Positions 1-64,000 of a stretch of 64,000 nucleotides of DNA are shown here, piece after piece. Every line of letters starts with the position of its first letter. Positions within the stretch are counted from its first letter, which is position 1. A model generated the notes under the pieces. It had not been told where the DNA came from. It saw only the letters and a program-made list of their open reading frames with translations, and made no database searches. Source of the stretch: Victivallales bacterium (GTDB lineage: Bacteria > Verrucomicrobiota > Lentisphaeria > Oligosphaerales > Oligosphaeraceae); assembly GCA_017535315.1 (NCBI GenBank), contig JAFXUD010000012.1, positions 62,001-126,000 on the forward strand, written 5' to 3'. The position numbers were made by a program, and so were the translations under genes.

Positions 1-19
1 AAACAAACGATTTCTCAAT

Positions 20-1081
20 TCATGGAACTGACAATGTATGCTCAGCGGTACGCTCTTTTTTCCTTCTGAAACAATCTTTGACCAAAACGACAGCGTATGA
101 AATCAACAAAGTCAATAGCAAAACTAGAATCGGTTTAAAGTACAAAGCAAGGCAATTATCGGATATATGGAATAATCTATATGTCCTGTTCACAACTTCT
201 TTCCATACGAACATGTGGAGAATATAAACATACATTGACAACTTGGCCCCAATATCAGTTAACAAATGCGTATCAAATTTAGTGCTATTCCTCATGCCGA
301 GAATGAATAAAAAGATGACTTGGGGAAACGTAAAGAGGTTAACGCCAAAATCCCTCCCTAGAAAGCAGCGTTCAACAAGACACAAAATGGTCGATACAGC
401 GACAAGAGAACACAGAATTCTATCATTAAGCAATCTACTGGCTTTCTCTTCATTTCGATGCAGCCAATTTCCTAGCATGAAAAACAAAAAACCTTCAATA
501 AGAAAGTTCCTATAGAAATTCGGGAGTTTAATCCCACATAGATAAGCACCTTGTGCCATAATGAAATACGCTATGAACAATAGTGGAATCATCCAATAGG
601 CAACCTTTTGTAAACGCAACCGCACAACAATTGCATAAAGAACATAGTCATACATCAGAGCATATAAAAACCATAATTGCCCAGGTATGATGATTGGCTT
701 GTTGGACAAGAACCATATCCCCACGTCCTGCAAAGAAAATGCCAATGACGTCCCACAAACAAAATGCTTCACTATGGCAACAATTATATAAAATAAAGAG
801 GCAAATAGCGTTATTTGTCCTATGTGTATGATTTTCCTCCAGGCACTATAAATCTTTTCCGTGTATGCAAAATACCCCGAGACCATGAAGAAAAAAGGCA
901 CGCAGAACCGCGAAACAGCCTGAATTGCCATTCCAAGACGACCAGGAAACTCGCAATGCATGAAAACAACCAAAATACAAGCGCATCCCTTTATAAAGTC
1001 AATGCAGTAATTGTGCTTCTTTTGTGATGGAGGTTTTATATTTTCATCATTGTCTAGCTTTATTTTTTTACTGAATGACAT
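20..1081 (-). CDS. Acyltransferase 3 family membrane protein
   Basis: A 353-aa polytopic protein with about ten hydrophobic segments. A short cytosolic N-terminus leads into the family's opening motif (YCIDFIKGCACILVVFMHC), with the usual His in the first membrane helix near residue 43. The family transfers acetyl or other acyl groups onto sugars of surface polysaccharides at the inner membrane. It is the last visible gene of the minus-strand polysaccharide locus, 35 bp beyond the MmgE/PrpD gene, and a second family member lies at 9547-10602. The donor and acceptor cannot be told from sequence. Family assignment is firm; a role in O-acylating the polymer made by this locus is inference. Confidence 0.85.
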   Translation of the reverse strand: MSFSKKIKLDNDENIKPPSQKKHNYCIDFIKGCACILVVFMHCEFPGRLGMAIQAVSRFCVPFFFMVSGYFAYTEKIYSAWRKIIHIGQITLFASLFYIIVAIVKHFVCGTSLAFSLQDVGIWFLSNKPIIIPGQLWFLYALMYDYVLYAIVVRLRLQKVAYWMIPLLFIAYFIMAQGAYLCGIKLPNFYRNFLIEGFLFFMLGNWLHRNEEKASRLLNDRILCSLVAVSTILCLVERCFLGRDFGVNLFTFPQVIFLFILGMRNSTKFDTHLLTDIGAKLSMYVYILHMFVWKEVVNRTYRLFHISDNCLALYFKPILVLLLTLLISYAVVLVKDCFRRKKERTAEHTLSVP

Positions 1082-1116
1082 GTTTATGAAGACTCAAAAA
1101 TCAGATTTCGGTTAAG

Positions 1117-2448
1117 TCATAAGAACGACATCAATTTTGCGAAATCCGCCTTGCCATCAAGTAAGGCAATGCATAGTTGAAGCAGGTCGCCGTCGCGCCC
1201 TGCATATTGCAGGAGCGATGTTATTTTGACAATAAACTCATCGCGCCCTATGGGATTCTCAGGGTCGCCTTTCGCGTAATCGACACTGCTTGAATACACG
1301 CTGCTGTCTTTGGATTCAATGGTTACAGTCGCATATCGTGCGTCTGCAGGAAGCGATGGCGGCAACGGAGCCTCCTCCACATGGACCTTTGACGTCAGCT
1401 CCAGAATGTCATCACGTTTAACGGCATCATCATTGAATGCCTCCATACCTCCTTTGCCGAGGATGAGTGCAGCGGCGACGCTGTATGGAATGCTCAACTT
1501 CGCGGATGAAGTACCTATGATTTTGGTATGGTCGTGGCCTTTTATCGCAAGCTTGTAGGTCTTCACAAGAACGCTTGAGATTTCCTCTGCGGGAATCTTT
1601 CCATACAAGGCAAGCGCCGCCTCGATCGGCGAGTGGCAATGGCGGCACGCGGCGTATGGTTTCACATAGCATCGCTCAATCTCAAATCTATCGGATGGTG
1701 CCGTCAACTTCTCCAAATCACAACTCTCCGTGAACAGATTGAAGAAGCCGCGTGGACCGCCCAACATGTCATCGGAGGCAGGCAGTCCCGTGAATCCCAT
1801 CATGGCTGACGCAAGACCGTCCATTGCCGCACGAGCAAGATTGTACGGCTTCAACAACGAGCCCTGCTCCTGCATTTCAAGAATGCCAGCAGCACTTCCA
1901 ATCGCAGAAGATACAACTGTCTTCATACGATGCGCGTCCATTTTCAGGGCAAAAGCAACAGCGACGGCGGCTGCGACGGTTCCGCATGTCCCAGCGGCGT
2001 GAAATCCCTTTTTCTTATGTCCAGGCTGGATTGCAATTGCAAGACGACACGCCGCCTCGTATCCCATAATCAAACCAACTATAAAATCCTCAGCATCAAT
2101 ATGATACACAGAAGTTGCCGAAATCAAGGCGGTTATAACGACAGTTCCTGGATGGAGCATGGCGAAGCGCTGTCCATCGTCAAGTTCCAGGCAATGCGCG
2201 TTGTAGCCGTTGACGAGACATGCTGTAAGAGCATCTGTACGCACGCCATAGCCAATCACAGGCACCTTGCCCTGGCCTGCTCTGGCAAGAAACTCCCGCC
2301 ACAGCTCCTTCGAGCGATATGCGCCAGCCTCCGCGACCGCGATGTAATCGGCAAGGCACGCTTGTGCCTTTGAAATGACACGCGGTTCAATAGTTGTACT
2401 CTTCTTGAAAAGGTACTCTATGAAGTTGTCTGTGGCGTTGTTTATCAT
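1117..2448 (-). CDS. MmgE/PrpD family protein
   Basis: About 443 aa, all-alpha N-terminal half then an alpha/beta C-terminal half, as in the MmgE/PrpD family (2-methylcitrate dehydratase, cis-aconitate decarboxylase, iminodisuccinate epimerase). The family-like stretch NGYNAHCLELDDGQ followed by HPGTVV lies in the first third. I start at the ATG at 2448 (MINNATDNF); a TTG at 2481 would overlap the upstream dehydrogenase by 29 bp. It directly follows the hydroxyacid dehydrogenase, so the two are probably co-transcribed. A metabolic enzyme at the end of a polysaccharide operon suggests it makes or recycles a small organic acid used as a decoration; that is speculation. The substrate is unknown. 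Confidence 0.85.
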   Translation of the reverse strand: MINNATDNFIEYLFKKSTTIEPRVISKAQACLADYIAVAEAGAYRSKELWREFLARAGQGKVPVIGYGVRTDALTACLVNGYNAHCLELDDGQRFAMLHPGTVVITALISATSVYHIDAEDFIVGLIMGYEAACRLAIAIQPGHKKKGFHAAGTCGTVAAAVAVAFALKMDAHRMKTVVSSAIGSAAGILEMQEQGSLLKPYNLARAAMDGLASAMMGFTGLPASDDMLGGPRGFFNLFTESCDLEKLTAPSDRFEIERCYVKPYAACRHCHSPIEAALALYGKIPAEEISSVLVKTYKLAIKGHDHTKIIGTSSAKLSIPYSVAAALILGKGGMEAFNDDAVKRDDILELTSKVHVEEAPLPPSLPADARYATVTIESKDSSVYSSSVDYAKGDPENPIGRDEFIVKITSLLQYAGRDGDLLQLCIALLDGKADFAKLMSFL

Positions 2449-2452
2449 CGAA

Positions 2453-3427
2453 TCAACGGGCAATATATCTGCAGTGTTCAATCTCTGATAGTCTGCCCTG
2501 GTCGAAAAGTATGATGTTCCTCATTGCCTCTGTCATCATGCGGCGGAAGGAATCTGATGTTACTCCAGCTATATGTGGCGTGAGAATGATATTGGGCAGC
2601 GATTTCAGAGGATAGTCAGCAGGGATAGGCTCGTTTTCATGGACGTCGATTCCTGCGAATGAAAGCTTGCCATTCGCAAGTGCTGCATAGAGTGCCTTTG
2701 CATCGACAAGTCCGCCGCGCGCCGTATTGATCAGTATCGCACCAGATTTCATTTTCGCGATAGTCTCAGCATTTATCATTCCTTTGTCCGCATCGGTAAG
2801 CGCACAATGAAGGGAAACGATGTCTGATTCAGAAAGGACGTTGGTAAACTCCTGGTATTCGACCGCCAACTCTTGCTCCACCTTTTCATCAAGCCTGAAT
2901 GGGTCGTAATAGAGAATGTGGACGCCAAAAGCCTTGAGCATGACTGACAGTTTCCGCGCGATGTTGCCCATGCCGATGAGACCGACAGTCTTTCCATGCA
3001 GCTCAGATGTCTGGACTCCCTGTTCCTGTTTTTTCCAAATGCCTGAGACGGTATTTCTGTGGATGATTGGGAGGCGTCTGAGGGATGCAAGCATCAAAAG
3101 CAGGGCATGTTCAGCAACGCTCTGGGAATTAATCCCCTGATTCACATACAGTGGGATTTCATGTTTGCGCAAAGCCTCCAAGTCAATTGAATCAAGTCCA
3201 ACTCCTGAACGCTGGACCATTTTCAGTTTTTGAGCATTGCTCAGAACTGCATCATCAAGACGCACGCGTCCGCCAGCCAAAATGTAATCGGCATCGACCA
3301 CCGACTTTGCAAAACACTCCGCAGTTGGCTCCGCCAGCATTTCGATACCAAAATTTACGGGGACTGCCTTCTTGACTATTTCAAGTGGTTGTCCTGAGTA
3401 GCGGTTTGTAAGAAGAATCTTTTTCAT
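2453..3427 (-). CDS. D-2-hydroxyacid dehydrogenase (NAD-dependent)
   Basis: A 324-aa protein with the D-isomer-specific 2-hydroxyacid dehydrogenase layout: split catalytic domain, Rossmann motif GLIGMGNIARKL near residue 150, catalytic Arg in NTARGGLVD, Glu in DVHENEP and His in LTPHIAG near residue 285. It interconverts 2-keto and D-2-hydroxy acids; phosphoglycerate dehydrogenase, hydroxypyruvate reductase and D-lactate dehydrogenase are all possible. It lacks the C-terminal ACT domain of long SerA forms. It sits between an amino-acid permease and an MmgE/PrpD gene. A D-hydroxyacid could be a substrate for one of the ATP-grasp ligases upstream in the locus, but this is inference. Confidence 0.88.
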   Translation of the reverse strand: MKKILLTNRYSGQPLEIVKKAVPVNFGIEMLAEPTAECFAKSVVDADYILAGGRVRLDDAVLSNAQKLKMVQRSGVGLDSIDLEALRKHEIPLYVNQGINSQSVAEHALLLMLASLRRLPIIHRNTVSGIWKKQEQGVQTSELHGKTVGLIGMGNIARKLSVMLKAFGVHILYYDPFRLDEKVEQELAVEYQEFTNVLSESDIVSLHCALTDADKGMINAETIAKMKSGAILINTARGGLVDAKALYAALANGKLSFAGIDVHENEPIPADYPLKSLPNIILTPHIAGVTSDSFRRMMTEAMRNIILFDQGRLSEIEHCRYIAR

Positions 3428-3496
3428 TAGAGTCTTATTATTTTAAAGACTTTGATTTTCTTATGGATTGGTTCGATTTTCTTATTTATTCAGTCA

Positions 3497-4909
3497 TTAA
3501 TTATATTCCATTTGTCCAAACTTAGCTTTGTACCTGTTCCTGCAAATGATATAAAAAACAAAGCCAAGTATTGCCCATCCCCCAACTATAATCCATTCTT
3601 GAACAGTTAGACTACTTCCAGAACCAGGCATGAGATACAAAAAAACCATAAACCCAGAAAGAAGTGAAGCAGTGATTCCAACAAACTTATAATGTTTAAC
3701 CTTATAAGGTCTTTTCAAATCAGGATCTTTTTTCCTAAGAATAACAAACGACATGGCAACCATGCAATAAGCTAGACAGCAAGCAAAACTCGCCGCGTCA
3801 GATATCCAAATCAGCATCGTCCTGCCAAAGAAAGGAGAAACCAATGATAACACCCCTATAAGCAGAATCGCGTTTGCAGGCGTCTTATGTGTGGAGCTCA
3901 ATTTTGCAAATCGCATTGGGAGCATACATGATTCCGCCATGGAGAAGATGGCACGACTTCCACCAATCAGAAAAGAGTTCCAGCTTGTTATGACTCCGCA
4001 AAGACCTCCAATAATCAGTATTTTTGCCATAACCTTGCTGTTGAATACCTTTTCCATCGCAGTCGCGGTTACAAGACCAGAACCATTCATGGCTTCTGCA
4101 ATCTCGGTGGAATTCATGGCATATCCAACAGCAAACACAACAAGTCCATAAAAAGCCACGGCACAAGTAATTGATAATAGCAGAACTCTTGCAACCTTTT
4201 TCAGTGGTATATTGATTTCTTCTGCAACTTGTGGAATAACATCAAACCCAAACAGAAAAAACGGAGCTACAACGGCAACGGACAAAATGTTTTTAACAGA
4301 ACCTATTCCGTTTCCAATGACTACCTGGCCGTCAAGATTAGATGCTGAACCATTGATTGCCGAAGCAACAACCAAAACAATGCCCACAACTGCTATGGCT
4401 AAAGTCAATATTGTCTGAAAAATGGATGCGACCTTTATTCCGAGAATGTTGATTAGCAAAAGTCCAACAGTGAAAACCGTTGCGATTATTACGCCAGAGG
4501 CATAAACATCTGCCCCTGCAATCGAATACATATACCCACAGGCGGAAGACGGGAATATGTACTGGACGATTGTCGGCAAAGAAACTGCTTCAAAACAAAC
4601 GACGCCTATATAACTCAAAATCAACGCCCATGTGCAGATGAAAGAGCCTGTTGGACCAAACGCCTTGTAGCTGAACACATGTTCTCCCCCGACCTTCGGC
4701 ATGGCGGGAGTCAACTCGGCGTATGTCATGCCAACAAAGTAGATCATAACCCCGCCAATAATGAAGCCAAGGACGGTTCCAATCGCTCCTGCGTTTTGAA
4801 TCCACCTGCCAGACGACACGACCCACCCCCAGCCAATCATCGCCCCAAAGGCAACAACAAGGATATCGGTGGTGTTTAGTACCTTGCTAAAACTATGCTT
4901 CTCGTTCAT
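3497..4909 (-). CDS. APC-superfamily amino-acid permease
   Basis: A 470-aa transporter with about twelve membrane segments. The first helix carries the family's glycine-rich stretch (VVAFGAMIGWGWVVSSG), followed by the conserved PKVGGEHVFSYKAFGP motif. APC permeases move amino acids or amines across the inner membrane by symport or exchange. It lies 34 bp downstream of an ATP-grasp gene and 69 bp upstream of the hydroxyacid dehydrogenase. Its presence inside a locus with five ATP-grasp ligases fits supply or export of an amino acid used for ligation, but it could equally be an unrelated passenger. The substrate cannot be assigned. Confidence 0.87.
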   Translation of the reverse strand: MNEKHSFSKVLNTTDILVVAFGAMIGWGWVVSSGRWIQNAGAIGTVLGFIIGGVMIYFVGMTYAELTPAMPKVGGEHVFSYKAFGPTGSFICTWALILSYIGVVCFEAVSLPTIVQYIFPSSACGYMYSIAGADVYASGVIIATVFTVGLLLINILGIKVASIFQTILTLAIAVVGIVLVVASAINGSASNLDGQVVIGNGIGSVKNILSVAVVAPFFLFGFDVIPQVAEEINIPLKKVARVLLLSITCAVAFYGLVVFAVGYAMNSTEIAEAMNGSGLVTATAMEKVFNSKVMAKILIIGGLCGVITSWNSFLIGGSRAIFSMAESCMLPMRFAKLSSTHKTPANAILLIGVLSLVSPFFGRTMLIWISDAASFACCLAYCMVAMSFVILRKKDPDLKRPYKVKHYKFVGITASLLSGFMVFLYLMPGSGSSLTVQEWIIVGGWAILGFVFYIICRNRYKAKFGQMEYN

Positions 4910-4943
4910 TATTCTCCACCTATCAATTGTATTGTTTATATAA

Positions 4944-6056
4944 TTATGAGTTATGCCACCCTATTGCTTCTTCAAATTCACGCCGTAGCCCCTTTTGATA
5001 TAGCATCTGTCCCATTAATTGCCCTGCATGGTTTCCCTCCATCACACACCAGCCTTTTGGCGTGAGAACAACATCCCAGCCGACATAGCGGAAACTAGGA
5101 AGCCTTAAAGCAAGCTCTGTAGCAAAATCAAGCAACTCTTCCCACCTTGGAATTTGATACCCTTTGAAGCGGATGCCAGAATCAGGATGTAACTCGACTC
5201 TCTCGCCATTCTCTTTTACACCATCAGTATTAATCACTCCTGTTTTCGGATCAATTCCTGCATCGAATCCATTGACTGCCGCGCTAGCGATAAAAGAGCC
5301 TGATGCACCAAACTTTATCCAAGGGTAAAAGAATGAGACAGATTTCCCTGTCCGAATCGTAATCAATCTAACTGCGTTAATTGAGGCTGGATGGAATGCG
5401 GCCAGTTCGTCCACTTGCTCCATCAATTCTTCAATGACCAGAGATTTAACTTTTTCCAATTTGGAAAGTCCTTCCAAATTTCCCAAAAGCTTAAGCATGG
5501 CTTTAAACAGTTCGTCAAAACAACTGTAAGAATCTGCAGAGACTTTTTGCACTCCAAATGCACAACTTCCCCCAACTGGTTTCACAACAAACTCCGAGTG
5601 CTTCTTCACAAATGCCTCAAATTCCGCTCTGTCCTTCTCGCCAGTTAATTCAATAATATCTCGCTTATAATAATCCTTTAGCAATTTATAAGCCTCAAAT
5701 TTGTTTCTAAGCAGATGCCAATCATTTGGATCATTCATAAAATTATAATATTGCCAACGATTCCTTTCAGTAATATATTCGCGCTTCTGTTTGTCGGTTT
5801 TGTTTTCAAAAGCCAAATAGATTTCTTCGTCAATTGTGCTGCCATAATTCCAATAATCATATACAGAAAGATAATATAACTGTTCTTTCTGTTCCTGAGA
5901 ACGTAACGAACAATACTTGTTGATTGTCTTCCAGATTATATTCGTCATTGATTCCGTATAAATCTGTGGATTTCTGGCAACAATCTCTTTGCCAATGCTA
6001 ACCTTTTCATCGTAATCATCTGTAATATTAATCCAACTTGTGTCAATAGTCAACAT
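4944..6056 (-). CDS. Sugar-transfer-associated ATP-grasp protein
   Basis: A 370-aa protein of the ATP-grasp type found next to sugar transferases (ATPgrasp_ST-like). Visible elements are an ATP-binding FVVKPVGGSCAFGV near residue 155, a VIEELMEQ stretch near residue 205, and the C-terminal metal/substrate loop VLTPKGWCVMEGNHAGQLMGQ near residue 335. The family joins a carboxylate to an amine, alcohol or thiol through an acyl phosphate and is known from polysaccharide loci such as TupA-like teichuronopeptide synthesis. The C-terminal loop resembles the orphan fragment at 20228-20410. It is encoded 34 bp before the APC permease gene. The substrate is unknown. Confidence 0.82.
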   Translation of the reverse strand: MLTIDTSWINITDDYDEKVSIGKEIVARNPQIYTESMTNIIWKTINKYCSLRSQEQKEQLYYLSVYDYWNYGSTIDEEIYLAFENKTDKQKREYITERNRWQYYNFMNDPNDWHLLRNKFEAYKLLKDYYKRDIIELTGEKDRAEFEAFVKKHSEFVVKPVGGSCAFGVQKVSADSYSCFDELFKAMLKLLGNLEGLSKLEKVKSLVIEELMEQVDELAAFHPASINAVRLITIRTGKSVSFFYPWIKFGASGSFIASAAVNGFDAGIDPKTGVINTDGVKENGERVELHPDSGIRFKGYQIPRWEELLDFATELALRLPSFRYVGWDVVLTPKGWCVMEGNHAGQLMGQMLYQKGLRREFEEAIGWHNS

Positions 6057-6099
6057 ACAAACTCCTTTATGTCAATCAATGAATAATTGATGTCGATTA

Positions 6100-7398
6100 T
6101 CAATAATTATCGCTTAAAAGATTTACATCAAATCGATCATAGAGCATGTTTTCACCTTCTGTGTTTTTCACAATAACAGTATCTTGAATCGTTTTTATAG
6201 TATCACGAATCTCCTGCAGCGTTTTGCCTACAATATATGCTCTAAAGGTTTTGGAAAACTGGGAACCGTTGTTGACTATTTTTGTACCGATCCTGTGGTA
6301 GAAACATGTGTGCAACACATTGGGCAACGAATCTATTTTTTCTTTTCCACTTAAGCTTCCAATAATGCCATCTCTTGACAAAAGAGTGAACGTACATCCG
6401 TAATTGCCTTTAAAAGAAGGATCCTCTTTGACTAGTTCTTCTGGATGCATATTGCCTGTAAGAGAATAACTAATAAGCATCTTTAGGTGATTGGTTTGGT
6501 TAAAGTACTCTGTATAGTGGTAAGAATTTGTTCCTCCAAGTCTAAACCCCAATTCAAAGAATACAATTGAACCATCAGGTTGTGCAAACCCCTGAAGACT
6601 AATGACTCCGTTTTTTAACCCCATGTTCTTAAGCATAGTTTTTACATTATTATCATACTTTTCAATAAATTTTTGTAACTGGTTTGATGGATAGAGATAT
6701 GCATCCATGAGTGCATTGAATCCTTCTCGCTCAATTCGAGCATACTTGTCAAAGATAGAAGCAAACGCCGCCTTGCCATCAGCTAATGTATAATAGGCTA
6801 CGACCTCATGTCCATGTAAGACTTCTTCAACTACTACACGTTTTGATTCCGAAAATGATAATGCATATTGAATACACTCCACTATTTCCTCTTTTCTACT
6901 GCAAAAACGAATGCCACGAGAACCTGCGTTGTCAGTCGGCTTGACAATAACTGGGTACTCAATTTTATCTAAATCATCTGGCTTCATTTCAGCAGTTACA
7001 TAGTAATCCTTTGCAACCGGTACCTGATATTTTCGGCAAATGCTTTTGAATAGAAGCTTATCCCTAGTAATTGCCAATTGGTCTTCATCGTTTATATAAA
7101 ATGACGTATTCAATTCCCTGCTGAGCCTAATTGCACAATTTGTGCGAAATTCGCTGAATCCAGCAATTACACCGTCCACACCACATTTCAAGGCCATCTC
7201 CTTTAAAGCTGGAATGTCTGCCCAACTGATATTCCAAGCATCATCAGAAATTTTCTTAGCTGGAGCATCGTCCCAGTTTTCATGATTGTCTGTTGTAATA
7301 GTATAAACCCCCATTTCTCTAGCTGCATTGACGATTTCGCATTCATCCTGTGTAGCACCTAAAATCAACAGACGTTTGCCATTTAATTCTTCAAACAT
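6100..7398 (-). CDS. ATP-grasp ligase (carbamoyl-phosphate-synthase-like fold)
   Basis: A 432-aa ATP-grasp protein. The Rossmann-like N-terminal pre-ATP domain begins LLILGATQDECEIVNAA. The ATP-binding lysine segment is YPVIVKPTDNAGSRGIRF near residue 150, the adenine-binding region is VVVEEVLHGHEVVAYY near residue 190, and the C-terminal half has a GGTNSYHY loop. The likely reaction is ATP-dependent ligation of an amino group to a carboxylate; the substrate is unknown. Its start overlaps the end of the PLP-protein gene by 8 bp, indicating translational coupling. It belongs to the same subfamily style as the genes at 8348, 16354 and 17640, and may have arisen by duplication and divergence. 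Confidence 0.85.
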   Translation of the reverse strand: MFEELNGKRLLILGATQDECEIVNAAREMGVYTITTDNHENWDDAPAKKISDDAWNISWADIPALKEMALKCGVDGVIAGFSEFRTNCAIRLSRELNTSFYINDEDQLAITRDKLLFKSICRKYQVPVAKDYYVTAEMKPDDLDKIEYPVIVKPTDNAGSRGIRFCSRKEEIVECIQYALSFSESKRVVVEEVLHGHEVVAYYTLADGKAAFASIFDKYARIEREGFNALMDAYLYPSNQLQKFIEKYDNNVKTMLKNMGLKNGVISLQGFAQPDGSIVFFELGFRLGGTNSYHYTEYFNQTNHLKMLISYSLTGNMHPEELVKEDPSFKGNYGCTFTLLSRDGIIGSLSGKEKIDSLPNVLHTCFYHRIGTKIVNNGSQFSKTFRAYIVGKTLQEIRDTIKTIQDTVIVKNTEGENMLYDRFDVNLLSDNY

Positions 7399-8338
7399 TT
7401 TTTATTTCCTCTACTAGATATGACATTTCCTCCACTCCATATCTTTGGTCTATGGGCAAAGGGAGGATATTCTTCGCCATTTGATATTCCGTCTCATTTT
7501 CGCCGCACCACTCCAGCACGTCTGGCCAGAGGGTCGGAATGTAGATTTTCTTCTGAAGCAGATTTTTCCTCACTTCTGCGCCATTTTCAAGCAACAGTGG
7601 ATACATGAACGTGCCTGGTCTTTCGCAGAGTTTCAGACCATTAATGTCCTTCAGGCATCTATGAAGATAGAGATAATTCTGTTCACGAACAGCCTTCGTC
7701 TGCTCATAGTCTATTCCATGCAAAAGATTCTCCGTAAGTTTCGACATCCGCTTGATTGGCTCGGTAGCGAATAAATCGTTGTTAGCGGCATACTCGCTGT
7801 AGAACTCGCTCGCCGTCCGTTCAAAACGTCCAAGAAGGAAATGCATCCGCTCAAAGGATTCATCCCGTGGGAAATCCACATCCAATTTCGCATCGGTGTA
7901 AAGGATAGCGCCATCCGCCACACCAAAATACTTTCGACAGGTATAGAGTGTATCAATGCCTGGAAGCGGCAACTGGAAATAACTCTGGGCATGATCGACT
8001 ATAATTCTCTTATATTTGGCGACGTATTCGGCAATCTTCCCGTTGTCGAATTGTGAATAGTAGTTGACAAAGTAGAACCAATCGTCTTCCCCAAGCCTAA
8101 TCTCCTGCGATGGCAGGAAATCTACCCCTACGCTGTAAAAAGTGTATGGAACGCCCTCGCGTCCACACACTCCCGTCACGGAATCGCAGATAAACTTCGG
8201 AATCCAAAGCCGTTTGATCTTTCGTGCCTTCAGAAGATAGGCAAGCGCATTCCGCCCACAATTGAGCGCAATTGCACTTTCATGCAACATTGGAAGCCGA
8301 TAAGTGTCCAGCTCTATGTAACCGCCAATCTCCCGCAT
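7391..8338 (-). CDS. DegT/DnrJ-like PLP-dependent aminotransferase family protein
   Basis: A 315-aa protein that looks like a shortened fold-type I PLP enzyme of the DegT/DnrJ/EryC1 group. The expected PLP lysine is in TCRKYFGVADGAIL near residue 135, preceded by an Asp-His (VDHAQSYF) that would hold the cofactor ring. The family usually aminates keto-sugars of nucleotide sugars and has 360-400 aa, so this copy is short and may act on another substrate. It is sandwiched between two ATP-grasp genes, overlapping the downstream one by 8 bp. The keto-sugar supplier could be the CapD-like domain at the head of the operon, but that domain may be inactive. Confidence 0.7.
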   Translation of the reverse strand: MREIGGYIELDTYRLPMLHESAIALNCGRNALAYLLKARKIKRLWIPKFICDSVTGVCGREGVPYTFYSVGVDFLPSQEIRLGEDDWFYFVNYYSQFDNGKIAEYVAKYKRIIVDHAQSYFQLPLPGIDTLYTCRKYFGVADGAILYTDAKLDVDFPRDESFERMHFLLGRFERTASEFYSEYAANNDLFATEPIKRMSKLTENLLHGIDYEQTKAVREQNYLYLHRCLKDINGLKLCERPGTFMYPLLLENGAEVRKNLLQKKIYIPTLWPDVLEWCGENETEYQMAKNILPLPIDQRYGVEEMSYLVEEIKNV

Positions 8339-8347
8339 TGTCGTGCT

Positions 8348-9550
8348 CTATTTCTTAAGCAGCACTTTTACAAATCGCGAGGGATCTTTCATGACCTCCT
8401 GGAGACGTTTTTCCGTCTTGAACTTCAGTACAAGTGTCCCGATTGCCTCGTTGGCGGCGGTGAACCCTCCGACTTTCGTGCCCGACTCAATCCAGAGGTC
8501 GCGTTCGAAGACCGCATCCGCGATGGAATCATCGATCCAAAGGGAGTCAAAGACACCAGGCTTGTCGCTGTGCAGGATAACTTCCGCCCAGCAGCCGTTG
8601 TATGGCTTCTGCTCAACGCCTACCGTCGGCATGCCTAGAGCGGCACGAACTGCGTTCTCCACCAATTTCACGCCTGTGGCGTATTCCAGGCACTCTGCCA
8701 GACGGTTTCCGCCGCCGCGTGGAGAGCATTCCATGATGTACGCCTTTCCATCAGTCCCCTCGCGCGTCTCGATGTTGTAGATGGATGTGCCCAATCCCAA
8801 AAGCTTGATCAGTCGCTGTATTTCCGACGCCAGTTCAGCCTGATGCTCTTGTGTCATCGAAGATGGCCAGCTGTATGCGGCGGGGGTGTAGGGATTCTCA
8901 GCCTTTGAGTCAAAGCGCTGTGAGTCGAATGAGACGAATTTTAGTTCGCCGTCAACGGAAAAACTGTCCGTATCAGAAGAAAAGCCATGTTGAGTTATGA
9001 AATCCTCTATGATGAACTCCTTGCCGCGAGAAAATGACAGGGCGTATTCAATGGCCTTGCGAAGATTGGCAGGATCGTCCACGCGGTTGACGCCCTTGCT
9101 TCCTGCAGAATCCGTCGGTTTCACAATCACTGGCCAATGGAAAAGACCGACATCCTTCAACGCATCGTCAATTGATGTGTATCCTTTCGCAGTCGGAACA
9201 TTGAAGCCATGTTCGGTCAGGAACGCGCGAAACTTCCCCTTGTTCTGGAGAATTGAAACAGCCTCGTAGCTTCCGACGGACGGAAGCCCCATCTTCTCAG
9301 CCACGTATGCTGCCGTCACAACGCCTGGATCACATGCGAAAGATATCACACCGTCGATGTTCCTTTCCTGCGCTGCATTCAGCGTTGCCTCCTGGTCGGT
9401 GATGCTGACATTGCAGTATTCGTCTGAGTATTTGTGGGCAATGTTGTCAGGCAAATAGTCCGCCGTAATGACATACACGCCAAGCGAATGCGCGGCCTTG
9501 ATGACAGGCAGGGCATAACGCGAACCGCCAAGTATCATAAGTTTTTTCAT
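8348..9550 (-). CDS. ATP-grasp ligase
   Basis: A 400-aa ATP-grasp enzyme. It opens with a Rossmann-like motif (MILGGSRYALPVIKAA). The ATP-binding segment is WPVIVKPTDSAGSKGVNR near residue 140, a hinge region is FIIEDFI near residue 180, and the metal-binding/catalytic loop is AYIMECSPRGGGNRLAE near residue 280. The architecture matches ligases that couple amino acids or amines to carboxylates, in the same broad fold as PurK, carbamoyl-phosphate synthase and L-amino-acid ligases. Its ATG overlaps the end of the acyltransferase gene by 4 bp (ATGA), so the two are translationally coupled. Substrate unknown; a role in decorating the polysaccharide repeat is inferred from context. Confidence 0.87.
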   Translation of the reverse strand: MKKLMILGGSRYALPVIKAAHSLGVYVITADYLPDNIAHKYSDEYCNVSITDQEATLNAAQERNIDGVISFACDPGVVTAAYVAEKMGLPSVGSYEAVSILQNKGKFRAFLTEHGFNVPTAKGYTSIDDALKDVGLFHWPVIVKPTDSAGSKGVNRVDDPANLRKAIEYALSFSRGKEFIIEDFITQHGFSSDTDSFSVDGELKFVSFDSQRFDSKAENPYTPAAYSWPSSMTQEHQAELASEIQRLIKLLGLGTSIYNIETREGTDGKAYIMECSPRGGGNRLAECLEYATGVKLVENAVRAALGMPTVGVEQKPYNGCWAEVILHSDKPGVFDSLWIDDSIADAVFERDLWIESGTKVGGFTAANEAIGTLVLKFKTEKRLQEVMKDPSRFVKVLLKK

Positions 9551-10602
9551 TTTATCTCTCTTGTTTTGTAAGGACTCTTTCCAACCATGACTGGGAAAAA
9601 GTGATTAATGAATACGGCAAGCAGGCAAGACACTATTGACGTCACCACACATGTTACTATCAAAGCAATCGCATCTGGAACGTGAATGTGCCTGAAGATT
9701 GCCTTGAACACTTTGATAAAAGGCTTGTGAACAACTAATATGCATAACGTATTTTGCCCAATAAAAGCAAGGATGTCAAACTTGCAAGATTCGCACTTTG
9801 GAATAAATCTATCCAGCAGAATGCTCACCGACAGTACAAACGCGGTTTCTATGAATCCAGCCAGCAAAAATAACAAAAAGTTGCCATACCTTGCCTCTGC
9901 CATTAAAGCAACTCCAAAACTAGGATAGATAAACTTGAAGATAATAGTCACAGCAAGAGTAACCAAAGCAATCACAAACCAAATAGACAAAACTCTTTTA
10001 GATGACTCAACATTCTTATTAAAATTTTGTATAAATGGATGCAGGATATTACCCATCACCAAGAAACCAAATGCAGCAAAGGAGACATCAAAACACCATG
10101 GATAGCCGTACTTGAAATGTGGTAAAGAGGCTGCAATGCAAAACGACACGACACACAGAAAAGCCTTCACAGGCAAATTCAGTTTCTCCTTGATAATCAT
10201 CTGAGCCAGAAAAAACAATGTCATCGCCTCAAACAGAACGGGAAAAAACCACAGGGAAGTCAGAGTCCCTGCCTTGAGAAGAGACCTATGACTCCCATAT
10301 ATTATCAGAATCAGATTGCGGTCAGTAAGAGATGCATAGATGAGAGCCCATAGAAAATATGGAAACATCAATGCCGTGAACTTTTTCCACATCAATAAGC
10401 CGCACTCGCGGACATTTGCTACGGGTTGATTCTTAATCAGCATTCCCGAAGCAAAGAAAAACGCTGGCATAAGGAAAGCATATATCCACGGCTTAATCGC
10501 TTGATTTGCAAAATTAGTGTGGGTAATGATTACCAAAAGCATCAAAAGAGCCTTGAAATAATCTATGTACCTGAAGTGCTGTCTTGTTTTTATTTCATCC
10601 AT
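9547..10602 (-). CDS. Acyltransferase 3 family membrane protein
   Basis: About 351 aa with ten predicted membrane helices. It begins with the family signature YIDYFKALLMLLVIITHTNF, whose His lies in the first helix, and continues through AFLMPAFFFASGMLI. I use the ATG at 10602 (MDEIKTRQ); an in-frame TTG lies three codons upstream. The family O- or N-acylates surface glycans using cytosolic or membrane acyl donors. The gene overlaps the downstream ATP-grasp gene by 4 bp and follows the cytidylyltransferase gene by 27 bp. Together with the homologue at 20-1081, the locus has two acyltransferases, implying two acylation sites or two acyl groups. Confidence 0.86.
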   Translation of the reverse strand: MDEIKTRQHFRYIDYFKALLMLLVIITHTNFANQAIKPWIYAFLMPAFFFASGMLIKNQPVANVRECGLLMWKKFTALMFPYFLWALIYASLTDRNLILIIYGSHRSLLKAGTLTSLWFFPVLFEAMTLFFLAQMIIKEKLNLPVKAFLCVVSFCIAASLPHFKYGYPWCFDVSFAAFGFLVMGNILHPFIQNFNKNVESSKRVLSIWFVIALVTLAVTIIFKFIYPSFGVALMAEARYGNFLLFLLAGFIETAFVLSVSILLDRFIPKCESCKFDILAFIGQNTLCILVVHKPFIKVFKAIFRHIHVPDAIALIVTCVVTSIVSCLLAVFINHFFPVMVGKSPYKTREIK

Positions 10603-10629
10603 TACTACCAAGCCTATAACGTGTCACAT

Positions 10630-11070
10630 CTATGCGTTTGGAGTGTCATCCAGCACGTGCTTAAGCACTTCTGTAAGTTTGGTGCTGCTTATGCCATCGG
10701 TATGGGGAAGGAAAACCAGATCCACCCCATGTTTTGCTAGTTCCTCCTTAGTCTGCTCCCAACGTGGATTGCCTTTCCAGTCGTCGCCAATGAAAATGGC
10801 ATCAAAGTGGTACTTTTCCAAAGCATCAAGTTTGTCAAGGGTTGTGGTGATGACACACTCGTCAACCGCCTTGATGTTGCGGACGATTTCCGCCCGCTCG
10901 CTCTCTATAATAACTGGCGACTTCTGCTTGTATGACCTCACAAGTTTGTCGGAGTTGACGCCGACAATCAAATAGTCGCAGTACTCTTTCGCGTGGTTGA
11001 TCAGATTCAAGTGACCTATGTGGAACATGTCATACGTCCCTTGAGTATAGCCTATTTTGTATTTCTTCAT
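10630..11070 (-). CDS. tagD: TagD-like cytidylyltransferase (glycerol-3-phosphate type)
   Basis: A 146-aa single-domain nucleotidyltransferase. It has the signature GTYDMFHIGHLNLI (HxGH) near residue 12 and the C-terminal GISSTKL motif near residue 128. This length and motif set match glycerol-3-phosphate cytidylyltransferase (TagD) and ethanolamine/choline-phosphate cytidylyltransferase relatives, which load an alcohol phosphate onto CMP. A CDP-alcohol would allow a phosphoglycerol-like or phospho-amino-alcohol decoration of the polymer. No TagB/TagF-type polyol-phosphate transferase is visible in the window, so the acceptor enzyme is missing or non-homologous. It lies between the flippase and acyltransferase genes with short gaps. 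Confidence 0.83.
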   Translation of the reverse strand: MKKYKIGYTQGTYDMFHIGHLNLINHAKEYCDYLIVGVNSDKLVRSYKQKSPVIIESERAEIVRNIKAVDECVITTTLDKLDALEKYHFDAIFIGDDWKGNPRWEQTKEELAKHGVDLVFLPHTDGISSTKLTEVLKHVLDDTPNA

Positions 11071-11093
11071 TCAATTACGCCTGTAAGAGGTAA

Positions 11094-12578
11094 TTATTCG
11101 GATTTTTGCTCCGTTGGCTTGTGGGGCTTTTTCTTCTTGAGCACTTTTTTGCCAACAAAGCGCAAGACAAAATGAAAACTCTCGTTCTTCATAACGACAG
11201 ATATCCCTACATAAATCACAGCGCCAGCAATGCTCTGAAGAACAAGAAGCACTATATTATGCAAATGCAACAGAGATAATGGATAAACACATGCCCCCAT
11301 GATAAAGGCAGGAACCATGTTCTCTGCAACATCCTTGAACTGCTGCCAATAGCCGTAATCCAAAATCTTACGATTCGGCGCAATATTGATGACCATCGAC
11401 GTGAAATAGAAAGCAACCATGCTCCAGGCTATCCAGATGACACCAAAATACATGCTCGTGAGCAAATAGACAAGTCCAATGCACTTCTTCAGGATGTCAA
11501 GTTTCAGCAGCAAGCCTGCCTGTCCGCTTGACTTTATAACACAGTTGTTTATGAACTGCTGGCAACGGAACAGATTGGCCGTGCAGCCTATCTGCAGAAA
11601 GACAACGCATGGCAGCCACTTCTCCGTCAGCAGAAACAACACTAGCGGTTTTGCCATCACAATCAATACCACCATGATTGGCGATATGATATAGGTGCTG
11701 ACCTGCAACACACGACGCGTGATAGCCCGCATTTGCGATTGGTTGTCATTGCACTTGGAAAGCGTCGGGAACAACACGGAATTGACCGTCGGCTCAATCA
11801 TGCGCATCCCAAAAGAGGGGAAAGAATAACCGCGTGTGTAGAATGCCAGATCCGCGCTGGAGTATTTTCTCCCGATGACTAGGCTCCGCAGACGCGAGAA
11901 GACAGTGTCAATCAACCCGATCGCCAAAATCTTCCATCCATAACTGTAGATTGCCTTTAGCCGTGAAAAAGAGAACTGCCAGGTCGGACGCCATCCGACG
12001 ATTATCCAAAGGCAGAGAGTGCCTATGAGCGCATGGCCAAGATACTGCTCCACCAATGCCCAGACGCCGAAGCCCATATATGCCATGACTACCGCTCCAA
12101 CCCCAGAAACCAAAGTCCCGATCAGAGTTGCATAGAAGAATTTCTTGAAGCGCAGATGTTTAGAGACGTAAGCGTGCTGGACAGAGTTGACCGCCGCCAG
12201 CGGAATGCGAAGCCCCATGACACGCAAGATTGGCGTCAGTTCTTCATTCTTGTAGAATGTTGCTATCAATGGCGAAGCGAAGAACAGGCTTGTATAAAGG
12301 ACTATTGCGAGGACAACACAGAAATAAAAGCAGGTTGAGAAATCCAACTGGTCCGAATCCTTGTTGACAATCAAGGCGTTCCCAAAGCCATATGTGACAA
12401 AGACGTCGCAGATGGTTATTACAATGGCAACCAGCGCTATCAACCCATACTGCTCTGGAAGCAGCAGACGCGCCAGCAGAAGCTGGATTCCGAAACTTAT
12501 GGTTTTTGCTAGCGCTCGCTCGGCGAAACGATAGGCAAAGCCAGTTGCCGCTTTCTTCTTAAGTTGCTGATTATCCAT
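11094..12578 (-). CDS. Wzx-like polysaccharide flippase (MOP superfamily)
   Basis: A 494-aa inner-membrane protein with about fourteen helices of the polysaccharide-transporter branch of the MOP superfamily, closest in style to WzxC. It has the typical opening (KKAATGFAYRFAERALAKTISFGIQLLLARLLLP) and EQYGLIALV shortly after. It would move the lipid-linked repeat unit from cytosolic to periplasmic leaflet before polymerisation by the Wzy-like protein at 15038-16333. The C-terminal tail is Lys-rich (KKVLKKKKPHKP), probably cytosolic. It is encoded between the sulfotransferase-like and TagD-like genes with gaps of about 20 bp. Together with Wzy and the PglC-type enzyme it marks a Wzx/Wzy-dependent pathway. 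Confidence 0.88.
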   Translation of the reverse strand: MDNQQLKKKAATGFAYRFAERALAKTISFGIQLLLARLLLPEQYGLIALVAIVITICDVFVTYGFGNALIVNKDSDQLDFSTCFYFCVVLAIVLYTSLFFASPLIATFYKNEELTPILRVMGLRIPLAAVNSVQHAYVSKHLRFKKFFYATLIGTLVSGVGAVVMAYMGFGVWALVEQYLGHALIGTLCLWIIVGWRPTWQFSFSRLKAIYSYGWKILAIGLIDTVFSRLRSLVIGRKYSSADLAFYTRGYSFPSFGMRMIEPTVNSVLFPTLSKCNDNQSQMRAITRRVLQVSTYIISPIMVVLIVMAKPLVLFLLTEKWLPCVVFLQIGCTANLFRCQQFINNCVIKSSGQAGLLLKLDILKKCIGLVYLLTSMYFGVIWIAWSMVAFYFTSMVINIAPNRKILDYGYWQQFKDVAENMVPAFIMGACVYPLSLLHLHNIVLLVLQSIAGAVIYVGISVVMKNESFHFVLRFVGKKVLKKKKPHKPTEQKSE

Positions 12579-12599
12579 TACTAAAGAGTATCTGATAAC

Positions 12600-13673
12600 T
12601 CATTCACTGAATGATTTCTTGAATAATTTATTTTTGGGGGACTTTCCGTAGAACATTTTCTTTGATGAATCTGGCTCAGGATATTTGGAATAGTCGAATA
12701 AATACTCTGGAAGTTCCTTTTCAATTATCTTTATGTCATCGGAGAACTGAGTGAACCTTTTGAAAACCTGTGTATTCGCAATGGAAAGCTCAGGGTCAAA
12801 CACGCTTTTGGGTCTCGGATTTTCGGGCAGGTGCAGGAAATCCCTCAGCGCCTTTGATGTCCGTTCATATTCGTAAACCATGTCCTCGAAACGAATTCTC
12901 AAGATTCTTGGATCATCTTTCAGATAAGGTTGATCCTTCCGCAAGGCTCGATAATACGCAATAAAATCCTCGACATTGTTGATTGGCATGTAGTGGAACC
13001 GCCCCAGCATCCTAGTCCGCGCAAAAACATAATTGTCCCTAGGATCACGATCGACAACTATTGCGTATGGATCACGGTAGAATGGGAAACATGCCTGGGG
13101 GTTATTGCCCGAAAACGGCTGGTCCAACGCGATTATGCCATTGGGATCCAACCCCATCGCCTTCAGCATGTCATCAACAAGTCTGCTCGCCTCTGTATAG
13201 AAATTGTCTGGCAAGACTGACATCTTGACTTCTATCAGTGGCCAGCATTTGACATGGTGTCCCGCCTTCTTTTCCAATCTGGGTATTATTTTCCTCTTCA
13301 TAATATAATAGGCCAAATACTTAAGCGAATACGCAGGCGTTATGCTGTTGTCATACCAATACCATTTCACCATGGTGATTTTTTCAATAAACCTTTCTAT
13401 CAGTTGCCTGAATGTTTCCTTCGAGAGTCCATGAATTTCATAAATGCGTTCTATCCCCTTGGCCATGGCCTCGAAACGCCTAATTGCAACAATGGAATCC
13501 CCAGAACGAGTATGTGGATTCATGACCGCCCTCTCTAGGTCGATCAATCCATCTATCTTGGACACCCACGTAAACTCCAAATCGTCTTTTACCGTGATAT
13601 TGTCATATTCCCTTAAATAGTCGGTTACTACACTTGACCCTGTAGAACCAAATCCACATGCACCAATTATCAT
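12600..13673 (-). CDS. Sulfotransferase-like P-loop protein
   Basis: A 357-aa cytosolic protein opening with a phosphate-binding-like loop, MIIGACGFGSTGSSVVTDYL. In the C-terminal half comes a PAPS-type 3'-phosphate region, YAIVVDRDPRDNYVFARTRML near residue 210, followed by ILRIRFEDMVYEYE near residue 265. This matches bacterial sulfotransferase-family proteins found in capsule loci, in which DRDPRD contributes to 3'-phosphoadenosine binding. It could sulfate the glycan, though no PAPS-synthesis genes are in the window, and it could be another P-loop transferase. It follows the glycosyltransferase gene by 48 bp and precedes the flippase gene by 21 bp. Confidence 0.7.
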   Translation of the reverse strand: MIIGACGFGSTGSSVVTDYLREYDNITVKDDLEFTWVSKIDGLIDLERAVMNPHTRSGDSIVAIRRFEAMAKGIERIYEIHGLSKETFRQLIERFIEKITMVKWYWYDNSITPAYSLKYLAYYIMKRKIIPRLEKKAGHHVKCWPLIEVKMSVLPDNFYTEASRLVDDMLKAMGLDPNGIIALDQPFSGNNPQACFPFYRDPYAIVVDRDPRDNYVFARTRMLGRFHYMPINNVEDFIAYYRALRKDQPYLKDDPRILRIRFEDMVYEYERTSKALRDFLHLPENPRPKSVFDPELSIANTQVFKRFTQFSDDIKIIEKELPEYLFDYSKYPEPDSSKKMFYGKSPKNKLFKKSFSE

Positions 13674-13721
13674 TTATCTTCTCCTTTTTTCAAACAGAAA
13701 CTGTAATGTGTAGTTCTACAA

Positions 13722-14978
13722 TCACACGCCTCCGTGAATAGTTTTGCATAATTCAATTATTAGATTCAGACCTTTGGCACCCAATAGATGTCCAATTAAC
13801 CTATGCCATATATGTCCTTTTATATAAGCAGTTCGAATTTTCATCAATAGTTTCTCATCATAATACTCACGATTCTGAATTATATCAGCAAAACTTAACT
13901 GACGGTCAAACTCTTTGTACATATCTTGATAATAATCTTCATAATAGTTATAACGATAAGAAATATTATTTATATTCTTCAGAGTCCTGTCAATGCAATC
14001 ATAAATGCTAACATCTGACATCACATCATACATAGTCTTGCCTTTCATATCATCTAAACCAAGTATGCCAACTGGTTCACCAGTTGAAGGATGAACCATA
14101 ATTGTAGGTCTATGATATCGATATGAACAAATCGAAGATCCAGCCGTTGAAACAAAAAGATCGATATTGTTTATCAATGATTCAGGAATCGGATACATAT
14201 ATCCCGTAATAATCAAATGGATGTTGCTGCATTCATTCATGCTCAATCTTATCTGTTTAATCCGCTTCCTACCCATGGCTCCACCAATCAAGACAAGATT
14301 AAACTTTTCATCTGGATGTTTATCAGCATAAGTTTTAAAACCTTCCAAAATGGATGAAACACATTTTTTATCCAATCTTCCTATGCTTCCAAATGTATAT
14401 TTAACATCTTTGGACAATTGACTTGAAATAGAATCTTCACAATTCTGTACACAGTTGTTACAAAATGCCCTGACTCTTGTATCGTCTCTCTGTTTTATGC
14501 TGTCATCGCCTAATATTATATTTATAGACTGAATCGCAATTCCTGCCAGTTCATGGCGGTCGTATTTAAACTTCAAGAATTTTCTTGTTTCTTCATTATA
14601 ACGATGTGTTTCTTGTAAGAATATCGCAAGATGTTTGGCATTGACACGCTTGGCGACCAATTCTGCCCAAACGGCACGATTTAAAGAATCTGATTCAATA
14701 ATGCATTGATCATTCCCAAAATCACCTATGGCGCTAACAATGCCTTCAACAGTTTTTTTCACCTCTCGTTTTGAATAACACTCTGGCGCGTATGTCAAAG
14801 CGGGAAATACGAAATGCGAATAATTACTGGCACCATCAACAGGCGTGCTTTCCTTATTGCAGGAAATATATAATACACGCCATCCCTTGGACACAAGGTA
14901 TGTCAACTTATTATGGTGGTAAATTTTCTCACCACTAACCATTCCAATATGGCGACCAACCAAAACATATGTTTTCAT
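13722..14978 (-). CDS. GT-B glycosyltransferase (family 4-like)
   Basis: A 418-aa protein with a two-Rossmann GT-B layout. The N-terminal domain holds SGEKIYHHNKLTYLVSKGWRV. The C-terminal domain begins around residue 190 with YTFGSIGRLDKKCVSSILEGF, then NLVLIGGAMGRKRIK and IHLIITGYMYPIPESLINNIDLFVSTAGSS. The donor-binding Glu motif of family 4 is partly preserved. It is the only gene in the polysaccharide locus that I recognise as a classical glycosyltransferase; with the PglC-type initiating enzyme this gives at most two sugars per lipid intermediate unless one of the unknowns also transfers sugar. The gene is markedly AT-rich compared with flanking housekeeping DNA. Confidence 0.78.
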   Translation of the reverse strand: MKTYVLVGRHIGMVSGEKIYHHNKLTYLVSKGWRVLYISCNKESTPVDGASNYSHFVFPALTYAPECYSKREVKKTVEGIVSAIGDFGNDQCIIESDSLNRAVWAELVAKRVNAKHLAIFLQETHRYNEETRKFLKFKYDRHELAGIAIQSINIILGDDSIKQRDDTRVRAFCNNCVQNCEDSISSQLSKDVKYTFGSIGRLDKKCVSSILEGFKTYADKHPDEKFNLVLIGGAMGRKRIKQIRLSMNECSNIHLIITGYMYPIPESLINNIDLFVSTAGSSICSYRYHRPTIMVHPSTGEPVGILGLDDMKGKTMYDVMSDVSIYDCIDRTLKNINNISYRYNYYEDYYQDMYKEFDRQLSFADIIQNREYYDEKLLMKIRTAYIKGHIWHRLIGHLLGAKGLNLIIELCKTIHGGV

Positions 14979-15016
14979 TATCTATATCCCTTAATTATAT
15001 TCTTCATTAGTAATTA

Positions 15017-15057
15017 TTTAATACAATAAAGATTCATTTAATACAATAAAGATCCAT
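15017..15057. repeat. 21-bp tandem duplication spanning the wzy-like stop codon
   Basis: Two near-identical 21-bp direct copies (first about 15017-15036, second about 15037-15057) of an AT-rich sequence containing AATACAATAAAGAT. The second copy encodes the last residues (GSLLY) of the polymerase and the first follows its TAA, so the duplication left the protein end intact. Probably slippage in AT-rich DNA. Confidence 0.75.
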
Positions 15058-16333
15058 TGCTTTTGATATTTGGTTTTATCATATCAAATTCTGATTGACC
15101 TTCATATTTCATCAATTTAAAGGCTAGCGGTATGAAAATATTAATCATTATGCCGATTGATGGGGCCCAAAGACCTCCCGTCAAAGCACGAAAAACTACA
15201 ATTATGTACATTGCAGTTATCAATTTGAATAACCTTTCTTTAGGATTAATTGAAGAAATATATATCGCACTCAAAATCATTCCCCCTATAATTGAACAAC
15301 TAAGTATTCCTCCAAACAAGCCAAATTTTGCAAATTCATCGAAAAAATAACAGTGATTTCCAACAAGATAATTATCGAGTTTATCGCCTACGCCAAAAAA
15401 GAAATTTGAAGGTGAACTAAAAAATGTATTAATGCTAATCATAGTCAATTGAATTCTACCACTTAATGAACCCCTGTCTATTTGCGAAACATCTTGAGAT
15501 TCCATCAACTGTATCAACGAGTTGATTCTAGACATTAACCTTTCAGAATTGACAATGATAGAAAGATTTCCTAAAATATACTTATAAAAAAAAATGAATA
15601 GAATCCCCGAAAGAACTAGCATGATGTTGCGAATACCCTTTGACAAAATGTTTTTTCCGTTGCAAAAATACAAAAGCAAAAACATGGCCAAAGAAATGAA
15701 CAAAGATGCCGCTCTTTGTGTTATAACAATATTGAAAAGAAAAGCCAATGCGGCCGATGCCAGACACACACATCGACAAGCCAATTTCTTACTATATAGA
15801 AAAACACTGAATAAAACGCCTGAAAATAATACAGTTGCACTTACGTATTGCGTATTGACAACTTCCAATATTCCTGCTGTTCTATACCATTGCTGGGTCA
15901 TTCTATGTCCCATTCTCTCCCACAAATAATAATTCTGCAACATAGTAAATAACATGGTTAAAATACATATGAGAATAATAATTAAACATTGTCTTTTATT
16001 AAGACGATTATAAATGGGAACAATCATAAAAAACGTCAACATAAACAGCACACAAACCGTCTGTCCAGCACCTTTGTCTGATAACCTCAAAACAGTATAT
16101 AACAATAGCATCCCTATATAAAGTGCAATTAACACCATTACTTTTCTTCCTAAGGGAAATACTTTGCACAAGTGGTCTATTTCCAAAAACAAATACCCCC
16201 CTAGAAACGCTACGACCACCTTAGTTCCCAGCGTCCTCTGGAGCCAAGGAGATAAAAAGCAAACACAAAGAAACGCCAATAAATAGAAGGCTATATTTGT
16301 TCTACTAAATAGGGATGTTCTTACTCTTTGCAT
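15038..16333 (-). CDS. Wzy-like O-antigen/polysaccharide polymerase
   Basis: A 431-aa polytopic protein with about eleven hydrophobic segments and a large periplasmic loop around residues 260-320 (SERLMSRINSLIQLMESQDVSQIDRGSLSGRIQLTMISINTF), as in O-antigen polymerases and ligases. The conserved Arg in GSLSGRIQL and the following FFGVGDKLDNYLVGNHCYFFDEFAKFGLFGG fit the family. It would polymerise lipid-linked repeats in the periplasm. Wzy proteins diverge strongly, so assignment rests on topology and context between an ATP-grasp gene and the glycosyltransferase gene. The gene is among the most AT-rich in the window, suggesting recent acquisition. Its stop codon lies in a 21-bp tandem duplication. 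Confidence 0.78.
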   Translation of the reverse strand: MQRVRTSLFSRTNIAFYLLAFLCVCFLSPWLQRTLGTKVVVAFLGGYLFLEIDHLCKVFPLGRKVMVLIALYIGMLLLYTVLRLSDKGAGQTVCVLFMLTFFMIVPIYNRLNKRQCLIIILICILTMLFTMLQNYYLWERMGHRMTQQWYRTAGILEVVNTQYVSATVLFSGVLFSVFLYSKKLACRCVCLASAALAFLFNIVITQRAASLFISLAMFLLLYFCNGKNILSKGIRNIMLVLSGILFIFFYKYILGNLSIIVNSERLMSRINSLIQLMESQDVSQIDRGSLSGRIQLTMISINTFFSSPSNFFFGVGDKLDNYLVGNHCYFFDEFAKFGLFGGILSCSIIGGMILSAIYISSINPKERLFKLITAMYIIVVFRALTGGLWAPSIGIMINIFIPLAFKLMKYEGQSEFDMIKPNIKSNGSLLY

Positions 16334-16353
16334 AAGATTCCATTTCTCATAGA

Positions 16354-17580
16354 TTACTTCAATTCAGGCAACAAATCTCGCCGCATGATATCATTGCCGT
16401 TGGCATCTATCACACGAACGTTTTCCAATATTGTCTTCTCTTTTGCATTAAATTCTTCAACGCTGTTCGCCACAATGTTCATGCCTGCGATGCGGTCGCT
16501 ACTGCTGTTAACGCCTCGTATCTCGGTTCCCTTGATTCTCACAGCATGGAATTCATTGATAAATCCTTGCTCCTGCATCTTGTCAAATCCCTCAAAATGA
16601 TCAAACACGCCTGGATGGCAATAGATGAAGTCATTGACCACAATTTTATGACCTGTATCTTTCAATTCAAGGTCTGGTGCCTTGCCTAACGTGATATCAA
16701 TGGTTGCCGTGATAACATCCACGCCACAGGAATACTTGATGAGAAGCCATTTCATATTGCCGCCAGTTCGTGCGCAAAACTCAAGAACTGAAACATCATC
16801 ACCATTGTTTAATAACTGTATAAGCAAAGGCGAGTTCACAAGGCCAAATCCAACAGCAATTTTCTGCGCAATTTCCTCGATCTTTTTTATAACGACGCTA
16901 GAAGCCGCAACTGGATACCGCCCCCTAAAAATGACGAAACGGTCATCATATTTTACCTTCTCACTGTTTGTCATTGCCAGAATTTTAGCCTTTCCATTCA
17001 CCACAAAGGCATCCACGCTTATTTCATCGCCCTTGAAAAACTCCTCCACGATGACACCACCGCTACGACTAATCTTCCGAGCATCTTCATAGAACTTCTT
17101 TAGTTCCTCCTCATTATCCGCCTTGCGCACACCTTTGGAACTGTAGGCATCCACTGGCTTTACCACAAGTGGATAGTGAAGATGTGAGATGGCGCTGATA
17201 TCAAGGTGGTCAGTCTCCATATAGTCAGTTGTGGGAACCCCAATCTCCTTGAAAATCCGTTTCATGCGAATCTTGTCGGAAACATCCTGCGCCGTCTTGA
17301 AGTCTATGTAGCATGGCAAACCAAGCCTCTCGGAAACCTCTGCAACCACAAGAAGCACCTGATCCGCGCAGACCGTCAGCAGAAAATCGACCTTTTCTTT
17401 TTCGGCAATCTCTTTGATGGCGGGAATGTCAAAGATATTTACTCTGTAAAAGATATCACAATATGGTCTTGCCACGGCATTCGGGCTTTCGTCGGCCAAT
17501 ATAGTGGTTATTCCCCTGCTTTTCAGTTGCTTTATCAGTTCAATTTGTGGGACTCCACCCGCTATCACAAATGCCTTCAT
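16354..17580 (-). CDS. ATP-grasp ligase
   Basis: A 408-aa ATP-grasp protein. The N-terminal motif is VIAGGVPQIELIKQLKSRG, the ATP-binding segment is YPLVVKPVDAYSSKGVRK near residue 137, the hinge is GGVIVEEFFKGDEISVDAF near residue 175, and the catalytic loop is VSVLEFCARTGGNMKW near residue 270. The R-T-G-G-N arrangement resembles the RxGGN loop of other carboxylate-amine ligases. It follows the gene at 17640-18797 with a 59-bp gap, so two ligases lie in tandem immediately downstream of the sugar transferase. The substrate is unknown; peptide-like modification of a uronic acid or amino sugar is an inference from context. Confidence 0.87.
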   Translation of the reverse strand: MKAFVIAGGVPQIELIKQLKSRGITTILADESPNAVARPYCDIFYRVNIFDIPAIKEIAEKEKVDFLLTVCADQVLLVVAEVSERLGLPCYIDFKTAQDVSDKIRMKRIFKEIGVPTTDYMETDHLDISAISHLHYPLVVKPVDAYSSKGVRKADNEEELKKFYEDARKISRSGGVIVEEFFKGDEISVDAFVVNGKAKILAMTNSEKVKYDDRFVIFRGRYPVAASSVVIKKIEEIAQKIAVGFGLVNSPLLIQLLNNGDDVSVLEFCARTGGNMKWLLIKYSCGVDVITATIDITLGKAPDLELKDTGHKIVVNDFIYCHPGVFDHFEGFDKMQEQGFINEFHAVRIKGTEIRGVNSSSDRIAGMNIVANSVEEFNAKEKTILENVRVIDANGNDIMRRDLLPELK

Positions 17581-17639
17581 AAACTCAACCCACCTGTTAT
17601 TTTACCAATATAGCAGAAAGATTTCCCCACTCAATAATA

Positions 17640-18797
17640 TTAATGTCTTCTCTTATTGAGACCATCCTGGAATCCCAGAATCTTTTGAATCGTATATGCA
17701 AACCATGGCTTGATGTCGCCATCCCAATATACAACGTCTTTTGTGTCTTTCCAACTGAACCAACTTGGATTAGCATGAAAACGATTCGGAGATTTAATAA
17801 ACCACCAAAAGTCGGCATGAAAATGGCGTGTCAACTGTCCAAACTTTATGTTTGCAGGATATTGTTCAACATCTTGGTCGTATGCCATCTCAATTAGCAA
17901 TTTAGCTACATTGAAACCGCATTGCCAGCTTAACTTAATACTTGCGGGAATTCGCCCGTTAATCTCCTGAAGTTTCGGGGTGTTATCAGTTTTGTCAATC
18001 ATGAAAGACAAGGCGGCAACCCCCTGCCAGTTCATCGCTTTTAAAAGCCTCGCCGCATTATCCAGCAATTCAGGGTTGTCAATGGAGCGAATTAGACAGG
18101 CTGTACCTGCGTCAATCGGAAACCAACGCAAAACTTCGTCTGCATATGACATGCAGACATTGCCTTTCTGATCGACAAAAAGGATGGCTCCGAGATATTT
18201 ATCGTATTGTATGAACTTTTGAAGGACATACTGATTAAGGTCTATCTGATGCTCCTGAACATACGGCCAGAAATCTTCGCGCTTCTCAAACTTGTGAAAC
18301 CCAATGGATCCCATTCCCGAACGCGGCTTGATGATAACAGGAAATTCCACTTGATTCAAGTAGTCTTCCACGCTTTGCTCAGAACGTCGAGTGACAGGAC
18401 AAGGCATGCCAATATTCATGGCGTGCTCGAATGTGTTCTGTTTGTTGAACGCTTGAATATATGCCTTACGTGGAGCGCAAGCCAACTTGACGTATTTTTT
18501 GTATTCATCCTCATGCTGTGTCACTTTGTTGGTTGTCATTTCGGCAACAGGCAGAAGCACATCATATTTTCCGCTGATTATTTGCGAATGAAGGAAATCC
18601 TCAAAACCATCAAGTGAACCTGCAGCGTTGATATTCAATATTTTTTCATCGGGCAAATTTGAAGCATAGCATACAGCATACTTTGATGGACAAAGAACGG
18701 TAACGTGACACCCAATCTCCTTTAATCCATGCAAAATGGTCAATGTCTGCCTTGCACTACCGTCAGTCAATAATACCCTTATCTTGCTAAAGTCCAT
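17640..18797 (-). CDS. ATP-grasp ligase
   Basis: A 385-aa ATP-grasp enzyme. The pre-ATP domain begins VLLTDGSARQTLTILHGLKEIG, the ATP-binding lysine segment is FPVIIKPRSGMGSIGFHK near residue 150, the hinge is YVLQKFIQYDKYLGAILF near residue 190, and the metal loop is PKLQEINGRIPASIKLSWQCGFN near residue 270. The E-I-N-G-R motif is the classical metal-binding loop of the fold, so this copy looks catalytically complete. Together with the genes at 4944, 6100, 8348 and 16354 it makes five intact ATP-grasp genes in 14 kb. It is 13 bp from the sugar transferase gene, so the two are co-transcribed. Confidence 0.87.
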   Translation of the reverse strand: MDFSKIRVLLTDGSARQTLTILHGLKEIGCHVTVLCPSKYAVCYASNLPDEKILNINAAGSLDGFEDFLHSQIISGKYDVLLPVAEMTTNKVTQHEDEYKKYVKLACAPRKAYIQAFNKQNTFEHAMNIGMPCPVTRRSEQSVEDYLNQVEFPVIIKPRSGMGSIGFHKFEKREDFWPYVQEHQIDLNQYVLQKFIQYDKYLGAILFVDQKGNVCMSYADEVLRWFPIDAGTACLIRSIDNPELLDNAARLLKAMNWQGVAALSFMIDKTDNTPKLQEINGRIPASIKLSWQCGFNVAKLLIEMAYDQDVEQYPANIKFGQLTRHFHADFWWFIKSPNRFHANPSWFSWKDTKDVVYWDGDIKPWFAYTIQKILGFQDGLNKRRH

Positions 18798-18810
18798 TAT
18801 TCCCCGCCTC

Positions 18811-19518
18811 TTAATTATCTGTCACTTTGCCGAAAACTTTCTTTTCAGCCTCGGCTTCATATTTTGTATATGGAAACTCTTTCTGTTTCAGCACCGTAAT
18901 CTGAAACATCAACTGCAATGTCCTGAAAATGCAATAAACATCAAGCCCAATACTTTGTCTATGCACATACATACTTGCAAGAAAATCCCGTACAGGAGCA
19001 ACCTTTTTTGCAAACTCTTCATTGTCCTTCACAACTAGTTCTCCATGTGCATAGTCAAAAAGACTGTCAAGACACGCCAAACCAGGCCTAATTGTCAGTA
19101 CATTATCATATTTCCCAATGTAGTGATTCTTTACTCCTGCCTCTGAAAGAGGCCTTGGACCTACAATACTCATCTGACCTGACAAAATATTGAATAGCTG
19201 CGGTAATTCATCTAGTTTGCTTTTTCGTAAAAAACCACCAAACTTGAATATTCTATTTTCATTTGCAATATATCCACCTTCTCGTTGTTCTCCCTCTCCT
19301 TTTATCTCTGGATGATATACATGCATGGAACGGAACTTATAGAGCGTAAATTTCTTATTGTTCTTTCCTATACGGTCGGCACAATAAAAAACAGGTCCCT
19401 TGCTTGAGCATTTGATGCAAATTGCAATCAACAACCATAAAGGTGATGTTACAACAATCGCCAATGCCGAACATAAGACATCAAACAACCGTTTTATCAA
19501 TCGATATAAAGATTTCAT
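18811..19518 (-). CDS. PglC-type phosphoglycosyl transferase (initiating sugar transferase)
   Basis: A 235-aa bacterial sugar transferase of the small monotopic type. The N-terminal re-entrant hydrophobic helix is LFDVLCSALAIVVTSPLWLL. It is followed by GPVFYCADRIGKNNKKFTLYKFRSMH, the catalytic Asp-Glu pair in SKLDELPQLFNIL near residue 115, SIVGPRPL, and IRPGLACLDSL. It would transfer phospho-sugar from a UDP-sugar to undecaprenyl phosphate at the inner leaflet, starting the repeat unit. Its likely donor is a UDP-HexNAc made by the nucleotidyltransferase and kinase domain upstream. It sits between the PIG-L deacetylase and the tandem ATP-grasp genes. Confidence 0.9.
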   Translation of the reverse strand: MKSLYRLIKRLFDVLCSALAIVVTSPLWLLIAICIKCSSKGPVFYCADRIGKNNKKFTLYKFRSMHVYHPEIKGEGEQREGGYIANENRIFKFGGFLRKSKLDELPQLFNILSGQMSIVGPRPLSEAGVKNHYIGKYDNVLTIRPGLACLDSLFDYAHGELVVKDNEEFAKKVAPVRDFLASMYVHRQSIGLDVYCIFRTLQLMFQITVLKQKEFPYTKYEAEAEKKVFGKVTDN

Positions 19519-19529
19519 ATAAGATATCC

Positions 19530-20189
19530 CTACTTTGTTTCCCTTATGAGCATGAACGCTTCAGCGGCTTTCACATTGACAGTTGCACCCCTTAGTTTGG
19601 CAAGTGCCTCCACTGTTTCAAGAGAACGCAAATCTGGGAATGGATGAACCTGTGATTTATAAAAGGCAAGCGCTTTTTTCTTATCCTCTAAAAAGTCTGT
19701 AATGTCCTCAAACACATTTGGAATAAACGAATAATTTTCCGATGGAATGTTTATTCCTGTCTCCGAAAGCGTTTCGTATGCATAGATGCGTTTCACAGGA
19801 TGATTATACTTCTCTCGAAGAGCGACCATAGCGGCTTCTATTACAATCTGGTGGTCTTTCTGCATATCTCCCCAGAACGGCAGATATACCTCTTCTGGCT
19901 GCACTTTGACAATGGCATCAAAGAAAGCCTTGTTCAAATCCGTCCTTGGAAATTTTTCTAGATTGTTTGCCCAAAATGGAAAACCGATGTACTCATCTAT
20001 ATTGCAGAACGCATGAGCCTGCTTCATCTCTTCATGGATAATCATCGTACAAGGGGGCAACTTCAAGCCTTCTTTGGCTGTCACGACACACACTGCAACA
20101 TAGTCCCCCGCCGCCTTCCTCTTCAATATAGTTCCCCCAACCCCGATGATTTCATCATCACGATGTGGCGCAAAAATCAATACTCTCAT
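19530..20189 (-). CDS. PIG-L family deacetylase
   Basis: A 219-aa LmbE/PIG-L type zinc-dependent N-deacetylase. The metal-binding signature is at the N-terminus (FAPHRDDEIIGVGGTI, the PHxDDE motif), and a later His lies in WGDMQKDHQIVIEAAM near residue 115. The family removes acetyl from GlcNAc-type sugars, often on lipid-linked or nucleotide-linked substrates. Between the nucleotidyltransferase and the PglC-like gene, it probably creates a free amine on the first HexNAc. That amine would be a natural acceptor for an ATP-grasp ligase, which makes a coherent chemical story but is inference. The gap to the sugar transferase gene is 11 bp. Confidence 0.88.
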   Translation of the reverse strand: MRVLIFAPHRDDEIIGVGGTILKRKAAGDYVAVCVVTAKEGLKLPPCTMIIHEEMKQAHAFCNIDEYIGFPFWANNLEKFPRTDLNKAFFDAIVKVQPEEVYLPFWGDMQKDHQIVIEAAMVALREKYNHPVKRIYAYETLSETGINIPSENYSFIPNVFEDITDFLEDKKKALAFYKSQVHPFPDLRSLETVEALAKLRGATVNVKAAEAFMLIRETK

Positions 20190-20227
20190 GCAAATTAACC
20201 TTTTTAATTATTCAGTTCCAACAATTC

Positions 20228-20410
20228 TTATTCCTGACTCTCCATATAAGCCTGATAGAATAATTGCGGATTCTGTTTTCTCAACCCTTTGAATTCGAAG
20301 AACTCTTTGACCTTCGGACGTGAAAGCGTTGGTCCACACATGATCTGCTCGTAGTCAATCGCAGGATGGGAATTGATCTCACACAGTTTCATTCCATCCT
20401 CTGTGATGAT
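20228..20410 (-). pseudogene. C-terminal remnant of an ATPgrasp_ST-type gene
   Basis: An open stretch of 60 codons on the minus strand ends at TAA 20228-20230. Its upstream frame closes with a TGA just beside the stop of the nucleotidyltransferase gene. The translation contains EDGMKLCEINSHPAIDYEQ, the typical end loop of sugar-transfer-associated ATP-grasp proteins, compare the end of the protein at 4944-6056. Only the last fifth of such a protein is present. An ATG at 20392 with AGAGGA before it could yield a 54-aa product, so a small expressed protein cannot be excluded. I read it as the leftover of a deleted or replaced ligase gene. Confidence 0.6.
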
Positions 20411-20414
20411 TCAA

Positions 20415-21164
20415 TCAGCCCTTTGTCGATTGCATTCTCTTCGTGAGGATTTCCTCGCAGATGGCAACATCGTCGGGGGTGTTGATGCCCCTGGGGTCAT
20501 CGGGATTGTCCGTTGGGAATGTCTCGACGGTCATGCCCCTTCGCGCCATGAGTTCGGGGATTTCGGTAAGGTAGTATTCGTGCTGGACGTTGTTGGTCTT
20601 GAGCTGCGGAAGAAGTTCGAAGAGGGACTTGCTGTTGAAAACAAGGACGCCCGCCTCCAGTTCGGGGATTTTAGCCTGTTCGGGCGTGCAGTCCTTCCCC
20701 TCGACGATGCGCTGGAAGCGCCCGTTCTCGTCCCTGACAATCCTTGCCCACATCTTAAAAGCGGGGTTGACAGCGGTGAGAAGCGTGCAATCGGCGTGTT
20801 TTGCCTCATGGAACTCACACATTGCCTTCATGCATTCATACCTGAACAGGGGCATGTCGCCAAAGGCGACAAGCACGGTCCCGTCATAGTCCTTAAAGGC
20901 GTCGGCGCATTGCATGACGGCGTGTCCCGTTCCAAGCTGCTCCCGCTGTTCAACATAATGGTACTTGTCGCCAAAGTAGCCGATGATCTCCTCTTTCTTG
21001 TAGCCGACCACGATGTAGGTGTCATCGGGAGCGATAAAGTTGGTCTGCTCCAGGACGATTTCAAGAAGGGGACGCCCGCACAGGTGAAACATCGCCTTCG
21101 GCGGTGCGTCAGGGGACTTGCTTAGGCGGGTGCCTTTCCCTGCTGCTGGAATGATGACTCTCAT
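20415..21164 (-). CDS. Sugar-1-phosphate nucleotidyltransferase (GlmU-N-like)
   Basis: A 249-aa nucleotidyltransferase with the GlmU/GalU-type start IIPAAGKGTRLSKSPDAPPKAMFHLCGRPLLE, the base-binding QLGTGHAV near residue 78, the metal Asp in AFGDMPLF near residue 103, and VEGKDCTPEQ near residue 155. There is no left-handed beta-helix, so it lacks the acetyltransferase half of GlmU. QLGTGHAV is the usual uridine-binding motif, so UTP is the likely nucleotide. It lies 13 bp downstream of the fusion gene whose C-terminal domain is a HexNAc-1-kinase homologue. The pair would convert free HexNAc to HexNAc-1-P and then to UDP-HexNAc. Confidence 0.85.
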   Translation of the reverse strand: MRVIIPAAGKGTRLSKSPDAPPKAMFHLCGRPLLEIVLEQTNFIAPDDTYIVVGYKKEEIIGYFGDKYHYVEQREQLGTGHAVMQCADAFKDYDGTVLVAFGDMPLFRYECMKAMCEFHEAKHADCTLLTAVNPAFKMWARIVRDENGRFQRIVEGKDCTPEQAKIPELEAGVLVFNSKSLFELLPQLKTNNVQHEYYLTEIPELMARRGMTVETFPTDNPDDPRGINTPDDVAICEEILTKRMQSTKG

Positions 21165-21177
21165 GGTAAATGTTTTC

Positions 21178-24100
21178 CTACTGTTTGGTGTTTAGACCAA
21201 GCCTGGCATAGATATCTGAAAGAATTTGCTTGATTTTAGGGAGTTTTGCTTCCATATCCTCCAGCAACTTGAGTTGCGTGCGGGCACGGTCCAGGTTTTG
21301 TCCCTGATAGAAAATGTAGTAGTAGGTGTCGCCGTTGACATGGTCCATGAGGAAGCGGATACCGTCCTCTGCAGTGATAACCAGCGCGGCGTAAGGAAGT
21401 AGCTCCAGTTCGCGGGGAGTGAGCATCTTGCCGCACTGTTCCAGCCAACCGTTCGCATATTGCTCGTAAAGATTCAGATCGCACCAGACCTTGGAGAGGT
21501 CCTTTTCGTCGTCTTTTGCGGGATTCGTGCCAATGCGCATCGAATCGCCGAAGTCGTAGAGCGGGGTGGAGGGCATGACGGTGTCCAGGTCAATGACGGC
21601 AACGGGCGCGTTGGTCTCGTCGTCGAACAGCACATTGTTGAGGTTGCAGTCGTTGTGGCCAAGGCGTAGGGGAATGTCACCATTCTGGAGCGCATTGGAG
21701 ATTATCTTGAAAAGCTCCACATGCCGACGAACAAAATCCAGTTCAGGCTGCACCTGGGTTGCACGCCCGACTGGGTTTGCTTTGACAGCCTCCTCCAGAG
21801 CCTGATAGCGGGCAAAGGTGTCATGGAAATGGGGAAGAACCTCATGAATCGAAGCGGGATCAAGACCTTCCAGTCCCTTCAGGAAGGCTCCGAAAGCCTG
21901 TCCTGCATTGTAGAAGACCTGGGAATTTTCGGGGATATCATAGGAATGGACGTGGCCAATGTAGCTGAGCATCCGCCACGCGCCCGATTCGTCCTCGTAA
22001 AAGTTCTTCCTTTCCTGTGTTTGAATGACCAGTTGGTTGGCAAGAGTATCGGGCCTTCCTGGCAGACGGAAGTGTTTCTGCAGATGGGTGGTGACTTGGG
22101 CGAAATTGTCCATCAGCGCCCAGGCATCCGAAAAGACATTGGTGTTGATACGCTGAAGGGTATAGCTCTTCAGCGTACCGTCCTTTTCCTTCATGTCAAT
22201 GCGGTAGGTGCGGTTGATATAGCCCTTGTTCATCGGGATGGCGGCAACGACCTCGCCTTCAATATTGAACTTCAAGGCAATCCGTTCAAGGTTGTTGATG
22301 GGCTCCTGGGCCTTGACCAGCGTGGAGGCTGCAAATGGGGCTGAATTTTGCATGTCTGGCATATGGTAGGAGTTAACCAATTCTGTGATGCGTTCCTGCA
22401 CATCATCACAATTGTCCCGCACCGCCTTGAAAAATGCCAGCAGCTTCTGGATGAACTCATCGCATTCCATTCGGGTGGGATTGGCGATGTAGATGCGGTT
22501 GCAGGGGGTCTTGCGCATTCCTTCTTCCCACATTAGCGGCTCCTCGCGAAGTTTCTCGCCTGGGCGAAGCCCGGTGTATTGAATCGCAATATCAACCTCT
22601 GGCTCCAGACCGTTGAGGCGTATGAGCTTGCGTGCAATGTCATCGATGCGGTAGGGTGTACCCATGTCCAGAACAAATATATCTCCGTCCTGCGAATAGG
22701 CCACGGATTGAAGGATGAGCCGAACGGTTTCGGTGATGGACATGCAGAATCGGGTGGCCTCCTTGTCGGAAATCAGGACAGGACCTCCATTGGCTATCTG
22801 CTTCTGGAAGAGCTGGAAGACAGAACCTTCGGAACCAAGTACGGTCCCGAATCGAATGGTGGTGAACTCCGTGGAACAACTATCCCCCAGAACTGGCATC
22901 TTCTCCCAGGCATGGATATTGGGTGAAAAGAGCTTGGAGAGCTGACCCGTGCTGGAAAAGGTCTGGAATGTCTGCATGAGCAGTTCGCAGAGACGGCTTG
23001 CTGCACCTAGGATGCTGGTTGGATTGACTGCCTTGTCGCTGGAGAGCAGAATGAAATGGCGGCAACCGTACGCCATTGCAATGTAGGCGGTTTTGTAGGT
23101 GCCTATCACATTGTTTTTCAACGCCTCGCAGGGAGAACCTTCCATAAGGCTGAGATGCTTGTGACCTGCGGCGTGGAAAACGATTTCTGGACGGCATTCG
23201 TCGAATACCTGCGCAACTCGACGCGTGTCACGCACAGAGCCGACAAAAGCCGCCACGTCAATCTCAGGATGGTTTTTCTTCAGCTCAAGCTGAAGAAGAT
23301 AAACGTTGTTCTCGTTGATGTCGAAAATGACAAGGCGTTTGGGGGCGAAGGTGGCAAGCTGTCGGCATAACTCCGATCCCATTGAACCGCCACCGCCAGT
23401 GACCAGAATCACTTTTCCTTGCACATATTCTTTGATTTCCTCCTGGTTGATATTGACTGGGTCGCGCCCCAAGAGGTCATCCACCGAGACAGTGCGCATC
23501 TGGGAAAGCGAAACCTCGTCGTTACTGAATTGATAGTAGCCTGGCAGCAGCTTGACTTCACACCCAGTCTCCTGGCAGACGTTGAGAAGAGCACAACGCT
23601 CATTGAAGTTGAGACTGGGTATGGCGATGAATATTTTGGTTATGCCATATTTGGCGACCGCTGGAAGAATCTGGTCGCGCCCGCCGACGATGGGCACATC
23701 TTCCAACATGCAGTTCCATTTGTCTTTATCGTCGTCGATAATGCATTTGAACTGGATGTTGCGCAGGGTGGTGGTGGAAATGTCGCGAAGGACGAGCTGT
23801 CCCGCCGAACCGCCGCCGATAAGCATTGCATATTCCAGTTTGCCCTCTTTGTTGCTGGTGGAACGGGCGTACAGCAGTTTGATGATTCGCATGCAAAATC
23901 GGCTGCACAGTAGCAACACCAGCTGGAAAAAACCTCCCAACACGTAGTAGGAGATGGGCATGCGCTTCAGGAAGAGAAGGCCAATTACCCCATAGAGGAT
24001 GGTGGTGGGGAGAACCGCCACAATGCATCGAACTAGCTCTCTGTAGCTGGCATAGTCCCACAGACGATTGTACAGATGGACTATTTTGTAAATCGCCAGG

Positions 24101-24276
24101 CAGATGATCGCATAGTAAGGCGTCATCACTTCATAGCCATGCAGAAACTTATCTGGTATGTCCTCGAGCGAAAAGTCAAACCGCACAAACAAGGCCAGGA
24201 GATAGGCCAGCCAGATTCCCGCTATGTCGCCTATGAACAGCAACAGCGATATTTTTTGATGCTTGCGTATTTGCAT
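21178..24276 (-). CDS. Fusion: CapD/WbpM-like nucleotide-sugar dehydratase + N-acetylhexosamine kinase
   Basis: A 1032-aa protein with two parts. Residues 1-630 match the membrane-anchored CapD/WbpM/PglF group: four N-terminal helices, a CoA-binding-like domain, NAD motif VTGGGGSMGSE near residue 292, and YTGLRPGEKL near 560. Residues 660-1030 match NahK-type N-acetylhexosamine 1-kinases: INRTYRID, catalytic HNDCNLNNVLF near 875 and metal-binding VIDLDTVMP near 892. Normally these are separate proteins of about 620 and 360 aa. The reading frame is continuous. In the dehydratase the catalytic MGATK-type motif reads LGAAS, so Met and Lys are replaced; activity is doubtful. The uridylyltransferase gene follows directly. 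Confidence 0.85.
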   Translation of the reverse strand: MQIRKHQKISLLLFIGDIAGIWLAYLLALFVRFDFSLEDIPDKFLHGYEVMTPYYAIICLAIYKIVHLYNRLWDYASYRELVRCIVAVLPTTILYGVIGLLFLKRMPISYYVLGGFFQLVLLLCSRFCMRIIKLLYARSTSNKEGKLEYAMLIGGGSAGQLVLRDISTTTLRNIQFKCIIDDDKDKWNCMLEDVPIVGGRDQILPAVAKYGITKIFIAIPSLNFNERCALLNVCQETGCEVKLLPGYYQFSNDEVSLSQMRTVSVDDLLGRDPVNINQEEIKEYVQGKVILVTGGGGSMGSELCRQLATFAPKRLVIFDINENNVYLLQLELKKNHPEIDVAAFVGSVRDTRRVAQVFDECRPEIVFHAAGHKHLSLMEGSPCEALKNNVIGTYKTAYIAMAYGCRHFILLSSDKAVNPTSILGAASRLCELLMQTFQTFSSTGQLSKLFSPNIHAWEKMPVLGDSCSTEFTTIRFGTVLGSEGSVFQLFQKQIANGGPVLISDKEATRFCMSITETVRLILQSVAYSQDGDIFVLDMGTPYRIDDIARKLIRLNGLEPEVDIAIQYTGLRPGEKLREEPLMWEEGMRKTPCNRIYIANPTRMECDEFIQKLLAFFKAVRDNCDDVQERITELVNSYHMPDMQNSAPFAASTLVKAQEPINNLERIALKFNIEGEVVAAIPMNKGYINRTYRIDMKEKDGTLKSYTLQRINTNVFSDAWALMDNFAQVTTHLQKHFRLPGRPDTLANQLVIQTQERKNFYEDESGAWRMLSYIGHVHSYDIPENSQVFYNAGQAFGAFLKGLEGLDPASIHEVLPHFHDTFARYQALEEAVKANPVGRATQVQPELDFVRRHVELFKIISNALQNGDIPLRLGHNDCNLNNVLFDDETNAPVAVIDLDTVMPSTPLYDFGDSMRIGTNPAKDDEKDLSKVWCDLNLYEQYANGWLEQCGKMLTPRELELLPYAALVITAEDGIRFLMDHVNGDTYYYIFYQGQNLDRARTQLKLLEDMEAKLPKIKQILSDIYARLGLNTKQ

Positions 24277-24337
24277 TTTGTATGTGAAAATTTGGTTGCT
24301 TGCGATAAATGGAGACGAGAAGGGGTAAGCAGTAGAA

Positions 24338-24919
24338 CTATTCCTCCACTTTTCTCATCTTGTATTTGGAAGGGTCGATTTGAGCGCGGACGAATTGGTT
24401 GACAAACTCAATTTCAACCGTCCACAGGTAAAAACACTCTTTTTCCCTAAGCCATCCTGTCACGCCTGCCCAGGCGCCTGATTCTATGACAAAGCGGTCA
24501 CCCTCCACGAGTCCGACATTGAACTCAAGCTCTTGTTCCAGACCAGCCAGCTCCACACCGCGAACTGTCCTGACATCTTCAAGAAACTTCGGCGTATCCG
24601 AAACTGGAAGGATGTAGTTAACCGATTTCGAGGCAAATAACTTCTGCTGGCTCTCTTTGGTGAACTTGACAAACACGTAGGATGGAAACATCGGGCGATA
24701 GACCATCCGTGTGTAATTGTACTGTTTTCCCTTGCTGGTGTAGTTGTTGTGTTTCCAGCTCTTCTTCAGAGGCAGGTAACTCACCAGACCACAACTTTTG
24801 CAATAGTCGTAAAACCTAAACTCATGCAGAGGCATCGTATAAACAGGGCAGACGATTTCCTCGCCCGAAGGCATCAGAATGCGCTCGTCAAACTCTGGAC
24901 TGATACTCTCTGTTTTCAT
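24338..24919 (-). CDS. NusG paralogue (RfaH/LoaP/UpxY-type antiterminator)
   Basis: A 193-aa protein with a NusG N-terminal domain (VYTMPLHEFRFYDYCKSCGLVSYLPL, then RPMFPSYVFVKF near residue 85) and a C-terminal KOW-like region (LVEGDRFVIESGAWAGVTGWL near residue 140). Specialised NusG paralogues at the head of capsule, O-antigen or antibiotic loci bind RNA polymerase and suppress termination through the long operon they start. It is the first gene of the minus-strand locus, and everything downstream to position 20 is co-directional, a run of about 24 kb. The leader contains a hairpin (24948-24969) that is a candidate recognition element. RfaH, LoaP and UpxY cannot be distinguished by eye. 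Confidence 0.85.
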   Translation of the reverse strand: MKTESISPEFDERILMPSGEEIVCPVYTMPLHEFRFYDYCKSCGLVSYLPLKKSWKHNNYTSKGKQYNYTRMVYRPMFPSYVFVKFTKESQQKLFASKSVNYILPVSDTPKFLEDVRTVRGVELAGLEQELEFNVGLVEGDRFVIESGAWAGVTGWLREKECFYLWTVEIEFVNQFVRAQIDPSKYKMRKVEE

Positions 24920-24947
24920 TGGTTATGAGACAATGCTATCGCAACCC

Positions 24948-24969
24948 CCAGAACTAACTGCTTTTCTGG
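24948..24969 (-). promoter_or_regulatory. Leader hairpin upstream of the nusG-like gene
   Basis: A 6-bp perfect stem (CCAGAA / TTCTGG) with a 10-nt loop lies about 29 nt before the nusG-like ATG and downstream of the proposed promoter. There is no U-run after it, so it is not a simple terminator. LoaP-type antiterminators recognise a hairpin in the 5' leader of their operon. A similar role here is inference. Confidence 0.35.
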
Positions 24970-24996
24970 AATCCTCAAAAAAATGCTTTTCTTTTT

Positions 24997-25014
24997 AGGT
25001 GATGGCATCCACCT
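24997..25014. promoter_or_regulatory. Imperfect palindrome at the predicted transcription start
   Basis: An 18-bp imperfect palindrome, AGGTGATGGCATCCACCT, sits where the minus-strand transcript predicted from the -10 element at 25017-25022 would start. It could be an operator or a 5'-terminal RNA hairpin. Confidence 0.35.
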
Positions 25015-25016
25015 AT

Positions 25017-25044
25017 ACTATACAACTTCTTTAAATAATAACAA
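25017..25044 (-). promoter_or_regulatory. Sigma-70-like promoter of the polysaccharide locus
   Basis: On the minus strand, a -35 TTGTTA (25039-25044) and a -10 TATAGT (25017-25022) are separated by 16 bp. The site is about 100 bp before the nusG-like start codon. It is the best promoter match in the 301-bp divergent intergenic region 24920-25220. Confidence 0.45.
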
Positions 25045-25090
25045 GAATACTCTAGGCAAAAAACCTACAAGTTATCCCAAAACAAGCTAC

Positions 25091-25122
25091 AGGAGCTAGA
25101 GGGTCTTGGTTCTTTAGCTCCT
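25091..25122. promoter_or_regulatory. Inverted repeat AGGAGCTA/TAGCTCCT in the divergent intergenic region
   Basis: A perfect 8-bp inverted repeat with a 16-nt spacer lies between the minus-strand promoter and the rlmI-like gene. It has no clear T-run on either strand. It may be an operator or an RNA structure; nothing else gene-like is seen in 24920-25220. Confidence 0.35.
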
Positions 25123-25143
25123 TGAGTTTTATGCCTCCGTGCC

Positions 25144-25171
25144 TTGAAAACTCGACTTTTTCGTATATCTT
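25144..25171 (+). promoter_or_regulatory. Possible promoter of the rlmI-rpoN operon
   Basis: TTGAAA (25144-25149) and TATCTT (25166-25171) are separated by 16 bp, about 50 bp before the ATG at 25221. This is a moderate consensus match only. Confidence 0.35.
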
Positions 25172-25220
25172 AAAGTGAGATAACATCAATCTACTCGAAT
25201 CCGTATTCTTAACAATCACA

Positions 25221-26408
25221 ATGCCGAAGGAAATCATACTGCAAAAAGGACGGGAACGCTCGCTGCTGAGACGCCATCCGTGGATATTCGACGGCGCTGT
25301 GGCCGCCGTCTCGGGCGCACCTCTGCCAGGCGACACGGTAGAGGTCTATTCCTTTGAGGGAAATTGGCTAGCCCGCGCCTCCTACTCCCCCGTCTCCAAA
25401 CTTCGTGCACGCGTCTGGACATTTGACCAGGCCGAGCCAATCGACCAGGAGTTCTTCAACAGGCGGATTGACGCCGCCGCCGCATATCGTTCCCGCCTCG
25501 CACTTCAGAACGTCACCAACGCCTGGCGCCTTGTCCACGGCGAGGCCGATGGATTGCCTGGGTGCGTCATCGACCGATATGGCGACTTTGTCGTTTGCCA
25601 GTTTCTCTGCGCGGGCAGCGAGGCGGCACACGAGATGATTCTGGCTGCCCTCAGGCGCGATTCCTCCATCCGCGGCATCTATGAGCGCTCCGACACGGAC
25701 GCGCGGGAACGTGATGGACTTAAGAGCCGCTGCGGCCTTCTCTGGGGCGAGGAGCCGCCAGAGTTGTTTGCCATCCGCGAAAACGGCATCTCTTTTCTCG
25801 CCGACCTGCGAACTGGACACAAGACAGGATTCTACCTGGACCAGCGGGATAATCGTGCTTCCCTTCCTTTCTGCCACGGCGCCGATGTGCTCAACTGCTT
25901 CTGCTACACGGGTGGTTTCGGTCTTCGCGCCGCCTATGAAGGTGCAAAAAGCGTTACGCAAGTTGATTTGAGCGCCCCTGCATTGGAGCTGGCTCGACAA
26001 AACGCCGAGCTGAATGGCTTTTATGACTCCCTGTTCACATACACGAAAGCGGATGTCTTCGAGCAGCTCCGCAGATTTCGCGACATGGGGAGGCAGTTCG
26101 ATGTGGTCGTACTTGACCCGCCTAAATTCGCGGAAACGCCGAAGCAGTTGGAGAAGGCTGCCCGAGGCTACAAGGACATCAACCTTCTTGGAGCGAAGCT
26201 GACGCGTCCAGGCGGCTTCCTGGTTACCTTCTCTTGCTCGGGTGCCATGACGCCTGAACTTTTCGCGAAGATCGTCGGCGATGCCGCGCGCGACGCGGGC
26301 CGCTCCGCTAGAATCGTCAGGACAATGGGGCAGGCGCCAGACCACCCTGTCACCCTTGATTTCCCCGAGGGACGATACCTGACAGGCCTCCAGTTGTCAC
26401 TGTCATGA
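25221..26408 (+). CDS. rlmI: RlmI-like 23S rRNA (cytosine-C5) methyltransferase
   Basis: A 395-aa SAM-dependent RNA methyltransferase. An N-terminal PUA domain (ILQKGRERSLLRRHPWIFDGAVAAV, residues 5-75) is followed by an EEHEY-like linker and the Rossmann methyltransferase domain. The SAM motif DVLNCFCYTGGFGLRAAYEGA is near residue 215. The catalytic region VVLDPPKFAETPKQLEKAARGYKDIN is near 295, with the second Cys in TFSCSGAM near 335. RlmI methylates C1962 of 23S rRNA in E. coli; family members vary in site. It is the first gene of a plus-strand operon, 13 bp before rpoN, divergent from the polysaccharide locus. Its GC content is much higher than that of the polysaccharide genes. Confidence 0.88.
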   Translation: MPKEIILQKGRERSLLRRHPWIFDGAVAAVSGAPLPGDTVEVYSFEGNWLARASYSPVSKLRARVWTFDQAEPIDQEFFNRRIDAAAAYRSRLALQNVTNAWRLVHGEADGLPGCVIDRYGDFVVCQFLCAGSEAAHEMILAALRRDSSIRGIYERSDTDARERDGLKSRCGLLWGEEPPELFAIRENGISFLADLRTGHKTGFYLDQRDNRASLPFCHGADVLNCFCYTGGFGLRAAYEGAKSVTQVDLSAPALELARQNAELNGFYDSLFTYTKADVFEQLRRFRDMGRQFDVVVLDPPKFAETPKQLEKAARGYKDINLLGAKLTRPGGFLVTFSCSGAMTPELFAKIVGDAARDAGRSARIVRTMGQAPDHPVTLDFPEGRYLTGLQLSLS

Positions 26409-26421
26409 GGATGCCCCGACG

Positions 26422-27897
26422 ATGACGCAGCAAATGACACTTTCACAGGGGCTTCAAACCCGACTGGAGCAGAATCTTACTCCCCAGCAGATTCAGACGA
26501 TGAGCATCCTCCAGAAGCCATCGCTTGAATTGGAGCAGATGCTGGCTGCAAAAATGGAGATGAATCCCGTTCTGGAGATTAATGGACATCGGGAGGAGGT
26601 TACCATTGGAGATCCCCTTGAAGAGGCGGGCGCACGCTCCGAACACAACGAGGAACTGGTCGCGAAAGCCATTGAAAACGACGAGAATAACTGGGAGGCG
26701 GCAGTTCTCAACAGTGAATCCCATGCTGCCGAGCCTATGGACTACGATTCAGGCGACAGTTGGGACGCAGAGAGGGAGGAGCGCTATAGGCACTTTGTCA
26801 ATTCCCAGACCCGCTCCACATCCTTCCAGGAAGCCCTCATGGAGCAGCTCCGCGACACGGTTGACCAGGAGAAGCAGCCCGTCCTTTTCCGCACCTGCCT
26901 GGAAGTGCTGGGCAATCTGGACGACAATGGCTGGCTGGATGCCACCGACGAGGAGATTGCCAAGGGAGCAGAGGTGGATTTGAAGACTGTCGCACGTGCC
27001 ATCAGGGTCGTGCATTCCTTTACCCCTGCGGGGTTGGCCGCCAGGGACCTGCGCGAATGTCTGTTGCTCCAGCTGGAACGCAACCGCGAAAGAGGAAGTA
27101 TTGCCTGGGACATCGTCGATAAGCATCTTGAGGAACTGGCGCGCAATCACATCCCGCAGATTGCAAAGGAGGTTGATGCTGAAATATCTGAGGTCGAAGA
27201 GGCCCGTGAGAGAATCAGGGAGCTGGACCCACGGCCAGGCAGGTCTCTGGTTGACGACGAGGCCCCGCACATCATCCCAGATTTCAAAATAGTCAAGAAC
27301 CGTGATGGTCATTGGGACGTAGTGCCAAACGAATATGCTTTCCCTCAGGTGGGCATTAACGAGCACTACCTTGCTTTGCAGAAGGACGAGAACACTTCTG
27401 TGAAGGACCGTGCATACCTGAGGGGTATGATAGAGGAGGCGAACACCCTGATTCAGCAGCTCGAATACCGAAAATCGACTGTTGAAAAGGTCGCTGTCTG
27501 CATCCTCGCCCATCAGTTGGATTTCTTCGAGCGTGGTCAGGAGTACCTGAAGCCCATGAAGATGTCTGACATCGCAGACGAACTGGACGTCCATGAGACG
27601 ACTGTCAGCCGTGCTGTTGCGAACAAGTACCTGGATACTCCCTACGGTATCCTTGAGTTCAAATACTTCTTCAGCAAAGGCTATTCTAACAACGAGGGGG
27701 AGGACATCTCCAACCGCGTGGTGCAACAGAAAATCCGCGAGTACATCGACCGCGAAAACAAGGGCAAGCCGCTTTCTGACCAGAAGATAGCGGATATGCT
27801 CCAGCGGGATGGCCTGACCGTCGCGCGCCGTACTGTCACGAAATACCGCGAGGCGGCTGGCATACTTGCCGCCAGCCAGCGCAAACTCCATTCGTGA
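26422..27897 (+). CDS. rpoN: RNA polymerase sigma-54 factor
   Basis: A 491-aa sigma-54. Region I is Gln-rich (QMTLSQGLQTRLEQNLTPQQIQTMSILQKPSLELEQML), followed by an acidic region II and the core-binding domain. A helix-turn-helix (MSDIADELDVHETTVSRAVANKYLDTPYGIL) lies near residue 375. The C-terminal RpoN box reads ARRTVTKYRE near residue 475. It directs RNA polymerase to -24/-12 promoters that need an AAA+ activator. It follows rlmI by 13 bp with GAGGA ahead of the start. No bacterial enhancer-binding protein is encoded nearby, so its regulon lies elsewhere. Confidence 0.97.
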   Translation: MTQQMTLSQGLQTRLEQNLTPQQIQTMSILQKPSLELEQMLAAKMEMNPVLEINGHREEVTIGDPLEEAGARSEHNEELVAKAIENDENNWEAAVLNSESHAAEPMDYDSGDSWDAEREERYRHFVNSQTRSTSFQEALMEQLRDTVDQEKQPVLFRTCLEVLGNLDDNGWLDATDEEIAKGAEVDLKTVARAIRVVHSFTPAGLAARDLRECLLLQLERNRERGSIAWDIVDKHLEELARNHIPQIAKEVDAEISEVEEARERIRELDPRPGRSLVDDEAPHIIPDFKIVKNRDGHWDVVPNEYAFPQVGINEHYLALQKDENTSVKDRAYLRGMIEEANTLIQQLEYRKSTVEKVAVCILAHQLDFFERGQEYLKPMKMSDIADELDVHETTVSRAVANKYLDTPYGILEFKYFFSKGYSNNEGEDISNRVVQQKIREYIDRENKGKPLSDQKIADMLQRDGLTVARRTVTKYREAAGILAASQRKLHS

Positions 27898-27921
27898 AAC
27901 CGCAAATGAGGTTGTCGTTCT

Positions 27922-28533
27922 ATGCAATATCTTAGTCAAGGCTTTTCCCTTTTCCTGAATCTCTTTTTCCTGCTGACGCCTTTCTTTGTGCTGGGTGTCT
28001 TCATCACCATCACCGAAGGCGCGGAGATGCACTTGAAGAGAAAACTCGCCTTCCGTATCGCCCTGGGGGCCAGCGCCGTCACCCTCTGCATCTTTTGGGG
28101 TGGCGGATTCATTATGAAACTCTTTGGAATCACCGTCGATGCCTTCCGCGCGGGGTCGGGCGTGCTGCTTCTCCTCACTGCCGTATCCCTCGTTCTAGAC
28201 AAGGCCCAGCAGAAACGGGAGACCGCGACGGACAAGTTGCTCGACCTGGCTGTCGTCCCCATGGCGGTCCCTATCACGGCTGGTCCCGCCACGCTGGGTA
28301 CGCTGATGGTCTGGGGTACCTCGACCACCGATGTCGAGATGAAGCTGGTGACGGCAATCGCCATCGTTCTGGCCTGCTTCTCAATTGGCGGTATGCTGGC
28401 CATTTCTGACAAGATTAACAATTTGCTTGGCCACGCCAACATCACCATTCTCAGCAAGATCACGGGGCTGATTCTCAGTGCCATCGCCTTGCAGATGATT
28501 GTGGTAGGTGCCAAGAATATCTGGCTTCAGTGA
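27922..28533 (+). CDS. MarC family integral membrane protein
   Basis: A 203-aa protein with six predicted membrane helices and the MarC/NAAT family pattern: FFLLTPFFVLGVFITITEG at the N-terminus and VVPMAVPITAGPATLGTLMVWG near residue 110. The family's P-x-x-x-P-G-A/P motif is visible there. The function of MarC proteins is unsettled; some archaeal members were reported to carry amino acids, and the earlier link to multiple antibiotic resistance is not supported. It sits 24 bp after rpoN and its TGA overlaps the ATG of the next small gene (ATGA), so the three are probably co-expressed. Confidence 0.88.
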   Translation: MQYLSQGFSLFLNLFFLLTPFFVLGVFITITEGAEMHLKRKLAFRIALGASAVTLCIFWGGGFIMKLFGITVDAFRAGSGVLLLLTAVSLVLDKAQQKRETATDKLLDLAVVPMAVPITAGPATLGTLMVWGTSTTDVEMKLVTAIAIVLACFSIGGMLAISDKINNLLGHANITILSKITGLILSAIALQMIVVGAKNIWLQ

Positions 28534-28871
28534 TGGCGATGGCAAAACGGAAGGTCGGTCTTTGCGCATTGGCGATGAAGGTCAACGAGGCCTTTCGCTT
28601 CATTGCGCGAAGCCCTCGCATCAAGTTGGGGCTGTTTTTGCTGGTCATCAACGTTCCTTTCGGCTATGGCGGCGCCGTCGTCGGTGTCCTGCTGGCAGGG
28701 GCGCTGAACAACCATTTCTGGCTGAAGTGTGGCACGTCGGCATATATCCTCTCATGGGTGATGCTGGGGGCCGCAACCATCCTGCTAGGCAGGGATACAA
28801 AGCATTTCGCAACCACTATCCTTCGACGCAAATGGCGCGCCTGGAGGAAGATGAGAAAACAAGGAGCATGA
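28530..28871 (+). CDS. Small membrane protein of unknown function
   Basis: A 113-aa protein I do not recognise. It has a basic N-terminus, then two hydrophobic segments (GLFLLVINVPFGYGGAVVGVLLAGAL near residues 34-60 and AYILSWVMLGAATILLG near 70-90), and a strongly basic tail (RRKWRAWRKMRKQGA). The topology suggests a two-helix inner-membrane protein with both ends cytosolic. The start overlaps the marC-like stop by 4 bp, and the stop is 1 bp before the nadA start, so it is tightly embedded in the operon. This placement and codon use like its neighbours support a real gene. No function is proposed. Confidence 0.7.
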   Translation: MMAMAKRKVGLCALAMKVNEAFRFIARSPRIKLGLFLLVINVPFGYGGAVVGVLLAGALNNHFWLKCGTSAYILSWVMLGAATILLGRDTKHFATTILRRKWRAWRKMRKQGA

Positions 28872-28872
28872 T

Positions 28873-29775
28873 ATGGACATCAAGAAAGCCATCGATACGC
28901 TGCGCAAGGAGAAGAAGGCCGTCATTTTGGCGCACACCTACCAGCCGCCCGAAATACAGGCCATCGCGGACTTCGTCGGCGATTCATACGGGCTGAGCGT
29001 CAAAGCCTCCCAAGTTGAAGAGGCGGAGATGATTGTCTTCTGCGGCGTGCGATTCATGGCGGAGACCGCCGCAATCCTGAACCCGAACAAGCGGGTGCTG
29101 ATGCCTGATGCTAATGCAGGATGTCCCATGGCGGATATGATTGATGGCAAGCAGCTGGCGGAGTTCAAGGCGGCTCACCCTGGCGCACCCGTCGTCTGCT
29201 ATGTCAATTCCACGGCAGAAGTAAAGGCGGGCAGCACGATTTGCTGCACCTCCTCCAATGCCGTCAAGGTTGTCAAGTCCCTCGGCGATGTCCCCGAAAT
29301 CCTCTTCGTTCCTGACCAATACCTCGGTCGGTTCGTGGAGAAGCAGCTTGGGCGCAAGCTGGTCCTTTGGAACGGTTGCTGCCCCATCCACAGGGCGCTT
29401 GACCCCGAAAGCATCCAAACAGCCAAACAGGCTTACCCCAGCGCAAAGGTGATGGTCCACCCCGAAACGCGCCCCGAGACGCAGGCCGCCGCCGATTATG
29501 TCCTTGCCACGGGCCAGATGATTGACTTGGTCAAGATGCAGCCGCAGGGAGACTACATTGTCGGCACCGAGCGCGGCATCCTCCACGCTTTGCAACAGGC
29601 AGCCCCCGCCTCCAAATACTTCCCTATCGAGCCTCCGCTCATCTGCCCCGATATGAAGAAGACCACCCTGGAGAAGCTCTTGAACTCACTCGAAACCGAA
29701 ACCACGCAAGTCACTGTTGCACCCGAAGTCGCTGCAGGCGCGCTCAAAGCCATTCAAGCCATGCTTGCATTGTAA
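28873..29775 (+). CDS. nadA: Quinolinate synthase A
   Basis: A 300-aa quinolinate synthase. It condenses iminoaspartate with dihydroxyacetone phosphate to quinolinate in de novo NAD synthesis, using a [4Fe-4S] cluster. The three cluster cysteines are visible in PDANAGCPMAD near residue 82, ICCTSSNAV near residue 118 and LWNGCCPIH near residue 175. The opening ILAHTYQPPEIQAIADFVGDS and the VMVHPETRPE segment also fit. No nadB or nadC is next to it, so the iminoaspartate donor gene is elsewhere. It begins 1 bp after the preceding stop, and the thioesterase gene follows closely. Confidence 0.96.
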   Translation: MDIKKAIDTLRKEKKAVILAHTYQPPEIQAIADFVGDSYGLSVKASQVEEAEMIVFCGVRFMAETAAILNPNKRVLMPDANAGCPMADMIDGKQLAEFKAAHPGAPVVCYVNSTAEVKAGSTICCTSSNAVKVVKSLGDVPEILFVPDQYLGRFVEKQLGRKLVLWNGCCPIHRALDPESIQTAKQAYPSAKVMVHPETRPETQAAADYVLATGQMIDLVKMQPQGDYIVGTERGILHALQQAAPASKYFPIEPPLICPDMKKTTLEKLLNSLETETTQVTVAPEVAAGALKAIQAMLAL

Positions 29776-29782
29776 CTCTATT

Positions 29783-30514
29783 ATGAACACTTATACACAG
29801 GATTTCAGCATCCGCTACTCGGAGCTCAACCGCAACGGTCTTCTGAAGGACGAGGCCTTTTTTGACATCTTCCAGGAGGTGGCCAGCCGCCACGCCGAGC
29901 AACTTGGCTGCGGCTTCGGCACGATGGGCAGCCTCACCTGGGTGCTATCGAAGATACGCATTCAGGTGCTGCGTACCCCAAAAAAAGATTCTAATGTTAC
30001 CGTCAAGACCTGGCCCAGCGGCTTCAACCGCCTCTACGCAACGCGCGAGGGGCTGTTCAGCGACGGCGACGGCGAAATCGCCCATGTCACCAGTTACTGG
30101 CTGCTCATCGACCTGAAAAGCCTGCGCCCCCAGCGTCTGCCCGATGCGCTGCCTTGCCCCATCCCCGATAATTCAGACCTTCCGCGCTATTTCGACCTTA
30201 CATCGAAAACGACGAAGATCATCGGTGAGAACCCACTGGAATCCAGGGTTGCAGAGCACGAAATCGACGTGAACCAGCACCTGAATAACGCCCGTTATTG
30301 CAGCCGCATCAGCGACTGGCTCGCCTTCATGACAGGACGCATTCCGCGCATCACGGACATCTCTGCTTCATTCCTGCATGAAACCCAGGTCAACACCCTT
30401 CTGACCACCAGCGGAAATCTTGATGCCCAGGGCAACTTCCAGGCAGCCATTTCAAGCAAGCAGGCGGATGGGACGGATCTTGTCCATTTCACCGCCAATG
30501 GCACCATAGCATAA
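29783..30514 (+). CDS. Acyl-ACP thioesterase family protein
   Basis: About 243 aa from the ATG at 29783 (MNTYTQDFSIRYSELNRNG). An in-frame upstream start at 29717 would overlap nadA and is less likely. It has two hotdog-fold halves. The first half holds EAFFDIFQEVASRHAEQLG. The second has the catalytic-type EHEIDVNQHLNNARY, the D-x-N-x-H-x-N-N motif of the family. The family hydrolyses acyl-ACP to release free fatty acids. Its role here is unknown. It is the last gene of the rlmI-nadA operon; a MITE-like element starts 10 bp after its stop. Confidence 0.85.
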   Translation: MNTYTQDFSIRYSELNRNGLLKDEAFFDIFQEVASRHAEQLGCGFGTMGSLTWVLSKIRIQVLRTPKKDSNVTVKTWPSGFNRLYATREGLFSDGDGEIAHVTSYWLLIDLKSLRPQRLPDALPCPIPDNSDLPRYFDLTSKTTKIIGENPLESRVAEHEIDVNQHLNNARYCSRISDWLAFMTGRIPRITDISASFLHETQVNTLLTTSGNLDAQGNFQAAISSKQADGTDLVHFTANGTIA

Positions 30515-30523
30515 AAAAGACAA

Positions 30524-30764
30524 GGGAATTATATACTTGAGTTGCCGATTGGACTTTAGCAACAGAGAAGAGCCGCGTAAGCGGCGACAAGAGTATAGCC
30601 GTGGGTGGAGCGAAGCCGCGACAGCGGCGAAGCGAAACCCACGGTCAGATGCCGACCCTAGTCCCCGTACGCCTTGCCGCGTAGCGTAGCGAAGCGGCAA
30701 GGCGCATCCTGGCTATCGACCAGTGAGGGATAATTTCATCAGGAAACTCAAGTATATAATTCCC
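30524..30764. mobile_element. MITE-like element, 241 bp, perfect 20-bp terminal inverted repeats
   Basis: The ends are GGGAATTATATACTTGAGTT (30524-30543) and its exact reverse complement (30745-30764). The GC-rich core carries nested hairpins such as GCCGC/GCGGC and CCGTGGGT/ACCCACGG. The core resembles that of the GTAAC-ended elements at 44531, 57011 and 62249 although the termini differ. No coding capacity and no convincing target duplication were found. It fills most of the 311-bp gap between the thioesterase gene and murJ. Confidence 0.8.
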
Positions 30765-30772
30765 AAAAACAA

Positions 30773-30807
30773 GGAGGTAATTTCATGCTAGTTTTGAAAT
30801 TACCTCC
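30773..30807. repeat. Compact inverted repeat in the murJ leader, solo form of the 37440 element ends
   Basis: GGAGGTAATTTCA and its reverse complement are separated by 9 nt. The right part (AGTTTTGAAATTACCTCC) matches the terminal repeat of the 156-bp element at 37440-37595 at 17 of 18 positions. It could be an excision scar or a minimal element. It lies 18 bp before the murJ start and may form a leader hairpin. Confidence 0.7.
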
Positions 30808-30825
30808 AAGGATAAGAGAGCAACA

Positions 30826-32415
30826 ATGAGCGAAGAAAACAGCAAGCGCGCCACGCGCAACATGTTTGCCAGTTTCGTGGGCATTTTTGGGAGCCGCGTC
30901 ACGGGAATGGTACGTGACATCGCCATGACCCACTACTGGGGCGGAACGGGAGCTGCACAGGCTGCCTTCTACACGGCCTTTTTTCTGCCGAACCTCTTCC
31001 GCAGCCTTTTTGGCGAAGGCGCCTTCACGGCTGCCTTCCTGCCTTCCATTGCCTCGAAGCTGGAGCAGGATGACAAGGAGGGGGCCTGGCGGCTTGCCGA
31101 ACGCACCATCTCTATCCAGATGATTTTTCTGGTGGCGATTGTCCTTTTGGTCTCCGCAGGCAGTCTGTTGCTCTATTTCATCATGGGCGATGGCTTTTTC
31201 AGCGAGAAGTACTCCCATGTTCCGCTGACCTTCAAAATACTGCCGCTCTTGATGCCCTACGCCTTTCTCATCTGTGCCACGGCCTCCTTCGCAGCGGTGC
31301 TGAATGCCCTGCGTTGCTTTGCTCTGCCCGCCATCAACCCCGTCATCTTCAACCTTGTGGAGATACTTTCCGTCGGCGGACTTTATTTCACCTTGAAAAA
31401 CGATGACCCGAAGGCGTTGATTATCTTCTGCCTTTGCATCCTTCTGGCGGGAGTGCTTCAGATGCTTTCCTTGATGTTCGCCTGCCGCCGCCGTGGATTC
31501 ATTTTTCATTTCCGCCCCGTCTGGAAAGACGAGGAGGTGCGACAGGTGCTGAGGAAATTCGTCCCTGGAACTGTCGGCGCGGGTGTCAACCAAATCAACC
31601 AGTGCATCGACAAGGTGATGGTCAACTGGGTTGGCAAGGTCGCCGTCTCGGGCATTGAGCTGAGCCACCGCCTAGTCTATCTTCCCGTGGGACTTTTCGG
31701 CGTGGCCATCTCTGGTGTCTGCTTGACGGACATGTCTCGTGCCGCCTCCAAGCACGATGAAGCCGCTCTCACGGAAAGCCTGGAACATGCGCTGCGCCTG
31801 ACTATCTTTCTAAGTGTGCCCTGCGCCGTGCTCTTCGGCGTCTTGGCAGACCCCTTTGTGCGGCTGCTGTTCCATCACGGAGCTTTCAATGACGAAGCGG
31901 TCCGTTCCTGCGTCTATGCCTTGCTTTTCTACATTCCAGGCATTCCCGCTTTCTGCTCTGCGAAAGTGGCGCTGACACCCCATTACGCGAACCACGACAT
32001 CAAGACGCCTGTCCGAATCTCCATTATCTGCGTGATTCTCAACCTCGTGCTGAATCTCTCGCTGGTGACGTTTATGAAGCATGGCGGCTTGGCGCTCTCT
32101 ACCAGCATCTGCTCCTGGATAAACGTCATTACGCTTCTAACGCTTGCACGAAAATACGTGCCCAGCTGGAATCCGCGGAAAACCATCGTCGCAGGCTTGA
32201 GAATCCTGCTGGCCTCCCTGATTGGCGGTGCAGCGGCAATGGCCGTTCTTCGCATTCTTCCCAATTTATTCGACATTGACACGCTGCCAATTCTTTGGAA
32301 ATCGGCCATACGCCTCCTTGTTGGCGGTGCGGCAGGCTCGCTCTGCTTCCTGCTCGTCTCCTGCAAATCCCCCGAATGCCGTAGCCTCCTCTCCATCGTC
32401 AGACGACGGAAGTAG
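30826..32415 (+). CDS. murJ: Lipid II flippase MurJ
   Basis: A 529-aa MOP-superfamily protein with about fourteen helices. It has the MurJ signature near the N-terminus: NMFASFVGIFGSRVTGMVRDIAM, then AFYTAFFLPNLFRSLFGEGAFTAAFLPSI. Conserved positions include the Arg/Asp in GMVRDI and the PNLFR...GEGA stretch typical of MurJ, which separates it from the Wzx-like protein at 11094-12578. It flips undecaprenyl-linked peptidoglycan precursor to the periplasm. It is downstream of a mobile element and a hairpin, so it probably has its own promoter or depends on one carried by the element. The nonamer repeat array starts 18 bp after its stop. Confidence 0.93.
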   Translation: MSEENSKRATRNMFASFVGIFGSRVTGMVRDIAMTHYWGGTGAAQAAFYTAFFLPNLFRSLFGEGAFTAAFLPSIASKLEQDDKEGAWRLAERTISIQMIFLVAIVLLVSAGSLLLYFIMGDGFFSEKYSHVPLTFKILPLLMPYAFLICATASFAAVLNALRCFALPAINPVIFNLVEILSVGGLYFTLKNDDPKALIIFCLCILLAGVLQMLSLMFACRRRGFIFHFRPVWKDEEVRQVLRKFVPGTVGAGVNQINQCIDKVMVNWVGKVAVSGIELSHRLVYLPVGLFGVAISGVCLTDMSRAASKHDEAALTESLEHALRLTIFLSVPCAVLFGVLADPFVRLLFHHGAFNDEAVRSCVYALLFYIPGIPAFCSAKVALTPHYANHDIKTPVRISIICVILNLVLNLSLVTFMKHGGLALSTSICSWINVITLLTLARKYVPSWNPRKTIVAGLRILLASLIGGAAAMAVLRILPNLFDIDTLPILWKSAIRLLVGGAAGSLCFLLVSCKSPECRSLLSIVRRRK

Positions 32416-32433
32416 CTTAGAGCAAATTTTCAA

Positions 32434-32487
32434 GGGACGGGAGAGACGGGAGGGACGGGAGGGACGGGAGCGACGGGAGCGACGAGG
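32434..32487. repeat. Six contiguous nonamers GNGACGGGA
   Basis: Six 9-bp units run without interruption. They are the reverse complement of the CNNGTCNCT nonamers that fill 32512-32970, so transcript from murJ could form a long hairpin between the two. Low-complexity DNA, not coding. Confidence 0.85.
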
Positions 32488-32511
32488 ATGGCGTGTGCCA
32501 TATCACACCTG

Positions 32512-32970
32512 CTCCAGGCAAGTTCTTTTCCTTGCCCTCCTCGTCGCTCAAGTCTCTCCCGTCCCTCAAGTCCCTTCAAGGCCAGCTATCCTTCCCGCGC
32601 CCTCCTCGTCGCTCCCGTCTCTCCCGTCCCTCCTGTCTCTTTAAGGCCAGCTATCCTTCCCGTGCCCTCCTCGTCGCTCTAGTCTCTCCCGTCCCTCAAG
32701 TCTCTTCAAGGCAAGTTTTCCCTCCAGTGTCCTCGTCGCTCCCGTCTCTCCCGTCGCTCCTGTCCCTTAAAGGCCAGCTATCCCTCCAGTGCCCTCCTCG
32801 TCGCTCCCGTCCCTCCCGTCGCTCCTGTCCCTTAAAGGCCAGCTATCCTTCCAGTGCCCTCCTCGTCGCTCAAGTCTCTCCCGTCGCTCAAGTCCCTTCA
32901 AGGCAAGCTTTCCCTCCCGTGCCCTCGTCGCTCCCGTCTCTCCCGTCCCTCCTGTCCCTTAAAGGCCAGC
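32512..32970. repeat. Higher-order tandem repeat: 62-65-bp units built on nonamers
   Basis: Unit boundaries (AAGGCCAG or AGGCAAG) fall at 32515, 32578, 32643, 32708, 32770, 32835, 32900 and 32962, spaced 63, 65, 65, 62, 65, 65 and 62 bp. The AGGCAAG variant recurs every third unit, giving a repeat period of about 192 bp. Each unit holds about four nonamers of consensus CNNGTCNCT. Open frames across it are low-complexity Ser/Pro/Leu-rich and not believable. The glycosyltransferase stop codon lies in the last unit. With 32434-32487 this explains the 543-bp gap after murJ. Confidence 0.9.
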
Positions 32971-34035
32971 CCTTCCCCCCAGTGCGTCAACCTGCCTTTC
33001 TAGTGGATACAGCTTCAGCACGGCGTCATGGGTCTCCTTGTTGCACCCCTTCACTTCATCCAAAACCCGTGCAAGTGCTACGCAGTCGCCTGGTGCAACA
33101 TAGCAAATCTCCTCTTCCAGCCCCGCCAGACGGTTTGCGGGAATGTCGCTGGCAATGACAGGAAGGTCTGCCAGAAGCATTTCCAGCAGGGAATAGGAGA
33201 GCCCCTCGTAGCGGGAAGGAAGCACCCCAAAATCAAAGGCCTTCAGCAATTCACGCAGGTTTTCCTGTGGCGGATGGATAAAAGCCTTCTCCTCCAAATG
33301 CAAATTCACAATCAGCCTCGAAAGTTTCTTTTTCAGGCTTCCATCCCCGAAAATATGAAGTTGGCAAGGAGAAGTCGTCAAGGCCAATGCCTTCAGCAGC
33401 GAAACCAAACCTTTTTGCGGCTCCAGTCGGCAGGGGACGACACCGACTAGACAATCCAACGGGATGCCCAAAGCTCTTCGCGCCTCATTGCGCGGAAGAA
33501 AAGGGATGTCAGGGATGCCGTTTAAAGCCAGGAGCAATTTCCCCTCCTTCGCGCCAATCGCGCGTGCATCCTCCATTTCAGATGGCCCCACCAATGCAAA
33601 AACGTCCGTTCTTCTGCAAAGCAACCGCTCCACGTTTTTTACGGCAATCCGCCTGAAGAATCCATTGGGTTTATGAAAGCCGAAGGCATGTGGGGAATAG
33701 ACGATTCTAGGGCTATGCGGCAAGTGTGTCAATCGCCCCGCCAATCCTGCGACAAAAGCATGGAGATGGACAACCTCAGGAGCCCACTTCTGGCAGGCTT
33801 CCCGAATGCAGGAAATGTATCGATGCAGGTTCAGCAGACGGTTGCCAGGGATGGGAACCAACTGGTGCCATTCAAGGCCCAGCCCTTCGATTTTCTCCCT
33901 AAACCCCGCTTCAAAGCGGTTGCCAAAGGCGAGCAGTCCGCAGGAGACCCCACGGCCCACTAGTCTTGGAAGAATGAGTTCCAGGTGCCTTCCGACCCCA
34001 GCCCCGCAGGCCTCTGTTACATGCAGCACTCGCAT
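32959..34035 (-). CDS. Glycosyltransferase family 4
   Basis: A 358-aa GT-B glycosyltransferase. The N-terminal domain begins HVTEACGAGVGRHLELILPRLVGRG, and VVHLHAFVAGLAGRL follows. The donor-binding domain has VVPCRLEPQKGLVSLLKAL near residue 205, LHIFGDGSLKKKLSRLI near 240, and the E-x7-E-type motif FGVLPSRYEGLSYSLLEMLLADLPVIASD near 285. It lies 39 bp downstream of the MurU/AmgK-like fusion gene on the same strand, so the pair is probably an operon. The last residues (about GGRAGL) and the stop lie within the tandem repeat array, suggesting the repeat replaced the original C-terminus. Confidence 0.86.
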   Translation of the reverse strand: MRVLHVTEACGAGVGRHLELILPRLVGRGVSCGLLAFGNRFEAGFREKIEGLGLEWHQLVPIPGNRLLNLHRYISCIREACQKWAPEVVHLHAFVAGLAGRLTHLPHSPRIVYSPHAFGFHKPNGFFRRIAVKNVERLLCRRTDVFALVGPSEMEDARAIGAKEGKLLLALNGIPDIPFLPRNEARRALGIPLDCLVGVVPCRLEPQKGLVSLLKALALTTSPCQLHIFGDGSLKKKLSRLIVNLHLEEKAFIHPPQENLRELLKAFDFGVLPSRYEGLSYSLLEMLLADLPVIASDIPANRLAGLEEEICYVAPGDCVALARVLDEVKGCNKETHDAVLKLYPLERQVDALGGRAGL

Positions 34036-34074
34036 TGTTCATCCACAACGTGCTGAACCGCCGCAATAGGCGCG

Positions 34075-36003
34075 TCACCCAAGCAGTTTTTTGGCGCGAT
34101 TGTAACCGTCCATTGCCATGGCATGGAGGGCAGGGAAGATGTCCGCTTCCTGAGCCGCCTCTGAAAGCATCTTGAAGCCTGGGATGATGAATTGCCTGTA
34201 CCATTCGTGGCCATCCAGCTTCCAGAGCTTCCCATACGCGCCAAGACATTGCATGAGGCGCTGGCATGCCGCAATGTAGAATATCTTTCTTTCAGGCGGA
34301 TTCCCACCCAAGCCACGCACTTGGCGACAATACTCCTGCCAGATCGTGTCCCGCGTCTTTTTCGGCAGGCATTGGTAGGGGTCGAACAGCAGGGAACCAA
34401 GGTCGTACGCCGCGCACCCTAGCCTCATCCCCTGGAAGTCAATCAGGTAAACTTTGCCGTTGAGTACCTTGATGTTCGCACTCTGGAAATCCCGATGCAG
34501 GGGTACCAACGGCTCGCTCAACAGCATGGTGCGCATATCCACATATTCGGCGGCAACATCGCTCCACATTTCAGGCGCATGGAACAGTCTCTCCAGGATG
34601 TTGGAGCGGAAGTAGTCCCTCTCCCAGTCGTAAAGCCCTTTGGTAAAGCCAGGCTGGAGCGGCAGCTCCTCCATCTTCGCCTTCTTGTCCCCGTTGACGT
34701 GGAGAATGGCTATCTGCTGGACGGCCTCCAGCAGAAGGTCTTCCCTCATCTGCTGGGGAATAAGCTGCAGGTCGCTCTGGCCAAGGTCCTGGGAAACCAG
34801 CTCGAAGGTGTCAGCCAAATGCAACCTGACCTTGGGCACATTGATGCCCAGGCGGTCCAAAAAGTCGGATATCGCTGCAAAACTGGCGTTTTCCCTGCGC
34901 TCGGGGTTGTAGGCGCACCAGACCCAGTTCGTCTCCCCGCTCTTCAGACGGCAGTAGCGGCGCCCGCTTCCCTGCTTGTGCAGCTCCTCAATGGTATAGT
35001 TGGAGGCATCCATGTTAAGCGATTTGAAGACACGCGGGTCGGGCAGACGATTCTCCGTGACGGGCTTCGGTGGCTGCACATCGTTTCCAACGAAGATGCC
35101 GTCGGCGTAAAGCAAGGGACGTGGCAGTCTGGTATAGTCCCAAAGAACTACATTGTGCAGATGTGAGCCTGATGGCACCCCAAGCTCGACGCCCAGTCCC
35201 AGGCAACCCGTGCATTTCACGCCGCTCAGCTCAAGCGCAAAGCGCCTGGCTGCCTGCTCCGCTTGGGCGCGTCGAAGCATGGTGTGGTGGCGTAGGGAGC
35301 AGTCTGCCATTTCGCCATGTGCGCGGATATAGTCCCTTGGGGTACCGATGTCGGTCCAATATACATTTCGCGTCGCCACCACGGGCTGAACTTTCAGACC
35401 TGCATCCAGGGCGCGCTGATAGCAGTCGATAATGTCAGGGGCCTCCTTGTCCGCGTCTAGGAACTCCAGTACCTTGCGGTTGAGGATATGGATTCCAGAA
35501 AAGGTATAGGCGCCATTCTCGCGATCGCGGAAACGGTTGACTTTCCCGTCGCTTGTGAGCGAAACGCTCCGAGGGCCGCGCCCTGGAATCAGAAGGACGG
35601 TCACATCCGCCTGATTCTGGAAATGCTGGTCGATAAGATAGCGTAAATCATAATCCACCAGAATATCGACATTATGCACAAGGAAAGTCTCTATTTCAGG
35701 AAGCAGCCTGACACCGTAGCGGATGCCGCCCCCTTGATTCAATAGCTTGGATTCGCAGGAGACGCGCAGGTCCCATCCGTACTGGTCTTTCAGCCTCTGA
35801 CAGGTTTCAAACACCCGTTCCCCCTGGTAGGATGCATTGACAATGGTTTTCTTGATGCCAAGCTCGTTTAGATATGATGCCACCAGCTCCAGCAGCGGAA
35901 CCCCGCAAAAGGGGACCAATGCCTTCGGACGTGTCAACGTCGCAGGGCGCAGACGCCGCCCTTCACCAGCCGCCAATATGAATCCAGCTATCTCGTTACC
36001 CAT
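34075..36003 (-). CDS. Fusion: MurU-like nucleotidyltransferase + AmgK-like sugar kinase
   Basis: A 642-aa two-domain protein. Residues 1-240 are a sugar-1-phosphate nucleotidyltransferase (FILAAGEGRRLRPATLTRPKALVPFCGVPLLE, HNVDILVDYDLR near residue 105). A short hexapeptide-like linker follows, and residues 330-640 are an aminoglycoside-phosphotransferase-fold kinase with the catalytic LHRDFQSANIKVLNGK near residue 501 and metal-binding LIDFQGMRLG near 520. In Pseudomonas the separate proteins AmgK and MurU phosphorylate MurNAc/GlcNAc at C1 and make UDP-MurNAc, bypassing fosfomycin-sensitive MurA. One polypeptide would channel both steps. Location near murJ fits wall recycling; an LPS-sugar role is the alternative. 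Confidence 0.8.
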   Translation of the reverse strand: MGNEIAGFILAAGEGRRLRPATLTRPKALVPFCGVPLLELVASYLNELGIKKTIVNASYQGERVFETCQRLKDQYGWDLRVSCESKLLNQGGGIRYGVRLLPEIETFLVHNVDILVDYDLRYLIDQHFQNQADVTVLLIPGRGPRSVSLTSDGKVNRFRDRENGAYTFSGIHILNRKVLEFLDADKEAPDIIDCYQRALDAGLKVQPVVATRNVYWTDIGTPRDYIRAHGEMADCSLRHHTMLRRAQAEQAARRFALELSGVKCTGCLGLGVELGVPSGSHLHNVVLWDYTRLPRPLLYADGIFVGNDVQPPKPVTENRLPDPRVFKSLNMDASNYTIEELHKQGSGRRYCRLKSGETNWVWCAYNPERRENASFAAISDFLDRLGINVPKVRLHLADTFELVSQDLGQSDLQLIPQQMREDLLLEAVQQIAILHVNGDKKAKMEELPLQPGFTKGLYDWERDYFRSNILERLFHAPEMWSDVAAEYVDMRTMLLSEPLVPLHRDFQSANIKVLNGKVYLIDFQGMRLGCAAYDLGSLLFDPYQCLPKKTRDTIWQEYCRQVRGLGGNPPERKIFYIAACQRLMQCLGAYGKLWKLDGHEWYRQFIIPGFKMLSEAAQEADIFPALHAMAMDGYNRAKKLLG

Positions 36004-36081
36004 CTCTTTCTTCCTCCTTGTTTTTTTCTTACCTTATCGCTTTCAGCACTTTCATCTTTTTCATCGCTTCCATTCCCCAAT

Positions 36082-37380
36082 CTACCTTGGCCTGATGGTA
36101 AGCAGTCGCATGGTGACAGCCCACGCCCTTTCAGCAGGCATGGTGTGCCTTTCGTGGCCTGCGCCCCAGGAATCGGTGTAGATTATCTCATTGGTCTTTT
36201 CATTGTAGCCATTGATAAGCCTTGCATGAAAAGAGGCCATCGGCTGCTCCTTCAGGTCGCCAGGCATGATGATGACGCTCCAGACAATGGGGACACCCCT
36301 GTCGATGCTTTCTTTTACCCTTTGCATCAGACGCTTGGTGCCTGGTTCGCGTTTCGCCCTCATCTTCAGAAACAGCTTGTCATCCACATCCGTGAGAAAT
36401 AACCGAAGGTCGTAGCCTGACATGCGCAGCCCATCCCAATTGACCTTTTTGGCCTTCTGCTTCGAGGCAAGCCGATTGTAGTCTTTCACAACTTGCTCAA
36501 GCTCCTTCACGGTGCGGAGGCTCTTGTCCGTGTAGGTGTTTTTCACCAGAATGCGCAACTTCGGGGCATTCTCCTCGATGGCCTCCAGCCCTCTCTCCAA
36601 ATCTGTGCCAGTCGATGGATCCGAGTCCATGATCTGCGCCAGAATATGCTGGTCGATGGAGGAATTGTAGTACTTCATGAGCCTTTCCAAAACCGCAACG
36701 ACGCAATATCCTTTGAACCCCTGGTTCACCATGGGAACATCAATCCAGCGCGCCCCATTGGGTTCCTTCCTGACCTGCGCGTTCAGTTCGCCTGCTCGGA
36801 CAGAGGCCCGCAGGTCGCTCCGCAAATCCTGAATCTCATTGCGGTGAGCAATCTGAATCGTGATGTATTCTGTTGACTCTTTGCTTGCGCACCAGCGCAA
36901 TGCCATGTCATATCCCCTCGTACGCCAGACCAACTGCTGGATGTCGGTCCCGTCCAGCTTTCTTTTGCTTTCCAGCGGCTGCCTCATTTTTGTCAATTTC
37001 CCGATAGCTTGGGCAAGCCCCTTCTGCGTGCTCTCAAAACGAGCCATGGTCCACGGCCCGCAATCCCCGCGATTGTAGATGGATATTTGGCATGAATCAA
37101 GGATTAGCCTGTCCGTAAACCGAAAGACCATCTCCACAACTCTGTAGCCACAGAAGGTCAGCATCTCGTCCGAAAAGGAGGTGGCATAGCGCATCTGAGT
37201 ATGTTCTGCGTTGTCCCACGAGACTATCGTCAACCCGCATTTTTCGTTCAGTTCCTTGAAGAGCAACTTCTGCTGCGTCTTCAGGAAACTGTCCCTCCGA
37301 GAGGCAATAATCCCCTCGATACCCTCGCTAAATGCCAGGGCGACCATCAGGAACAATATGCCAACTATCCTCTTTACCAT
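36082..37380 (-). CDS. Secreted protein with C39-like peptidase domain
   Basis: About 432 aa from the ATG at 37380; a TTG at 37392 is in frame but lies in a terminator hairpin. A signal peptide (MVKRIVGILFLMVALAFSEG) comes first, then about 200 residues I do not recognise, then a papain-like C39-type domain. The nucleophile Cys is in NQGFKGYCVVAVLERLMKYY near residue 224, His in MASFHARLINGYN near 400 and Asp in YTDSWG near 415. C39-like domains cleave peptides, including Gly-Gly leaders, but many stand-alone secreted copies are uncharacterised. Neighbours (asd upstream, the sugar fusion downstream) give no clear clue. Confidence 0.72.
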   Translation of the reverse strand: MVKRIVGILFLMVALAFSEGIEGIIASRRDSFLKTQQKLLFKELNEKCGLTIVSWDNAEHTQMRYATSFSDEMLTFCGYRVVEMVFRFTDRLILDSCQISIYNRGDCGPWTMARFESTQKGLAQAIGKLTKMRQPLESKRKLDGTDIQQLVWRTRGYDMALRWCASKESTEYITIQIAHRNEIQDLRSDLRASVRAGELNAQVRKEPNGARWIDVPMVNQGFKGYCVVAVLERLMKYYNSSIDQHILAQIMDSDPSTGTDLERGLEAIEENAPKLRILVKNTYTDKSLRTVKELEQVVKDYNRLASKQKAKKVNWDGLRMSGYDLRLFLTDVDDKLFLKMRAKREPGTKRLMQRVKESIDRGVPIVWSVIIMPGDLKEQPMASFHARLINGYNEKTNEIIYTDSWGAGHERHTMPAERAWAVTMRLLTIRPR

Positions 37381-37390
37381 TCTCTTCGAC

Positions 37391-37430
37391 AAAAAAGCGG
37401 CTGTCAGGCATAATCCCGCAGCCGCTTTTG
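37391..37430 (-). terminator. Rho-independent terminator between asd and the C39-like gene
   Basis: A perfect 11-bp stem AAAAGCGGCTG / CAGCCGCTTTT (37393-37403 and 37419-37429) with a 15-nt loop and a run of T on the minus strand at 37391-37396. It would stop minus-strand transcripts from asd. It ends 10 bp before the ATG of the C39-like gene, so that gene needs read-through or may be attenuated here. Confidence 0.8.
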
Positions 37431-37439
37431 TTTATCTGG

Positions 37440-37595
37440 AGAGGTAATTTCAAAACTGGCGCAAAATGCGCTAAGAGATGGGCGCAGTGGCTAAGGCAAC
37501 GGCTCGAAGCCGCACTTTCGTGCGGCGAGAGGCGTTGTCAACACCAATGTGTTCATGTGGACGCGCATTTCGATGATAGTTTTGAAATTACCTCT
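37440..37595. mobile_element. MITE-like element, 156 bp, perfect 18-bp terminal inverted repeats
   Basis: The ends are AGAGGTAATTTCAAAACT (37440-37457) and its reverse complement (37578-37595). The interior holds short hairpins (GCGCAAAATGCGC; GCCGCACTTTCGTGCGGC) and no gene. The target duplication is unclear. The same terminal motif occurs as a solo inverted repeat before murJ at 30773-30807. It lies between asd and the terminator, downstream of the asd stop. Confidence 0.8.
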
Positions 37596-37632
37596 GGTAA
37601 CTTGCAGTAACTGCAAGAAGCACCATGAATTT

Positions 37633-38640
37633 TCACCTGTTTGCAAGCAACTCGGCAATCTGGACTGCGTTGAGCGCGGCGCCCTTCAGCAACTGGTCGC
37701 CGCATACAAAGATGGCCAGCCCCGTGTCGCAGCTCAAGTCATAGCGGACACGCCCGACCAAAACGTCATACTGCTCGTTGCTTTCGCAGGGCATCGGGAA
37801 ATGATTCGTGGCGGCGTCATTGACGATCTTCACGCCAGGAGCCTTTGCCAGTGCTTCCAAAGCCTCTTCGACGCTCACGCGGCGTTCCTGCTCGATGACA
37901 ATCGCCTCTGCGTGGGAGCGCAGGACGGGGACGCGCACGCAGGTCGGGCAGACCGAGATGTCGTTGTCGTGCATGATCTTGCGTGTCTCGTTTACCATCT
38001 TCATCTCCTCTTCGCAGTAGCCATTCCCTGTGATGGCGGAGTTATGGCTGAAGAGGTTGAAGGCGTATGGGAAGCTGAACACTTTTGGAACGGCGGGCTT
38101 CCCCGCGACGACATCTGCCGTCTGCTGCTCAAGTTCCTGCATCCCCTTGGCACCCGCGCCGCTGGCGCTCTGATAGGTGCTCACCACAATGCGGCGGATT
38201 CGGGAGAGGTCATACAGGGGCTTCAGCGCCACCAGCATGATGATGGTCGTGCAGTTCGGGTTGGCAATCAGACCCTTGTGCTTGAATGCGTCTTCGGGAT
38301 TCACTTCAGGAACCACCAGTGGAACTTCGGGCACCATGCGGAAGGCGCTGGAATTGTCAATGACAACGGTCCCAGCCTTCACGGCTGCATCTGCAAACTG
38401 CCTTGATATGGAGGCGCCTGCGCTGAAAAGGGCCACATCTATTCCCTTGAAGGATTCAGTGGTCAGCTCTTCGACGGTATGTTTTGTTCCAAAGCAGGGC
38501 AAAGTAGTGCCAGCCGACCTCGAAGAGGCCAGAAGGCGAAGATTGTTCACGGGGAAAGAGCGCTTTTCGAGCGTCTTCAGCATCTCACGGCCGACAGCGC
38601 CTGTCGCGCCGACCACTGCTACATTAAGTTTCTTGCTCAT
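37633..38640 (-). CDS. asd: Aspartate-semialdehyde dehydrogenase
   Basis: A 335-aa Asd that reduces aspartyl phosphate to aspartate semialdehyde, feeding lysine/diaminopimelate, methionine and threonine synthesis. The NADP-binding VAVVGATGAVGREML lies at the N-terminus, the active-site Cys in LIANPNCTTIIM near residue 130, the substrate-binding region in VSTYQSASGAGAKGM near 160, and the catalytic-type His in RVPVLRSHAEA near 240. Length and motifs are normal for the bacterial enzyme. It is transcribed alone, with mobile-element DNA and a terminator after it. Upstream, 38641-38757 contains no feature I can support; the promoter is probably there. Confidence 0.96.
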   Translation of the reverse strand: MSKKLNVAVVGATGAVGREMLKTLEKRSFPVNNLRLLASSRSAGTTLPCFGTKHTVEELTTESFKGIDVALFSAGASISRQFADAAVKAGTVVIDNSSAFRMVPEVPLVVPEVNPEDAFKHKGLIANPNCTTIIMLVALKPLYDLSRIRRIVVSTYQSASGAGAKGMQELEQQTADVVAGKPAVPKVFSFPYAFNLFSHNSAITGNGYCEEEMKMVNETRKIMHDNDISVCPTCVRVPVLRSHAEAIVIEQERRVSVEEALEALAKAPGVKIVNDAATNHFPMPCESNEQYDVLVGRVRYDLSCDTGLAIFVCGDQLLKGAALNAVQIAELLANR

Positions 38641-38763
38641 ACTTTGTTAACTCCATTGTTTTTCGTGGACACTCCCTTTCTGGGAATCCACTCATATAAT
38701 ATATTTATAATAACGGCCTTTGCCAACTGAATCTGCGAATTATTCACTGTTTTCGATTGTTTT

Positions 38764-38799
38764 AGGGGGTTCGGGGGGCGCAGGCCCCCCGTCGTTCCC
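38764..38799. repeat. GC-rich inverted element (GGGGGGC...GCCCCCC GTCGTTC type)
   Basis: A stretch starting AGGGGGTTCGGGGGGC, followed by GGCCCCCCGTCGTTC, shares its layout with the elements at 43424-43460 and 55866-55915. The G/C arms can form a stable hairpin. It flanks the heptamer array directly. Confidence 0.65.
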
Positions 38800-38970
38800 A
38801 AGTCCCGTGTCCGTCGTCCCAAGTCCCCCGTCCCAAGTCCCGCGTCCCAAGTCCCCCGTCCCAAGTCCCCCGTCCGCCGTCCCAAGTCCCGCGTCCGTCG
38901 TCCCAAGTCCCCCGTCCCAAGTCCCGCGTCCCAAGTCCCGCGTCCGCCGTCCCAAGTCCCGTGTCCGTCA
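38797..38970. repeat. Heptanucleotide minisatellite CCNNNGT, about 25 units
   Basis: The array is made of 7-bp units such as CCCAAGT, CCCGCGT, CCCCCGT, CCGCCGT and CCGTCGT. CCCAAGT starts at 38797, 38818, 38832, 38846, 38860, 38881, 38902, 38916, 38930 and 38951, all spaced by 14 or 21 bp. The array ends at the stop codon of the gene at 38968-39747. Heptamer arrays are known as STRR elements in cyanobacteria; the resemblance is in form only. It explains most of the 327-bp gap 38641-38967. Confidence 0.9.
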
Positions 38971-39747
38971 ATCGTTCTTAAGTACAATGGCCTTTTTCTC
39001 TGCGTCGTAAGTTGCCGTCGAGATAGTGCCGTTCCAAATACGGTTTTTAGTATCGTCAGGGTTAGACAGGAGCTTGGTGCGTGCAACCAGGATGGTGCCG
39101 TCCTTCAGTGCAGCCATGCCTACGGAGAGGCCAGGGCCGCTTGGGCGGGCTAGCACGGTGAAATTGTCGTCGCAAAGCATAATCGGGGGCTTGTCATAGA
39201 CTCCCGCCCACCAGAAGCCATGCATCCGTTTCAGCGTCTGGATGCCCCTCTTGGTGAAGCCCTGGCTTTCATGGCGTTTCACAAACTCCAGTTCCTCCGT
39301 GTATTCAATGATGATATTGCTTGGGGAGCCTTCGGTCAGGCCACCCGTCAAAAAAATGTGGTTGTTGAAAGTGCCGATGGCCCCTGCTCCATGAGGGTAT
39401 TCGGTTATCGGGACGGTCTTGAGCAGGTTCAGTGTCTCGGCGTCATAGACCTGGATGCTGTCCTTCGATGCCCCTATAGGCTGGTTGAAACGCCCCCGAT
39501 TGACGGGGACATAGAGCTTGCCGTTGAGCAGGCATGGGTCTCCGCTGTGCCTCAACGCATCGACCTTTATCAGCACCTTCCCCTCCATGTCCGTCTTGAC
39601 GATGGCGTTTGTGAACGACCAGTAGATGAACTGGCCGTCGGAATCAATGCCCTGAAGATGTCCCTTGTAGGTCCCCTCGCAGGTAATGGTCTTGGCGGTA
39701 ACGACAGCTGAAACCACAATCAATGCAAATAACAGAATCTTCTTCAT
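38968..39747 (-). CDS. Secreted protein of unknown function, possible beta-propeller
   Basis: A 259-aa protein with a clear signal peptide (MKKILLFALIVVSAVVTAKT). The mature part is rich in short beta strands with repeats like GIDSDGQFIYWSFTNAIVKTDMEGKVL, LNGKLYVPVNRG, DSIQVYDAETLNLLKTVPI and NHIFLTGGLTEG, the pattern of a small beta-propeller or NHL/YVTN-like fold. I cannot name a family. It has no obvious catalytic motif, and neighbours do not indicate a role. The TGA stop lies at the very edge of the heptamer array, so the C-terminal end may have been set by expansion of that repeat. Confidence 0.65.
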   Translation of the reverse strand: MKKILLFALIVVSAVVTAKTITCEGTYKGHLQGIDSDGQFIYWSFTNAIVKTDMEGKVLIKVDALRHSGDPCLLNGKLYVPVNRGRFNQPIGASKDSIQVYDAETLNLLKTVPITEYPHGAGAIGTFNNHIFLTGGLTEGSPSNIIIEYTEELEFVKRHESQGFTKRGIQTLKRMHGFWWAGVYDKPPIMLCDDNFTVLARPSGPGLSVGMAALKDGTILVARTKLLSNPDDTKNRIWNGTISTATYDAEKKAIVLKND

Positions 39748-39868
39748 TGTCGGCTCCCAATTCTCTTACGGGGATTCTCGTAAAACTTTGCTGTTTGACA
39801 ACTATAATTGAAATATTACATTAAACGACTCTAAAAGAGTTGCAAGTTCTCTTTGAGTACATACAAAA

Positions 39869-39899
39869 CAAGCACAAAAACATTTCGTTTTTGTGCTTG
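39869..39899 (-). terminator. Terminator after tRNA-Gly
   Basis: A 13-bp perfect stem CAAGCACAAAAAC / GTTTTTGTGCTTG with a 5-nt loop, followed on the minus strand by TTTTG. It lies 9 bp downstream of the tRNA 3' end. Confidence 0.85.
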
Positions 39900-39907
39900 A
39901 AAAGGTC

Positions 39908-39981
39908 TGGAGCGGGTGATGGGAATCGAACCCACCTCGTCGGCTTGGAAGGCCGAAGCATTACCACTATGCTACACCCGC
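39908..39981 (-). tRNA. tRNA-Gly (anticodon UCC)
   Basis: A 74-nt cloverleaf on the minus strand including encoded CCA. The acceptor stem GCGGGTG pairs with CACCCGC; the anticodon loop is CTTCCAA with anticodon TCC; the T-arm has GGTTCGATTCC. A promoter-like TTGCAA-16-TATACC lies just upstream (about 39995-40022), and a strong terminator follows. Confidence 0.96.
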
Positions 39982-39994
39982 CTTGATTGCTTAC

Positions 39995-40022
39995 GGTATA
40001 ATAATATAAAACGGTTTTGCAA
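39995..40022 (-). promoter_or_regulatory. Promoter of tRNA-Gly
   Basis: On the minus strand TTGCAA and TATACC are separated by 16 bp, with AT-rich flanks, ending about 14 bp before the tRNA 5' end. The spacing suits direct initiation near the tRNA. Confidence 0.5.
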
Positions 40023-40057
40023 TCCTGCAAATCACAACACTATAAAAAAGGGACACC

Positions 40058-40861
40058 ATGCTGGAAAATCTGCAAATCACCCCGATTACGAACGCGGGTT
40101 ATCCCGAAAACATGTTCAAGCTGGAGTACACCAGCAACGGCTTTGAGGACAGGGCCATCTTTCGTCTGCCCAACAATGGCACGGGCGACTGGGCTGTCAT
40201 CATCCATGGCCACGGCTCCCACGAGACACAGCTGTTTATGCGGCAGGATATACGGCGAGCCTGGTTGCCCACCTACCTGAAGATGGGCATTGGCATCTTG
40301 TCGCCAAACCTGCGCAACAACGCCTGGATGTCCCCTGACGCCGTCAACGACCTGGATGCCATCCTCGACTTCCTTCGCGAAAGGTACAATGCAAAGCGGT
40401 TCTTCTTCACGAGCGGCTCCATGGGGGGCTCCAGCAACCTGATATACGGTGGCCTTCGCCCGCAGAATGTTTCGGGTATCGTGGCCCGCGGCGCAACCTC
40501 GGACATCGTGCCATACATCGCTTTCTGCCGTGCCAACCAGCACCTGCGTCCCGTCCTGAAGGAGATCGCCGACCACATCATCGCCGCCTACGGAGGCACG
40601 CCCGATGAGAAGCCTGAGCTATATAGGCAGCACTCTCCTGTTTATCATCCAGAGGCGTTCGCAAGCATCCCTGTTTTCCTGATACACGGCTCCCGCGACG
40701 AACTTATCCCTGTCTCGCAGTCCCGTCGGTTTGCGGGTGCGATGGCGGAAAACAATCGCTTCGTCTATGTGGAAGTGCCAGGCGGCAACCACGATTCTCC
40801 TCTGCCTTACTCTGAAACCGAACCACCTCTTGCTCCCCTCGCCTGGGTGATGAATAACTAG
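40058..40861 (+). CDS. Alpha/beta hydrolase (prolyl oligopeptidase/dienelactone hydrolase-like)
   Basis: A 267-aa cytosolic alpha/beta hydrolase. The oxyanion strand is WAVIIHGHGSHETQ near residue 47, the nucleophile elbow is FTSGSMGGSSNLIYGG near residue 127 (G-S-M-G-G), the acid is in VFLIHGSRDELIPVSQ near residue 212, and the His is in PGGNHDSPL near residue 245. The triad is complete. It most resembles esterase/peptidase members that act on small esters, but the substrate is unknown. It is followed after 82 bp, through a nonamer array, by the large SGNH hydrolase gene on the same strand, so the two may act together on an acylated glycan. Confidence 0.82.
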   Translation: MLENLQITPITNAGYPENMFKLEYTSNGFEDRAIFRLPNNGTGDWAVIIHGHGSHETQLFMRQDIRRAWLPTYLKMGIGILSPNLRNNAWMSPDAVNDLDAILDFLRERYNAKRFFFTSGSMGGSSNLIYGGLRPQNVSGIVARGATSDIVPYIAFCRANQHLRPVLKEIADHIIAAYGGTPDEKPELYRQHSPVYHPEAFASIPVFLIHGSRDELIPVSQSRRFAGAMAENNRFVYVEVPGGNHDSPLPYSETEPPLAPLAWVMNN

Positions 40862-40867
40862 GGTTTA

Positions 40868-40930
40868 CCCGTCCCGCTTGTTTCTCCCGTCCTTCCTGTC
40901 CCTTCCGTCTCTCCCGTCTCTTCTGTCCCT
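40868..40930. repeat. Seven contiguous nonamers CNNGTCNCT-like
   Basis: Seven 9-bp units (for example CCCGTCTCT, CCTGTCCCT, TCTGTCCCT) are joined without gaps. This is the same nonamer family as at 32434-32970, so it is dispersed in this genome. It occupies the space between two plus-strand hydrolase genes and ends just before the AAGGA ribosome-binding site of the second. Confidence 0.85.
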
Positions 40931-40943
40931 CTAAGGAAAAACC

Positions 40944-43412
40944 ATGAACCTCACAAAACATCTTTTGCTGACCTGCGCATTGGCGGTCAGTTGCCTTGGC
41001 CAGAATCTTCTACAGAACCCGACCTTCGAGTTCCACTCGTTTGCCAACCACCGCCACGGGAAGGCCGTCAGCTTTTCCAGCAACAGCGTCGCTTTCTGGC
41101 ACCATAATGCCTATGGGGACATCACCGTCACCCGCGAGGCGCATATCGCCGCCAGCAAGCGCCCTGCATACGCCGTGCAGAACATCGTCTCCGTTGCACC
41201 TGGCAAGAGTTTCCACCAGGTGATACCGCTGTGCGAAGGAGGGCTCTCCCATAATGAGACACTTTCGCTGGCCGTCGGCGGCTGGCAAAGTGCTCCCAAG
41301 GGGGCCGTCGCCACCGTCGAGCTGCTGAAAATAGACAGCGAAGACGGCACTTGGACGCCTGGAAATTTCAGCTTCAGCGACAAGCGCACCTTCCCGAAGC
41401 ACGCCCGCGGTGAACTTGTGGTCGCGAAAACCTACAGTGTCAATGCGGATGCTACTGGCGCGTTCCGCATCACCATCCCGAACATCCTGCTGGAGGGGCA
41501 CTTCACGGAGGGCGAGGAATCCCACAGCGGCGACATGAACACCGTCGCTATCCGCGTCACTTTCGCCAATGCTTCGGAAAAGGACGAGGTGCTTTTCTGG
41601 GCGCCCGCACTGGTCAGAGGCGAAATGCCTGCGGCAGACGTGGTTCCCTCCGTGCGCCCGATGGAGCCGATGTTCCGCCACATCCCCAAGACCATGCAGA
41701 AGCTCTGGAAGGGCGAGAGCCTGCACATCATCCTCATGGGCAGCAGCATCGACCGCGGCAGCGCCAATCCGCCCATGTACCTGTATGACGAGGACCCCTC
41801 CTCCGAAACCTTCAAGCAGCCACTCTCCGAGAGAATCTTCGAGGCGCAGAGAATCGGTCGCCCCGAGCTGGACGGCTATTTCGGCTGGTGGCAGCACTAC
41901 TTCTCCTACGGCGGGCGCCTCCGCATGGAGCTGATGCGGAAGTTCGACCTCCCAATCTCGAAGCTCTGCCTCAACATGATGGCGTGCGACGGCTCCAACA
42001 TCGGGGAGGCCATGTCGGGCCTGGAAACCTACTGCACACTGGCGCAGCAACCAAGCGAAGGTAACAACGGCCACAAGGCGGGCACCACCTGGCAGGAGCT
42101 CTACCCAGAGCTTTTCACGCGCCCGCAAGGACCTGGGCCCGATTTGGTCATTTTGGGCTCTGGCGCCAACGAAAAGACGGACACCCCCGAGGAGTGTGCG
42201 GTCTTTGAGGCCACCATCCGCTGGATTCAGCAACGCTACCCCGACACCGAGTTCATCTTCTGCATGTTCCAGAACCGAGGCGGCTATACCCCCAATCCAG
42301 GGGATTTGCAGGCGCTGGCCTTGCGTTACCAGATTCCCTTCATGGACTTCGGCAAGCTGAACGATGACATGACGCGCCACTGCAACTCGCGCACGCTCGT
42401 TCCGAGGGATGGTCATCCGCAGGCTGTCGGACACTTCTTCTGGGCATACTGCCTGGAGAAGGCGTTCGAGTGCTGGGATCCCGTCCCCGCTGGCCAGGCA
42501 CAGCTTCGGCTGCCTTCCCGTATGCACAGGAACACCATCGGTTGGGAGGGCATAATCACCTCCTACCCAAAGACCAGCCCGCGCCTTGTGAATGGAACCT
42601 CTTTTGTCATTGACGACATGGCCTTCAATCTCTGGGCAACAGGCGGAACCGACAAGCAGCGTGGCGACGTGTTTGTGGATGGCAGAAAAGTCGGGAGTTA
42701 CCGTCCACAGGGCTATATCGACCTGCGCAACTCCTCCTTCCGCCATGGAAACCTCTCATTCGGCGACAGGCACATCGTCGAGCTCTCAGGTGAAAATGCC
42801 GCGCTTGTGGCGGTCGAGATGAAGACTATCGAAGGAAAGCGCTTCTTCCCAGTCTCCTCAACTCTCTGGAACGAAAAAGGCGAGGCCACGCCTTTTGCCT
42901 CCAAATGGGGCGCACCATACGGCGACGTACAGCTCCTGCTGAAGCCAGGCGAATCCGCCGAACTCACCCTGCCAGGAACCGATTTTTCCATCGCTTACTG
43001 CGATGCCCTGGAGGGCGGCAAACTGCTCGTCACCGTGGATGGCCAGGAGAAACTGGCCGTTGAAACCAATTCACCATTCAAGTTACAGGACGGCACGGAA
43101 CACTATTTGGAAAACCGCAAGGCCATCTGTGGACTTCCGTATGGTATGCACACCATTTCCGTGAAAGCTGAGGAAAACGATGTCATCCTGCTGGGGGCCT
43201 TCTCGTATGACACCCGCCCCAACAAGGAACGCGAACGCGTTGTGAATGGCGTAGCCGCACCTGGCGAAAAGGTGGTCTTCATCCCGCCCTTCAAGGCAAC
43301 GCCTGTCATCCATGCCTTTGGTGGCCTTAAGCTACGTGAGGCCACCCCAGATTATGCCCTCTTCGAGGCTCCAGACAAGGCAGTTGGCTCCTTCATGGCC
43401 ATCGGTGAATAA
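40944..43412 (+). CDS. Large secreted SGNH/GDSL hydrolase
   Basis: An 822-aa exported protein. The signal peptide (MNLTKHLLLTCALAVSCLGQ) is followed by a CBM-like beta-sandwich from LLQNPTFEFHS (residues 22-220). The SGNH domain then shows block I HIILMGSSIDRGS near residue 262, a block III-like LVILGSGANEKTD near 403, and block V DGHPQAVGHFF near 489 with Asp and His. A further 300-residue beta-rich C-terminal region follows. SGNH enzymes deacetylate or de-esterify glycans and lipids. An insertion of more than 100 residues between blocks I and III is larger than usual. The secreted location and CBM-like domain suggest polysaccharide esterase activity. Confidence 0.82.
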   Translation: MNLTKHLLLTCALAVSCLGQNLLQNPTFEFHSFANHRHGKAVSFSSNSVAFWHHNAYGDITVTREAHIAASKRPAYAVQNIVSVAPGKSFHQVIPLCEGGLSHNETLSLAVGGWQSAPKGAVATVELLKIDSEDGTWTPGNFSFSDKRTFPKHARGELVVAKTYSVNADATGAFRITIPNILLEGHFTEGEESHSGDMNTVAIRVTFANASEKDEVLFWAPALVRGEMPAADVVPSVRPMEPMFRHIPKTMQKLWKGESLHIILMGSSIDRGSANPPMYLYDEDPSSETFKQPLSERIFEAQRIGRPELDGYFGWWQHYFSYGGRLRMELMRKFDLPISKLCLNMMACDGSNIGEAMSGLETYCTLAQQPSEGNNGHKAGTTWQELYPELFTRPQGPGPDLVILGSGANEKTDTPEECAVFEATIRWIQQRYPDTEFIFCMFQNRGGYTPNPGDLQALALRYQIPFMDFGKLNDDMTRHCNSRTLVPRDGHPQAVGHFFWAYCLEKAFECWDPVPAGQAQLRLPSRMHRNTIGWEGIITSYPKTSPRLVNGTSFVIDDMAFNLWATGGTDKQRGDVFVDGRKVGSYRPQGYIDLRNSSFRHGNLSFGDRHIVELSGENAALVAVEMKTIEGKRFFPVSSTLWNEKGEATPFASKWGAPYGDVQLLLKPGESAELTLPGTDFSIAYCDALEGGKLLVTVDGQEKLAVETNSPFKLQDGTEHYLENRKAICGLPYGMHTISVKAEENDVILLGAFSYDTRPNKERERVVNGVAAPGEKVVFIPPFKATPVIHAFGGLKLREATPDYALFEAPDKAVGSFMAIGE

Positions 43413-43423
43413 CCAGATATAAT

Positions 43424-43460
43424 TACGAACGACGGGGGGCGCAGCCCCCCGTCGTTCGTA
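43424..43460. terminator. 17-bp perfect palindrome between convergent genes
   Basis: The left arm 43424-43440 (TACGAACGACGGGGGGC) and its exact reverse complement at 43444-43460 have a 3-nt loop. It lies 12 bp after the plus-strand SGNH stop and 4 bp from the minus-strand gene's stop, so it is well placed as a two-way terminator, although U-runs are absent. The arms recur in the GC-rich elements at 38764 and 55866. Confidence 0.7.
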
Positions 43461-43463
43461 GCC

Positions 43464-44504
43464 CTATTTCAGCCTTTGCCAGTTGGTATGGTTGAATAGC
43501 GCGTTGCTGTTAGGATCGAAGCTTGACGTGCTGGCATTAGGCGTATTGAAGCCCGTGTTATGGTAAATCACCTCATTGTCGCTGTTAATCCATGCATGGT
43601 CATAGTGGCTATCGACGAACATCTTCTCACCAGTATTTGGGTTCGACACCGTATCCACGTCACGAATGTATTCAGACCATCTGTCCCGCACACGGTCCAA
43701 CGTACTCGATGTCGAGGAGGCAATCTCCAGCTGCTTGTTTCGTATCTCATTCTGGACACGGAGCCAGTTTGCCGTCCTCTGTGCGGCGATTTGATTGACC
43801 ATTTCCGTAAAATGGGGGTTCATTTGGATGCTCTTGACAATCTTCTCCAGCTTCTGCAGCGTTGCCTTTTCCTGTTCTGGTGGACAACTGAACGACATAG
43901 GCATCAGTAGTTCCACAACAGTTGTGAACCCCATGCCAGGACGATTCTCCGTCGCAAGCATCGGCAGGGAAAAGGCGACGATGTATTTTTTCCCGTCACG
44001 TTCCCCTTCATAGTGGAAGAAAAGCTCGGTGAACAGGAAATTGGTAGGCCGTATTCCATGCTGTTGCGCCATCTTCATGCGGGACTCAATTAGGCCCCTA
44101 TCGGGTTCACGTTGATTGAAATGCGCCTCCACCAAACGCAGATTGGCCAGATTATGGTCTTTCTGGACAGTTTGCAGCAACGTGTTGGGCAGTATATTTG
44201 GATTCTGCAGAAAAGGTACTTGGCGAATCTGGCCTGTTGCGGGGAGCAGGTTCAGGGAGGAGAAGATAATCTTGACCTGTTGGTCAGGCGACATGGTCCA
44301 CACATACCAATTGACGGGTTGTGCTGGCGACGTTGTCCAGTTTGTCTTGCCGCCTGTCATCCAATTGGGCTCCACTGGATAGCTTAAAACTGGTATCTGG
44401 GTCCGCTGATCAACAAGATAAAATTGGCCTGCCGCCTTTTGAGCAAAAGCGGAAAACGCCATACCCAATACTGCCAAACTCACAAGAAATCTGTTAAAAC
44501 GCAT
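43464..44504 (-). CDS. Secreted protein of unknown function
   Basis: A 346-aa protein with a signal peptide (MRFNRFLVSLAVLGMAFSAFAQ). I do not recognise the mature region. It alternates beta-rich parts (FYLVDQRTQIPVLSYPVEPNW, KYIVAFSLPMLATENRPGMGFTTVVELLMPM) with a helical stretch (EQEKATLQKLEKIVKSIQMNPHFTEMVNQIAAQRTANWLRVQNEI) and ends in an Asn/Ser-rich tail, GFNTPNASTSSFDPNSNALFNHTNW. AAGGAG precedes the ATG. A MITE with its 8-bp duplication lies 18 bp upstream of the start codon, so transcription must come through or from that element or from metK. Confidence 0.7.
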   Translation of the reverse strand: MRFNRFLVSLAVLGMAFSAFAQKAAGQFYLVDQRTQIPVLSYPVEPNWMTGGKTNWTTSPAQPVNWYVWTMSPDQQVKIIFSSLNLLPATGQIRQVPFLQNPNILPNTLLQTVQKDHNLANLRLVEAHFNQREPDRGLIESRMKMAQQHGIRPTNFLFTELFFHYEGERDGKKYIVAFSLPMLATENRPGMGFTTVVELLMPMSFSCPPEQEKATLQKLEKIVKSIQMNPHFTEMVNQIAAQRTANWLRVQNEIRNKQLEIASSTSSTLDRVRDRWSEYIRDVDTVSNPNTGEKMFVDSHYDHAWINSDNEVIYHNTGFNTPNASTSSFDPNSNALFNHTNWQRLK

Positions 44505-44530
44505 TTGTCATCTCCTTATTGACAATCTTT

Positions 44531-44726
44531 GTAACTATTCAGAAGGGTAAGCCGCGTAGCGGCAACAAGAATTTAGCCGTGGGTGGAGCGAGCGCCTCTG
44601 GCGCGAGCGAAACCCACGGGCTAGCGATACCCCAGTTCCTTTGCGCCGTGCCGCGTAGCGAAGCGGAGCGGCAAGGCGCAGAAAATCTTGCGGTCAGTGC
44701 CAATATGCCCCCTTATAAATCGTTAC
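44531..44726. mobile_element. IS66-type MITE, 196 bp, with 8-bp target duplication
   Basis: The left end is GTAACTATTCAGAAGGG; the right end (CCCTTATAAATCGTTAC) is its imperfect reverse complement. The direct repeat CAATCTTT flanks it exactly (44523-44530 and 44727-44734). Termini starting GTAA and 8-bp duplications are typical of IS66-family transposition. The core has stacked hairpins including CCGTGGGT/ACCCACGG and GCGCC/GGCGC. There is no gene inside. It sits between the metK stop and the start of the 43464-44504 gene. Confidence 0.9.
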
Positions 44727-44752
44727 CAATCTTTTTCCCGAGAGGTAAAAAT

Positions 44753-45943
44753 TTACTTTCCGAAAAAAGCACGGAGGACGGCAATCTTGTCAGTCTTCTC
44801 CCAGGGGAAACCGTCGCGCCCGAAATGACCATACGAAGCTGCCTGCTCATAGCGCCAGCCTTTTCCAGGAACCTTAAGGTTTAGTTGTTCTGAAATGGCA
44901 CGCGGACGGAAATCGAAGATTTTGCCACTTGCAAGCATTTCACGCAGGGCGGCTTCTTCAACTATTCCCGTACCAAAGGTGTTCACGAAGTAGTTAAGGG
45001 GGCGGGCTACACCAATACTGTAGGCAACCTGGATTTCACAGCGCTTGGCCAGGCCTGCTGCTACGATGTTCTTTGCTGCATAGCGCGCCATATAACTGGC
45101 CGAACGATCTACCTTGGAGGGATCCTTGCCCGAAAAGGCGCCGCCGCCATGTCTCCCCATGCCTCCGTAGGTGTCAACGATGATTTTGCGTCCTGTCAGA
45201 CCACAGTCGCCATCAGGGCCGCCGGTGACAAAATCGCCGCAGCTGTTGATGTGGCAATTCTCGCCCTTCAGGTCAAAATCCTGTAAAAGGTTGGCTGGAA
45301 TGACCTGAGGTACCACCTCGCGTACGAAGGCGCGCACTTTCTCCAAGGTGCCTGCGTCATGCTGATGTGCCACCACCAGGTCGGTGACTTCCAGCGGCTT
45401 GCCTTCCTCGCTATATGCGATGCTGACCTGGCTTTTGGCGTCGGGACGCAGAAAATCGGCTTTTCCATTATGGCGCAACTCCGCCATTTTTTCCACGATA
45501 CGGTGCGCGTAGAAGATAGGCGCTGGCATCAGGGCAGGGGTCTCGTCACATGCGTACCCGAACATCAGTCCCTGGTCGCCCGCTCCTTGCTCGGCACCGT
45601 TGTCCGTCGCGTGGGTCACGCCGCGGTTGATGTCGGGGGATTGCGTATGGACGCGAACATCTATGGTAGCCTCATCCACCGAGAAGCCAATGCCCTTCTT
45701 GTCATAGCCGATGCGCTTGATGACATTGCGAGCCAGTTGTGCGTAATCAACCTTTGCACGAGTGGCGATTTCACCTGCAATCACTACATAGTTGGTGGTG
45801 GCAAGCGTCTCACATGCGACGTGGCTCTCAGGATCACCCATCAGGCAGGCATCGACCACCGCGTCGGAAATCTGGTCACACAACTTGTCTGGATGACCTT
45901 CGGAGACGGATTCGGAGGTGAATGTATAAGCGATTTTGCCCAT
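44753..45943 (-). CDS. metK: S-adenosylmethionine synthase
   Basis: A 396-aa methionine adenosyltransferase making SAM from methionine and ATP. Signatures are TSESVSEGHPDKLCDQISDAVVDA at the N-terminus, the GAGDQGLMFGYACDET hexapeptide-type motif near residue 118, and the P-loop-like GGGAFSGKDPSKVDRSA near residue 270. Length is normal. AGGAG precedes the ATG. The gene is controlled by a SAM riboswitch with a terminator in its leader (45978-46157), so high SAM should shut it off. It is monocistronic or reads through into the secreted gene downstream past the MITE. Confidence 0.97.
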   Translation of the reverse strand: MGKIAYTFTSESVSEGHPDKLCDQISDAVVDACLMGDPESHVACETLATTNYVVIAGEIATRAKVDYAQLARNVIKRIGYDKKGIGFSVDEATIDVRVHTQSPDINRGVTHATDNGAEQGAGDQGLMFGYACDETPALMPAPIFYAHRIVEKMAELRHNGKADFLRPDAKSQVSIAYSEEGKPLEVTDLVVAHQHDAGTLEKVRAFVREVVPQVIPANLLQDFDLKGENCHINSCGDFVTGGPDGDCGLTGRKIIVDTYGGMGRHGGGAFSGKDPSKVDRSASYMARYAAKNIVAAGLAKRCEIQVAYSIGVARPLNYFVNTFGTGIVEEAALREMLASGKIFDFRPRAISEQLNLKVPGKGWRYEQAASYGHFGRDGFPWEKTDKIAVLRAFFGK

Positions 45944-45977
45944 GTTTTGCTCCTATGTTTATATGGTTTTCGAATAC

Positions 45978-46011
45978 AAAAAAAGCCCCGCGATGCGTTC
46001 CATCACGGGGC
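45978..46011 (-). terminator. Riboswitch-controlled terminator before metK
   Basis: The stem GCCCCG/CGGGGC (45985-45990 and 46006-46011), with an inner GATG/CATC pairing, is followed on the minus strand by seven T. It lies between the SAM aptamer and the metK start, the expected expression-platform position. Confidence 0.88.
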
Positions 46012-46051
46012 GAAAGTGCAAATTGTCAGGTCGCGAACTCTTTGACTTAAC

Positions 46052-46157
46052 GTCCACATCACTGCTAGCACCGTTGAGTTCACGTTGCAAGGCTACAGCC
46101 TTTGCGCGAAAACCGGTTGCTGGACCATTTCAAGCCAGTGGTCTCTCTTGATGAAAT
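46052..46157 (-). promoter_or_regulatory. SAM riboswitch (SAM-I/SAM-IV clan) controlling metK
   Basis: On the minus strand the aptamer starts CATCAAGAGAG, continues with ACTGGC...TGAAA...CAGCAACC, a P3 hairpin (GCAAAGGC/GCCTTGC), and the conserved GGTGCTA. These are the conserved elements of the SAM-I clan. The aptamer lies between a strong promoter and a terminator hairpin, in front of the SAM synthase gene, which is the classic arrangement. Whether it is SAM-I, SAM-IV or a I-IV variant needs covariance scoring. Confidence 0.88.
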
Positions 46158-46172
46158 GCAATGCTACTATCT

Positions 46173-46200
46173 AGTATAATGCAAATGACGGAAAAATCAA
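46173..46200 (-). promoter_or_regulatory. Promoter of the metK riboswitch transcript
   Basis: TTGATT (-35, 46195-46200) and TATACT (-10, 46173-46178) are separated by 16 bp on the minus strand. The predicted start falls about 8 nt before the aptamer. Confidence 0.65.
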
Positions 46201-46228
46201 ATCGCCACAGCGTTTTTTCCTGTCCTGT

Positions 46229-46252
46229 GCGCCGCGCTTCAGCGCGGCGGAA
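46229..46252. terminator. GC-rich hairpin downstream of the epimerase gene
   Basis: GCCGCGCT / AGCGCGGC with a 2-nt loop, about 40 bp after the epimerase stop (minus strand). There is no T-run directly after, so it is a weak terminator candidate. It completes the account of the 345-bp gap 45944-46288. Confidence 0.45.
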
Positions 46253-46288
46253 ACCTGGGAGTTGGCATCCGCAGCACAGAAGAGGTTC

Positions 46289-47266
46289 CTACGCCTTTGC
46301 GAGGATATGGTCGTAGATGGCATTGATTTTGGGGTCGGGCACCATGCGCGAGGGTTCTTCGCGGAACCAGGCGATGGATTCGCGGATGCCGTCGCGGAAG
46401 GGGATTCTGCACTGGAAATCTGGGACGATGCGCTTTAGCTTCGCGCAGTCGAATACACCGTGGTTCGCTTTGTCGCCCTTGAGCTTGGCAACCATCATCG
46501 GCTCAATGCCGCAGATCACATCCGTCGGGATGTGGCGTATGTCCGCTTCATCAACGCCGACGGCATTGACGATTTCCGCCATGATCTGGTTCCAGGTCAG
46601 CACCATGTCGGAGGTTATCTGGAACGCCTCCCCGAAAGCTGCCTGATTGCCGACAAGCCCTGCAAAGCCAACCGCAAAATCACGCGTATGCGTCAGCGTC
46701 CAGAGGTTCTGTCCGTCGTCGTGTATGAAGACAGGAAGCTTATGCTCCAGACGCCAGGCCAGCGTGTAGCCTGCACTGGTGACAGGGTTCGGTATCCAGC
46801 GGTGCGAATAGGTGTGCGCAGGACGGACAATCGTCAGCGGAAGGTTCTTGTCCGCTGCCGCGCTGCGGAAGAACACCTCGCACTGTTCCTTGAGGCGTCC
46901 GTATTCAGAAAACTCATTGCCCTGTGGATCGTTCTCGGTGATAGGCAATTTTGGAGCGGGCTTGCTATAGACGCATATCGTGCTTACAAAGATGTATTGG
47001 GCACAGCGCCCTGCCAACGCCTCCCAGGCCAGCTTCGCCTGGTCGGGGTTGTAGGTGGTAAAGTCGGCCACGACATCGAAAGTCTTGTCGCCAATGGCGT
47101 TCTTCAATGCGCCTGGTTCATAGCGGTCCGCCACGATGGAGTGGAAGCCCTGCGGGACGGGGTTGTGTCCCCGCGTGACCAACGTGACCTCATTACCGCG
47201 CCTAAGCATCAGCTCCGCGCTGTCCGACGAAAGATTGCCTGTACCGCCCAATACGAGTATCTTCAC
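46289..47266 (-). CDS. NAD-dependent epimerase/dehydratase family protein (extended SDR)
   Basis: About 325 aa from a GTG at 47266 preceded by AAGGAAG at good spacing; the open frame extends 41 codons upstream but that part has no family features. The Rossmann motif ILVLGGTGNLSSDSAELML is at the very N-terminus, the catalytic region is YIFVSTICVYSK near residue 95, and IVRPAHTYSHRW is near residue 150. The usual YxxxK is hard to place, with EYGRLKEQCE near residue 120 the best candidate. It resembles sugar-nucleotide or isoflavone-reductase-like members. The substrate is unknown. It is divergent from the Tol-like operon and not obviously linked to it. Confidence 0.8.
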   Translation of the reverse strand: MKILVLGGTGNLSSDSAELMLRRGNEVTLVTRGHNPVPQGFHSIVADRYEPGALKNAIGDKTFDVVADFTTYNPDQAKLAWEALAGRCAQYIFVSTICVYSKPAPKLPITENDPQGNEFSEYGRLKEQCEVFFRSAAADKNLPLTIVRPAHTYSHRWIPNPVTSAGYTLAWRLEHKLPVFIHDDGQNLWTLTHTRDFAVGFAGLVGNQAAFGEAFQITSDMVLTWNQIMAEIVNAVGVDEADIRHIPTDVICGIEPMMVAKLKGDKANHGVFDCAKLKRIVPDFQCRIPFRDGIRESIAWFREEPSRMVPDPKINAIYDHILAKA

Positions 47267-47417
47267 TGCTGTTCTTCCTTTTGGTTTAATTGCTAATTGC
47301 AAATTATTGCTTAATATACTCCTAAAATGCTTTTTTTGCAAAAGGCATTTGTTTTTGCCAAAAAACATACTACAATATAAAAAGCACAATATATGCTCAT
47401 TTGAACGTCAAGAAACG

Positions 47418-47433
47418 TATTCCAATTGGAATA
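47418..47433. promoter_or_regulatory. Perfect 16-bp palindrome upstream of the Tol-like operon
   Basis: TATTCCAATTGGAATA is a perfect dyad 32 bp before the start of the 1366-aa gene and in the 198-bp divergent region with the epimerase gene. Its form suits a dimeric repressor site. A weak promoter (TTGCCA-15-TATAAA, 47355-47381) lies just upstream. Confidence 0.5.
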
Positions 47434-47464
47434 GTCATATCCAAAACAAACTGTTGGAGGTAGT

Positions 47465-50400
47465 ATGCGTATAGGTTCAGAAGAAAAGAGGAAAGTCGGC
47501 AAAAAGCTGCTTTTGGCAGTATGCTCTTCGCTTTTCCTGTTTTCAGCCAATCTGCTGGCTATTGACGAATTTGCGCTGGATTTGGAGTTTATCCGCGCGT
47601 TGGGTGAAATCGAGTTCTCCGATTACGTCCAGATGCAGCTTCAGCAGATGTCCAAGAAGTATCCCGATAAAAAGGATGCCATTGGTCTTGAGACTGCGCG
47701 CTACTACTATAACACAGGCAAGGTGGCTGATGCCGACAAGATCATCAACGCCTTCCCGAAAACCTCTGAATTTTATACGGATGCCGTGCTGCTGAAAGCA
47801 GAAGCCGCCTTTGCGCGCAAGCGGCTGGCCGATGCCGATAAGGCCTACAAGGAATACTTCACAAAGATTCCGACCGCCCCGCAGAAGGGCAAGGCCGCCA
47901 AAAACGAGTTCAAGCGTGCCGTCATGCTCTACAGCCGTGTTCTCAAGGAGATGGGAAAGGGCAAGGAGGCCGCCGATATCCTCAGCAAACTCGAAGGGAT
48001 GGACGGCATGGGCGGCGATGACCGCCAGATGGATTTCCTTAAACTGCAGGCCACCATCGATGCCGAGGCCAATAAGCTGGAAGACCATAAGCCGATTGAT
48101 GTGAAGGGACTCAATGAAACGCTAACCAAGCTGAAATCCCTCCAATTCGTCCGTGACGGCGCTGGCGCTTCTGCCTATCTCCAGTATGCGCGCGGCCAGA
48201 TTCTGCTGGGCAGAAATGCCGCCAACAATGCGATGAGAGCCAAGAAGCCCGCCGACTGCGCCAAGATCAACAACTTCAAGGAGGCCATCAAGACCATCAA
48301 GATGGCGGATTCCTTCCTGGAGGAGATGGAAAATACCATGCCGAAGAACGAGCGTGCGACCAAGTCCCCTGTCGCAGAGGCCATGTACTACAAGGCCCTT
48401 GCCATCTACTACCAAGGCGTGGCAACGCACTTCAGCGGCAATGCGGAGCTCGGTAAAAAACAGGTCCTCGGCGCTGCCAAGTACCTGGAGGCTCTGCTGG
48501 AGAACTATCCCGATACCGTCCTTCGCAAGGACATCATGCTGACCCAGAACGACTGCAGCAGATTTGCCGAGAAAATGTACCAGGAGAAAATCGAGATTTC
48601 ACAGGGCGACGGCGGCGAGGCCATCGACCTGAAAATCGAGCAGGCGCAGACGCTTTTCGCGAATGGCGACTACCAGAACTGCATCCCAATCTACCTGGAA
48701 GCCGTCCGCGCTGGACGCCGCAGCCGCAAACTCCCCAATGTCGTCATGCGCCTCTCTATCGCCTACGCGCAGTTGGACATGCTTGACCACGCGGAGGCAC
48801 TTGTCTCATACGTCGCCGATGCCATGCCCAAGGAAGCAGGCTCGGCAGATGCCGCCTACAGGCTTGGTGGCATCCTCTTCGAGCGTAGCCGCAAGGAACA
48901 GAATCCCCTTCGCAAGAACGAGCTTCAGGCCCGTGCCATCAACGTTTGGGACCTCTTCGTGAAACTGGACCCAGCCCATCAGAAGGCCCCCGACGTCGCC
49001 TTTGCTGTCGCAGAGCTACAGTATCAAAAGGGCAGCGAACTGGTCGCGAAGTCCAACCAGGAGAAAGACACGGCCAAGAAACAGGCCTTGCAGCAGCAGG
49101 CCATCCAGGCCTTCTATGACGCCATTCCGCTTTACCAGCGCTTGACAGAGGTCTTCAGTGCCTTCGACAAGGGCATTCGCGCCTACTACAAGTTGGGCTG
49201 GATCTACCACACCATCAACACCAGCCCGAAGGAACTTGTCGCAGGGTTGAAGGACAAATACGGCGCACCTCTACCCGAGACGAACTTCGCGCAGCTGGGC
49301 ACCGAGGCCTTCAACTCCTATTACGAGGAGGAGGCGGACACCTCCAACGAACGTAGCGACGACCGTCTCCAGGCGAAATTCCGCGCGGCTGAGCTTTCCC
49401 TTTATGGAGACAGTCCGCTGGATGCTCTCCCGCACCTGCAGGAAATCGTTGGCCTGTTCCAAGGCGGGAAGGGCAAGGAGAAAGGCATCAACGTCGGCAC
49501 GGCAAAGGCGAAGGGTATCCTGGAGGATGCAATGGCCTACATGCCGTGGGCGTATGACCTGGCTGGTGAAAAGGAACGCCAGCCTATTGTCGCCCTCAAG
49601 GAGCAGCAGGAGACCTTCCGCTCCAGAAGCCGTGCTGCCAAGCGTTCAGCCGAACAGGCAAAAGGTGAGTTGACGGCCCTTGCAAAGCAGAAAGAGGAAC
49701 TGGCCGAAGAGGAGAAGAATATCGCGCAGATTGTCTTTGAGGCTTCGCTCGACTTCCAGGCAATGGCGAAGGAGCAGATGAAAGAGCGAATCGCCAAGAT
49801 GGAAAGCATGCCTGCCGCCGAAAAGCAGCGTGAACAGCAGGAAATCAACAACGAAATCCAGAACAGGCTGGCTGGCCTCGAACAGCAGAAGGTCGATACC
49901 CTGAAGGGTGACCAGACCTCCATTGACGAATCGCTGCCTCTCCTGGAAAACAGCAAGGCGGAATTCGAACGCGCCCTGGAGAGTGCCAAGGCAAGTGAAA
50001 CAGAGCAGAAAAACTCCTATGCAACCTTGAAGGCTTCATTGGAGAAACAGGCCAAGGAGTACAAGGCCCTTTCTGATGAAATCAGCAAGGTCGAACGCGA
50101 AGCAGTCGATGCGGAGGCGGAAAAGCAGCGTCTTGAAGCTGACAACGACAATGCGGAGGCCCTTGCAGCTGCCATGAAGAGGCTGGAGGTCGCCTACAAG
50201 GAGAAGGCGGAGAAGGCCTCGCCTGAAATCCTCAAGAAGGCAGAGGATATGGAGAAGAATCTTATGGGCATAAAACTGGAGGAGGCTGATGCAGCCGAAG
50301 GGCTCAAGACCGCCGCCTTTGCCGTCAAGGCCAATGCCCTTCGCCTGGAGATTGCTAACACCCGCATAGAGGTTACAAAGAGGCGGAAAAACTTGAATGC

Positions 50401-51565
50401 AAAGACACTGGATGCCATGGCAAAGAAAGGAGACGAGCGCAAGGTTACCATCTCTGAACTTCAGAAATTGGCCAGCAGCCTGAAACAGGCGCAGGATAAG
50501 CTCAGTGCAAAGTCAAATGAGTTCTTCAAACTTTGGGAAGATGAAATCCAGCGCCGAATCAAGAACACGGATGAACAGGTCAAGGCCGCCGATGGAGAAC
50601 TCGCGGCCATGGAGGAGAAGATTAAACCTATCCAGGAAAAGGTCAACGAGATGAAGAAATTAGCCATTAACGAGTTCATTGCCTTTGACCAGAAATACCC
50701 GAAATCCGCAAAGTCGCCGAATAACCTTGCTCGCCTCGGTACCATCTATATCGATTTGGGACAAAATGAGGAGGCTTCAAAGGCATTGGAGAAACTGGCT
50801 GTCAACTTCCCTGATTCAGATGCTAACAAGAAGGCGCGCTTCAACCTGGGACGTGCGCAGTTGGATGCAAACAAGTTTGAGGAGGCTGCCAAAACCTTCA
50901 CCGACCTCTTCGCAAACAAGGGCGCTGTGGAGGCGCTCGACGTGGCAAACCTCTCCTACATGCTTGATGCAGGACTGAAGATGAAGGCCTCCGATGTGAC
51001 CATCAAGTCCGCCGCCAGGCTCCTGTCGATTGCCCAGAACAAGGCAACCGCCGACAAGGTGCCCATGAATATCCGCGACAAGGCATACGCGCGAGGCGCC
51101 GAAGCCTACCTCGCCAAGAAGGAGTATGCCAATGCCGTCAAGTATGTCGATGACCTCCTGGCCAAGAACCAGAAGACGGCTTACTACTATGACGTGAAAT
51201 TCATCTCTGCTGACGCCAAGGCCGCTCTTCGGGACACCGATGGCGCCGAAAAGGACCTGGAGGAGATTCTCCAGTTCTCCACGGACGCCGCCATCACCAA
51301 CAAGGCTCTCTGCCAGTTGGCCGAGGCCCTCTCCAAAGATCCTGCCAAGGAGCAACTTGCATTGGCGCGCTACCAGTTGGTTGCCCTGCTTGGCGATGTG
51401 ACGAATGAGGAAAGTCGCCCCTGGATCGAAAAGGCCTGCCTCGGCTATGCGGAGCTCCTCAAGAAAAACGGCAAAATGGACGAACTTGCCAAGTTGGCTG
51501 AAAAGTACAAGAAGGATTTCCCAGGTGGAAAGCACGCAGCTGCCATCACAAGGCTCCTGAAGTGA
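47465..51565 (+). CDS. Giant TPR and coiled-coil periplasmic protein
   Basis: A 1366-aa exported protein. The signal peptide region is KKLLLAVCSSLFLFSANLLA near residues 13-32. Many TPR-like helices follow up to about residue 690 (for example AFARKRLADADKAYKEYF and LFANGDYQNCIPIYLEAVRAG). A long Glu/Lys/Gln-rich coiled coil fills about residues 700-1055, and a second TPR block (LARLGTIYIDLGQNEEASKALEKLAVNFPDS onward) runs to the end. GGAGG precedes the ATG. It heads an operon-like series with a TPR protein and ExbB/ExbD proteins, so it is probably a periplasmic scaffold analogous to YbgF/CpoB in Tol systems. The size is far beyond the usual 250-aa YbgF. Confidence 0.8.
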   Translation: MRIGSEEKRKVGKKLLLAVCSSLFLFSANLLAIDEFALDLEFIRALGEIEFSDYVQMQLQQMSKKYPDKKDAIGLETARYYYNTGKVADADKIINAFPKTSEFYTDAVLLKAEAAFARKRLADADKAYKEYFTKIPTAPQKGKAAKNEFKRAVMLYSRVLKEMGKGKEAADILSKLEGMDGMGGDDRQMDFLKLQATIDAEANKLEDHKPIDVKGLNETLTKLKSLQFVRDGAGASAYLQYARGQILLGRNAANNAMRAKKPADCAKINNFKEAIKTIKMADSFLEEMENTMPKNERATKSPVAEAMYYKALAIYYQGVATHFSGNAELGKKQVLGAAKYLEALLENYPDTVLRKDIMLTQNDCSRFAEKMYQEKIEISQGDGGEAIDLKIEQAQTLFANGDYQNCIPIYLEAVRAGRRSRKLPNVVMRLSIAYAQLDMLDHAEALVSYVADAMPKEAGSADAAYRLGGILFERSRKEQNPLRKNELQARAINVWDLFVKLDPAHQKAPDVAFAVAELQYQKGSELVAKSNQEKDTAKKQALQQQAIQAFYDAIPLYQRLTEVFSAFDKGIRAYYKLGWIYHTINTSPKELVAGLKDKYGAPLPETNFAQLGTEAFNSYYEEEADTSNERSDDRLQAKFRAAELSLYGDSPLDALPHLQEIVGLFQGGKGKEKGINVGTAKAKGILEDAMAYMPWAYDLAGEKERQPIVALKEQQETFRSRSRAAKRSAEQAKGELTALAKQKEELAEEEKNIAQIVFEASLDFQAMAKEQMKERIAKMESMPAAEKQREQQEINNEIQNRLAGLEQQKVDTLKGDQTSIDESLPLLENSKAEFERALESAKASETEQKNSYATLKASLEKQAKEYKALSDEISKVEREAVDAEAEKQRLEADNDNAEALAAAMKRLEVAYKEKAEKASPEILKKAEDMEKNLMGIKLEEADAAEGLKTAAFAVKANALRLEIANTRIEVTKRRKNLNAKTLDAMAKKGDERKVTISELQKLASSLKQAQDKLSAKSNEFFKLWEDEIQRRIKNTDEQVKAADGELAAMEEKIKPIQEKVNEMKKLAINEFIAFDQKYPKSAKSPNNLARLGTIYIDLGQNEEASKALEKLAVNFPDSDANKKARFNLGRAQLDANKFEEAAKTFTDLFANKGAVEALDVANLSYMLDAGLKMKASDVTIKSAARLLSIAQNKATADKVPMNIRDKAYARGAEAYLAKKEYANAVKYVDDLLAKNQKTAYYYDVKFISADAKAALRDTDGAEKDLEEILQFSTDAAITNKALCQLAEALSKDPAKEQLALARYQLVALLGDVTNEESRPWIEKACLGYAELLKKNGKMDELAKLAEKYKKDFPGGKHAAAITRLLK

Positions 51566-51643
51566 CCCCCCCGCCTGGCTTTTGCAAATCAAAACTTGAA
51601 AAACTAACAATGAACTAATAATAGCGTAAATGAGGTGCATTTT

Positions 51644-52378
51644 ATGAAAAAGACTTTGCTCGTTGTATTGATTGCATTCGCAGCCCTCTCGACGTATGCC
51701 CAGAAATGCTATATCGTGAAGGCGGATGGCTCGCAGCAGAAGGCCATCGACATCAAGGTGAAGAACGCTAATGGAGACCTGAATGTTTTGGTCAAGCAGG
51801 GCCAGCAGCCCATTCTTTTCTCCAAGAATATGTACCGCTATGCAGTGGTACCCAAGCCGCAGCAGGTCGAGCAGTTGGGCAATGCCCTCCTTGCAAACAA
51901 ATATGATGATGTCCTTGCTGCAGCCAAGCAGCTGTTTGAGGCATACAAGTTCCTGGGTTGGGGCGACTATATCGCCTGCTGCCAGGCGCAGGCCTATCTT
52001 GGAAAGAACAACCTCGATGAGGCGAACAAGGCTCTCGCCCTCGCCAAGCGCACCCCTGGTCCCAACAAGGATGACCTCATCGCCACGGAAATCAAATGCC
52101 TCATCAAAGCGGGTAAATATGACAAAACGGATGAACTGCTCAAGAACCTGATGATGAGCAAGGACGACACTACAGCCGCCATCGCCTTCAACATGCGCGG
52201 AGAAGCCTATCTCGCACAGGGTCAGAAGAAGCAGGCGGTTCTTGAATACCTCAAGACACTGCTTCTCTTCGACAAGAAGAAGGCACAGGCGGAACGCGCC
52301 TACGCCAAGAAGCAGGCCGTCGCCATCATGAAGGAGCTTAAAGACCCGCGCGTCAGCAAAATCGAAGCGATGGAATAA
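51644..52378 (+). CDS. Exported TPR protein
   Basis: About 244 aa from the ATG at 51644, with GAGG ten bases upstream; an in-frame GTG lies three codons earlier. The signal peptide is MKKTLLVVLIAFAALSTYAQ. A short beta-rich segment (KCYIVKADGSQQKAIDIKVKNANGDLNVL) follows, then TPR-like helices (LLANKYDDVLAAAKQLFEAYKFLGWGD, YLGKNNLDEANKALALAK, AYLAQGQKKQAVLEYLKTLLLFD). It lies 78 bp after the giant TPR gene and before the ExbB promoter. The TPRs suggest it binds a partner in the same envelope complex, but this is inference. No enzymatic motif is seen. Confidence 0.75.
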   Translation: MKKTLLVVLIAFAALSTYAQKCYIVKADGSQQKAIDIKVKNANGDLNVLVKQGQQPILFSKNMYRYAVVPKPQQVEQLGNALLANKYDDVLAAAKQLFEAYKFLGWGDYIACCQAQAYLGKNNLDEANKALALAKRTPGPNKDDLIATEIKCLIKAGKYDKTDELLKNLMMSKDDTTAAIAFNMRGEAYLAQGQKKQAVLEYLKTLLLFDKKKAQAERAYAKKQAVAIMKELKDPRVSKIEAME

Positions 52379-52410
52379 AACCTGACAATGGCAAAAACAT
52401 GCTTATGTGC

Positions 52411-52439
52411 TTGCTTTTTGACGTTTCAGGTGTTATACT
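52411..52439 (+). promoter_or_regulatory. Promoter of the exbB-exbD-exbD operon
   Basis: TTGCTT (52411-52416) and TATACT (52434-52439) are separated by 17 bp. It starts a leader of about 175 nt before the ExbB-like ATG at 52622; the leader contains GC-rich dyads but nothing I can name. Confidence 0.55.
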
Positions 52440-52621
52440 TATAAAAATGTCCTCTTGCCGCGCTTAGGCGCAGCAGTCAGAACTGGTGCAGGTTGTAGCA
52501 AGGCCGTCTTGTCCTTGCCGATGTTCCTGTCCTGTGCCGTAGGCTTCAGCTTGCGGTGGCCCGTTGATTTAAACAAAATAGAAAATACCCAAACCACATT
52601 GTCTAAGGAGTAGAAGTCTTT

Positions 52622-53368
52622 ATGAAGAAGAGTAATTTCTGGCGGATCATGGTTATGCTGCTGGTCTGCAGCATCAGTGTCTTCGCACAAGAAGCGGCTG
52701 CGGAAGGCGGCGAGGCAGCGGCCAGCGGTGGACAGGGCATCTGGGACATCATCTACGGTGGTTCTCTGGTCAACCTGCTTATCTGGCTCGGCCTCTTCGG
52801 CACATCATTCGTCACCCTGTGGCTTATCATTGACGCTTATATCGTCGTCAAGCGGGACAAGTTCCTGCCGCCAAGTGTCATCAACGGTGTCAGTGAGGCT
52901 CTTTCCCAGGGTGATTTGGCTTCGGCTATTGGATGTTGCGACGCTAACCCTGGCCCGCTTGCCAACATCCTGAAAGTTGCCTTTGACAACATCAACGACG
53001 GGTACGAAGTTGTCCAGCAGGCTGTCTCCTCTGCCACGGATATGGAGAGCGAGAAACTGATGCAGAGGGTCAACTACCTGAACGTCTGCGGCCAGATTGC
53101 CCCCATGCTTGGTCTGATGGGAACGGTTACTGGTATGGTTGCCGCATTCGCGGGACTTGCCAACGCCACAGGCGCCGCCAAGGCGAAGCTGTTGGCGCAG
53201 TCCATCTCCACCGCTTTGTGGACCACCTGCGTCGGTCTGATCATCTCCGTCCCCTCGCTGCTCTTCTTCACCTATCATAAGAATGTCGCCACCCGTATCC
53301 TCCTGGACACCGAAGCGACCGTTCTTGACCTGATCAAGGTCCTGCGCAACGCCCAGGTCGAAGAGTAA
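52622..53368 (+). CDS. MotA/TolQ/ExbB proton-channel family protein
   Basis: A 248-aa inner-membrane protein. After an N-terminal signal-like helix (MVMLLVCSISVFAQ) and an Ala/Gly-rich linker come a first membrane helix (SLVNLLIWLGLFGTSFVTLWLIIDAYIVV), a cytoplasmic loop, and the paired helices with family motif YLNVCGQIAPMLGLMGTVTGMVAAFAGLA near residue 145 and ALWTTCVGLIISVPSLLFF near 200. ExbB/TolQ form the pentameric stator that uses proton motive force to drive the periplasmic arm of ExbD/TolR. The extra N-terminal exported segment is unlike E. coli ExbB. The two ExbD genes follow. Confidence 0.92.
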   Translation: MKKSNFWRIMVMLLVCSISVFAQEAAAEGGEAAASGGQGIWDIIYGGSLVNLLIWLGLFGTSFVTLWLIIDAYIVVKRDKFLPPSVINGVSEALSQGDLASAIGCCDANPGPLANILKVAFDNINDGYEVVQQAVSSATDMESEKLMQRVNYLNVCGQIAPMLGLMGTVTGMVAAFAGLANATGAAKAKLLAQSISTALWTTCVGLIISVPSLLFFTYHKNVATRILLDTEATVLDLIKVLRNAQVEE

Positions 53369-53431
53369 CTGAAGCCGTCACCGCCTTGCATCAGGCAAGG
53401 CAGTAATTCACAGAAACAAAGGTGTGAAACT

Positions 53432-53842
53432 ATGAAAGCCAGAAGCGATGAAAGCCTGGATACGCCGATGACCCAGATGATGGACATCGTGTTCCTTCTG
53501 ATCATCTTCTTCGTTGTGACCGCGTCTGTCGATAAGGATGTGGTGGATGAGTCCATCAACCTTGCGCAGGCGAAAAGTGCCCCTGCGGTCGAGACCGTTG
53601 ACCCGCGTGCCGTAACCATCAACCTGACGAAAAAAGGCGAGGTGAACATCGCCCTGCGTCCGATGTCCATGCAGGCCCTCTACAATTTCCTGGTGAATAT
53701 GCGCACTCAGAGCGGCAACTCCATGCCCGTGCTGATTCGTTGCGATGCCAAAACCAGGTATAAGGAGATCGGCAACGTGATGGACACGGCTGCCAAGGCT
53801 GGACTCTATCGTGTGCGCTTGGTCGCCATGCTAGACCAATAG
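53432..53842 (+). CDS. ExbD/TolR family protein (first copy)
   Basis: A 136-aa bitopic protein. The short cytosolic N-terminus is followed by a single membrane helix (TPMTQMMDIVFLLIIFFVVTASVD) containing the essential Asp in MMDIVF near residue 14, and a periplasmic domain ending VMDTAAKAGLYRVRLVAM. ExbD/TolR couples proton flow in the ExbB pentamer to motions in the periplasm. It is the first of two ExbD genes, 43 bp apart. Pairs of ExbD genes are common when the heterodimer or two outputs are used. Context with the ExbB-like gene 63 bp upstream is decisive. Confidence 0.92.
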   Translation: MKARSDESLDTPMTQMMDIVFLLIIFFVVTASVDKDVVDESINLAQAKSAPAVETVDPRAVTINLTKKGEVNIALRPMSMQALYNFLVNMRTQSGNSMPVLIRCDAKTRYKEIGNVMDTAAKAGLYRVRLVAMLDQ

Positions 53843-53885
53843 GCACTTTTATGGCAAAGTACGAGATTCTTTCGGGAGTTATACT

Positions 53886-54281
53886 ATGAAACGCAAAAAA
53901 GCAGAGAACCTTTCCGTTCAGATGTCATCGATGATTGACATCGTCTTTCTGCTTCTCATATACTTCATTGTCACGGCCCGCGAGGAAATCACGGAGGCGC
54001 ATCTTTCCGTGAACCTGCCCGCGCCAGGTGCCGCCAAGGCGACCGAGAACAAGCCTAAAATGCTTGAAATCGAGGTGCATCAGGGACAGTACAGGCTCAA
54101 TGGCGCACCCCTTGAGACAGATGTCATTGAAAGCATGCTCATGGGGCTTGGGCGCACCGACCCGAGTATGACCGTGATGGTGAAAGTGGCCTTCGATGCA
54201 TATGCATCCGAACTGGTTACGGCACTGGACCTTTGTGACAAGGCGGGGCTGACGAACCTCAACGTGGTTTCCCTCCGCTAA
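53886..54281 (+). CDS. ExbD/TolR family protein (second copy)
   Basis: A 131-aa protein paralogous to the previous one. The membrane helix carries SSMIDIVFLLLIYFIVTAREE with the proton-carrying Asp near residue 19, followed by a periplasmic domain (EIEVHQGQYRLNGAPLETDVIESMLMGLG; LVTALDLCDKAGLTNLNVVSLR). The two copies differ clearly in the periplasmic part, so they are not recent duplicates and may form a heterodimer. It is placed 22 bp before the TonB-like/prenyltransferase gene, so all four genes from 52622 to 55863 are probably one transcript. Confidence 0.92.
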   Translation: MKRKKAENLSVQMSSMIDIVFLLLIYFIVTAREEITEAHLSVNLPAPGAAKATENKPKMLEIEVHQGQYRLNGAPLETDVIESMLMGLGRTDPSMTVMVKVAFDAYASELVTALDLCDKAGLTNLNVVSLR

Positions 54282-54303
54282 ATAGAGTTTTGGAGAACGA
54301 GAA

Positions 54304-55863
54304 ATGAGCGAAAACGAAGAACAACAAGTCTATACGGAGGGCGAACAGCCCGCATACGTTCCGCAGTACACGGCCGTTGACACAGAAGCCGCGCTGGCAG
54401 CCTACCAGCACAAAAAGACCGTTGAAGGCCTGATGGGACCCATTGTCTCCCTCGTCGTGCATGTCGTTGCCTTGGGTTCCCTGCTTCTTTTCTATGAACC
54501 CGATGTGCCAAAGGTCAGCAAAACCATTGAAATCGAGACCAAAGAAATGGAAATCAAGGAGTTGGACAAGAAGGCTCTTGAAGAACTCCAAGAGCTGGAG
54601 GAGATAGCGCAGGACATGGTCCCGACCGTCGAGAAGCCGACCGTCTCGGTCGATGCCTCCGTCGATGTCGGCTCAGTTGCTGACTTTAGCGATGCCATGG
54701 CCTCCACGGACAATGCTACCGACTTCAGCGATGTCCTGGACATCCGCGCCAACGACTCCCCCCTGAAAATCTCCTCGCTCTATGGTGGACGTTCCAACGA
54801 GGGGCGCGAAAAGACCCGCAAGAAGTTCGGCGGTTCCGACGCCACGGAAATTGCCGTGCTCAAGGCTCTGCGCTGGCTGAAGAAGACCCAGAACCCCAAT
54901 GGCTCCTGGGCCCCCTCCGAACAGGAGGCGATGACGGGTCTGGCTTTGCTGACCTTCCTTGCCCATGGCGAAACGCCATCCCCTGAGAACGAGGAGTTCG
55001 GCGAGACTGTGCAGCGTGGTATGCAGTGGCTGGCCGACAACACCAACAACCGCTCAAAACCCGCTGGCGACTACCGCAACGGCATCGCGGCATACGCCCT
55101 CTCCGAAGCGTATGGCATGACGAAGGTTCCCTTCCTGAAGCCCCCGATGGAAAAGGCCCTGCAATGGTTGGTTGACGGCCAGCAGAAGAGTGGTGGCTAT
55201 GACTATGGCTACAAGAAGGATGCCCGCTGGGATCTCTCCGTTGCCTGCTGGCAGTATCAGGCGATGAAGGCTGGATATGTGGCAGGAGCCGAAGTCCAGG
55301 GGTTGGAGGATGCCATTGAGAAGGGCATCAAGTTCATGAAAAACGTTACCTACGATAAGAAGAAACAGCGCTTCGGCTACTCCTCGCCAGGAAGCGGCAG
55401 TGATGGTCTCCAGGGTGCTGCCGTCCTTTGCCTCCAGTTGCTCGGCGACGGCAACTCCTTTGAGGCCAAGAATGGCGTGAAGTATATCAGCGATAACTGC
55501 AAAGTCACCTGGGTCAACCCCAAGAAAAAGGTTGATGCCGCTCACCAGAACGAACTCTACTCATGGTACTATCAGACACAGGCCATGTTCCACGCGGGCA
55601 AAGGTACTTGGAAAAACTGGAACTCTATGTTCGCGCCTGAGTTCATCAAGTACCAGAACCCCGAAGGCTACTGGGAGTGCCCCAATGCCGACAAGCAGAA
55701 GTACAAGGTCCCGTATGACAAGTGGTACACCACCTGCCTCGCCGCCCTCTCCCTCCAGGTCTATTACCGCTACCTGCCTACCTTCAAGATGCCAAAGGGC
55801 ATTGCAAAGACCGAAAAGACCACGATGCAGAAGCTGGACGACGACCTCGGCCTAGACTTGTAA
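54304..55863 (+). CDS. TonB-like membrane anchor fused to prenyltransferase/squalene-oxidase-type repeats
   Basis: A 519-aa protein. A cytosolic N-terminus of about 40 residues is followed by one membrane helix (MGPIVSLVVHVVALGSLLLFY, residues about 43-63). An acidic/Lys-rich periplasmic stretch (EIETKEMEIKELDKKALEELQELEEIAQDMVP) comes next, then from about residue 180 an alpha/alpha barrel with repeats ALRWLKKTQNPNGSWAPSE, ALQWLVDGQQKSGGYDYG and TTCLAALSLQVYYRYLP. No DxDD cyclase motif is visible, so it is probably a binding domain rather than a terpene cyclase. The anchor plus linker look like TonB/TolA. It would be the energised partner of the ExbB/ExbD stator. The ligand is unknown. Confidence 0.8.
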   Translation: MSENEEQQVYTEGEQPAYVPQYTAVDTEAALAAYQHKKTVEGLMGPIVSLVVHVVALGSLLLFYEPDVPKVSKTIEIETKEMEIKELDKKALEELQELEEIAQDMVPTVEKPTVSVDASVDVGSVADFSDAMASTDNATDFSDVLDIRANDSPLKISSLYGGRSNEGREKTRKKFGGSDATEIAVLKALRWLKKTQNPNGSWAPSEQEAMTGLALLTFLAHGETPSPENEEFGETVQRGMQWLADNTNNRSKPAGDYRNGIAAYALSEAYGMTKVPFLKPPMEKALQWLVDGQQKSGGYDYGYKKDARWDLSVACWQYQAMKAGYVAGAEVQGLEDAIEKGIKFMKNVTYDKKKQRFGYSSPGSGSDGLQGAAVLCLQLLGDGNSFEAKNGVKYISDNCKVTWVNPKKKVDAAHQNELYSWYYQTQAMFHAGKGTWKNWNSMFAPEFIKYQNPEGYWECPNADKQKYKVPYDKWYTTCLAALSLQVYYRYLPTFKMPKGIAKTEKTTMQKLDDDLGLDL

Positions 55864-55865
55864 TC

Positions 55866-56003
55866 AGGGGGTTCGGGGGCGGTAGCCCCCCGTCGTTCGT
55901 AAGGGCGGAAGCCCCTGTGTTAGGGGGTGGGGGAGCGCTAGCCTCCCGTCGTTCGTAAGGGCGGTAGCCCGTCGTTTGTGGGGTGCGGTGGTTTGCCGCA
56001 CCC
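55866..56003. repeat. GC-rich degenerate palindromic repeats before the DUF4159 gene
   Basis: Two direct copies, 56 bp apart (starting about 55883 and 55939), contain CCCGTCGTTCGTAAGGGCGG. G-run/C-run arms resemble the palindrome at 43424-43460. At the right end GGGTGCGG / CCGCACCC forms an 8-bp stem (55980-56003). It lies between two plus-strand genes and may terminate or weaken transcription between them. Confidence 0.65.
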
Positions 56004-56016
56004 ATTTCTTTTTTTT

Positions 56017-56994
56017 ATGTCACGTTTTTTTCTATCAGTTACATTGTTTCTAGCCGCCTCGCTTCTAGCCGATGAAGCCGCCTTGAAGGCAACGCGCCCC
56101 GAGGTGCGCATCGGCTATATGGTTGGCGATTCAGCACGCTATCTGCGCAGTTATCCAGGTGCGCTCAACTCGCTTCTGGAGCATGTCTCCAAGGAGACCA
56201 ATATCAATATCTCCACATCGCCCGTCGAACTATCCAGCTTTGCGGACGAGCGCATGGCAGAATGCCCTTTTATCTACGCCAATTTTGCAGAGCGTGCCAA
56301 GTGGGTTTTCACCGACGAGGAAAAGCACGCTCTTAAAACCTACCTGGAAAATGGTGGTTTCCTCTATATCGACGCTGGCATCATCGCTGCCTTTCTGCGC
56401 GAACACCCTGAATATGGACAGCACCACAGCTATGCCGAATGGGATGCATCGCCTGAGCTCAAGGAGGCTTTTGCGGATTTGTTCCCTGGGCGGAACTTCA
56501 CGCCACTTAAACGCTCCGACCCGTTGTTCCATGCCTTCTATGAAGGGCTTCCCGACACCTCCCTCCTGCCTGATTCCGTTCGCGAATATACAATACGCGA
56601 GAAGTGGCCAGATGGAACCTACTCGGCAGTCGCGCTCCGCATCAAGGGGCGTATCGCCGTACTTTGCACCCCAATCGTGGCAATGGGCTGGGGGCGCAAC
56701 TCTCTTGGCCAGTGGCAAACCACCATCCGATTCAGAGTGCTTGAAAGCACGCAGGGTCTCGACGAACTTTTGAAGACCGCCGCATATGGCGGCGTCCGCT
56801 TTGAGGTGGTCCGCGAGGACAATGACAAGGACATCATCTACTGCCAGGAGGCTGCCACCCCTGCGTGGGCAAATGAGCCAGGCAACAAGTGGCGCGTCTT
56901 TCGCTACTATGGCAGTCGCGAAATCAGCGATTTCGCACACGTCTTCTACACACGTCTCGGCACCAATATCCTTGTCCACGCGCTGACACAGTAG
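56017..56994 (+). CDS. DUF4159 family exported protein
   Basis: About 325 aa from the ATG at 56017; an upstream GTG frame lies in repeat DNA and is unlikely. The signal peptide is MSRFFLSVTLFLAASLLADEA. The mature part has a glutamine-amidotransferase-like DUF4159 fold: VRIGYMVGDSARYLRSYPGALNSLLEHVSKETNI, PFIYANFAERAKWVFTDEEKHALKTYLENGGFLYIDAG, and FYEGLPDTSLLPDSVREY. DUF4159 proteins recur near Bat/ExbB-like genes in Bacteroidetes and PVC bacteria; their function is unknown. It follows the TonB-like fusion by about 150 bp and probably belongs to the same envelope system. A MITE starts 16 bp after its stop. Confidence 0.8.
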   Translation: MSRFFLSVTLFLAASLLADEAALKATRPEVRIGYMVGDSARYLRSYPGALNSLLEHVSKETNINISTSPVELSSFADERMAECPFIYANFAERAKWVFTDEEKHALKTYLENGGFLYIDAGIIAAFLREHPEYGQHHSYAEWDASPELKEAFADLFPGRNFTPLKRSDPLFHAFYEGLPDTSLLPDSVREYTIREKWPDGTYSAVALRIKGRIAVLCTPIVAMGWGRNSLGQWQTTIRFRVLESTQGLDELLKTAAYGGVRFEVVREDNDKDIIYCQEAATPAWANEPGNKWRVFRYYGSREISDFAHVFYTRLGTNILVHALTQ

Positions 56995-57010
56995 AATTCC
57001 TTCATTTCTA

Positions 57011-57207
57011 GTAACTATTCAGAAGGGTAAGCCGCGTTAGCGGCGGCAAGAACATAGCCGTGGGTGGAGCGAGCGCCTCTGGCGCGAGCGAAACCCACGG
57101 TGGACGATACTCCCAGTTCCTTTGCGCCGTGCCGCGTAGCTTAGCGGAGCGGCAAGGCGCAGAAAAACAAGCGGCTTATGCCAATATGCCCCCTTCTAAA
57201 TAGTTAC
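57011..57207. mobile_element. IS66-type MITE, 197 bp, with 8-bp target duplication
   Basis: The ends are GTAACTATTCAGAAGGG and CCCTTCTAAATAGTTAC, a 17-bp terminal inverted repeat with one mismatch. The direct repeat CATTTCTA flanks it exactly (57003-57010 and 57208-57215). The right copy of the duplication contains the TAG stop of the ceramidase-like gene. The core is nearly the same as in the element at 44531. It lies between convergent genes. Confidence 0.92.
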
Positions 57208-57212
57208 CATTT

Positions 57213-58541
57213 CTACTTCAGTGTAGAGAGAGCGTAGTCTATCATCTGTTCGCCCAGGAACTGCGAAGCCTTGCCTGCGCTGGGCAGCGTCTCATAGCCG
57301 CCATTTCCATAGTTGCGTGGCAAGCCGACATAGCCGATTTCACCCATGCCAAGCGCAACCAGAAGCGTCAGCGGGAAGCGTGACTTCTCGCGGATGGCCT
57401 GGCCGATTTCAACAAAGGGTTCGCAGGGGAGCGTCACCAACGCCACGGCATCCCCGAATTTGATGGAGGAAATCTGCTCAAAGCGCTTTTCCTTCGGTGC
57501 GCGGTCGCGGCATCCCATCAACGCCTCGGCAAAGTATTTCTGCACGTATGGCGTCCCTTTGGCGATGTCCTCACTGGTCAAGTCGTGGTCGGGCTTGACC
57601 GCGTCCTTGTATTTCTCGCAGATAGCCTTGGCTTCGGCATACTCCTCATCGGTGACAGTCAGGTAAGGCGCCTCGAAGGTGATACTGTCCGTGGAAATCC
57701 CCTGGAACTCCACTTTGCGCAGTTGGTAAAGGGCTGCAAGCACGGCGGCGGCATAGCCCTTTCCTATGCGGCAGGCCTCTGCGTAGCTTGTCTGGTCGGC
57801 ATCCGTGGCGATGTTGAAGTGGTTGATGTTTCCCTGAGGTGCCGTGATGGAGATGACTGGCACGTCATAGCCCATCTGGTACTGGATTTCCTTTTCCATG
57901 CGGCCAGGCCAATCTGCGGAGACAAAGTCGCCACCGACGGTGTCTGCATGGTTGGAGATGTTGACGATGAGCAGGCGAATCTCACCTTCCTGCTTGAGCG
58001 CGAGTATTGGAATGAGCGGGTCGGTCGCGCCGTCTGGTTTCACCACATCGGGGTTCAGCTTGCCTGGGTTCGTGAGAACCTTCCCGTTTTTCATCAGGTA
58101 GCGGCGGTTGAAGGCCAATGTGCTGCACTGCGTGGTCGTCGCGAAGAGCTCGGCTGGTGCAAGGCTCAGCTTGGCGTTGCGCAAGGCGATGACGCTTTTC
58201 TGGATGAGTTCGTCAATGTAGGCGGCATCGGTGCAGTCGTCGCTGAAAAGGGCGGTGGTGTAGGGGCCTGTGTGCGTATGTGTGGCGGCATAGATGGTCT
58301 TGCCTGCCAGTTCTGGAAGCGCTTCCGCTACAGCTGCCTCGATGCGTCGGCACAGCTTGGCTGTCAGCAGGCATAGGTCATATTCCACAAGGGCGGCGAT
58401 TCCCTCGCCGTCCTTGAAGACAACGGCCTTCAGGGAGAGGCGGTCGTATGCGCCGCGATTGTGGCGTGGGTTCAGATAGCCGCACAGGCCGATGCCATAG
58501 TGGGGGGTGATGTCTTCGCGCGAAAAACCGAATTCAAGCAT
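57213..58541 (-). CDS. Neutral ceramidase-like N-terminal-domain hydrolase
   Basis: A 442-aa protein matching the N-terminal catalytic domain of neutral/alkaline non-lysosomal ceramidase: FSREDITPHYGIGLCGY, AATHTHTGPYTT near residue 93 (zinc-ligand histidines), ISNHADTVGGDFVSADWPG near residue 195, and TLPCEPFVEIGQAIRE near residue 395. It lacks a signal peptide and the C-terminal domain, and bacteria with such proteins rarely have ceramide, so true ceramidase activity is doubtful; cleavage of another amide is as likely. It is the last gene of a three-gene operon with an EamA transporter and a glycosidase-like protein. The stop overlaps a MITE target duplication. Confidence 0.82.
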   Translation of the reverse strand: MLEFGFSREDITPHYGIGLCGYLNPRHNRGAYDRLSLKAVVFKDGEGIAALVEYDLCLLTAKLCRRIEAAVAEALPELAGKTIYAATHTHTGPYTTALFSDDCTDAAYIDELIQKSVIALRNAKLSLAPAELFATTTQCSTLAFNRRYLMKNGKVLTNPGKLNPDVVKPDGATDPLIPILALKQEGEIRLLIVNISNHADTVGGDFVSADWPGRMEKEIQYQMGYDVPVISITAPQGNINHFNIATDADQTSYAEACRIGKGYAAAVLAALYQLRKVEFQGISTDSITFEAPYLTVTDEEYAEAKAICEKYKDAVKPDHDLTSEDIAKGTPYVQKYFAEALMGCRDRAPKEKRFEQISSIKFGDAVALVTLPCEPFVEIGQAIREKSRFPLTLLVALGMGEIGYVGLPRNYGNGGYETLPSAGKASQFLGEQMIDYALSTLK

Positions 58542-58574
58542 TGTTTGTCTCCTTTAAATAAAAACTTATAGTAA

Positions 58575-59474
58575 TCAGACAACTGTCAGAATCAATCCGA
58601 TGACCACCATTATGGTTCCGATGGCCTTCGGCATGGTATAGCTCTCCTTGAGAAAATAGATTCCTGCGAGCACTCCGAGGGGCAGGCTCATCTGGCGGAA
58701 GGCTTGGAGGTAGCTTACGTTGGTGACGTAGCCCATTGCGCCCAGCACCAGAAAATAGGCCATGAAGGAAAAGATGCCCACCAGATACGGGGCTGGTTGT
58801 TTGAAGTTTGCCTTCAGCACCCGCCATCCCTCGATTCGGAAGGCGAGCATGTACAGTAGAATAAAGAGGGCGATGCCGAACTGCACGACACAAAGATAGG
58901 CTCCAAGGGAAAGAACCTTTGATGAAAGGGAGATGGAGAGCACGTTCTCCGTTGCCAGATTGTCCATGACCGTGTAGCCAGTGGTGCCGATGGCAGCGAC
59001 AAAAATCGGTATCATGGCTGGTGAAACCAACAGTTTCCAACTTAAATCGGTAATCTTCCGCTGTGGCATGATGATGCACCCCGCCGCTACGATGGCCATG
59101 CCAATCAGCGCCAGTGTGGTCGGTGTTCTGCCAATGCCAAAGATGAGCGTCACGGCAGGGATGAGCAGAGTTGGAAGTGCCCGCGCAATGGGATAGACCA
59201 GGGAGATGTCGTTCCTGCCGTATCCCTTGAAAAGACCAACCGCATAGATCATCTCGAAGAAATCGCTGAAGAACAAAAACACCCAGAAGCGCCACCCCAG
59301 CGAAAACCAGTCTATTTTCGCCATGAGAAGCAACGGCAGCAACGCCACGCCCGCAATGAAGTTGGCGACGCAGTAGAATGAAAGCGACGGCTCCTTGTTT
59401 ACCTTGCACAGGAAATTCCATCCCACGTGCAAGGCCACGGAAGCGAGTATGAGAAGAAATGCCGTTGTTGTCAT
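58575..59474 (-). CDS. EamA/DMT-superfamily transporter
   Basis: A 299-aa protein with ten predicted helices arranged as two EamA repeats (first half ILASVALHVGWNFLCKVNKEPSLSFYCVANFIAGVALLPLL, second half from about residue 150). The C-terminal repeat ends in LGVLAGIYFLKESYTMPKAIGTIMVVIGLIL, the typical DMT ending. Such transporters export or import small metabolites across the inner membrane. The start overlaps the stop of the glycosidase-like gene by 4 bp and the stop is 33 bp before the ceramidase-like start, so the three are one operon. It probably moves a product released by the secreted enzyme. Confidence 0.88.
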   Translation of the reverse strand: MTTTAFLLILASVALHVGWNFLCKVNKEPSLSFYCVANFIAGVALLPLLLMAKIDWFSLGWRFWVFLFFSDFFEMIYAVGLFKGYGRNDISLVYPIARALPTLLIPAVTLIFGIGRTPTTLALIGMAIVAAGCIIMPQRKITDLSWKLLVSPAMIPIFVAAIGTTGYTVMDNLATENVLSISLSSKVLSLGAYLCVVQFGIALFILLYMLAFRIEGWRVLKANFKQPAPYLVGIFSFMAYFLVLGAMGYVTNVSYLQAFRQMSLPLGVLAGIYFLKESYTMPKAIGTIMVVIGLILTVV

Positions 59475-62215
59475 AGCAGTGTCTGGACGAAATCCATCGG
59501 GGGAACCGTGAGCTTGGCGCCGTTGGGCAGGGTGATAGTCTGCGGCGACGATGCGCAGTTGAAGAGGGTCAGAAGGCTCTTGCCATCCAGTATATGCACG
59601 CGGTGGCGCATGTCGGGGGTGATACCTTCCAGCTTGACGCTATCGTCGGCGCGTTTGCCATTCTTGTAGAATGCAGCGAAGCGTCCAACGGCGTTCATGC
59701 CCTCGTTGATGGCGTTGAGACGTTCGCCATCGACAGCCTTACCTGTGAAGTAACTGAGTCCTGCGGCACCACTGGCGGCGGCCGCCAGCACCTCCAGACG
59801 GACCTCCCGTACGGAAGGATGGTGGTAGTTCCAGCTGGGAAGCAGTACGTTCGGCAGTGCCTCCGTCAAGTAGGGAACCCCATAGACAGGCTTCTTGAAG
59901 GTGTGTGAATCGCAGTCGATGTGGTCGAGGAAATTGACGCCCTCGATGCTGTAGGTGCTGACAAGATGCGCGTCAATCGCATCCTGCTGGTCGTAAAGCA
60001 GGGAGTTGGTCGGGACGTTGTTGAGATAGGTTTCCGATGGCGTGCCGTCCAGGTTCAGCGTGTAGTCATAGGCGCAGAGCAAGGTGTTGGGACGCAATTC
60101 ATGCAGGATGTCCCGTGCCATCCTGTGAAACTTGACGGTGATGTCGTTGCGGAACGCAATCCATTCGTTTTTGTAGTCGCGCAGGATGATGCTGGAATCA
60201 AGTTGCACATTTTCTCCCAGTTTGGCGAATGTGCGGAACGCCGCGATGGAGGTGGGGTGGAAACAGGAGCTTGTGCAGACTCCCGTTCCCCAGTACTCGA
60301 TGTCGATATTGGCAAAGGCACGGCCTGTCGGCGGCAGCAGCTTCACGCAGGAGGCAACGTATTTGCGATACTGTGCCTGAAGTTGCTGGTCGGTGAGGAG
60401 GGCGCCCAGGGCGACATGTGCCTTGTCTTCACGTCCATCGGCAAGCGTACGGCGCGGCGGGTCCTTATAAGTTTTTGCATAGTCGGGGCTATGAATCAGG
60501 ATATTCGGCTGGAAGCCCAGTTTCACCACCCGCTCCGAGGCGTATTTCTGCGAAGCGTGTACGCTCCCATGGTTGAATCCCGATGCCACGAAACTCTCAA
60601 TCAAAGCCTTGTGCGCGGCTTCATCAATCACATGCCCATCGATGAAGCCCCAACTGCCGACGGTGAACCAATCCTGAAGCGGAGCGACAGGCGCAGGACG
60701 CAGGATTTCCATGGGGATTTCGCGTCTCTCGCCCTTCTTGTCACCAACGGTCAATTCAAGCGTAAAGAGTCCCTTGTCACCTGGATTTCCATTGGCCTTC
60801 ATCACGATTTGGAGCCCAGAGTAGTGGTTAGGATTGGTTTTCATCATATAGCGTGCCCAGTCATACGGGTTCCTCACGCGGTAGGTGCGGTAGCCTGGAC
60901 GAGCAGGCGGTAGTTCCTCGACAGTGTAGGTCGGCCCGTAGGTGCTGAACTGCGCCGTCAGCACCTCGATGCTTTCAGGAAGGGTGAAATCCACCAGCGT
61001 TTCGCTTCCTGCCAGCGTCTTGTCTCCTGCCAGCATCACAAGGATGAAATTCGTGCGTCCCGAAAGCAGGCTAATGACGGGCTCTTTGCGGTCGATGGTC
61101 GCGAAGAAGTCCGCTGGATAGACAATACTCCACAGCGGCTCCTTTTTCACGCGGGAGAGCGTCAGCTTTTCCGCTTTATCGGCAGGACGGAGGACGATGT
61201 TGTCGATGATGACAGTCCCCGTACCAGCATTCAGCACGGCGGGGCGCAAGGCGGCGGTCTCTATGCGCAGAGTAAACGGCAACGTAGCCATGCGGTAGTC
61301 AGGGGCGGCGGGAACAGGGTTGCCAGTCGTGGTCTCCAGCAACTTTCCCTGAGCATCCAATTGCTCGACTACCAGAACTGCGGAGGCACCGCCCTCCTGT
61401 TTGACCGAAAGCTCCAGCGTCAAAGCATTATCCTTGCCCGAAGGCTGCTTATCAGGTGCGCCGAGAGGACAGGCAAGTGGTTGTTTCGGCGCGGCGCCGT
61501 ATCCCGATTTACCGCTGACATGATGAATGGCGATGGCGCCTGCGTCTCCGCATCCATCGGCAACTCTCTCGACCTTGGTCACCCCTTCGATGCCCTCGGA
61601 ACCATAAAGTCCCCAGGCATCTGCAGTGGCTTCATCTGTGAAGTTCTGCTCATAAAAGCAGTCGCTATCGCCACAAGGCAAAGCTGGTTCGAGACGAATC
61701 TCGTCAATGAAAACCTTGCCAGTAAAATTCAGAAGGATGACTTGGCCAGCAATGGCGTTGATGGTGGTGTCGGCATATTTGCATTCCTGCGGTATCCGAA
61801 AAACGACTTCGTGGTACTGCCATGTCTGTTCAATCGGAAGAGGAAGGCTGGTCGAGCCGTATGGCGGAACCTCGCCACGTTCTTTTAGCGAGGGCCATAG
61901 CTTCAAACAAAAGGTGCCCATCCCTTTCTCTTCACCACGCACCCATGCGGAGAAACGATAAAGTCCGCCTTTGTTATCTGCAACTGGCATCACCACGGCG
62001 ACTGCCCCGCGCATCGCTCCAGAAAGGCAGAGGCTCCCAGGCTTCTCATGACCAACCGTCGCGTCGAACTCCGCCTTGCCAGGCTTGCCCGTTGGAAACC
62101 ATATTCTGTATTCGGGAATGCGCTCCCCTGAATCAAACGGTTCAAAGAAGCCGTCAGCCCATGCTGCAATTGTCATTAACAGGCAAAATAACAAACCGAT
62201 TCTATACATCATCAT
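59471..62215 (-). CDS. Large secreted glycoside-hydrolase-like protein
   Basis: A 914-aa exported protein that starts with a run of three Met codons and the signal peptide MMMYRIGLLFCLLMTIAAWADG. Two CBM-like beta-sandwich regions follow (residues about 22-175 and 185-350), then a beta-rich domain. From about residue 520 there is a TIM-barrel-like catalytic region: WGFIDGHVIDEAAHKAL, FANIDIEYWGTGVC near 635, FRNDITVKFHRMARDILHELRP near 695. The barrel looks like a clan-A-type glycoside hydrolase, but I cannot name the family or its acid/base pair with certainty; the Asp/Glu of DIEYWG are candidates. A MITE lies 25 bp upstream of the start. Confidence 0.72.
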   Translation of the reverse strand: MMMYRIGLLFCLLMTIAAWADGFFEPFDSGERIPEYRIWFPTGKPGKAEFDATVGHEKPGSLCLSGAMRGAVAVVMPVADNKGGLYRFSAWVRGEEKGMGTFCLKLWPSLKERGEVPPYGSTSLPLPIEQTWQYHEVVFRIPQECKYADTTINAIAGQVILLNFTGKVFIDEIRLEPALPCGDSDCFYEQNFTDEATADAWGLYGSEGIEGVTKVERVADGCGDAGAIAIHHVSGKSGYGAAPKQPLACPLGAPDKQPSGKDNALTLELSVKQEGGASAVLVVEQLDAQGKLLETTTGNPVPAAPDYRMATLPFTLRIETAALRPAVLNAGTGTVIIDNIVLRPADKAEKLTLSRVKKEPLWSIVYPADFFATIDRKEPVISLLSGRTNFILVMLAGDKTLAGSETLVDFTLPESIEVLTAQFSTYGPTYTVEELPPARPGYRTYRVRNPYDWARYMMKTNPNHYSGLQIVMKANGNPGDKGLFTLELTVGDKKGERREIPMEILRPAPVAPLQDWFTVGSWGFIDGHVIDEAAHKALIESFVASGFNHGSVHASQKYASERVVKLGFQPNILIHSPDYAKTYKDPPRRTLADGREDKAHVALGALLTDQQLQAQYRKYVASCVKLLPPTGRAFANIDIEYWGTGVCTSSCFHPTSIAAFRTFAKLGENVQLDSSIILRDYKNEWIAFRNDITVKFHRMARDILHELRPNTLLCAYDYTLNLDGTPSETYLNNVPTNSLLYDQQDAIDAHLVSTYSIEGVNFLDHIDCDSHTFKKPVYGVPYLTEALPNVLLPSWNYHHPSVREVRLEVLAAAASGAAGLSYFTGKAVDGERLNAINEGMNAVGRFAAFYKNGKRADDSVKLEGITPDMRHRVHILDGKSLLTLFNCASSPQTITLPNGAKLTVPPMDFVQTLL

Positions 62216-62248
62216 CCACTCTTTGAAGGTCGTTTAGGTTCTTTCGTT

Positions 62249-62747
62249 GTAACTATTCAGAAGGGTAAGCCGCGTAGCGGCGGCAAGAGCATAGCCGTGG
62301 GTGAAGCGAGCGCCTACGGCGCGAGCGAAGCCCACGGGCTGGCAATACCCCGTTACTATTCAGAAGGGTAAGCCGCGTAGCGGCGGCAAGAGCATAGCCG
62401 TGGGTGAAGCGAGCGCCTTCGGCGCGAGCGAAGCCCACGGGCTGGCAATACCCCGTAACTATTCAGAAGGGTAAGCCGCGTAGCGGCGGCAAGAGCATAG
62501 CCGTGGGTGAAGCGAGCGCCTTCGGCGCGAGCGAAACCCACGGGCTGGCAATACCCCGTGACTATTCAGAAGGGTAAGCCGCGTAGCGGCGGCAAGAGCA
62601 TAGCCATGGGTGAAGCGAGCGCCTTCGGCGCGAGCGAAACCCACGGGCTGGCGATGCCCCTGGTTCCTTTGCGCCATGCCGCGTAGCGCAGCGGAGCGGC
62701 ACGGCGCAGAAAAGCTGGCGACCTGTGCTCCCCTTCTGAATAGTTAC
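62249..62747. mobile_element. IS66-type MITE with fourfold internal 103-bp amplification, 499 bp
   Basis: The outer ends are GTAACTATTCAGAAGGG and CCCTTCTGAATAGTTAC, a perfect 17-bp terminal inverted repeat. The direct repeat CTTTCGTT flanks it exactly (62241-62248 and 62748-62755). Inside, the left part recurs four times with period 103 bp (CTATTCAG at 62253, 62356, 62459, 62562), after which the normal right half follows. Three open frames inside are repeat artefacts. The element occupies most of the 699-bp divergent gap 62216-62914. Confidence 0.92.
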
Positions 62748-62843
62748 CTTTCGTTTTTATTCCTTTTGTCGTTTAGTTCGTTTATCAACTAAAAACATAA
62801 TACCAAAGAAGCAAAATACAAGGTGGAATCAGAATCATCTCAC

Positions 62844-62871
62844 TTGACAAAGCCCAAAAACAAATTAAAAT
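62844..62871 (+). promoter_or_regulatory. Promoter of the beta-helix gene
   Basis: TTGACA (62844-62849) and TAAAAT (62866-62871) are separated by 16 bp in AT-rich DNA about 45 bp before the ATG at 62915. It is the best consensus promoter in the window. Confidence 0.6.
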
Positions 62872-62914
62872 GATATAGAACTCTTTCCCCACAATTTAAA
62901 ATACCTCAACTGCC

Positions 62915-64000
62915 ATGAAAAGAACATCACACAGTACCCTCATCTCCTTTCTGAGCCTCCTGGTCCTCTCCTTGCCGCTGATGGCCGTTGACCTCACGGC
63001 TTTTAAAACAGAGGATAACAACTGGAGTGACGCCTTCGAGGCGGCCAGGAAGGTGTCGCGTGAAATCACCCTTCGAAGTGGCAAATACGATTTGCAGCGC
63101 ACCATCGAAGTCGGCGACGGCATGACGCTCTTTTTCGAGGATGGTGCAGAGTTAACCACGTCGGTGATATCTCTCATCCACCATACAGGCGGCACCTTGC
63201 TCTTGGAGGGGCGCGGAATTCCAGGCGTGCTTAGCAGCAGCGCAACGGGCGAACGGGGGTGGATGAATCCGAACCGCGCTTCCATCATCGACCTCAACGA
63301 CCCCTCTGCGGACAATCCGCCCACGCTGATTCTGCGCAACATGGAGTTCAGGGGGTTCAACGGTATCGATGGCTATTGGATGAAAGACGGCGACAGAAAT
63401 GCCACAAAGAACGCCATCGCCGCACTTGAGATTGACAACTGCCGATTCTTCTGTACGGAAAAAGGCGTTGCAGCCAATGGTTCGACTATTCAACGCGCAC
63501 GCATCGAAAACTGCCTTTTCGAAGGGTGTGACAACCCCATCCACCTGAACGTTCCGATGCCTGGCGGAATTAGCGTGCTGAACAATGAACTGCGCGACTT
63601 CGGGCGCTGCGGAATGCAATTGGGCAAGGGCGGGCAGGTCTCCGATGGATGCACCACGCATCTCTCCAATGCCATCGTCAAGGGAAACCGCCTGCTGAAG
63701 GGCGGACGCGGCTCCAAAGTCACGGAAAGCTACATCCATGGCATCCTCATCTACGGGAACAATGTCGTCGTGGAGGGTAATATCGTGCGCGATGTCACCC
63801 GAGGCGAACCTGTGCCTGGCGAACCCATCGGCCATCAGATTGTCCAGGAGGACGGCACGGCGCTGCGCGGGCACTGGGTGGAGCGTGACGGCAAGCGAGT
63901 GCGGCTTGCAGGCTCTGCCATCTACCTGAAGGCGAACCGTTCGCTGGTGATGGGCAACATTTGCACTAATTCAGGTTATCGCTCCGTCATTGAAATCAAG
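62915..64000 (+). CDS. Secreted right-handed beta-helix protein (partial, 3' end outside window)
   Basis: The frame is open from the ATG at 62915 to the window edge, 362 codons, no stop. The signal peptide is MKRTSHSTLISFLSLLVLSLPLMAVDL. The mature part shows parallel-beta-helix turns of about 20-25 residues: GMTLFFEDGAELTTSVIS, TLILRNMEFRGFNGID, IAALEIDNCRFFCTEKGVAANGS, RARIENCLFEGCDNPIHLN, ISVLNNELRDFGRCG and IYGNNVVVEGNIVRD. Such proteins are pectate-lyase-like enzymes or glycan-binding proteins; the catalytic site cannot be placed. With the SGNH and glycosidase-like proteins it indicates secreted polysaccharide breakdown. Confidence 0.82.
   Translation, partial: MKRTSHSTLISFLSLLVLSLPLMAVDLTAFKTEDNNWSDAFEAARKVSREITLRSGKYDLQRTIEVGDGMTLFFEDGAELTTSVISLIHHTGGTLLLEGRGIPGVLSSSATGERGWMNPNRASIIDLNDPSADNPPTLILRNMEFRGFNGIDGYWMKDGDRNATKNAIAALEIDNCRFFCTEKGVAANGSTIQRARIENCLFEGCDNPIHLNVPMPGGISVLNNELRDFGRCGMQLGKGGQVSDGCTTHLSNAIVKGNRLLKGGRGSKVTESYIHGILIYGNNVVVEGNIVRDVTRGEPVPGEPIGHQIVQEDGTALRGHWVERDGKRVRLAGSAIYLKANRSLVMGNICTNSGYRSVIEIK

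Follow-up and report, generated by a model that had tools for sequence, protein, structure and literature searches.

A polysaccharide locus with eight predicted ATP-grasp ligases in a gut Victivallales bacterium, whose parts recur in two other phyla, suggests a coat carrying amide-linked amino or hydroxy acids

Bacterial surface glycans commonly carry amino and hydroxy acids in amide linkage, and few of the ligases that attach them have been characterised. What, then, might be made by a polysaccharide locus that combines many ATP-grasp ligases with a single candidate glycosyltransferase? The locus lies in a Victivallales assembly (genome size 4.9 Mb) of a gut bacterium whose nearest sequenced relatives come from ruminants, and was found in a stretch of 64,000 nt, hereafter the window. 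A preliminary description of the window had placed five intact ATP-grasp genes (4944, 6100, 8348, 16354 and 17640) in one run with polysaccharide genes and proposed that different ligases add amino or hydroxy acids successively to a short repeat unit. The coordinates of all five are as claimed, all match ATP-grasp Pfam families, and the richness in ATP-grasp genes had even been understated: eight intact ligase genes lie within 22 kb, five in the window and three left of it, a density that excludes chance (Table 1). The run is strand-consistent with mostly short gaps between genes, and beyond the window's left edge the three ATP-grasp genes are followed by an acyltransferase, a DegT gene, RmlA and RmlB.

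Table 1. Genes of the ATP-grasp run, from its first gene to the left edge of the window and beyond.
Feature	Coordinates	Strand	Evidence
NusG paralogue heading the run (UpxY/RfaH-like antiterminator)	24338..24919	-	PF02357 25.7 bits, cut-off 22.2
PglF/FlaA1-type sugar 4,6-dehydratase + NahK-type N-acetylhexosamine 1-kinase fusion	21178..24276	-	Polysacc_synt_2 E 4.8e-92; APH E 7.7e-17
GlmU N-terminal-type uridylyltransferase	20415..21164	-	NCBIfam GlmU 222.9 bits, residues 3-246; under full-length cut-off
Probable decayed 3' end of ST-type ATP-grasp gene	20190..20414	-	ST profile C-terminal end, 12.5 bits
PIG-L/BshB1-like de-N-acetylase	19530..20189	-	PF02585 E 6.7e-15; BshB1 54 bits, below cut-off
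PglC-type phosphoglycosyl transferase (initiator)	18811..19518	-	PF02397 E 1.1e-48
ATP-grasp ligase 1 (carbamoyl-phosphate-synthase-like)	17640..18797	-	ATP-grasp_3 E 1.8e-9; PRK12767 67.5 bits, below cut-off
ATP-grasp ligase 2 (L-amino-acid-ligase/PylC-like)	16354..17580	-	ATP-grasp_4 E 2.7e-14; LAL_C2 E 2.9e-4
Wzy-like polymerase candidate	15038..16333	-	11 hydrophobic segments; no Pfam match
Glycosyltransferase candidate (GT4-like), sole one	13722..14978	-	PF00534 19.3 bits, below cut-off 26.4
Sulfotransferase-like protein	12600..13673	-	PF13469 E 7.4e-4, 20.3 bits, below cut-off 27
Wzx-type flippase	11094..12578	-	PF13440 E 3.5e-92
TagD/RfaE-II-like nucleotidylyltransferase	10630..11070	-	PF01467 E 1.6e-19; equivalog models below cut-off
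Membrane O-acyltransferase 1	9547..10611	-	PF01757 E 8.1e-26
ATP-grasp ligase 3	8348..9550	-	ATP-grasp_4 E 1.3e-12
Small PLP protein of DegT fold, flanked by ligases 3 and 4	7391..8338	-	Foldseek/AlphaFold; no Pfam match
ATP-grasp ligase 4	6100..7398	-	ATP-grasp_4 E 7e-12
ATP-grasp ligase 5 (ATPgrasp_ST type)	4944..6056	-	PF14397 E 5.7e-45
Amino-acid permease (APC family)	3497..4909	-	PF13520 E 1.8e-38
D-2-hydroxyacid dehydrogenase (HADH), cassette gene 1	2453..3427	-	PF02826 E 2.7e-62
MmgE/PrpD-family enzyme, cassette gene 2	1117..2481	-	PF03972 E 2.1e-38
Membrane O-acyltransferase 2; run goes on left of window	20..1081	-	PF01757 E 1.1e-26; L005 annotation
Three further intact ATP-grasp genes	C49:58327-61944, just left of window		Pfam

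All eight ligases exceed the cut-off of some ATP-grasp Pfam family and keep the ATP-binding lysine (in an I/V-V-K-P-like motif) and a Mg-binding E-x-N or E..R..GG motif, and with these catalytic motifs in place they are predicted carboxylate-amine ligases. Three are of the ATPgrasp_ST type (4944-6056, P0002 and P0003, with 154, 132 and 123 bits against a gathering cut-off of 31.4), a family that Pfam labels as sugar-transfer associated; they are only about 40% identical to each other, and no solved relative can be detected from their sequences. Two others, 16354 and P0001, stay below the LAL_C2 cut-off (21.5 and 19.4 bits against 29.4) and by this test resemble L-amino-acid ligases without being members; 16354 matches the L-amino acid ligase 3vot (E 1.8e-14). 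No TupA-named family appeared among the Pfam matches of the eight (up to E 0.01). That the genes might be unrelated housekeeping ligases, as the preliminary description had allowed, was ruled out: none of the five window ligases passed an NCBIfam cut-off (a scan that covered these five; the other three were compared with Pfam), every ST-type gene of the genome lies inside the locus, the ST type is missing from most sister genomes, and profile A2 found elsewhere in the genome only four weak genes of housekeeping length. A sixth, remnant ligase had been claimed at 20228, and one frame of 20190-20414 does align to the ST C-terminal Mg-loop, although weakly (the best of 200 shuffles reached 6.4 bits) and with no Pfam match.

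Pfam confirmed the earlier calls of a Wzx-like flippase, a PglC-type initiator, PIG-L, two acyltransferases, the permease, a TagD-like enzyme and NusG. The test for a Wzx/Wzy-dependent locus found both a Wzx flippase and a phosphoglycosyl transferase; the Wzy-like polymerase stands as a candidate by its hydrophobic segments, though no Pfam family matches it. Two genes had been missed, namely the GlmU-type uridylyltransferase and the PglF/NahK fusion, which is also present in six further genomes from the family (G001, G003, G011, G020, G026 and G028) and whose kinase domain matches the solved NahK 4wh1 across the whole domain (E 1.7e-79), supporting a predicted NahK function. Left of the window, RmlA and RmlB exceed their model cut-offs and the DegT protein is nearest to 4-aminotransferases. 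For the DegT-like PLP protein inside the window, the AlphaFold model (pLDDT 81) has a predicted sugar-aminotransferase fold (Foldseek match to the DegT aminotransferase 3uwc, E 3.5e-12), and R135-K136 is invariant. The NusG paralogue scored 44.2 bits against the cut-off of 100 of the UpxY model NF033644, and a search for an ops-like RfaH element gave no convincing site; the head of the run is conserved in G011 at 51%.

The locus had also been described as poor in glycosyltransferases, with only one of classical type. One is indeed present, with a weak match and no solved relative, and no hidden glycosyltransferase was found among the unknown genes. The PLP gene was rejected as such by its DegT aminotransferase fold, and 12600 by a sulfotransferase-type RDPRD motif at residue 209. 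However, the ratio is local rather than general, because the related locus L074 shares these ligases, the permease and the sugar genes but encodes two clear glycosyltransferases plus a homologue of 13722 (31%).

From the gene content, the intact motifs and the recurrence of sub-modules in three phyla, we infer each reaction, its substrate and its order. The locus is likely to be a surface-polysaccharide operon of the Wzx/Wzy type, acquired by horizontal transfer and controlled by a NusG paralogue, and predicted to make a short amino-sugar-rich repeat to which stand-alone ATP-grasp ligases attach amino and/or hydroxy acids through amides. The NahK domain and the GlmU-type enzyme would form UDP-HexNAc, which the PglF domain would then dehydrate, and RmlA, RmlB and DegT would supply a dTDP-4-amino-4,6-dideoxyhexose. 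The PglC-type enzyme would place the first sugar on undecaprenyl phosphate, the single glycosyltransferase would add the second, and the PIG-L deacetylase would free an amine. Acting in the cytoplasm before export, the eight ATP-grasp enzymes would convert carboxylates through acyl phosphates into amides on sugar amines, or alternatively target carboxylates of sugars or of acids already attached. Their substrates would be amino acids that the permease imports, together with a dedicated acid from a cassette of 2-hydroxyacid dehydrogenase, PrpD-like enzyme, F7, CitE-like lyase and fumarase-like proteins. Acyltransferases, the sulfotransferase-like protein and the TagD-like enzyme could decorate the repeat further, and it would be flipped by Wzx and polymerised by Wzy.

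The proposal of amide decoration is thus retained in part. Ligases that are not housekeeping enzymes lie amid Wzx, Wzy and PglC genes, amino-sugar genes, a deacetylase, a permease and acid-making enzymes, whereas their successive action does not stand as claimed; single decorations, placed in parallel on several amines or carboxyls, would account for the genes just as well. Such decorations, with one acid or amine per ATP-grasp at each position, or with alternative serotype cassettes exchanged at the same position, have not quite an even chance. In C. jejuni a single ATP-grasp serves each amide (PMC11800379), related loci differ in how many ST ligases they have (1 to 6) and of which type, as would be expected of exchangeable decorations, and the three here have diverged to the identity given above; yet a repeat built with a single initiator and a single glycosyltransferase should offer fewer amines and carboxyls than the eight ligases present, and the LAL-type enzymes look like dipeptide-forming ligases. 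More tentatively, and rather less probable, phylogenetically distinct ligases could successively build a peptide-like side chain on the amino-sugar repeat, including or ending in the acid of a conserved six-gene pathway with the uncharacterised enzyme family F7, to give a glycopeptide coat made independently of ribosome and NRPS by a set shared horizontally among three gut phyla.

Looking for the same set in other genomes, we found that sub-modules recur in Bacillota (Clostridia) and Bacteroidota (Bacteroidales) as well as in Victivallales: AG3-PLP-AG4, HADH-PrpD-F7-F9-F13-F10, the permease and LAL-ST-ST. This recurrence of parts in rumen bacteria of two other phyla suggests a coat bearing amino or hydroxy acids in amide linkage. 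In the survey of named genomes, ST ligases served as seeds, which biases their co-occurrence with other modules there. The closest relatives of the ligases are in rumen Clostridia, with identity up to 46% for ligase 5. Ligase 3 forms its own clade, with orthologues in L071 (68%) and L100 (53%), as does ligase 4, with members from Bacteroidota and Bacillota; the three LAL-type clades each cross phyla. Permeases 69-78% identical to this one are encoded in five loci that are Clostridial or unassigned, and related loci also carry FemAB-like and PGA_cap proteins and transporters for amino acid, choline/betaine-type or citrate-type solutes. It is quite unlikely that the product of the ligases and the cassette is a small peptide-like metabolite, free to diffuse, with the polysaccharide genes as mere neighbours. 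LAL-type ligases do make free dipeptides, as known for BL00235-type enzymes, and the cassette enzymes are metabolic, but the ligases are interleaved at short gaps with Wzx, Wzy, glycosyltransferase and sugar genes, those of the other phyla share their loci with Wzx or PglC genes, and the Pfam label of the ST family points to sugar transfer.

The cassette comprises six genes, HADH, a PrpD-like gene, F7, F9 (the CitE-like lyase), and F13 and F10 (fumarase-like subunits), whose products probably make a dedicated acid. Copies of HADH 47-72% identical adjoin ATP-grasps in other genomes, and the PrpD-family enzyme has as its nearest solved relatives 'Bacillus subtilis IRG1' (7bra, E 1.3e-28) and IDS-epimerase (2hp3, E 9.3e-21). 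For F7, neither a Pfam nor a PDB relative was found, and its structure model (mean pLDDT 54) is too poor for use. In the host genome the F7-F9-F13-F10 part may belong to another operon, since it lies about 8 kb past RmlB, after unrelated-looking genes. A catabolic role, in scavenging rather than in making ligase substrates, is unlikely overall, although a DctM-type transporter, further PrpD genes and a Ppd-like TPP enzyme adjoin F7-F10 there: in six loci, spread over three phyla, ATP-grasp and polysaccharide genes surround most of the cassette, and F7 occurs in 2 of 198 genomes of the class Lentisphaeria, both times next to ATP-grasp loci, a count that rests on two genomes and is the single seed-independent test of co-occurrence. 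The phosphonate pathway suggested by the Ppd-like enzyme was rejected, since the genome has no PEP mutase that exceeds the cut-off.

The acyltransferase left of the window is split by a frameshift whose break points differ between the host genome and L071, so the frameshift is not conserved, and a programmed frameshift was rejected. Together with the ligase remnant, it means that some genes may be decaying cargo, and the cargo genes are low in GC and atypical in composition. Nevertheless, the reading frames of the eight ligases and of every core export gene are uninterrupted and their motifs conserved, and a cluster that is as a whole decaying, partly non-functional cargo of horizontal acquisition is very unlikely.

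The locus and its relatives offer candidate ligases from several phyla in defined clades, along with a conserved uncharacterised acid-synthesis cassette. The chemistry is directly testable, because an isolate, Lachnospiraceae bacterium FE2018, carries one of the related loci, with the cassette, an 89% orthologue of the ATP-grasp ligase AG6 and two ST ligases. If the reading is true, stand-alone ligases build complex polysaccharide side chains and move as modules between gut phyla.

Several known systems share features with the locus. First, in the UpxY-headed capsule loci of Bacteroides, a NusG paralogue heads a variable polysaccharide operon. It is the first gene here as well, but with a score below the UpxY cut-off, in a Lentisphaeria host, and followed by the PglF-NahK fusion as second gene. 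Second, the teichuronopeptide of Bacillus C-125 (TupA) is a surface polymer of polysaccharide and peptide to which an ATP-grasp gene is linked. Both the ATP-grasp subfamily and the glycan differ; PMC2824669 cites the teichuronopeptide structure paper. Third, Cj1438C, a TupA-like ATP-grasp, amidates glucuronic acid of the C. jejuni HS:2 capsule and is likewise encoded in a surface-polysaccharide locus, forming an amide on a glycan sugar; there, one ligase domain fused to a glycosyltransferase joins the GlcA carboxyl to ethanolamine-P or serinol-P (PMC11800379), whereas here eight stand-alone ligases, none in a TupA-named Pfam family, accompany amino-sugar genes. Fourth, an ATP-grasp aminoacyl ligase is known from the CA_C2186-2199 locus, and the association of ATP-grasps with carbohydrate loci has already been proposed (PMC4000134); three of our eight ligases are members of ATPgrasp_ST (PF14397), while the table in that paper gives one ATP-grasp gene for the CA_C2189 locus and a dedicated acid cassette is not described there. 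Lastly, O-antigens and capsules include amino acids in amide linkage, and Providencia alcalifaciens O35, for example, carries alanopine on 4-amino-4,6-dideoxyglucose (PMC10609480), sharing the predicted 4-amino-4,6-dideoxyhexose pathway; our locus has no opine dehydrogenase, but its ATP-grasp-bearing relatives L074, L100 and L104 do. The earlier statement that no such system had been described is therefore too strong: amidation of surface glycans by ATP-grasp enzymes is known from earlier work (PMC11800379, PMC4000134), and bacterial glycans contain many amino acids in amide linkage (PMC10609480). The principle has precedents, and the number of ligases, the conserved cassette and the spread across phyla appear to be new.

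The five ATP-grasp genes placed on the minus strand of this run by the preliminary description were borne out by Pfam scans, and open reading frames were present at each position. The same scans upheld the Wzx flippase, PglC-type phosphoglycosyl transferase, PIG-L deacetylase, two acyltransferases, amino-acid permease and NusG paralogue, and detected a cytidylyltransferase-like gene; the sulfotransferase and the glycosyltransferase were matched too, but weakly. A dehydratase-kinase fusion was absent from the preliminary description. The proposed sixth ligase remnant near 20228 had no match in the Pfam scan, but one frame of the region aligned with the C-terminal Mg-loop of a profile of the ST type (ATPgrasp_ST, PF14397) at 12.5 bits, whereas 200 shuffles reached at most 6.4 bits.

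The locus exceeds the window, with same-strand genes directly left of its edge: three ATP-grasp genes, a frameshifted acyltransferase, DegT, RmlA and RmlB. Eight intact ATP-grasp genes lie within C49:58327-80797 of the source contig, all retaining the ATP-lysine and the Mg-binding motif. Intergenic gaps are mostly <80 bp, the larger ones being one of 225 bp, which contains the proposed remnant, and one of 325 bp, which precedes the frameshifted acyltransferase. All ST-type genes of the genome are within this locus, while elsewhere the L-amino-acid-ligase-like (LAL) profile picked up just four genes, all weaker and of housekeeping length (two of ~1,076-1,079 aa, one of 356 aa and one of 470 aa). 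The membrane acyltransferase left of the window is split by frameshift both here and, at a different break point, in a Clostridial locus, possibly through phase variation or independent decay.

Coordinates of features in the window, its flank (C49, source contig; L005, source-genome locus reaching left of the window) and related loci (L071, rumen Clostridium; L075, Lachnospiraceae FE2018; L108, Bacteroidales)
Feature	Position	Strand	Match
ATP-grasp ligases 5, 4, 3, 2, 1	4944, 6100, 8348, 16354, 17640	-	Pfam
HADH-PrpD	1117-3427		
Putative ST-type remnant	20190-20414		
GlmU-type uridylyltransferase	20415-21164	-	profile match
PglF/FlaA1-type dehydratase fused to N-acetylhexosamine 1-kinase	21178-24276	-	4wh1, E 1.7e-79
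LAL-type ATP-grasp	C49:60730-61944	same as run	
ATPgrasp_ST gene	C49:59533-60669	same as run	
ATPgrasp_ST gene	C49:58327-59466	same as run	
F7, F9, F13, F10	C49:42199-45699	same	
F7 copies	L005:2791-3699; L071:5503-6405; L075:5316-6218		
TPP enzyme, aldo/keto reductase, second PrpD	L005:3926-7544		
Split acyltransferases	L005:14978-16001; L071:7562-8582		
Six ST-type genes in a row	L108:6450-15540		
Choline-kinase fusion and BCCT transporter	L075:14427-18501		

Co-occurrence of the gene set in other genomes, suggested earlier as a check, was found for four sub-modules recurring across Bacillota, Bacteroidota and Victivallales: ligase 3-PLP-ligase 4, where PLP is a small DegT-fold gene; LAL-ST-ST; the permease, whose copies in Clostridial or unassigned loci are 69-78% identical; and a cassette of six genes for 2-hydroxyacid dehydrogenase (HADH), PrpD, F7, F9, F13 and F10. 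In trees, the LAL-type ligases of the locus fell into three well-supported clades, each with more than one phylum; on this evidence ligases 2/6, 3 and 4 each have an old origin and are not redundant. Among 57 named loci retrieved with the ST profile, 28 carried at least two ATP-grasp genes in a stretch of no more than 21 kb, the maximum being seven, in L108. That Bacteroidales locus, with six ST-type genes over ~9 kb and a further LAL-type gene, is even denser in ligases than the one described here.

Within the cassette, F9 matched PF15617 (CitE-like lyase) and F13/F10 resemble fumarase/tartrate-dehydratase subunits, while F7 had no sequence match in Pfam, NCBIfam or PDB. The F7-F10 genes lie 8 kb beyond RmlB. 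F7 is 92% identical to its rumen Clostridium relative and occurs in 2/198 Lentisphaeria genomes (the source genome and G028), both times beside ATP-grasp loci. The ~300-aa family is 73-92% identical across three phyla and, where found, always adjoins such loci. The stretch between RmlB and F7 holds an aldo/keto reductase, a second PrpD and a TPP enzyme that resembles phosphonopyruvate decarboxylase and passes the TIGR03297 cut-off; even so, the source genome has no clear PEP mutase.

The best matches of DegT are 4-aminotransferases (DesI, perosamine synthase), and RmlA and RmlB both exceed equivalog cut-offs, so the predicted product is dTDP-4-amino-4,6-dideoxyhexose. No family matched the small PLP protein by sequence, yet its structural model (pLDDT 81) matched DegT sugar aminotransferases. 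The closest match of PIG-L is BshB1, the bacillithiol deacetylase, which frees a sugar amine for subsequent acylation by an amino acid. Opine dehydrogenases (L074, L100, L104), FemAB-like and PGA_cap proteins, and transporters of amino-acid, betaine/choline or citrate type in related loci support putative amino-acid-like building blocks. In Lachnospiraceae FE2018, the ATP-grasp locus runs on into an NTP-transferase/choline-kinase fusion and a BCCT transporter, which hints at decoration with phosphocholine.

Because the ligases need ATP and lack obvious membrane segments, except for one hydrophobic stretch in ligase 2, they would act ahead of Wzx export, on nucleotide sugars or the lipid-linked repeat. 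The locus has one initiator and one glycosyltransferase, so the repeat may be just a disaccharide unless further glycosyltransferases are encoded elsewhere. It would offer up to three candidate amine acceptors (C4 of each sugar and the C2 freed by PIG-L).

The cargo genes have 32-54% GC (most <48%), compared to ~54% in the flanks. The ST genes have closer relatives in rumen Clostridia (identity up to 46%) than in sister Victivallales (23-34%), which points to acquisition of the cargo by horizontal transfer. Unlike the cargo, the head (NusG, PglF-NahK, GlmU-N) is a Victivallales feature. Six further genomes of the family carry the PglF-NahK fusion, and G011 has the same head with different cargo. 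Where checked, the fusion usually heads polysaccharide loci. Family members G011, G026 and G028 match Victivallales MAGs of water-buffalo rumen, reticulum and omasum, and the source host may live in a ruminant too.

The principle of ATP-grasp amidation, or of amide-linked acids on surface glycans, is already known: the ATP-grasp domain of Cj1438C, the C. jejuni capsule amidoligase, has been experimentally established to amidate a capsule sugar (PMC11800379), an ATP-grasp aminoacyl ligase was noted earlier in a modified-carbohydrate locus (PMC4000134), and amino acids in amide linkage occur in many O-antigens and capsules, one example being alanopine on 4-amino-4,6-dideoxyglucose (PMC10609480). 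The glycosyltransferase-poor ratio previously claimed as distinctive holds for this locus but fails for its relatives. As far as could be checked, what is new is the number of ligases, the clade structure common to three phyla, and a conserved putative acid cassette that includes an uncharacterised family.
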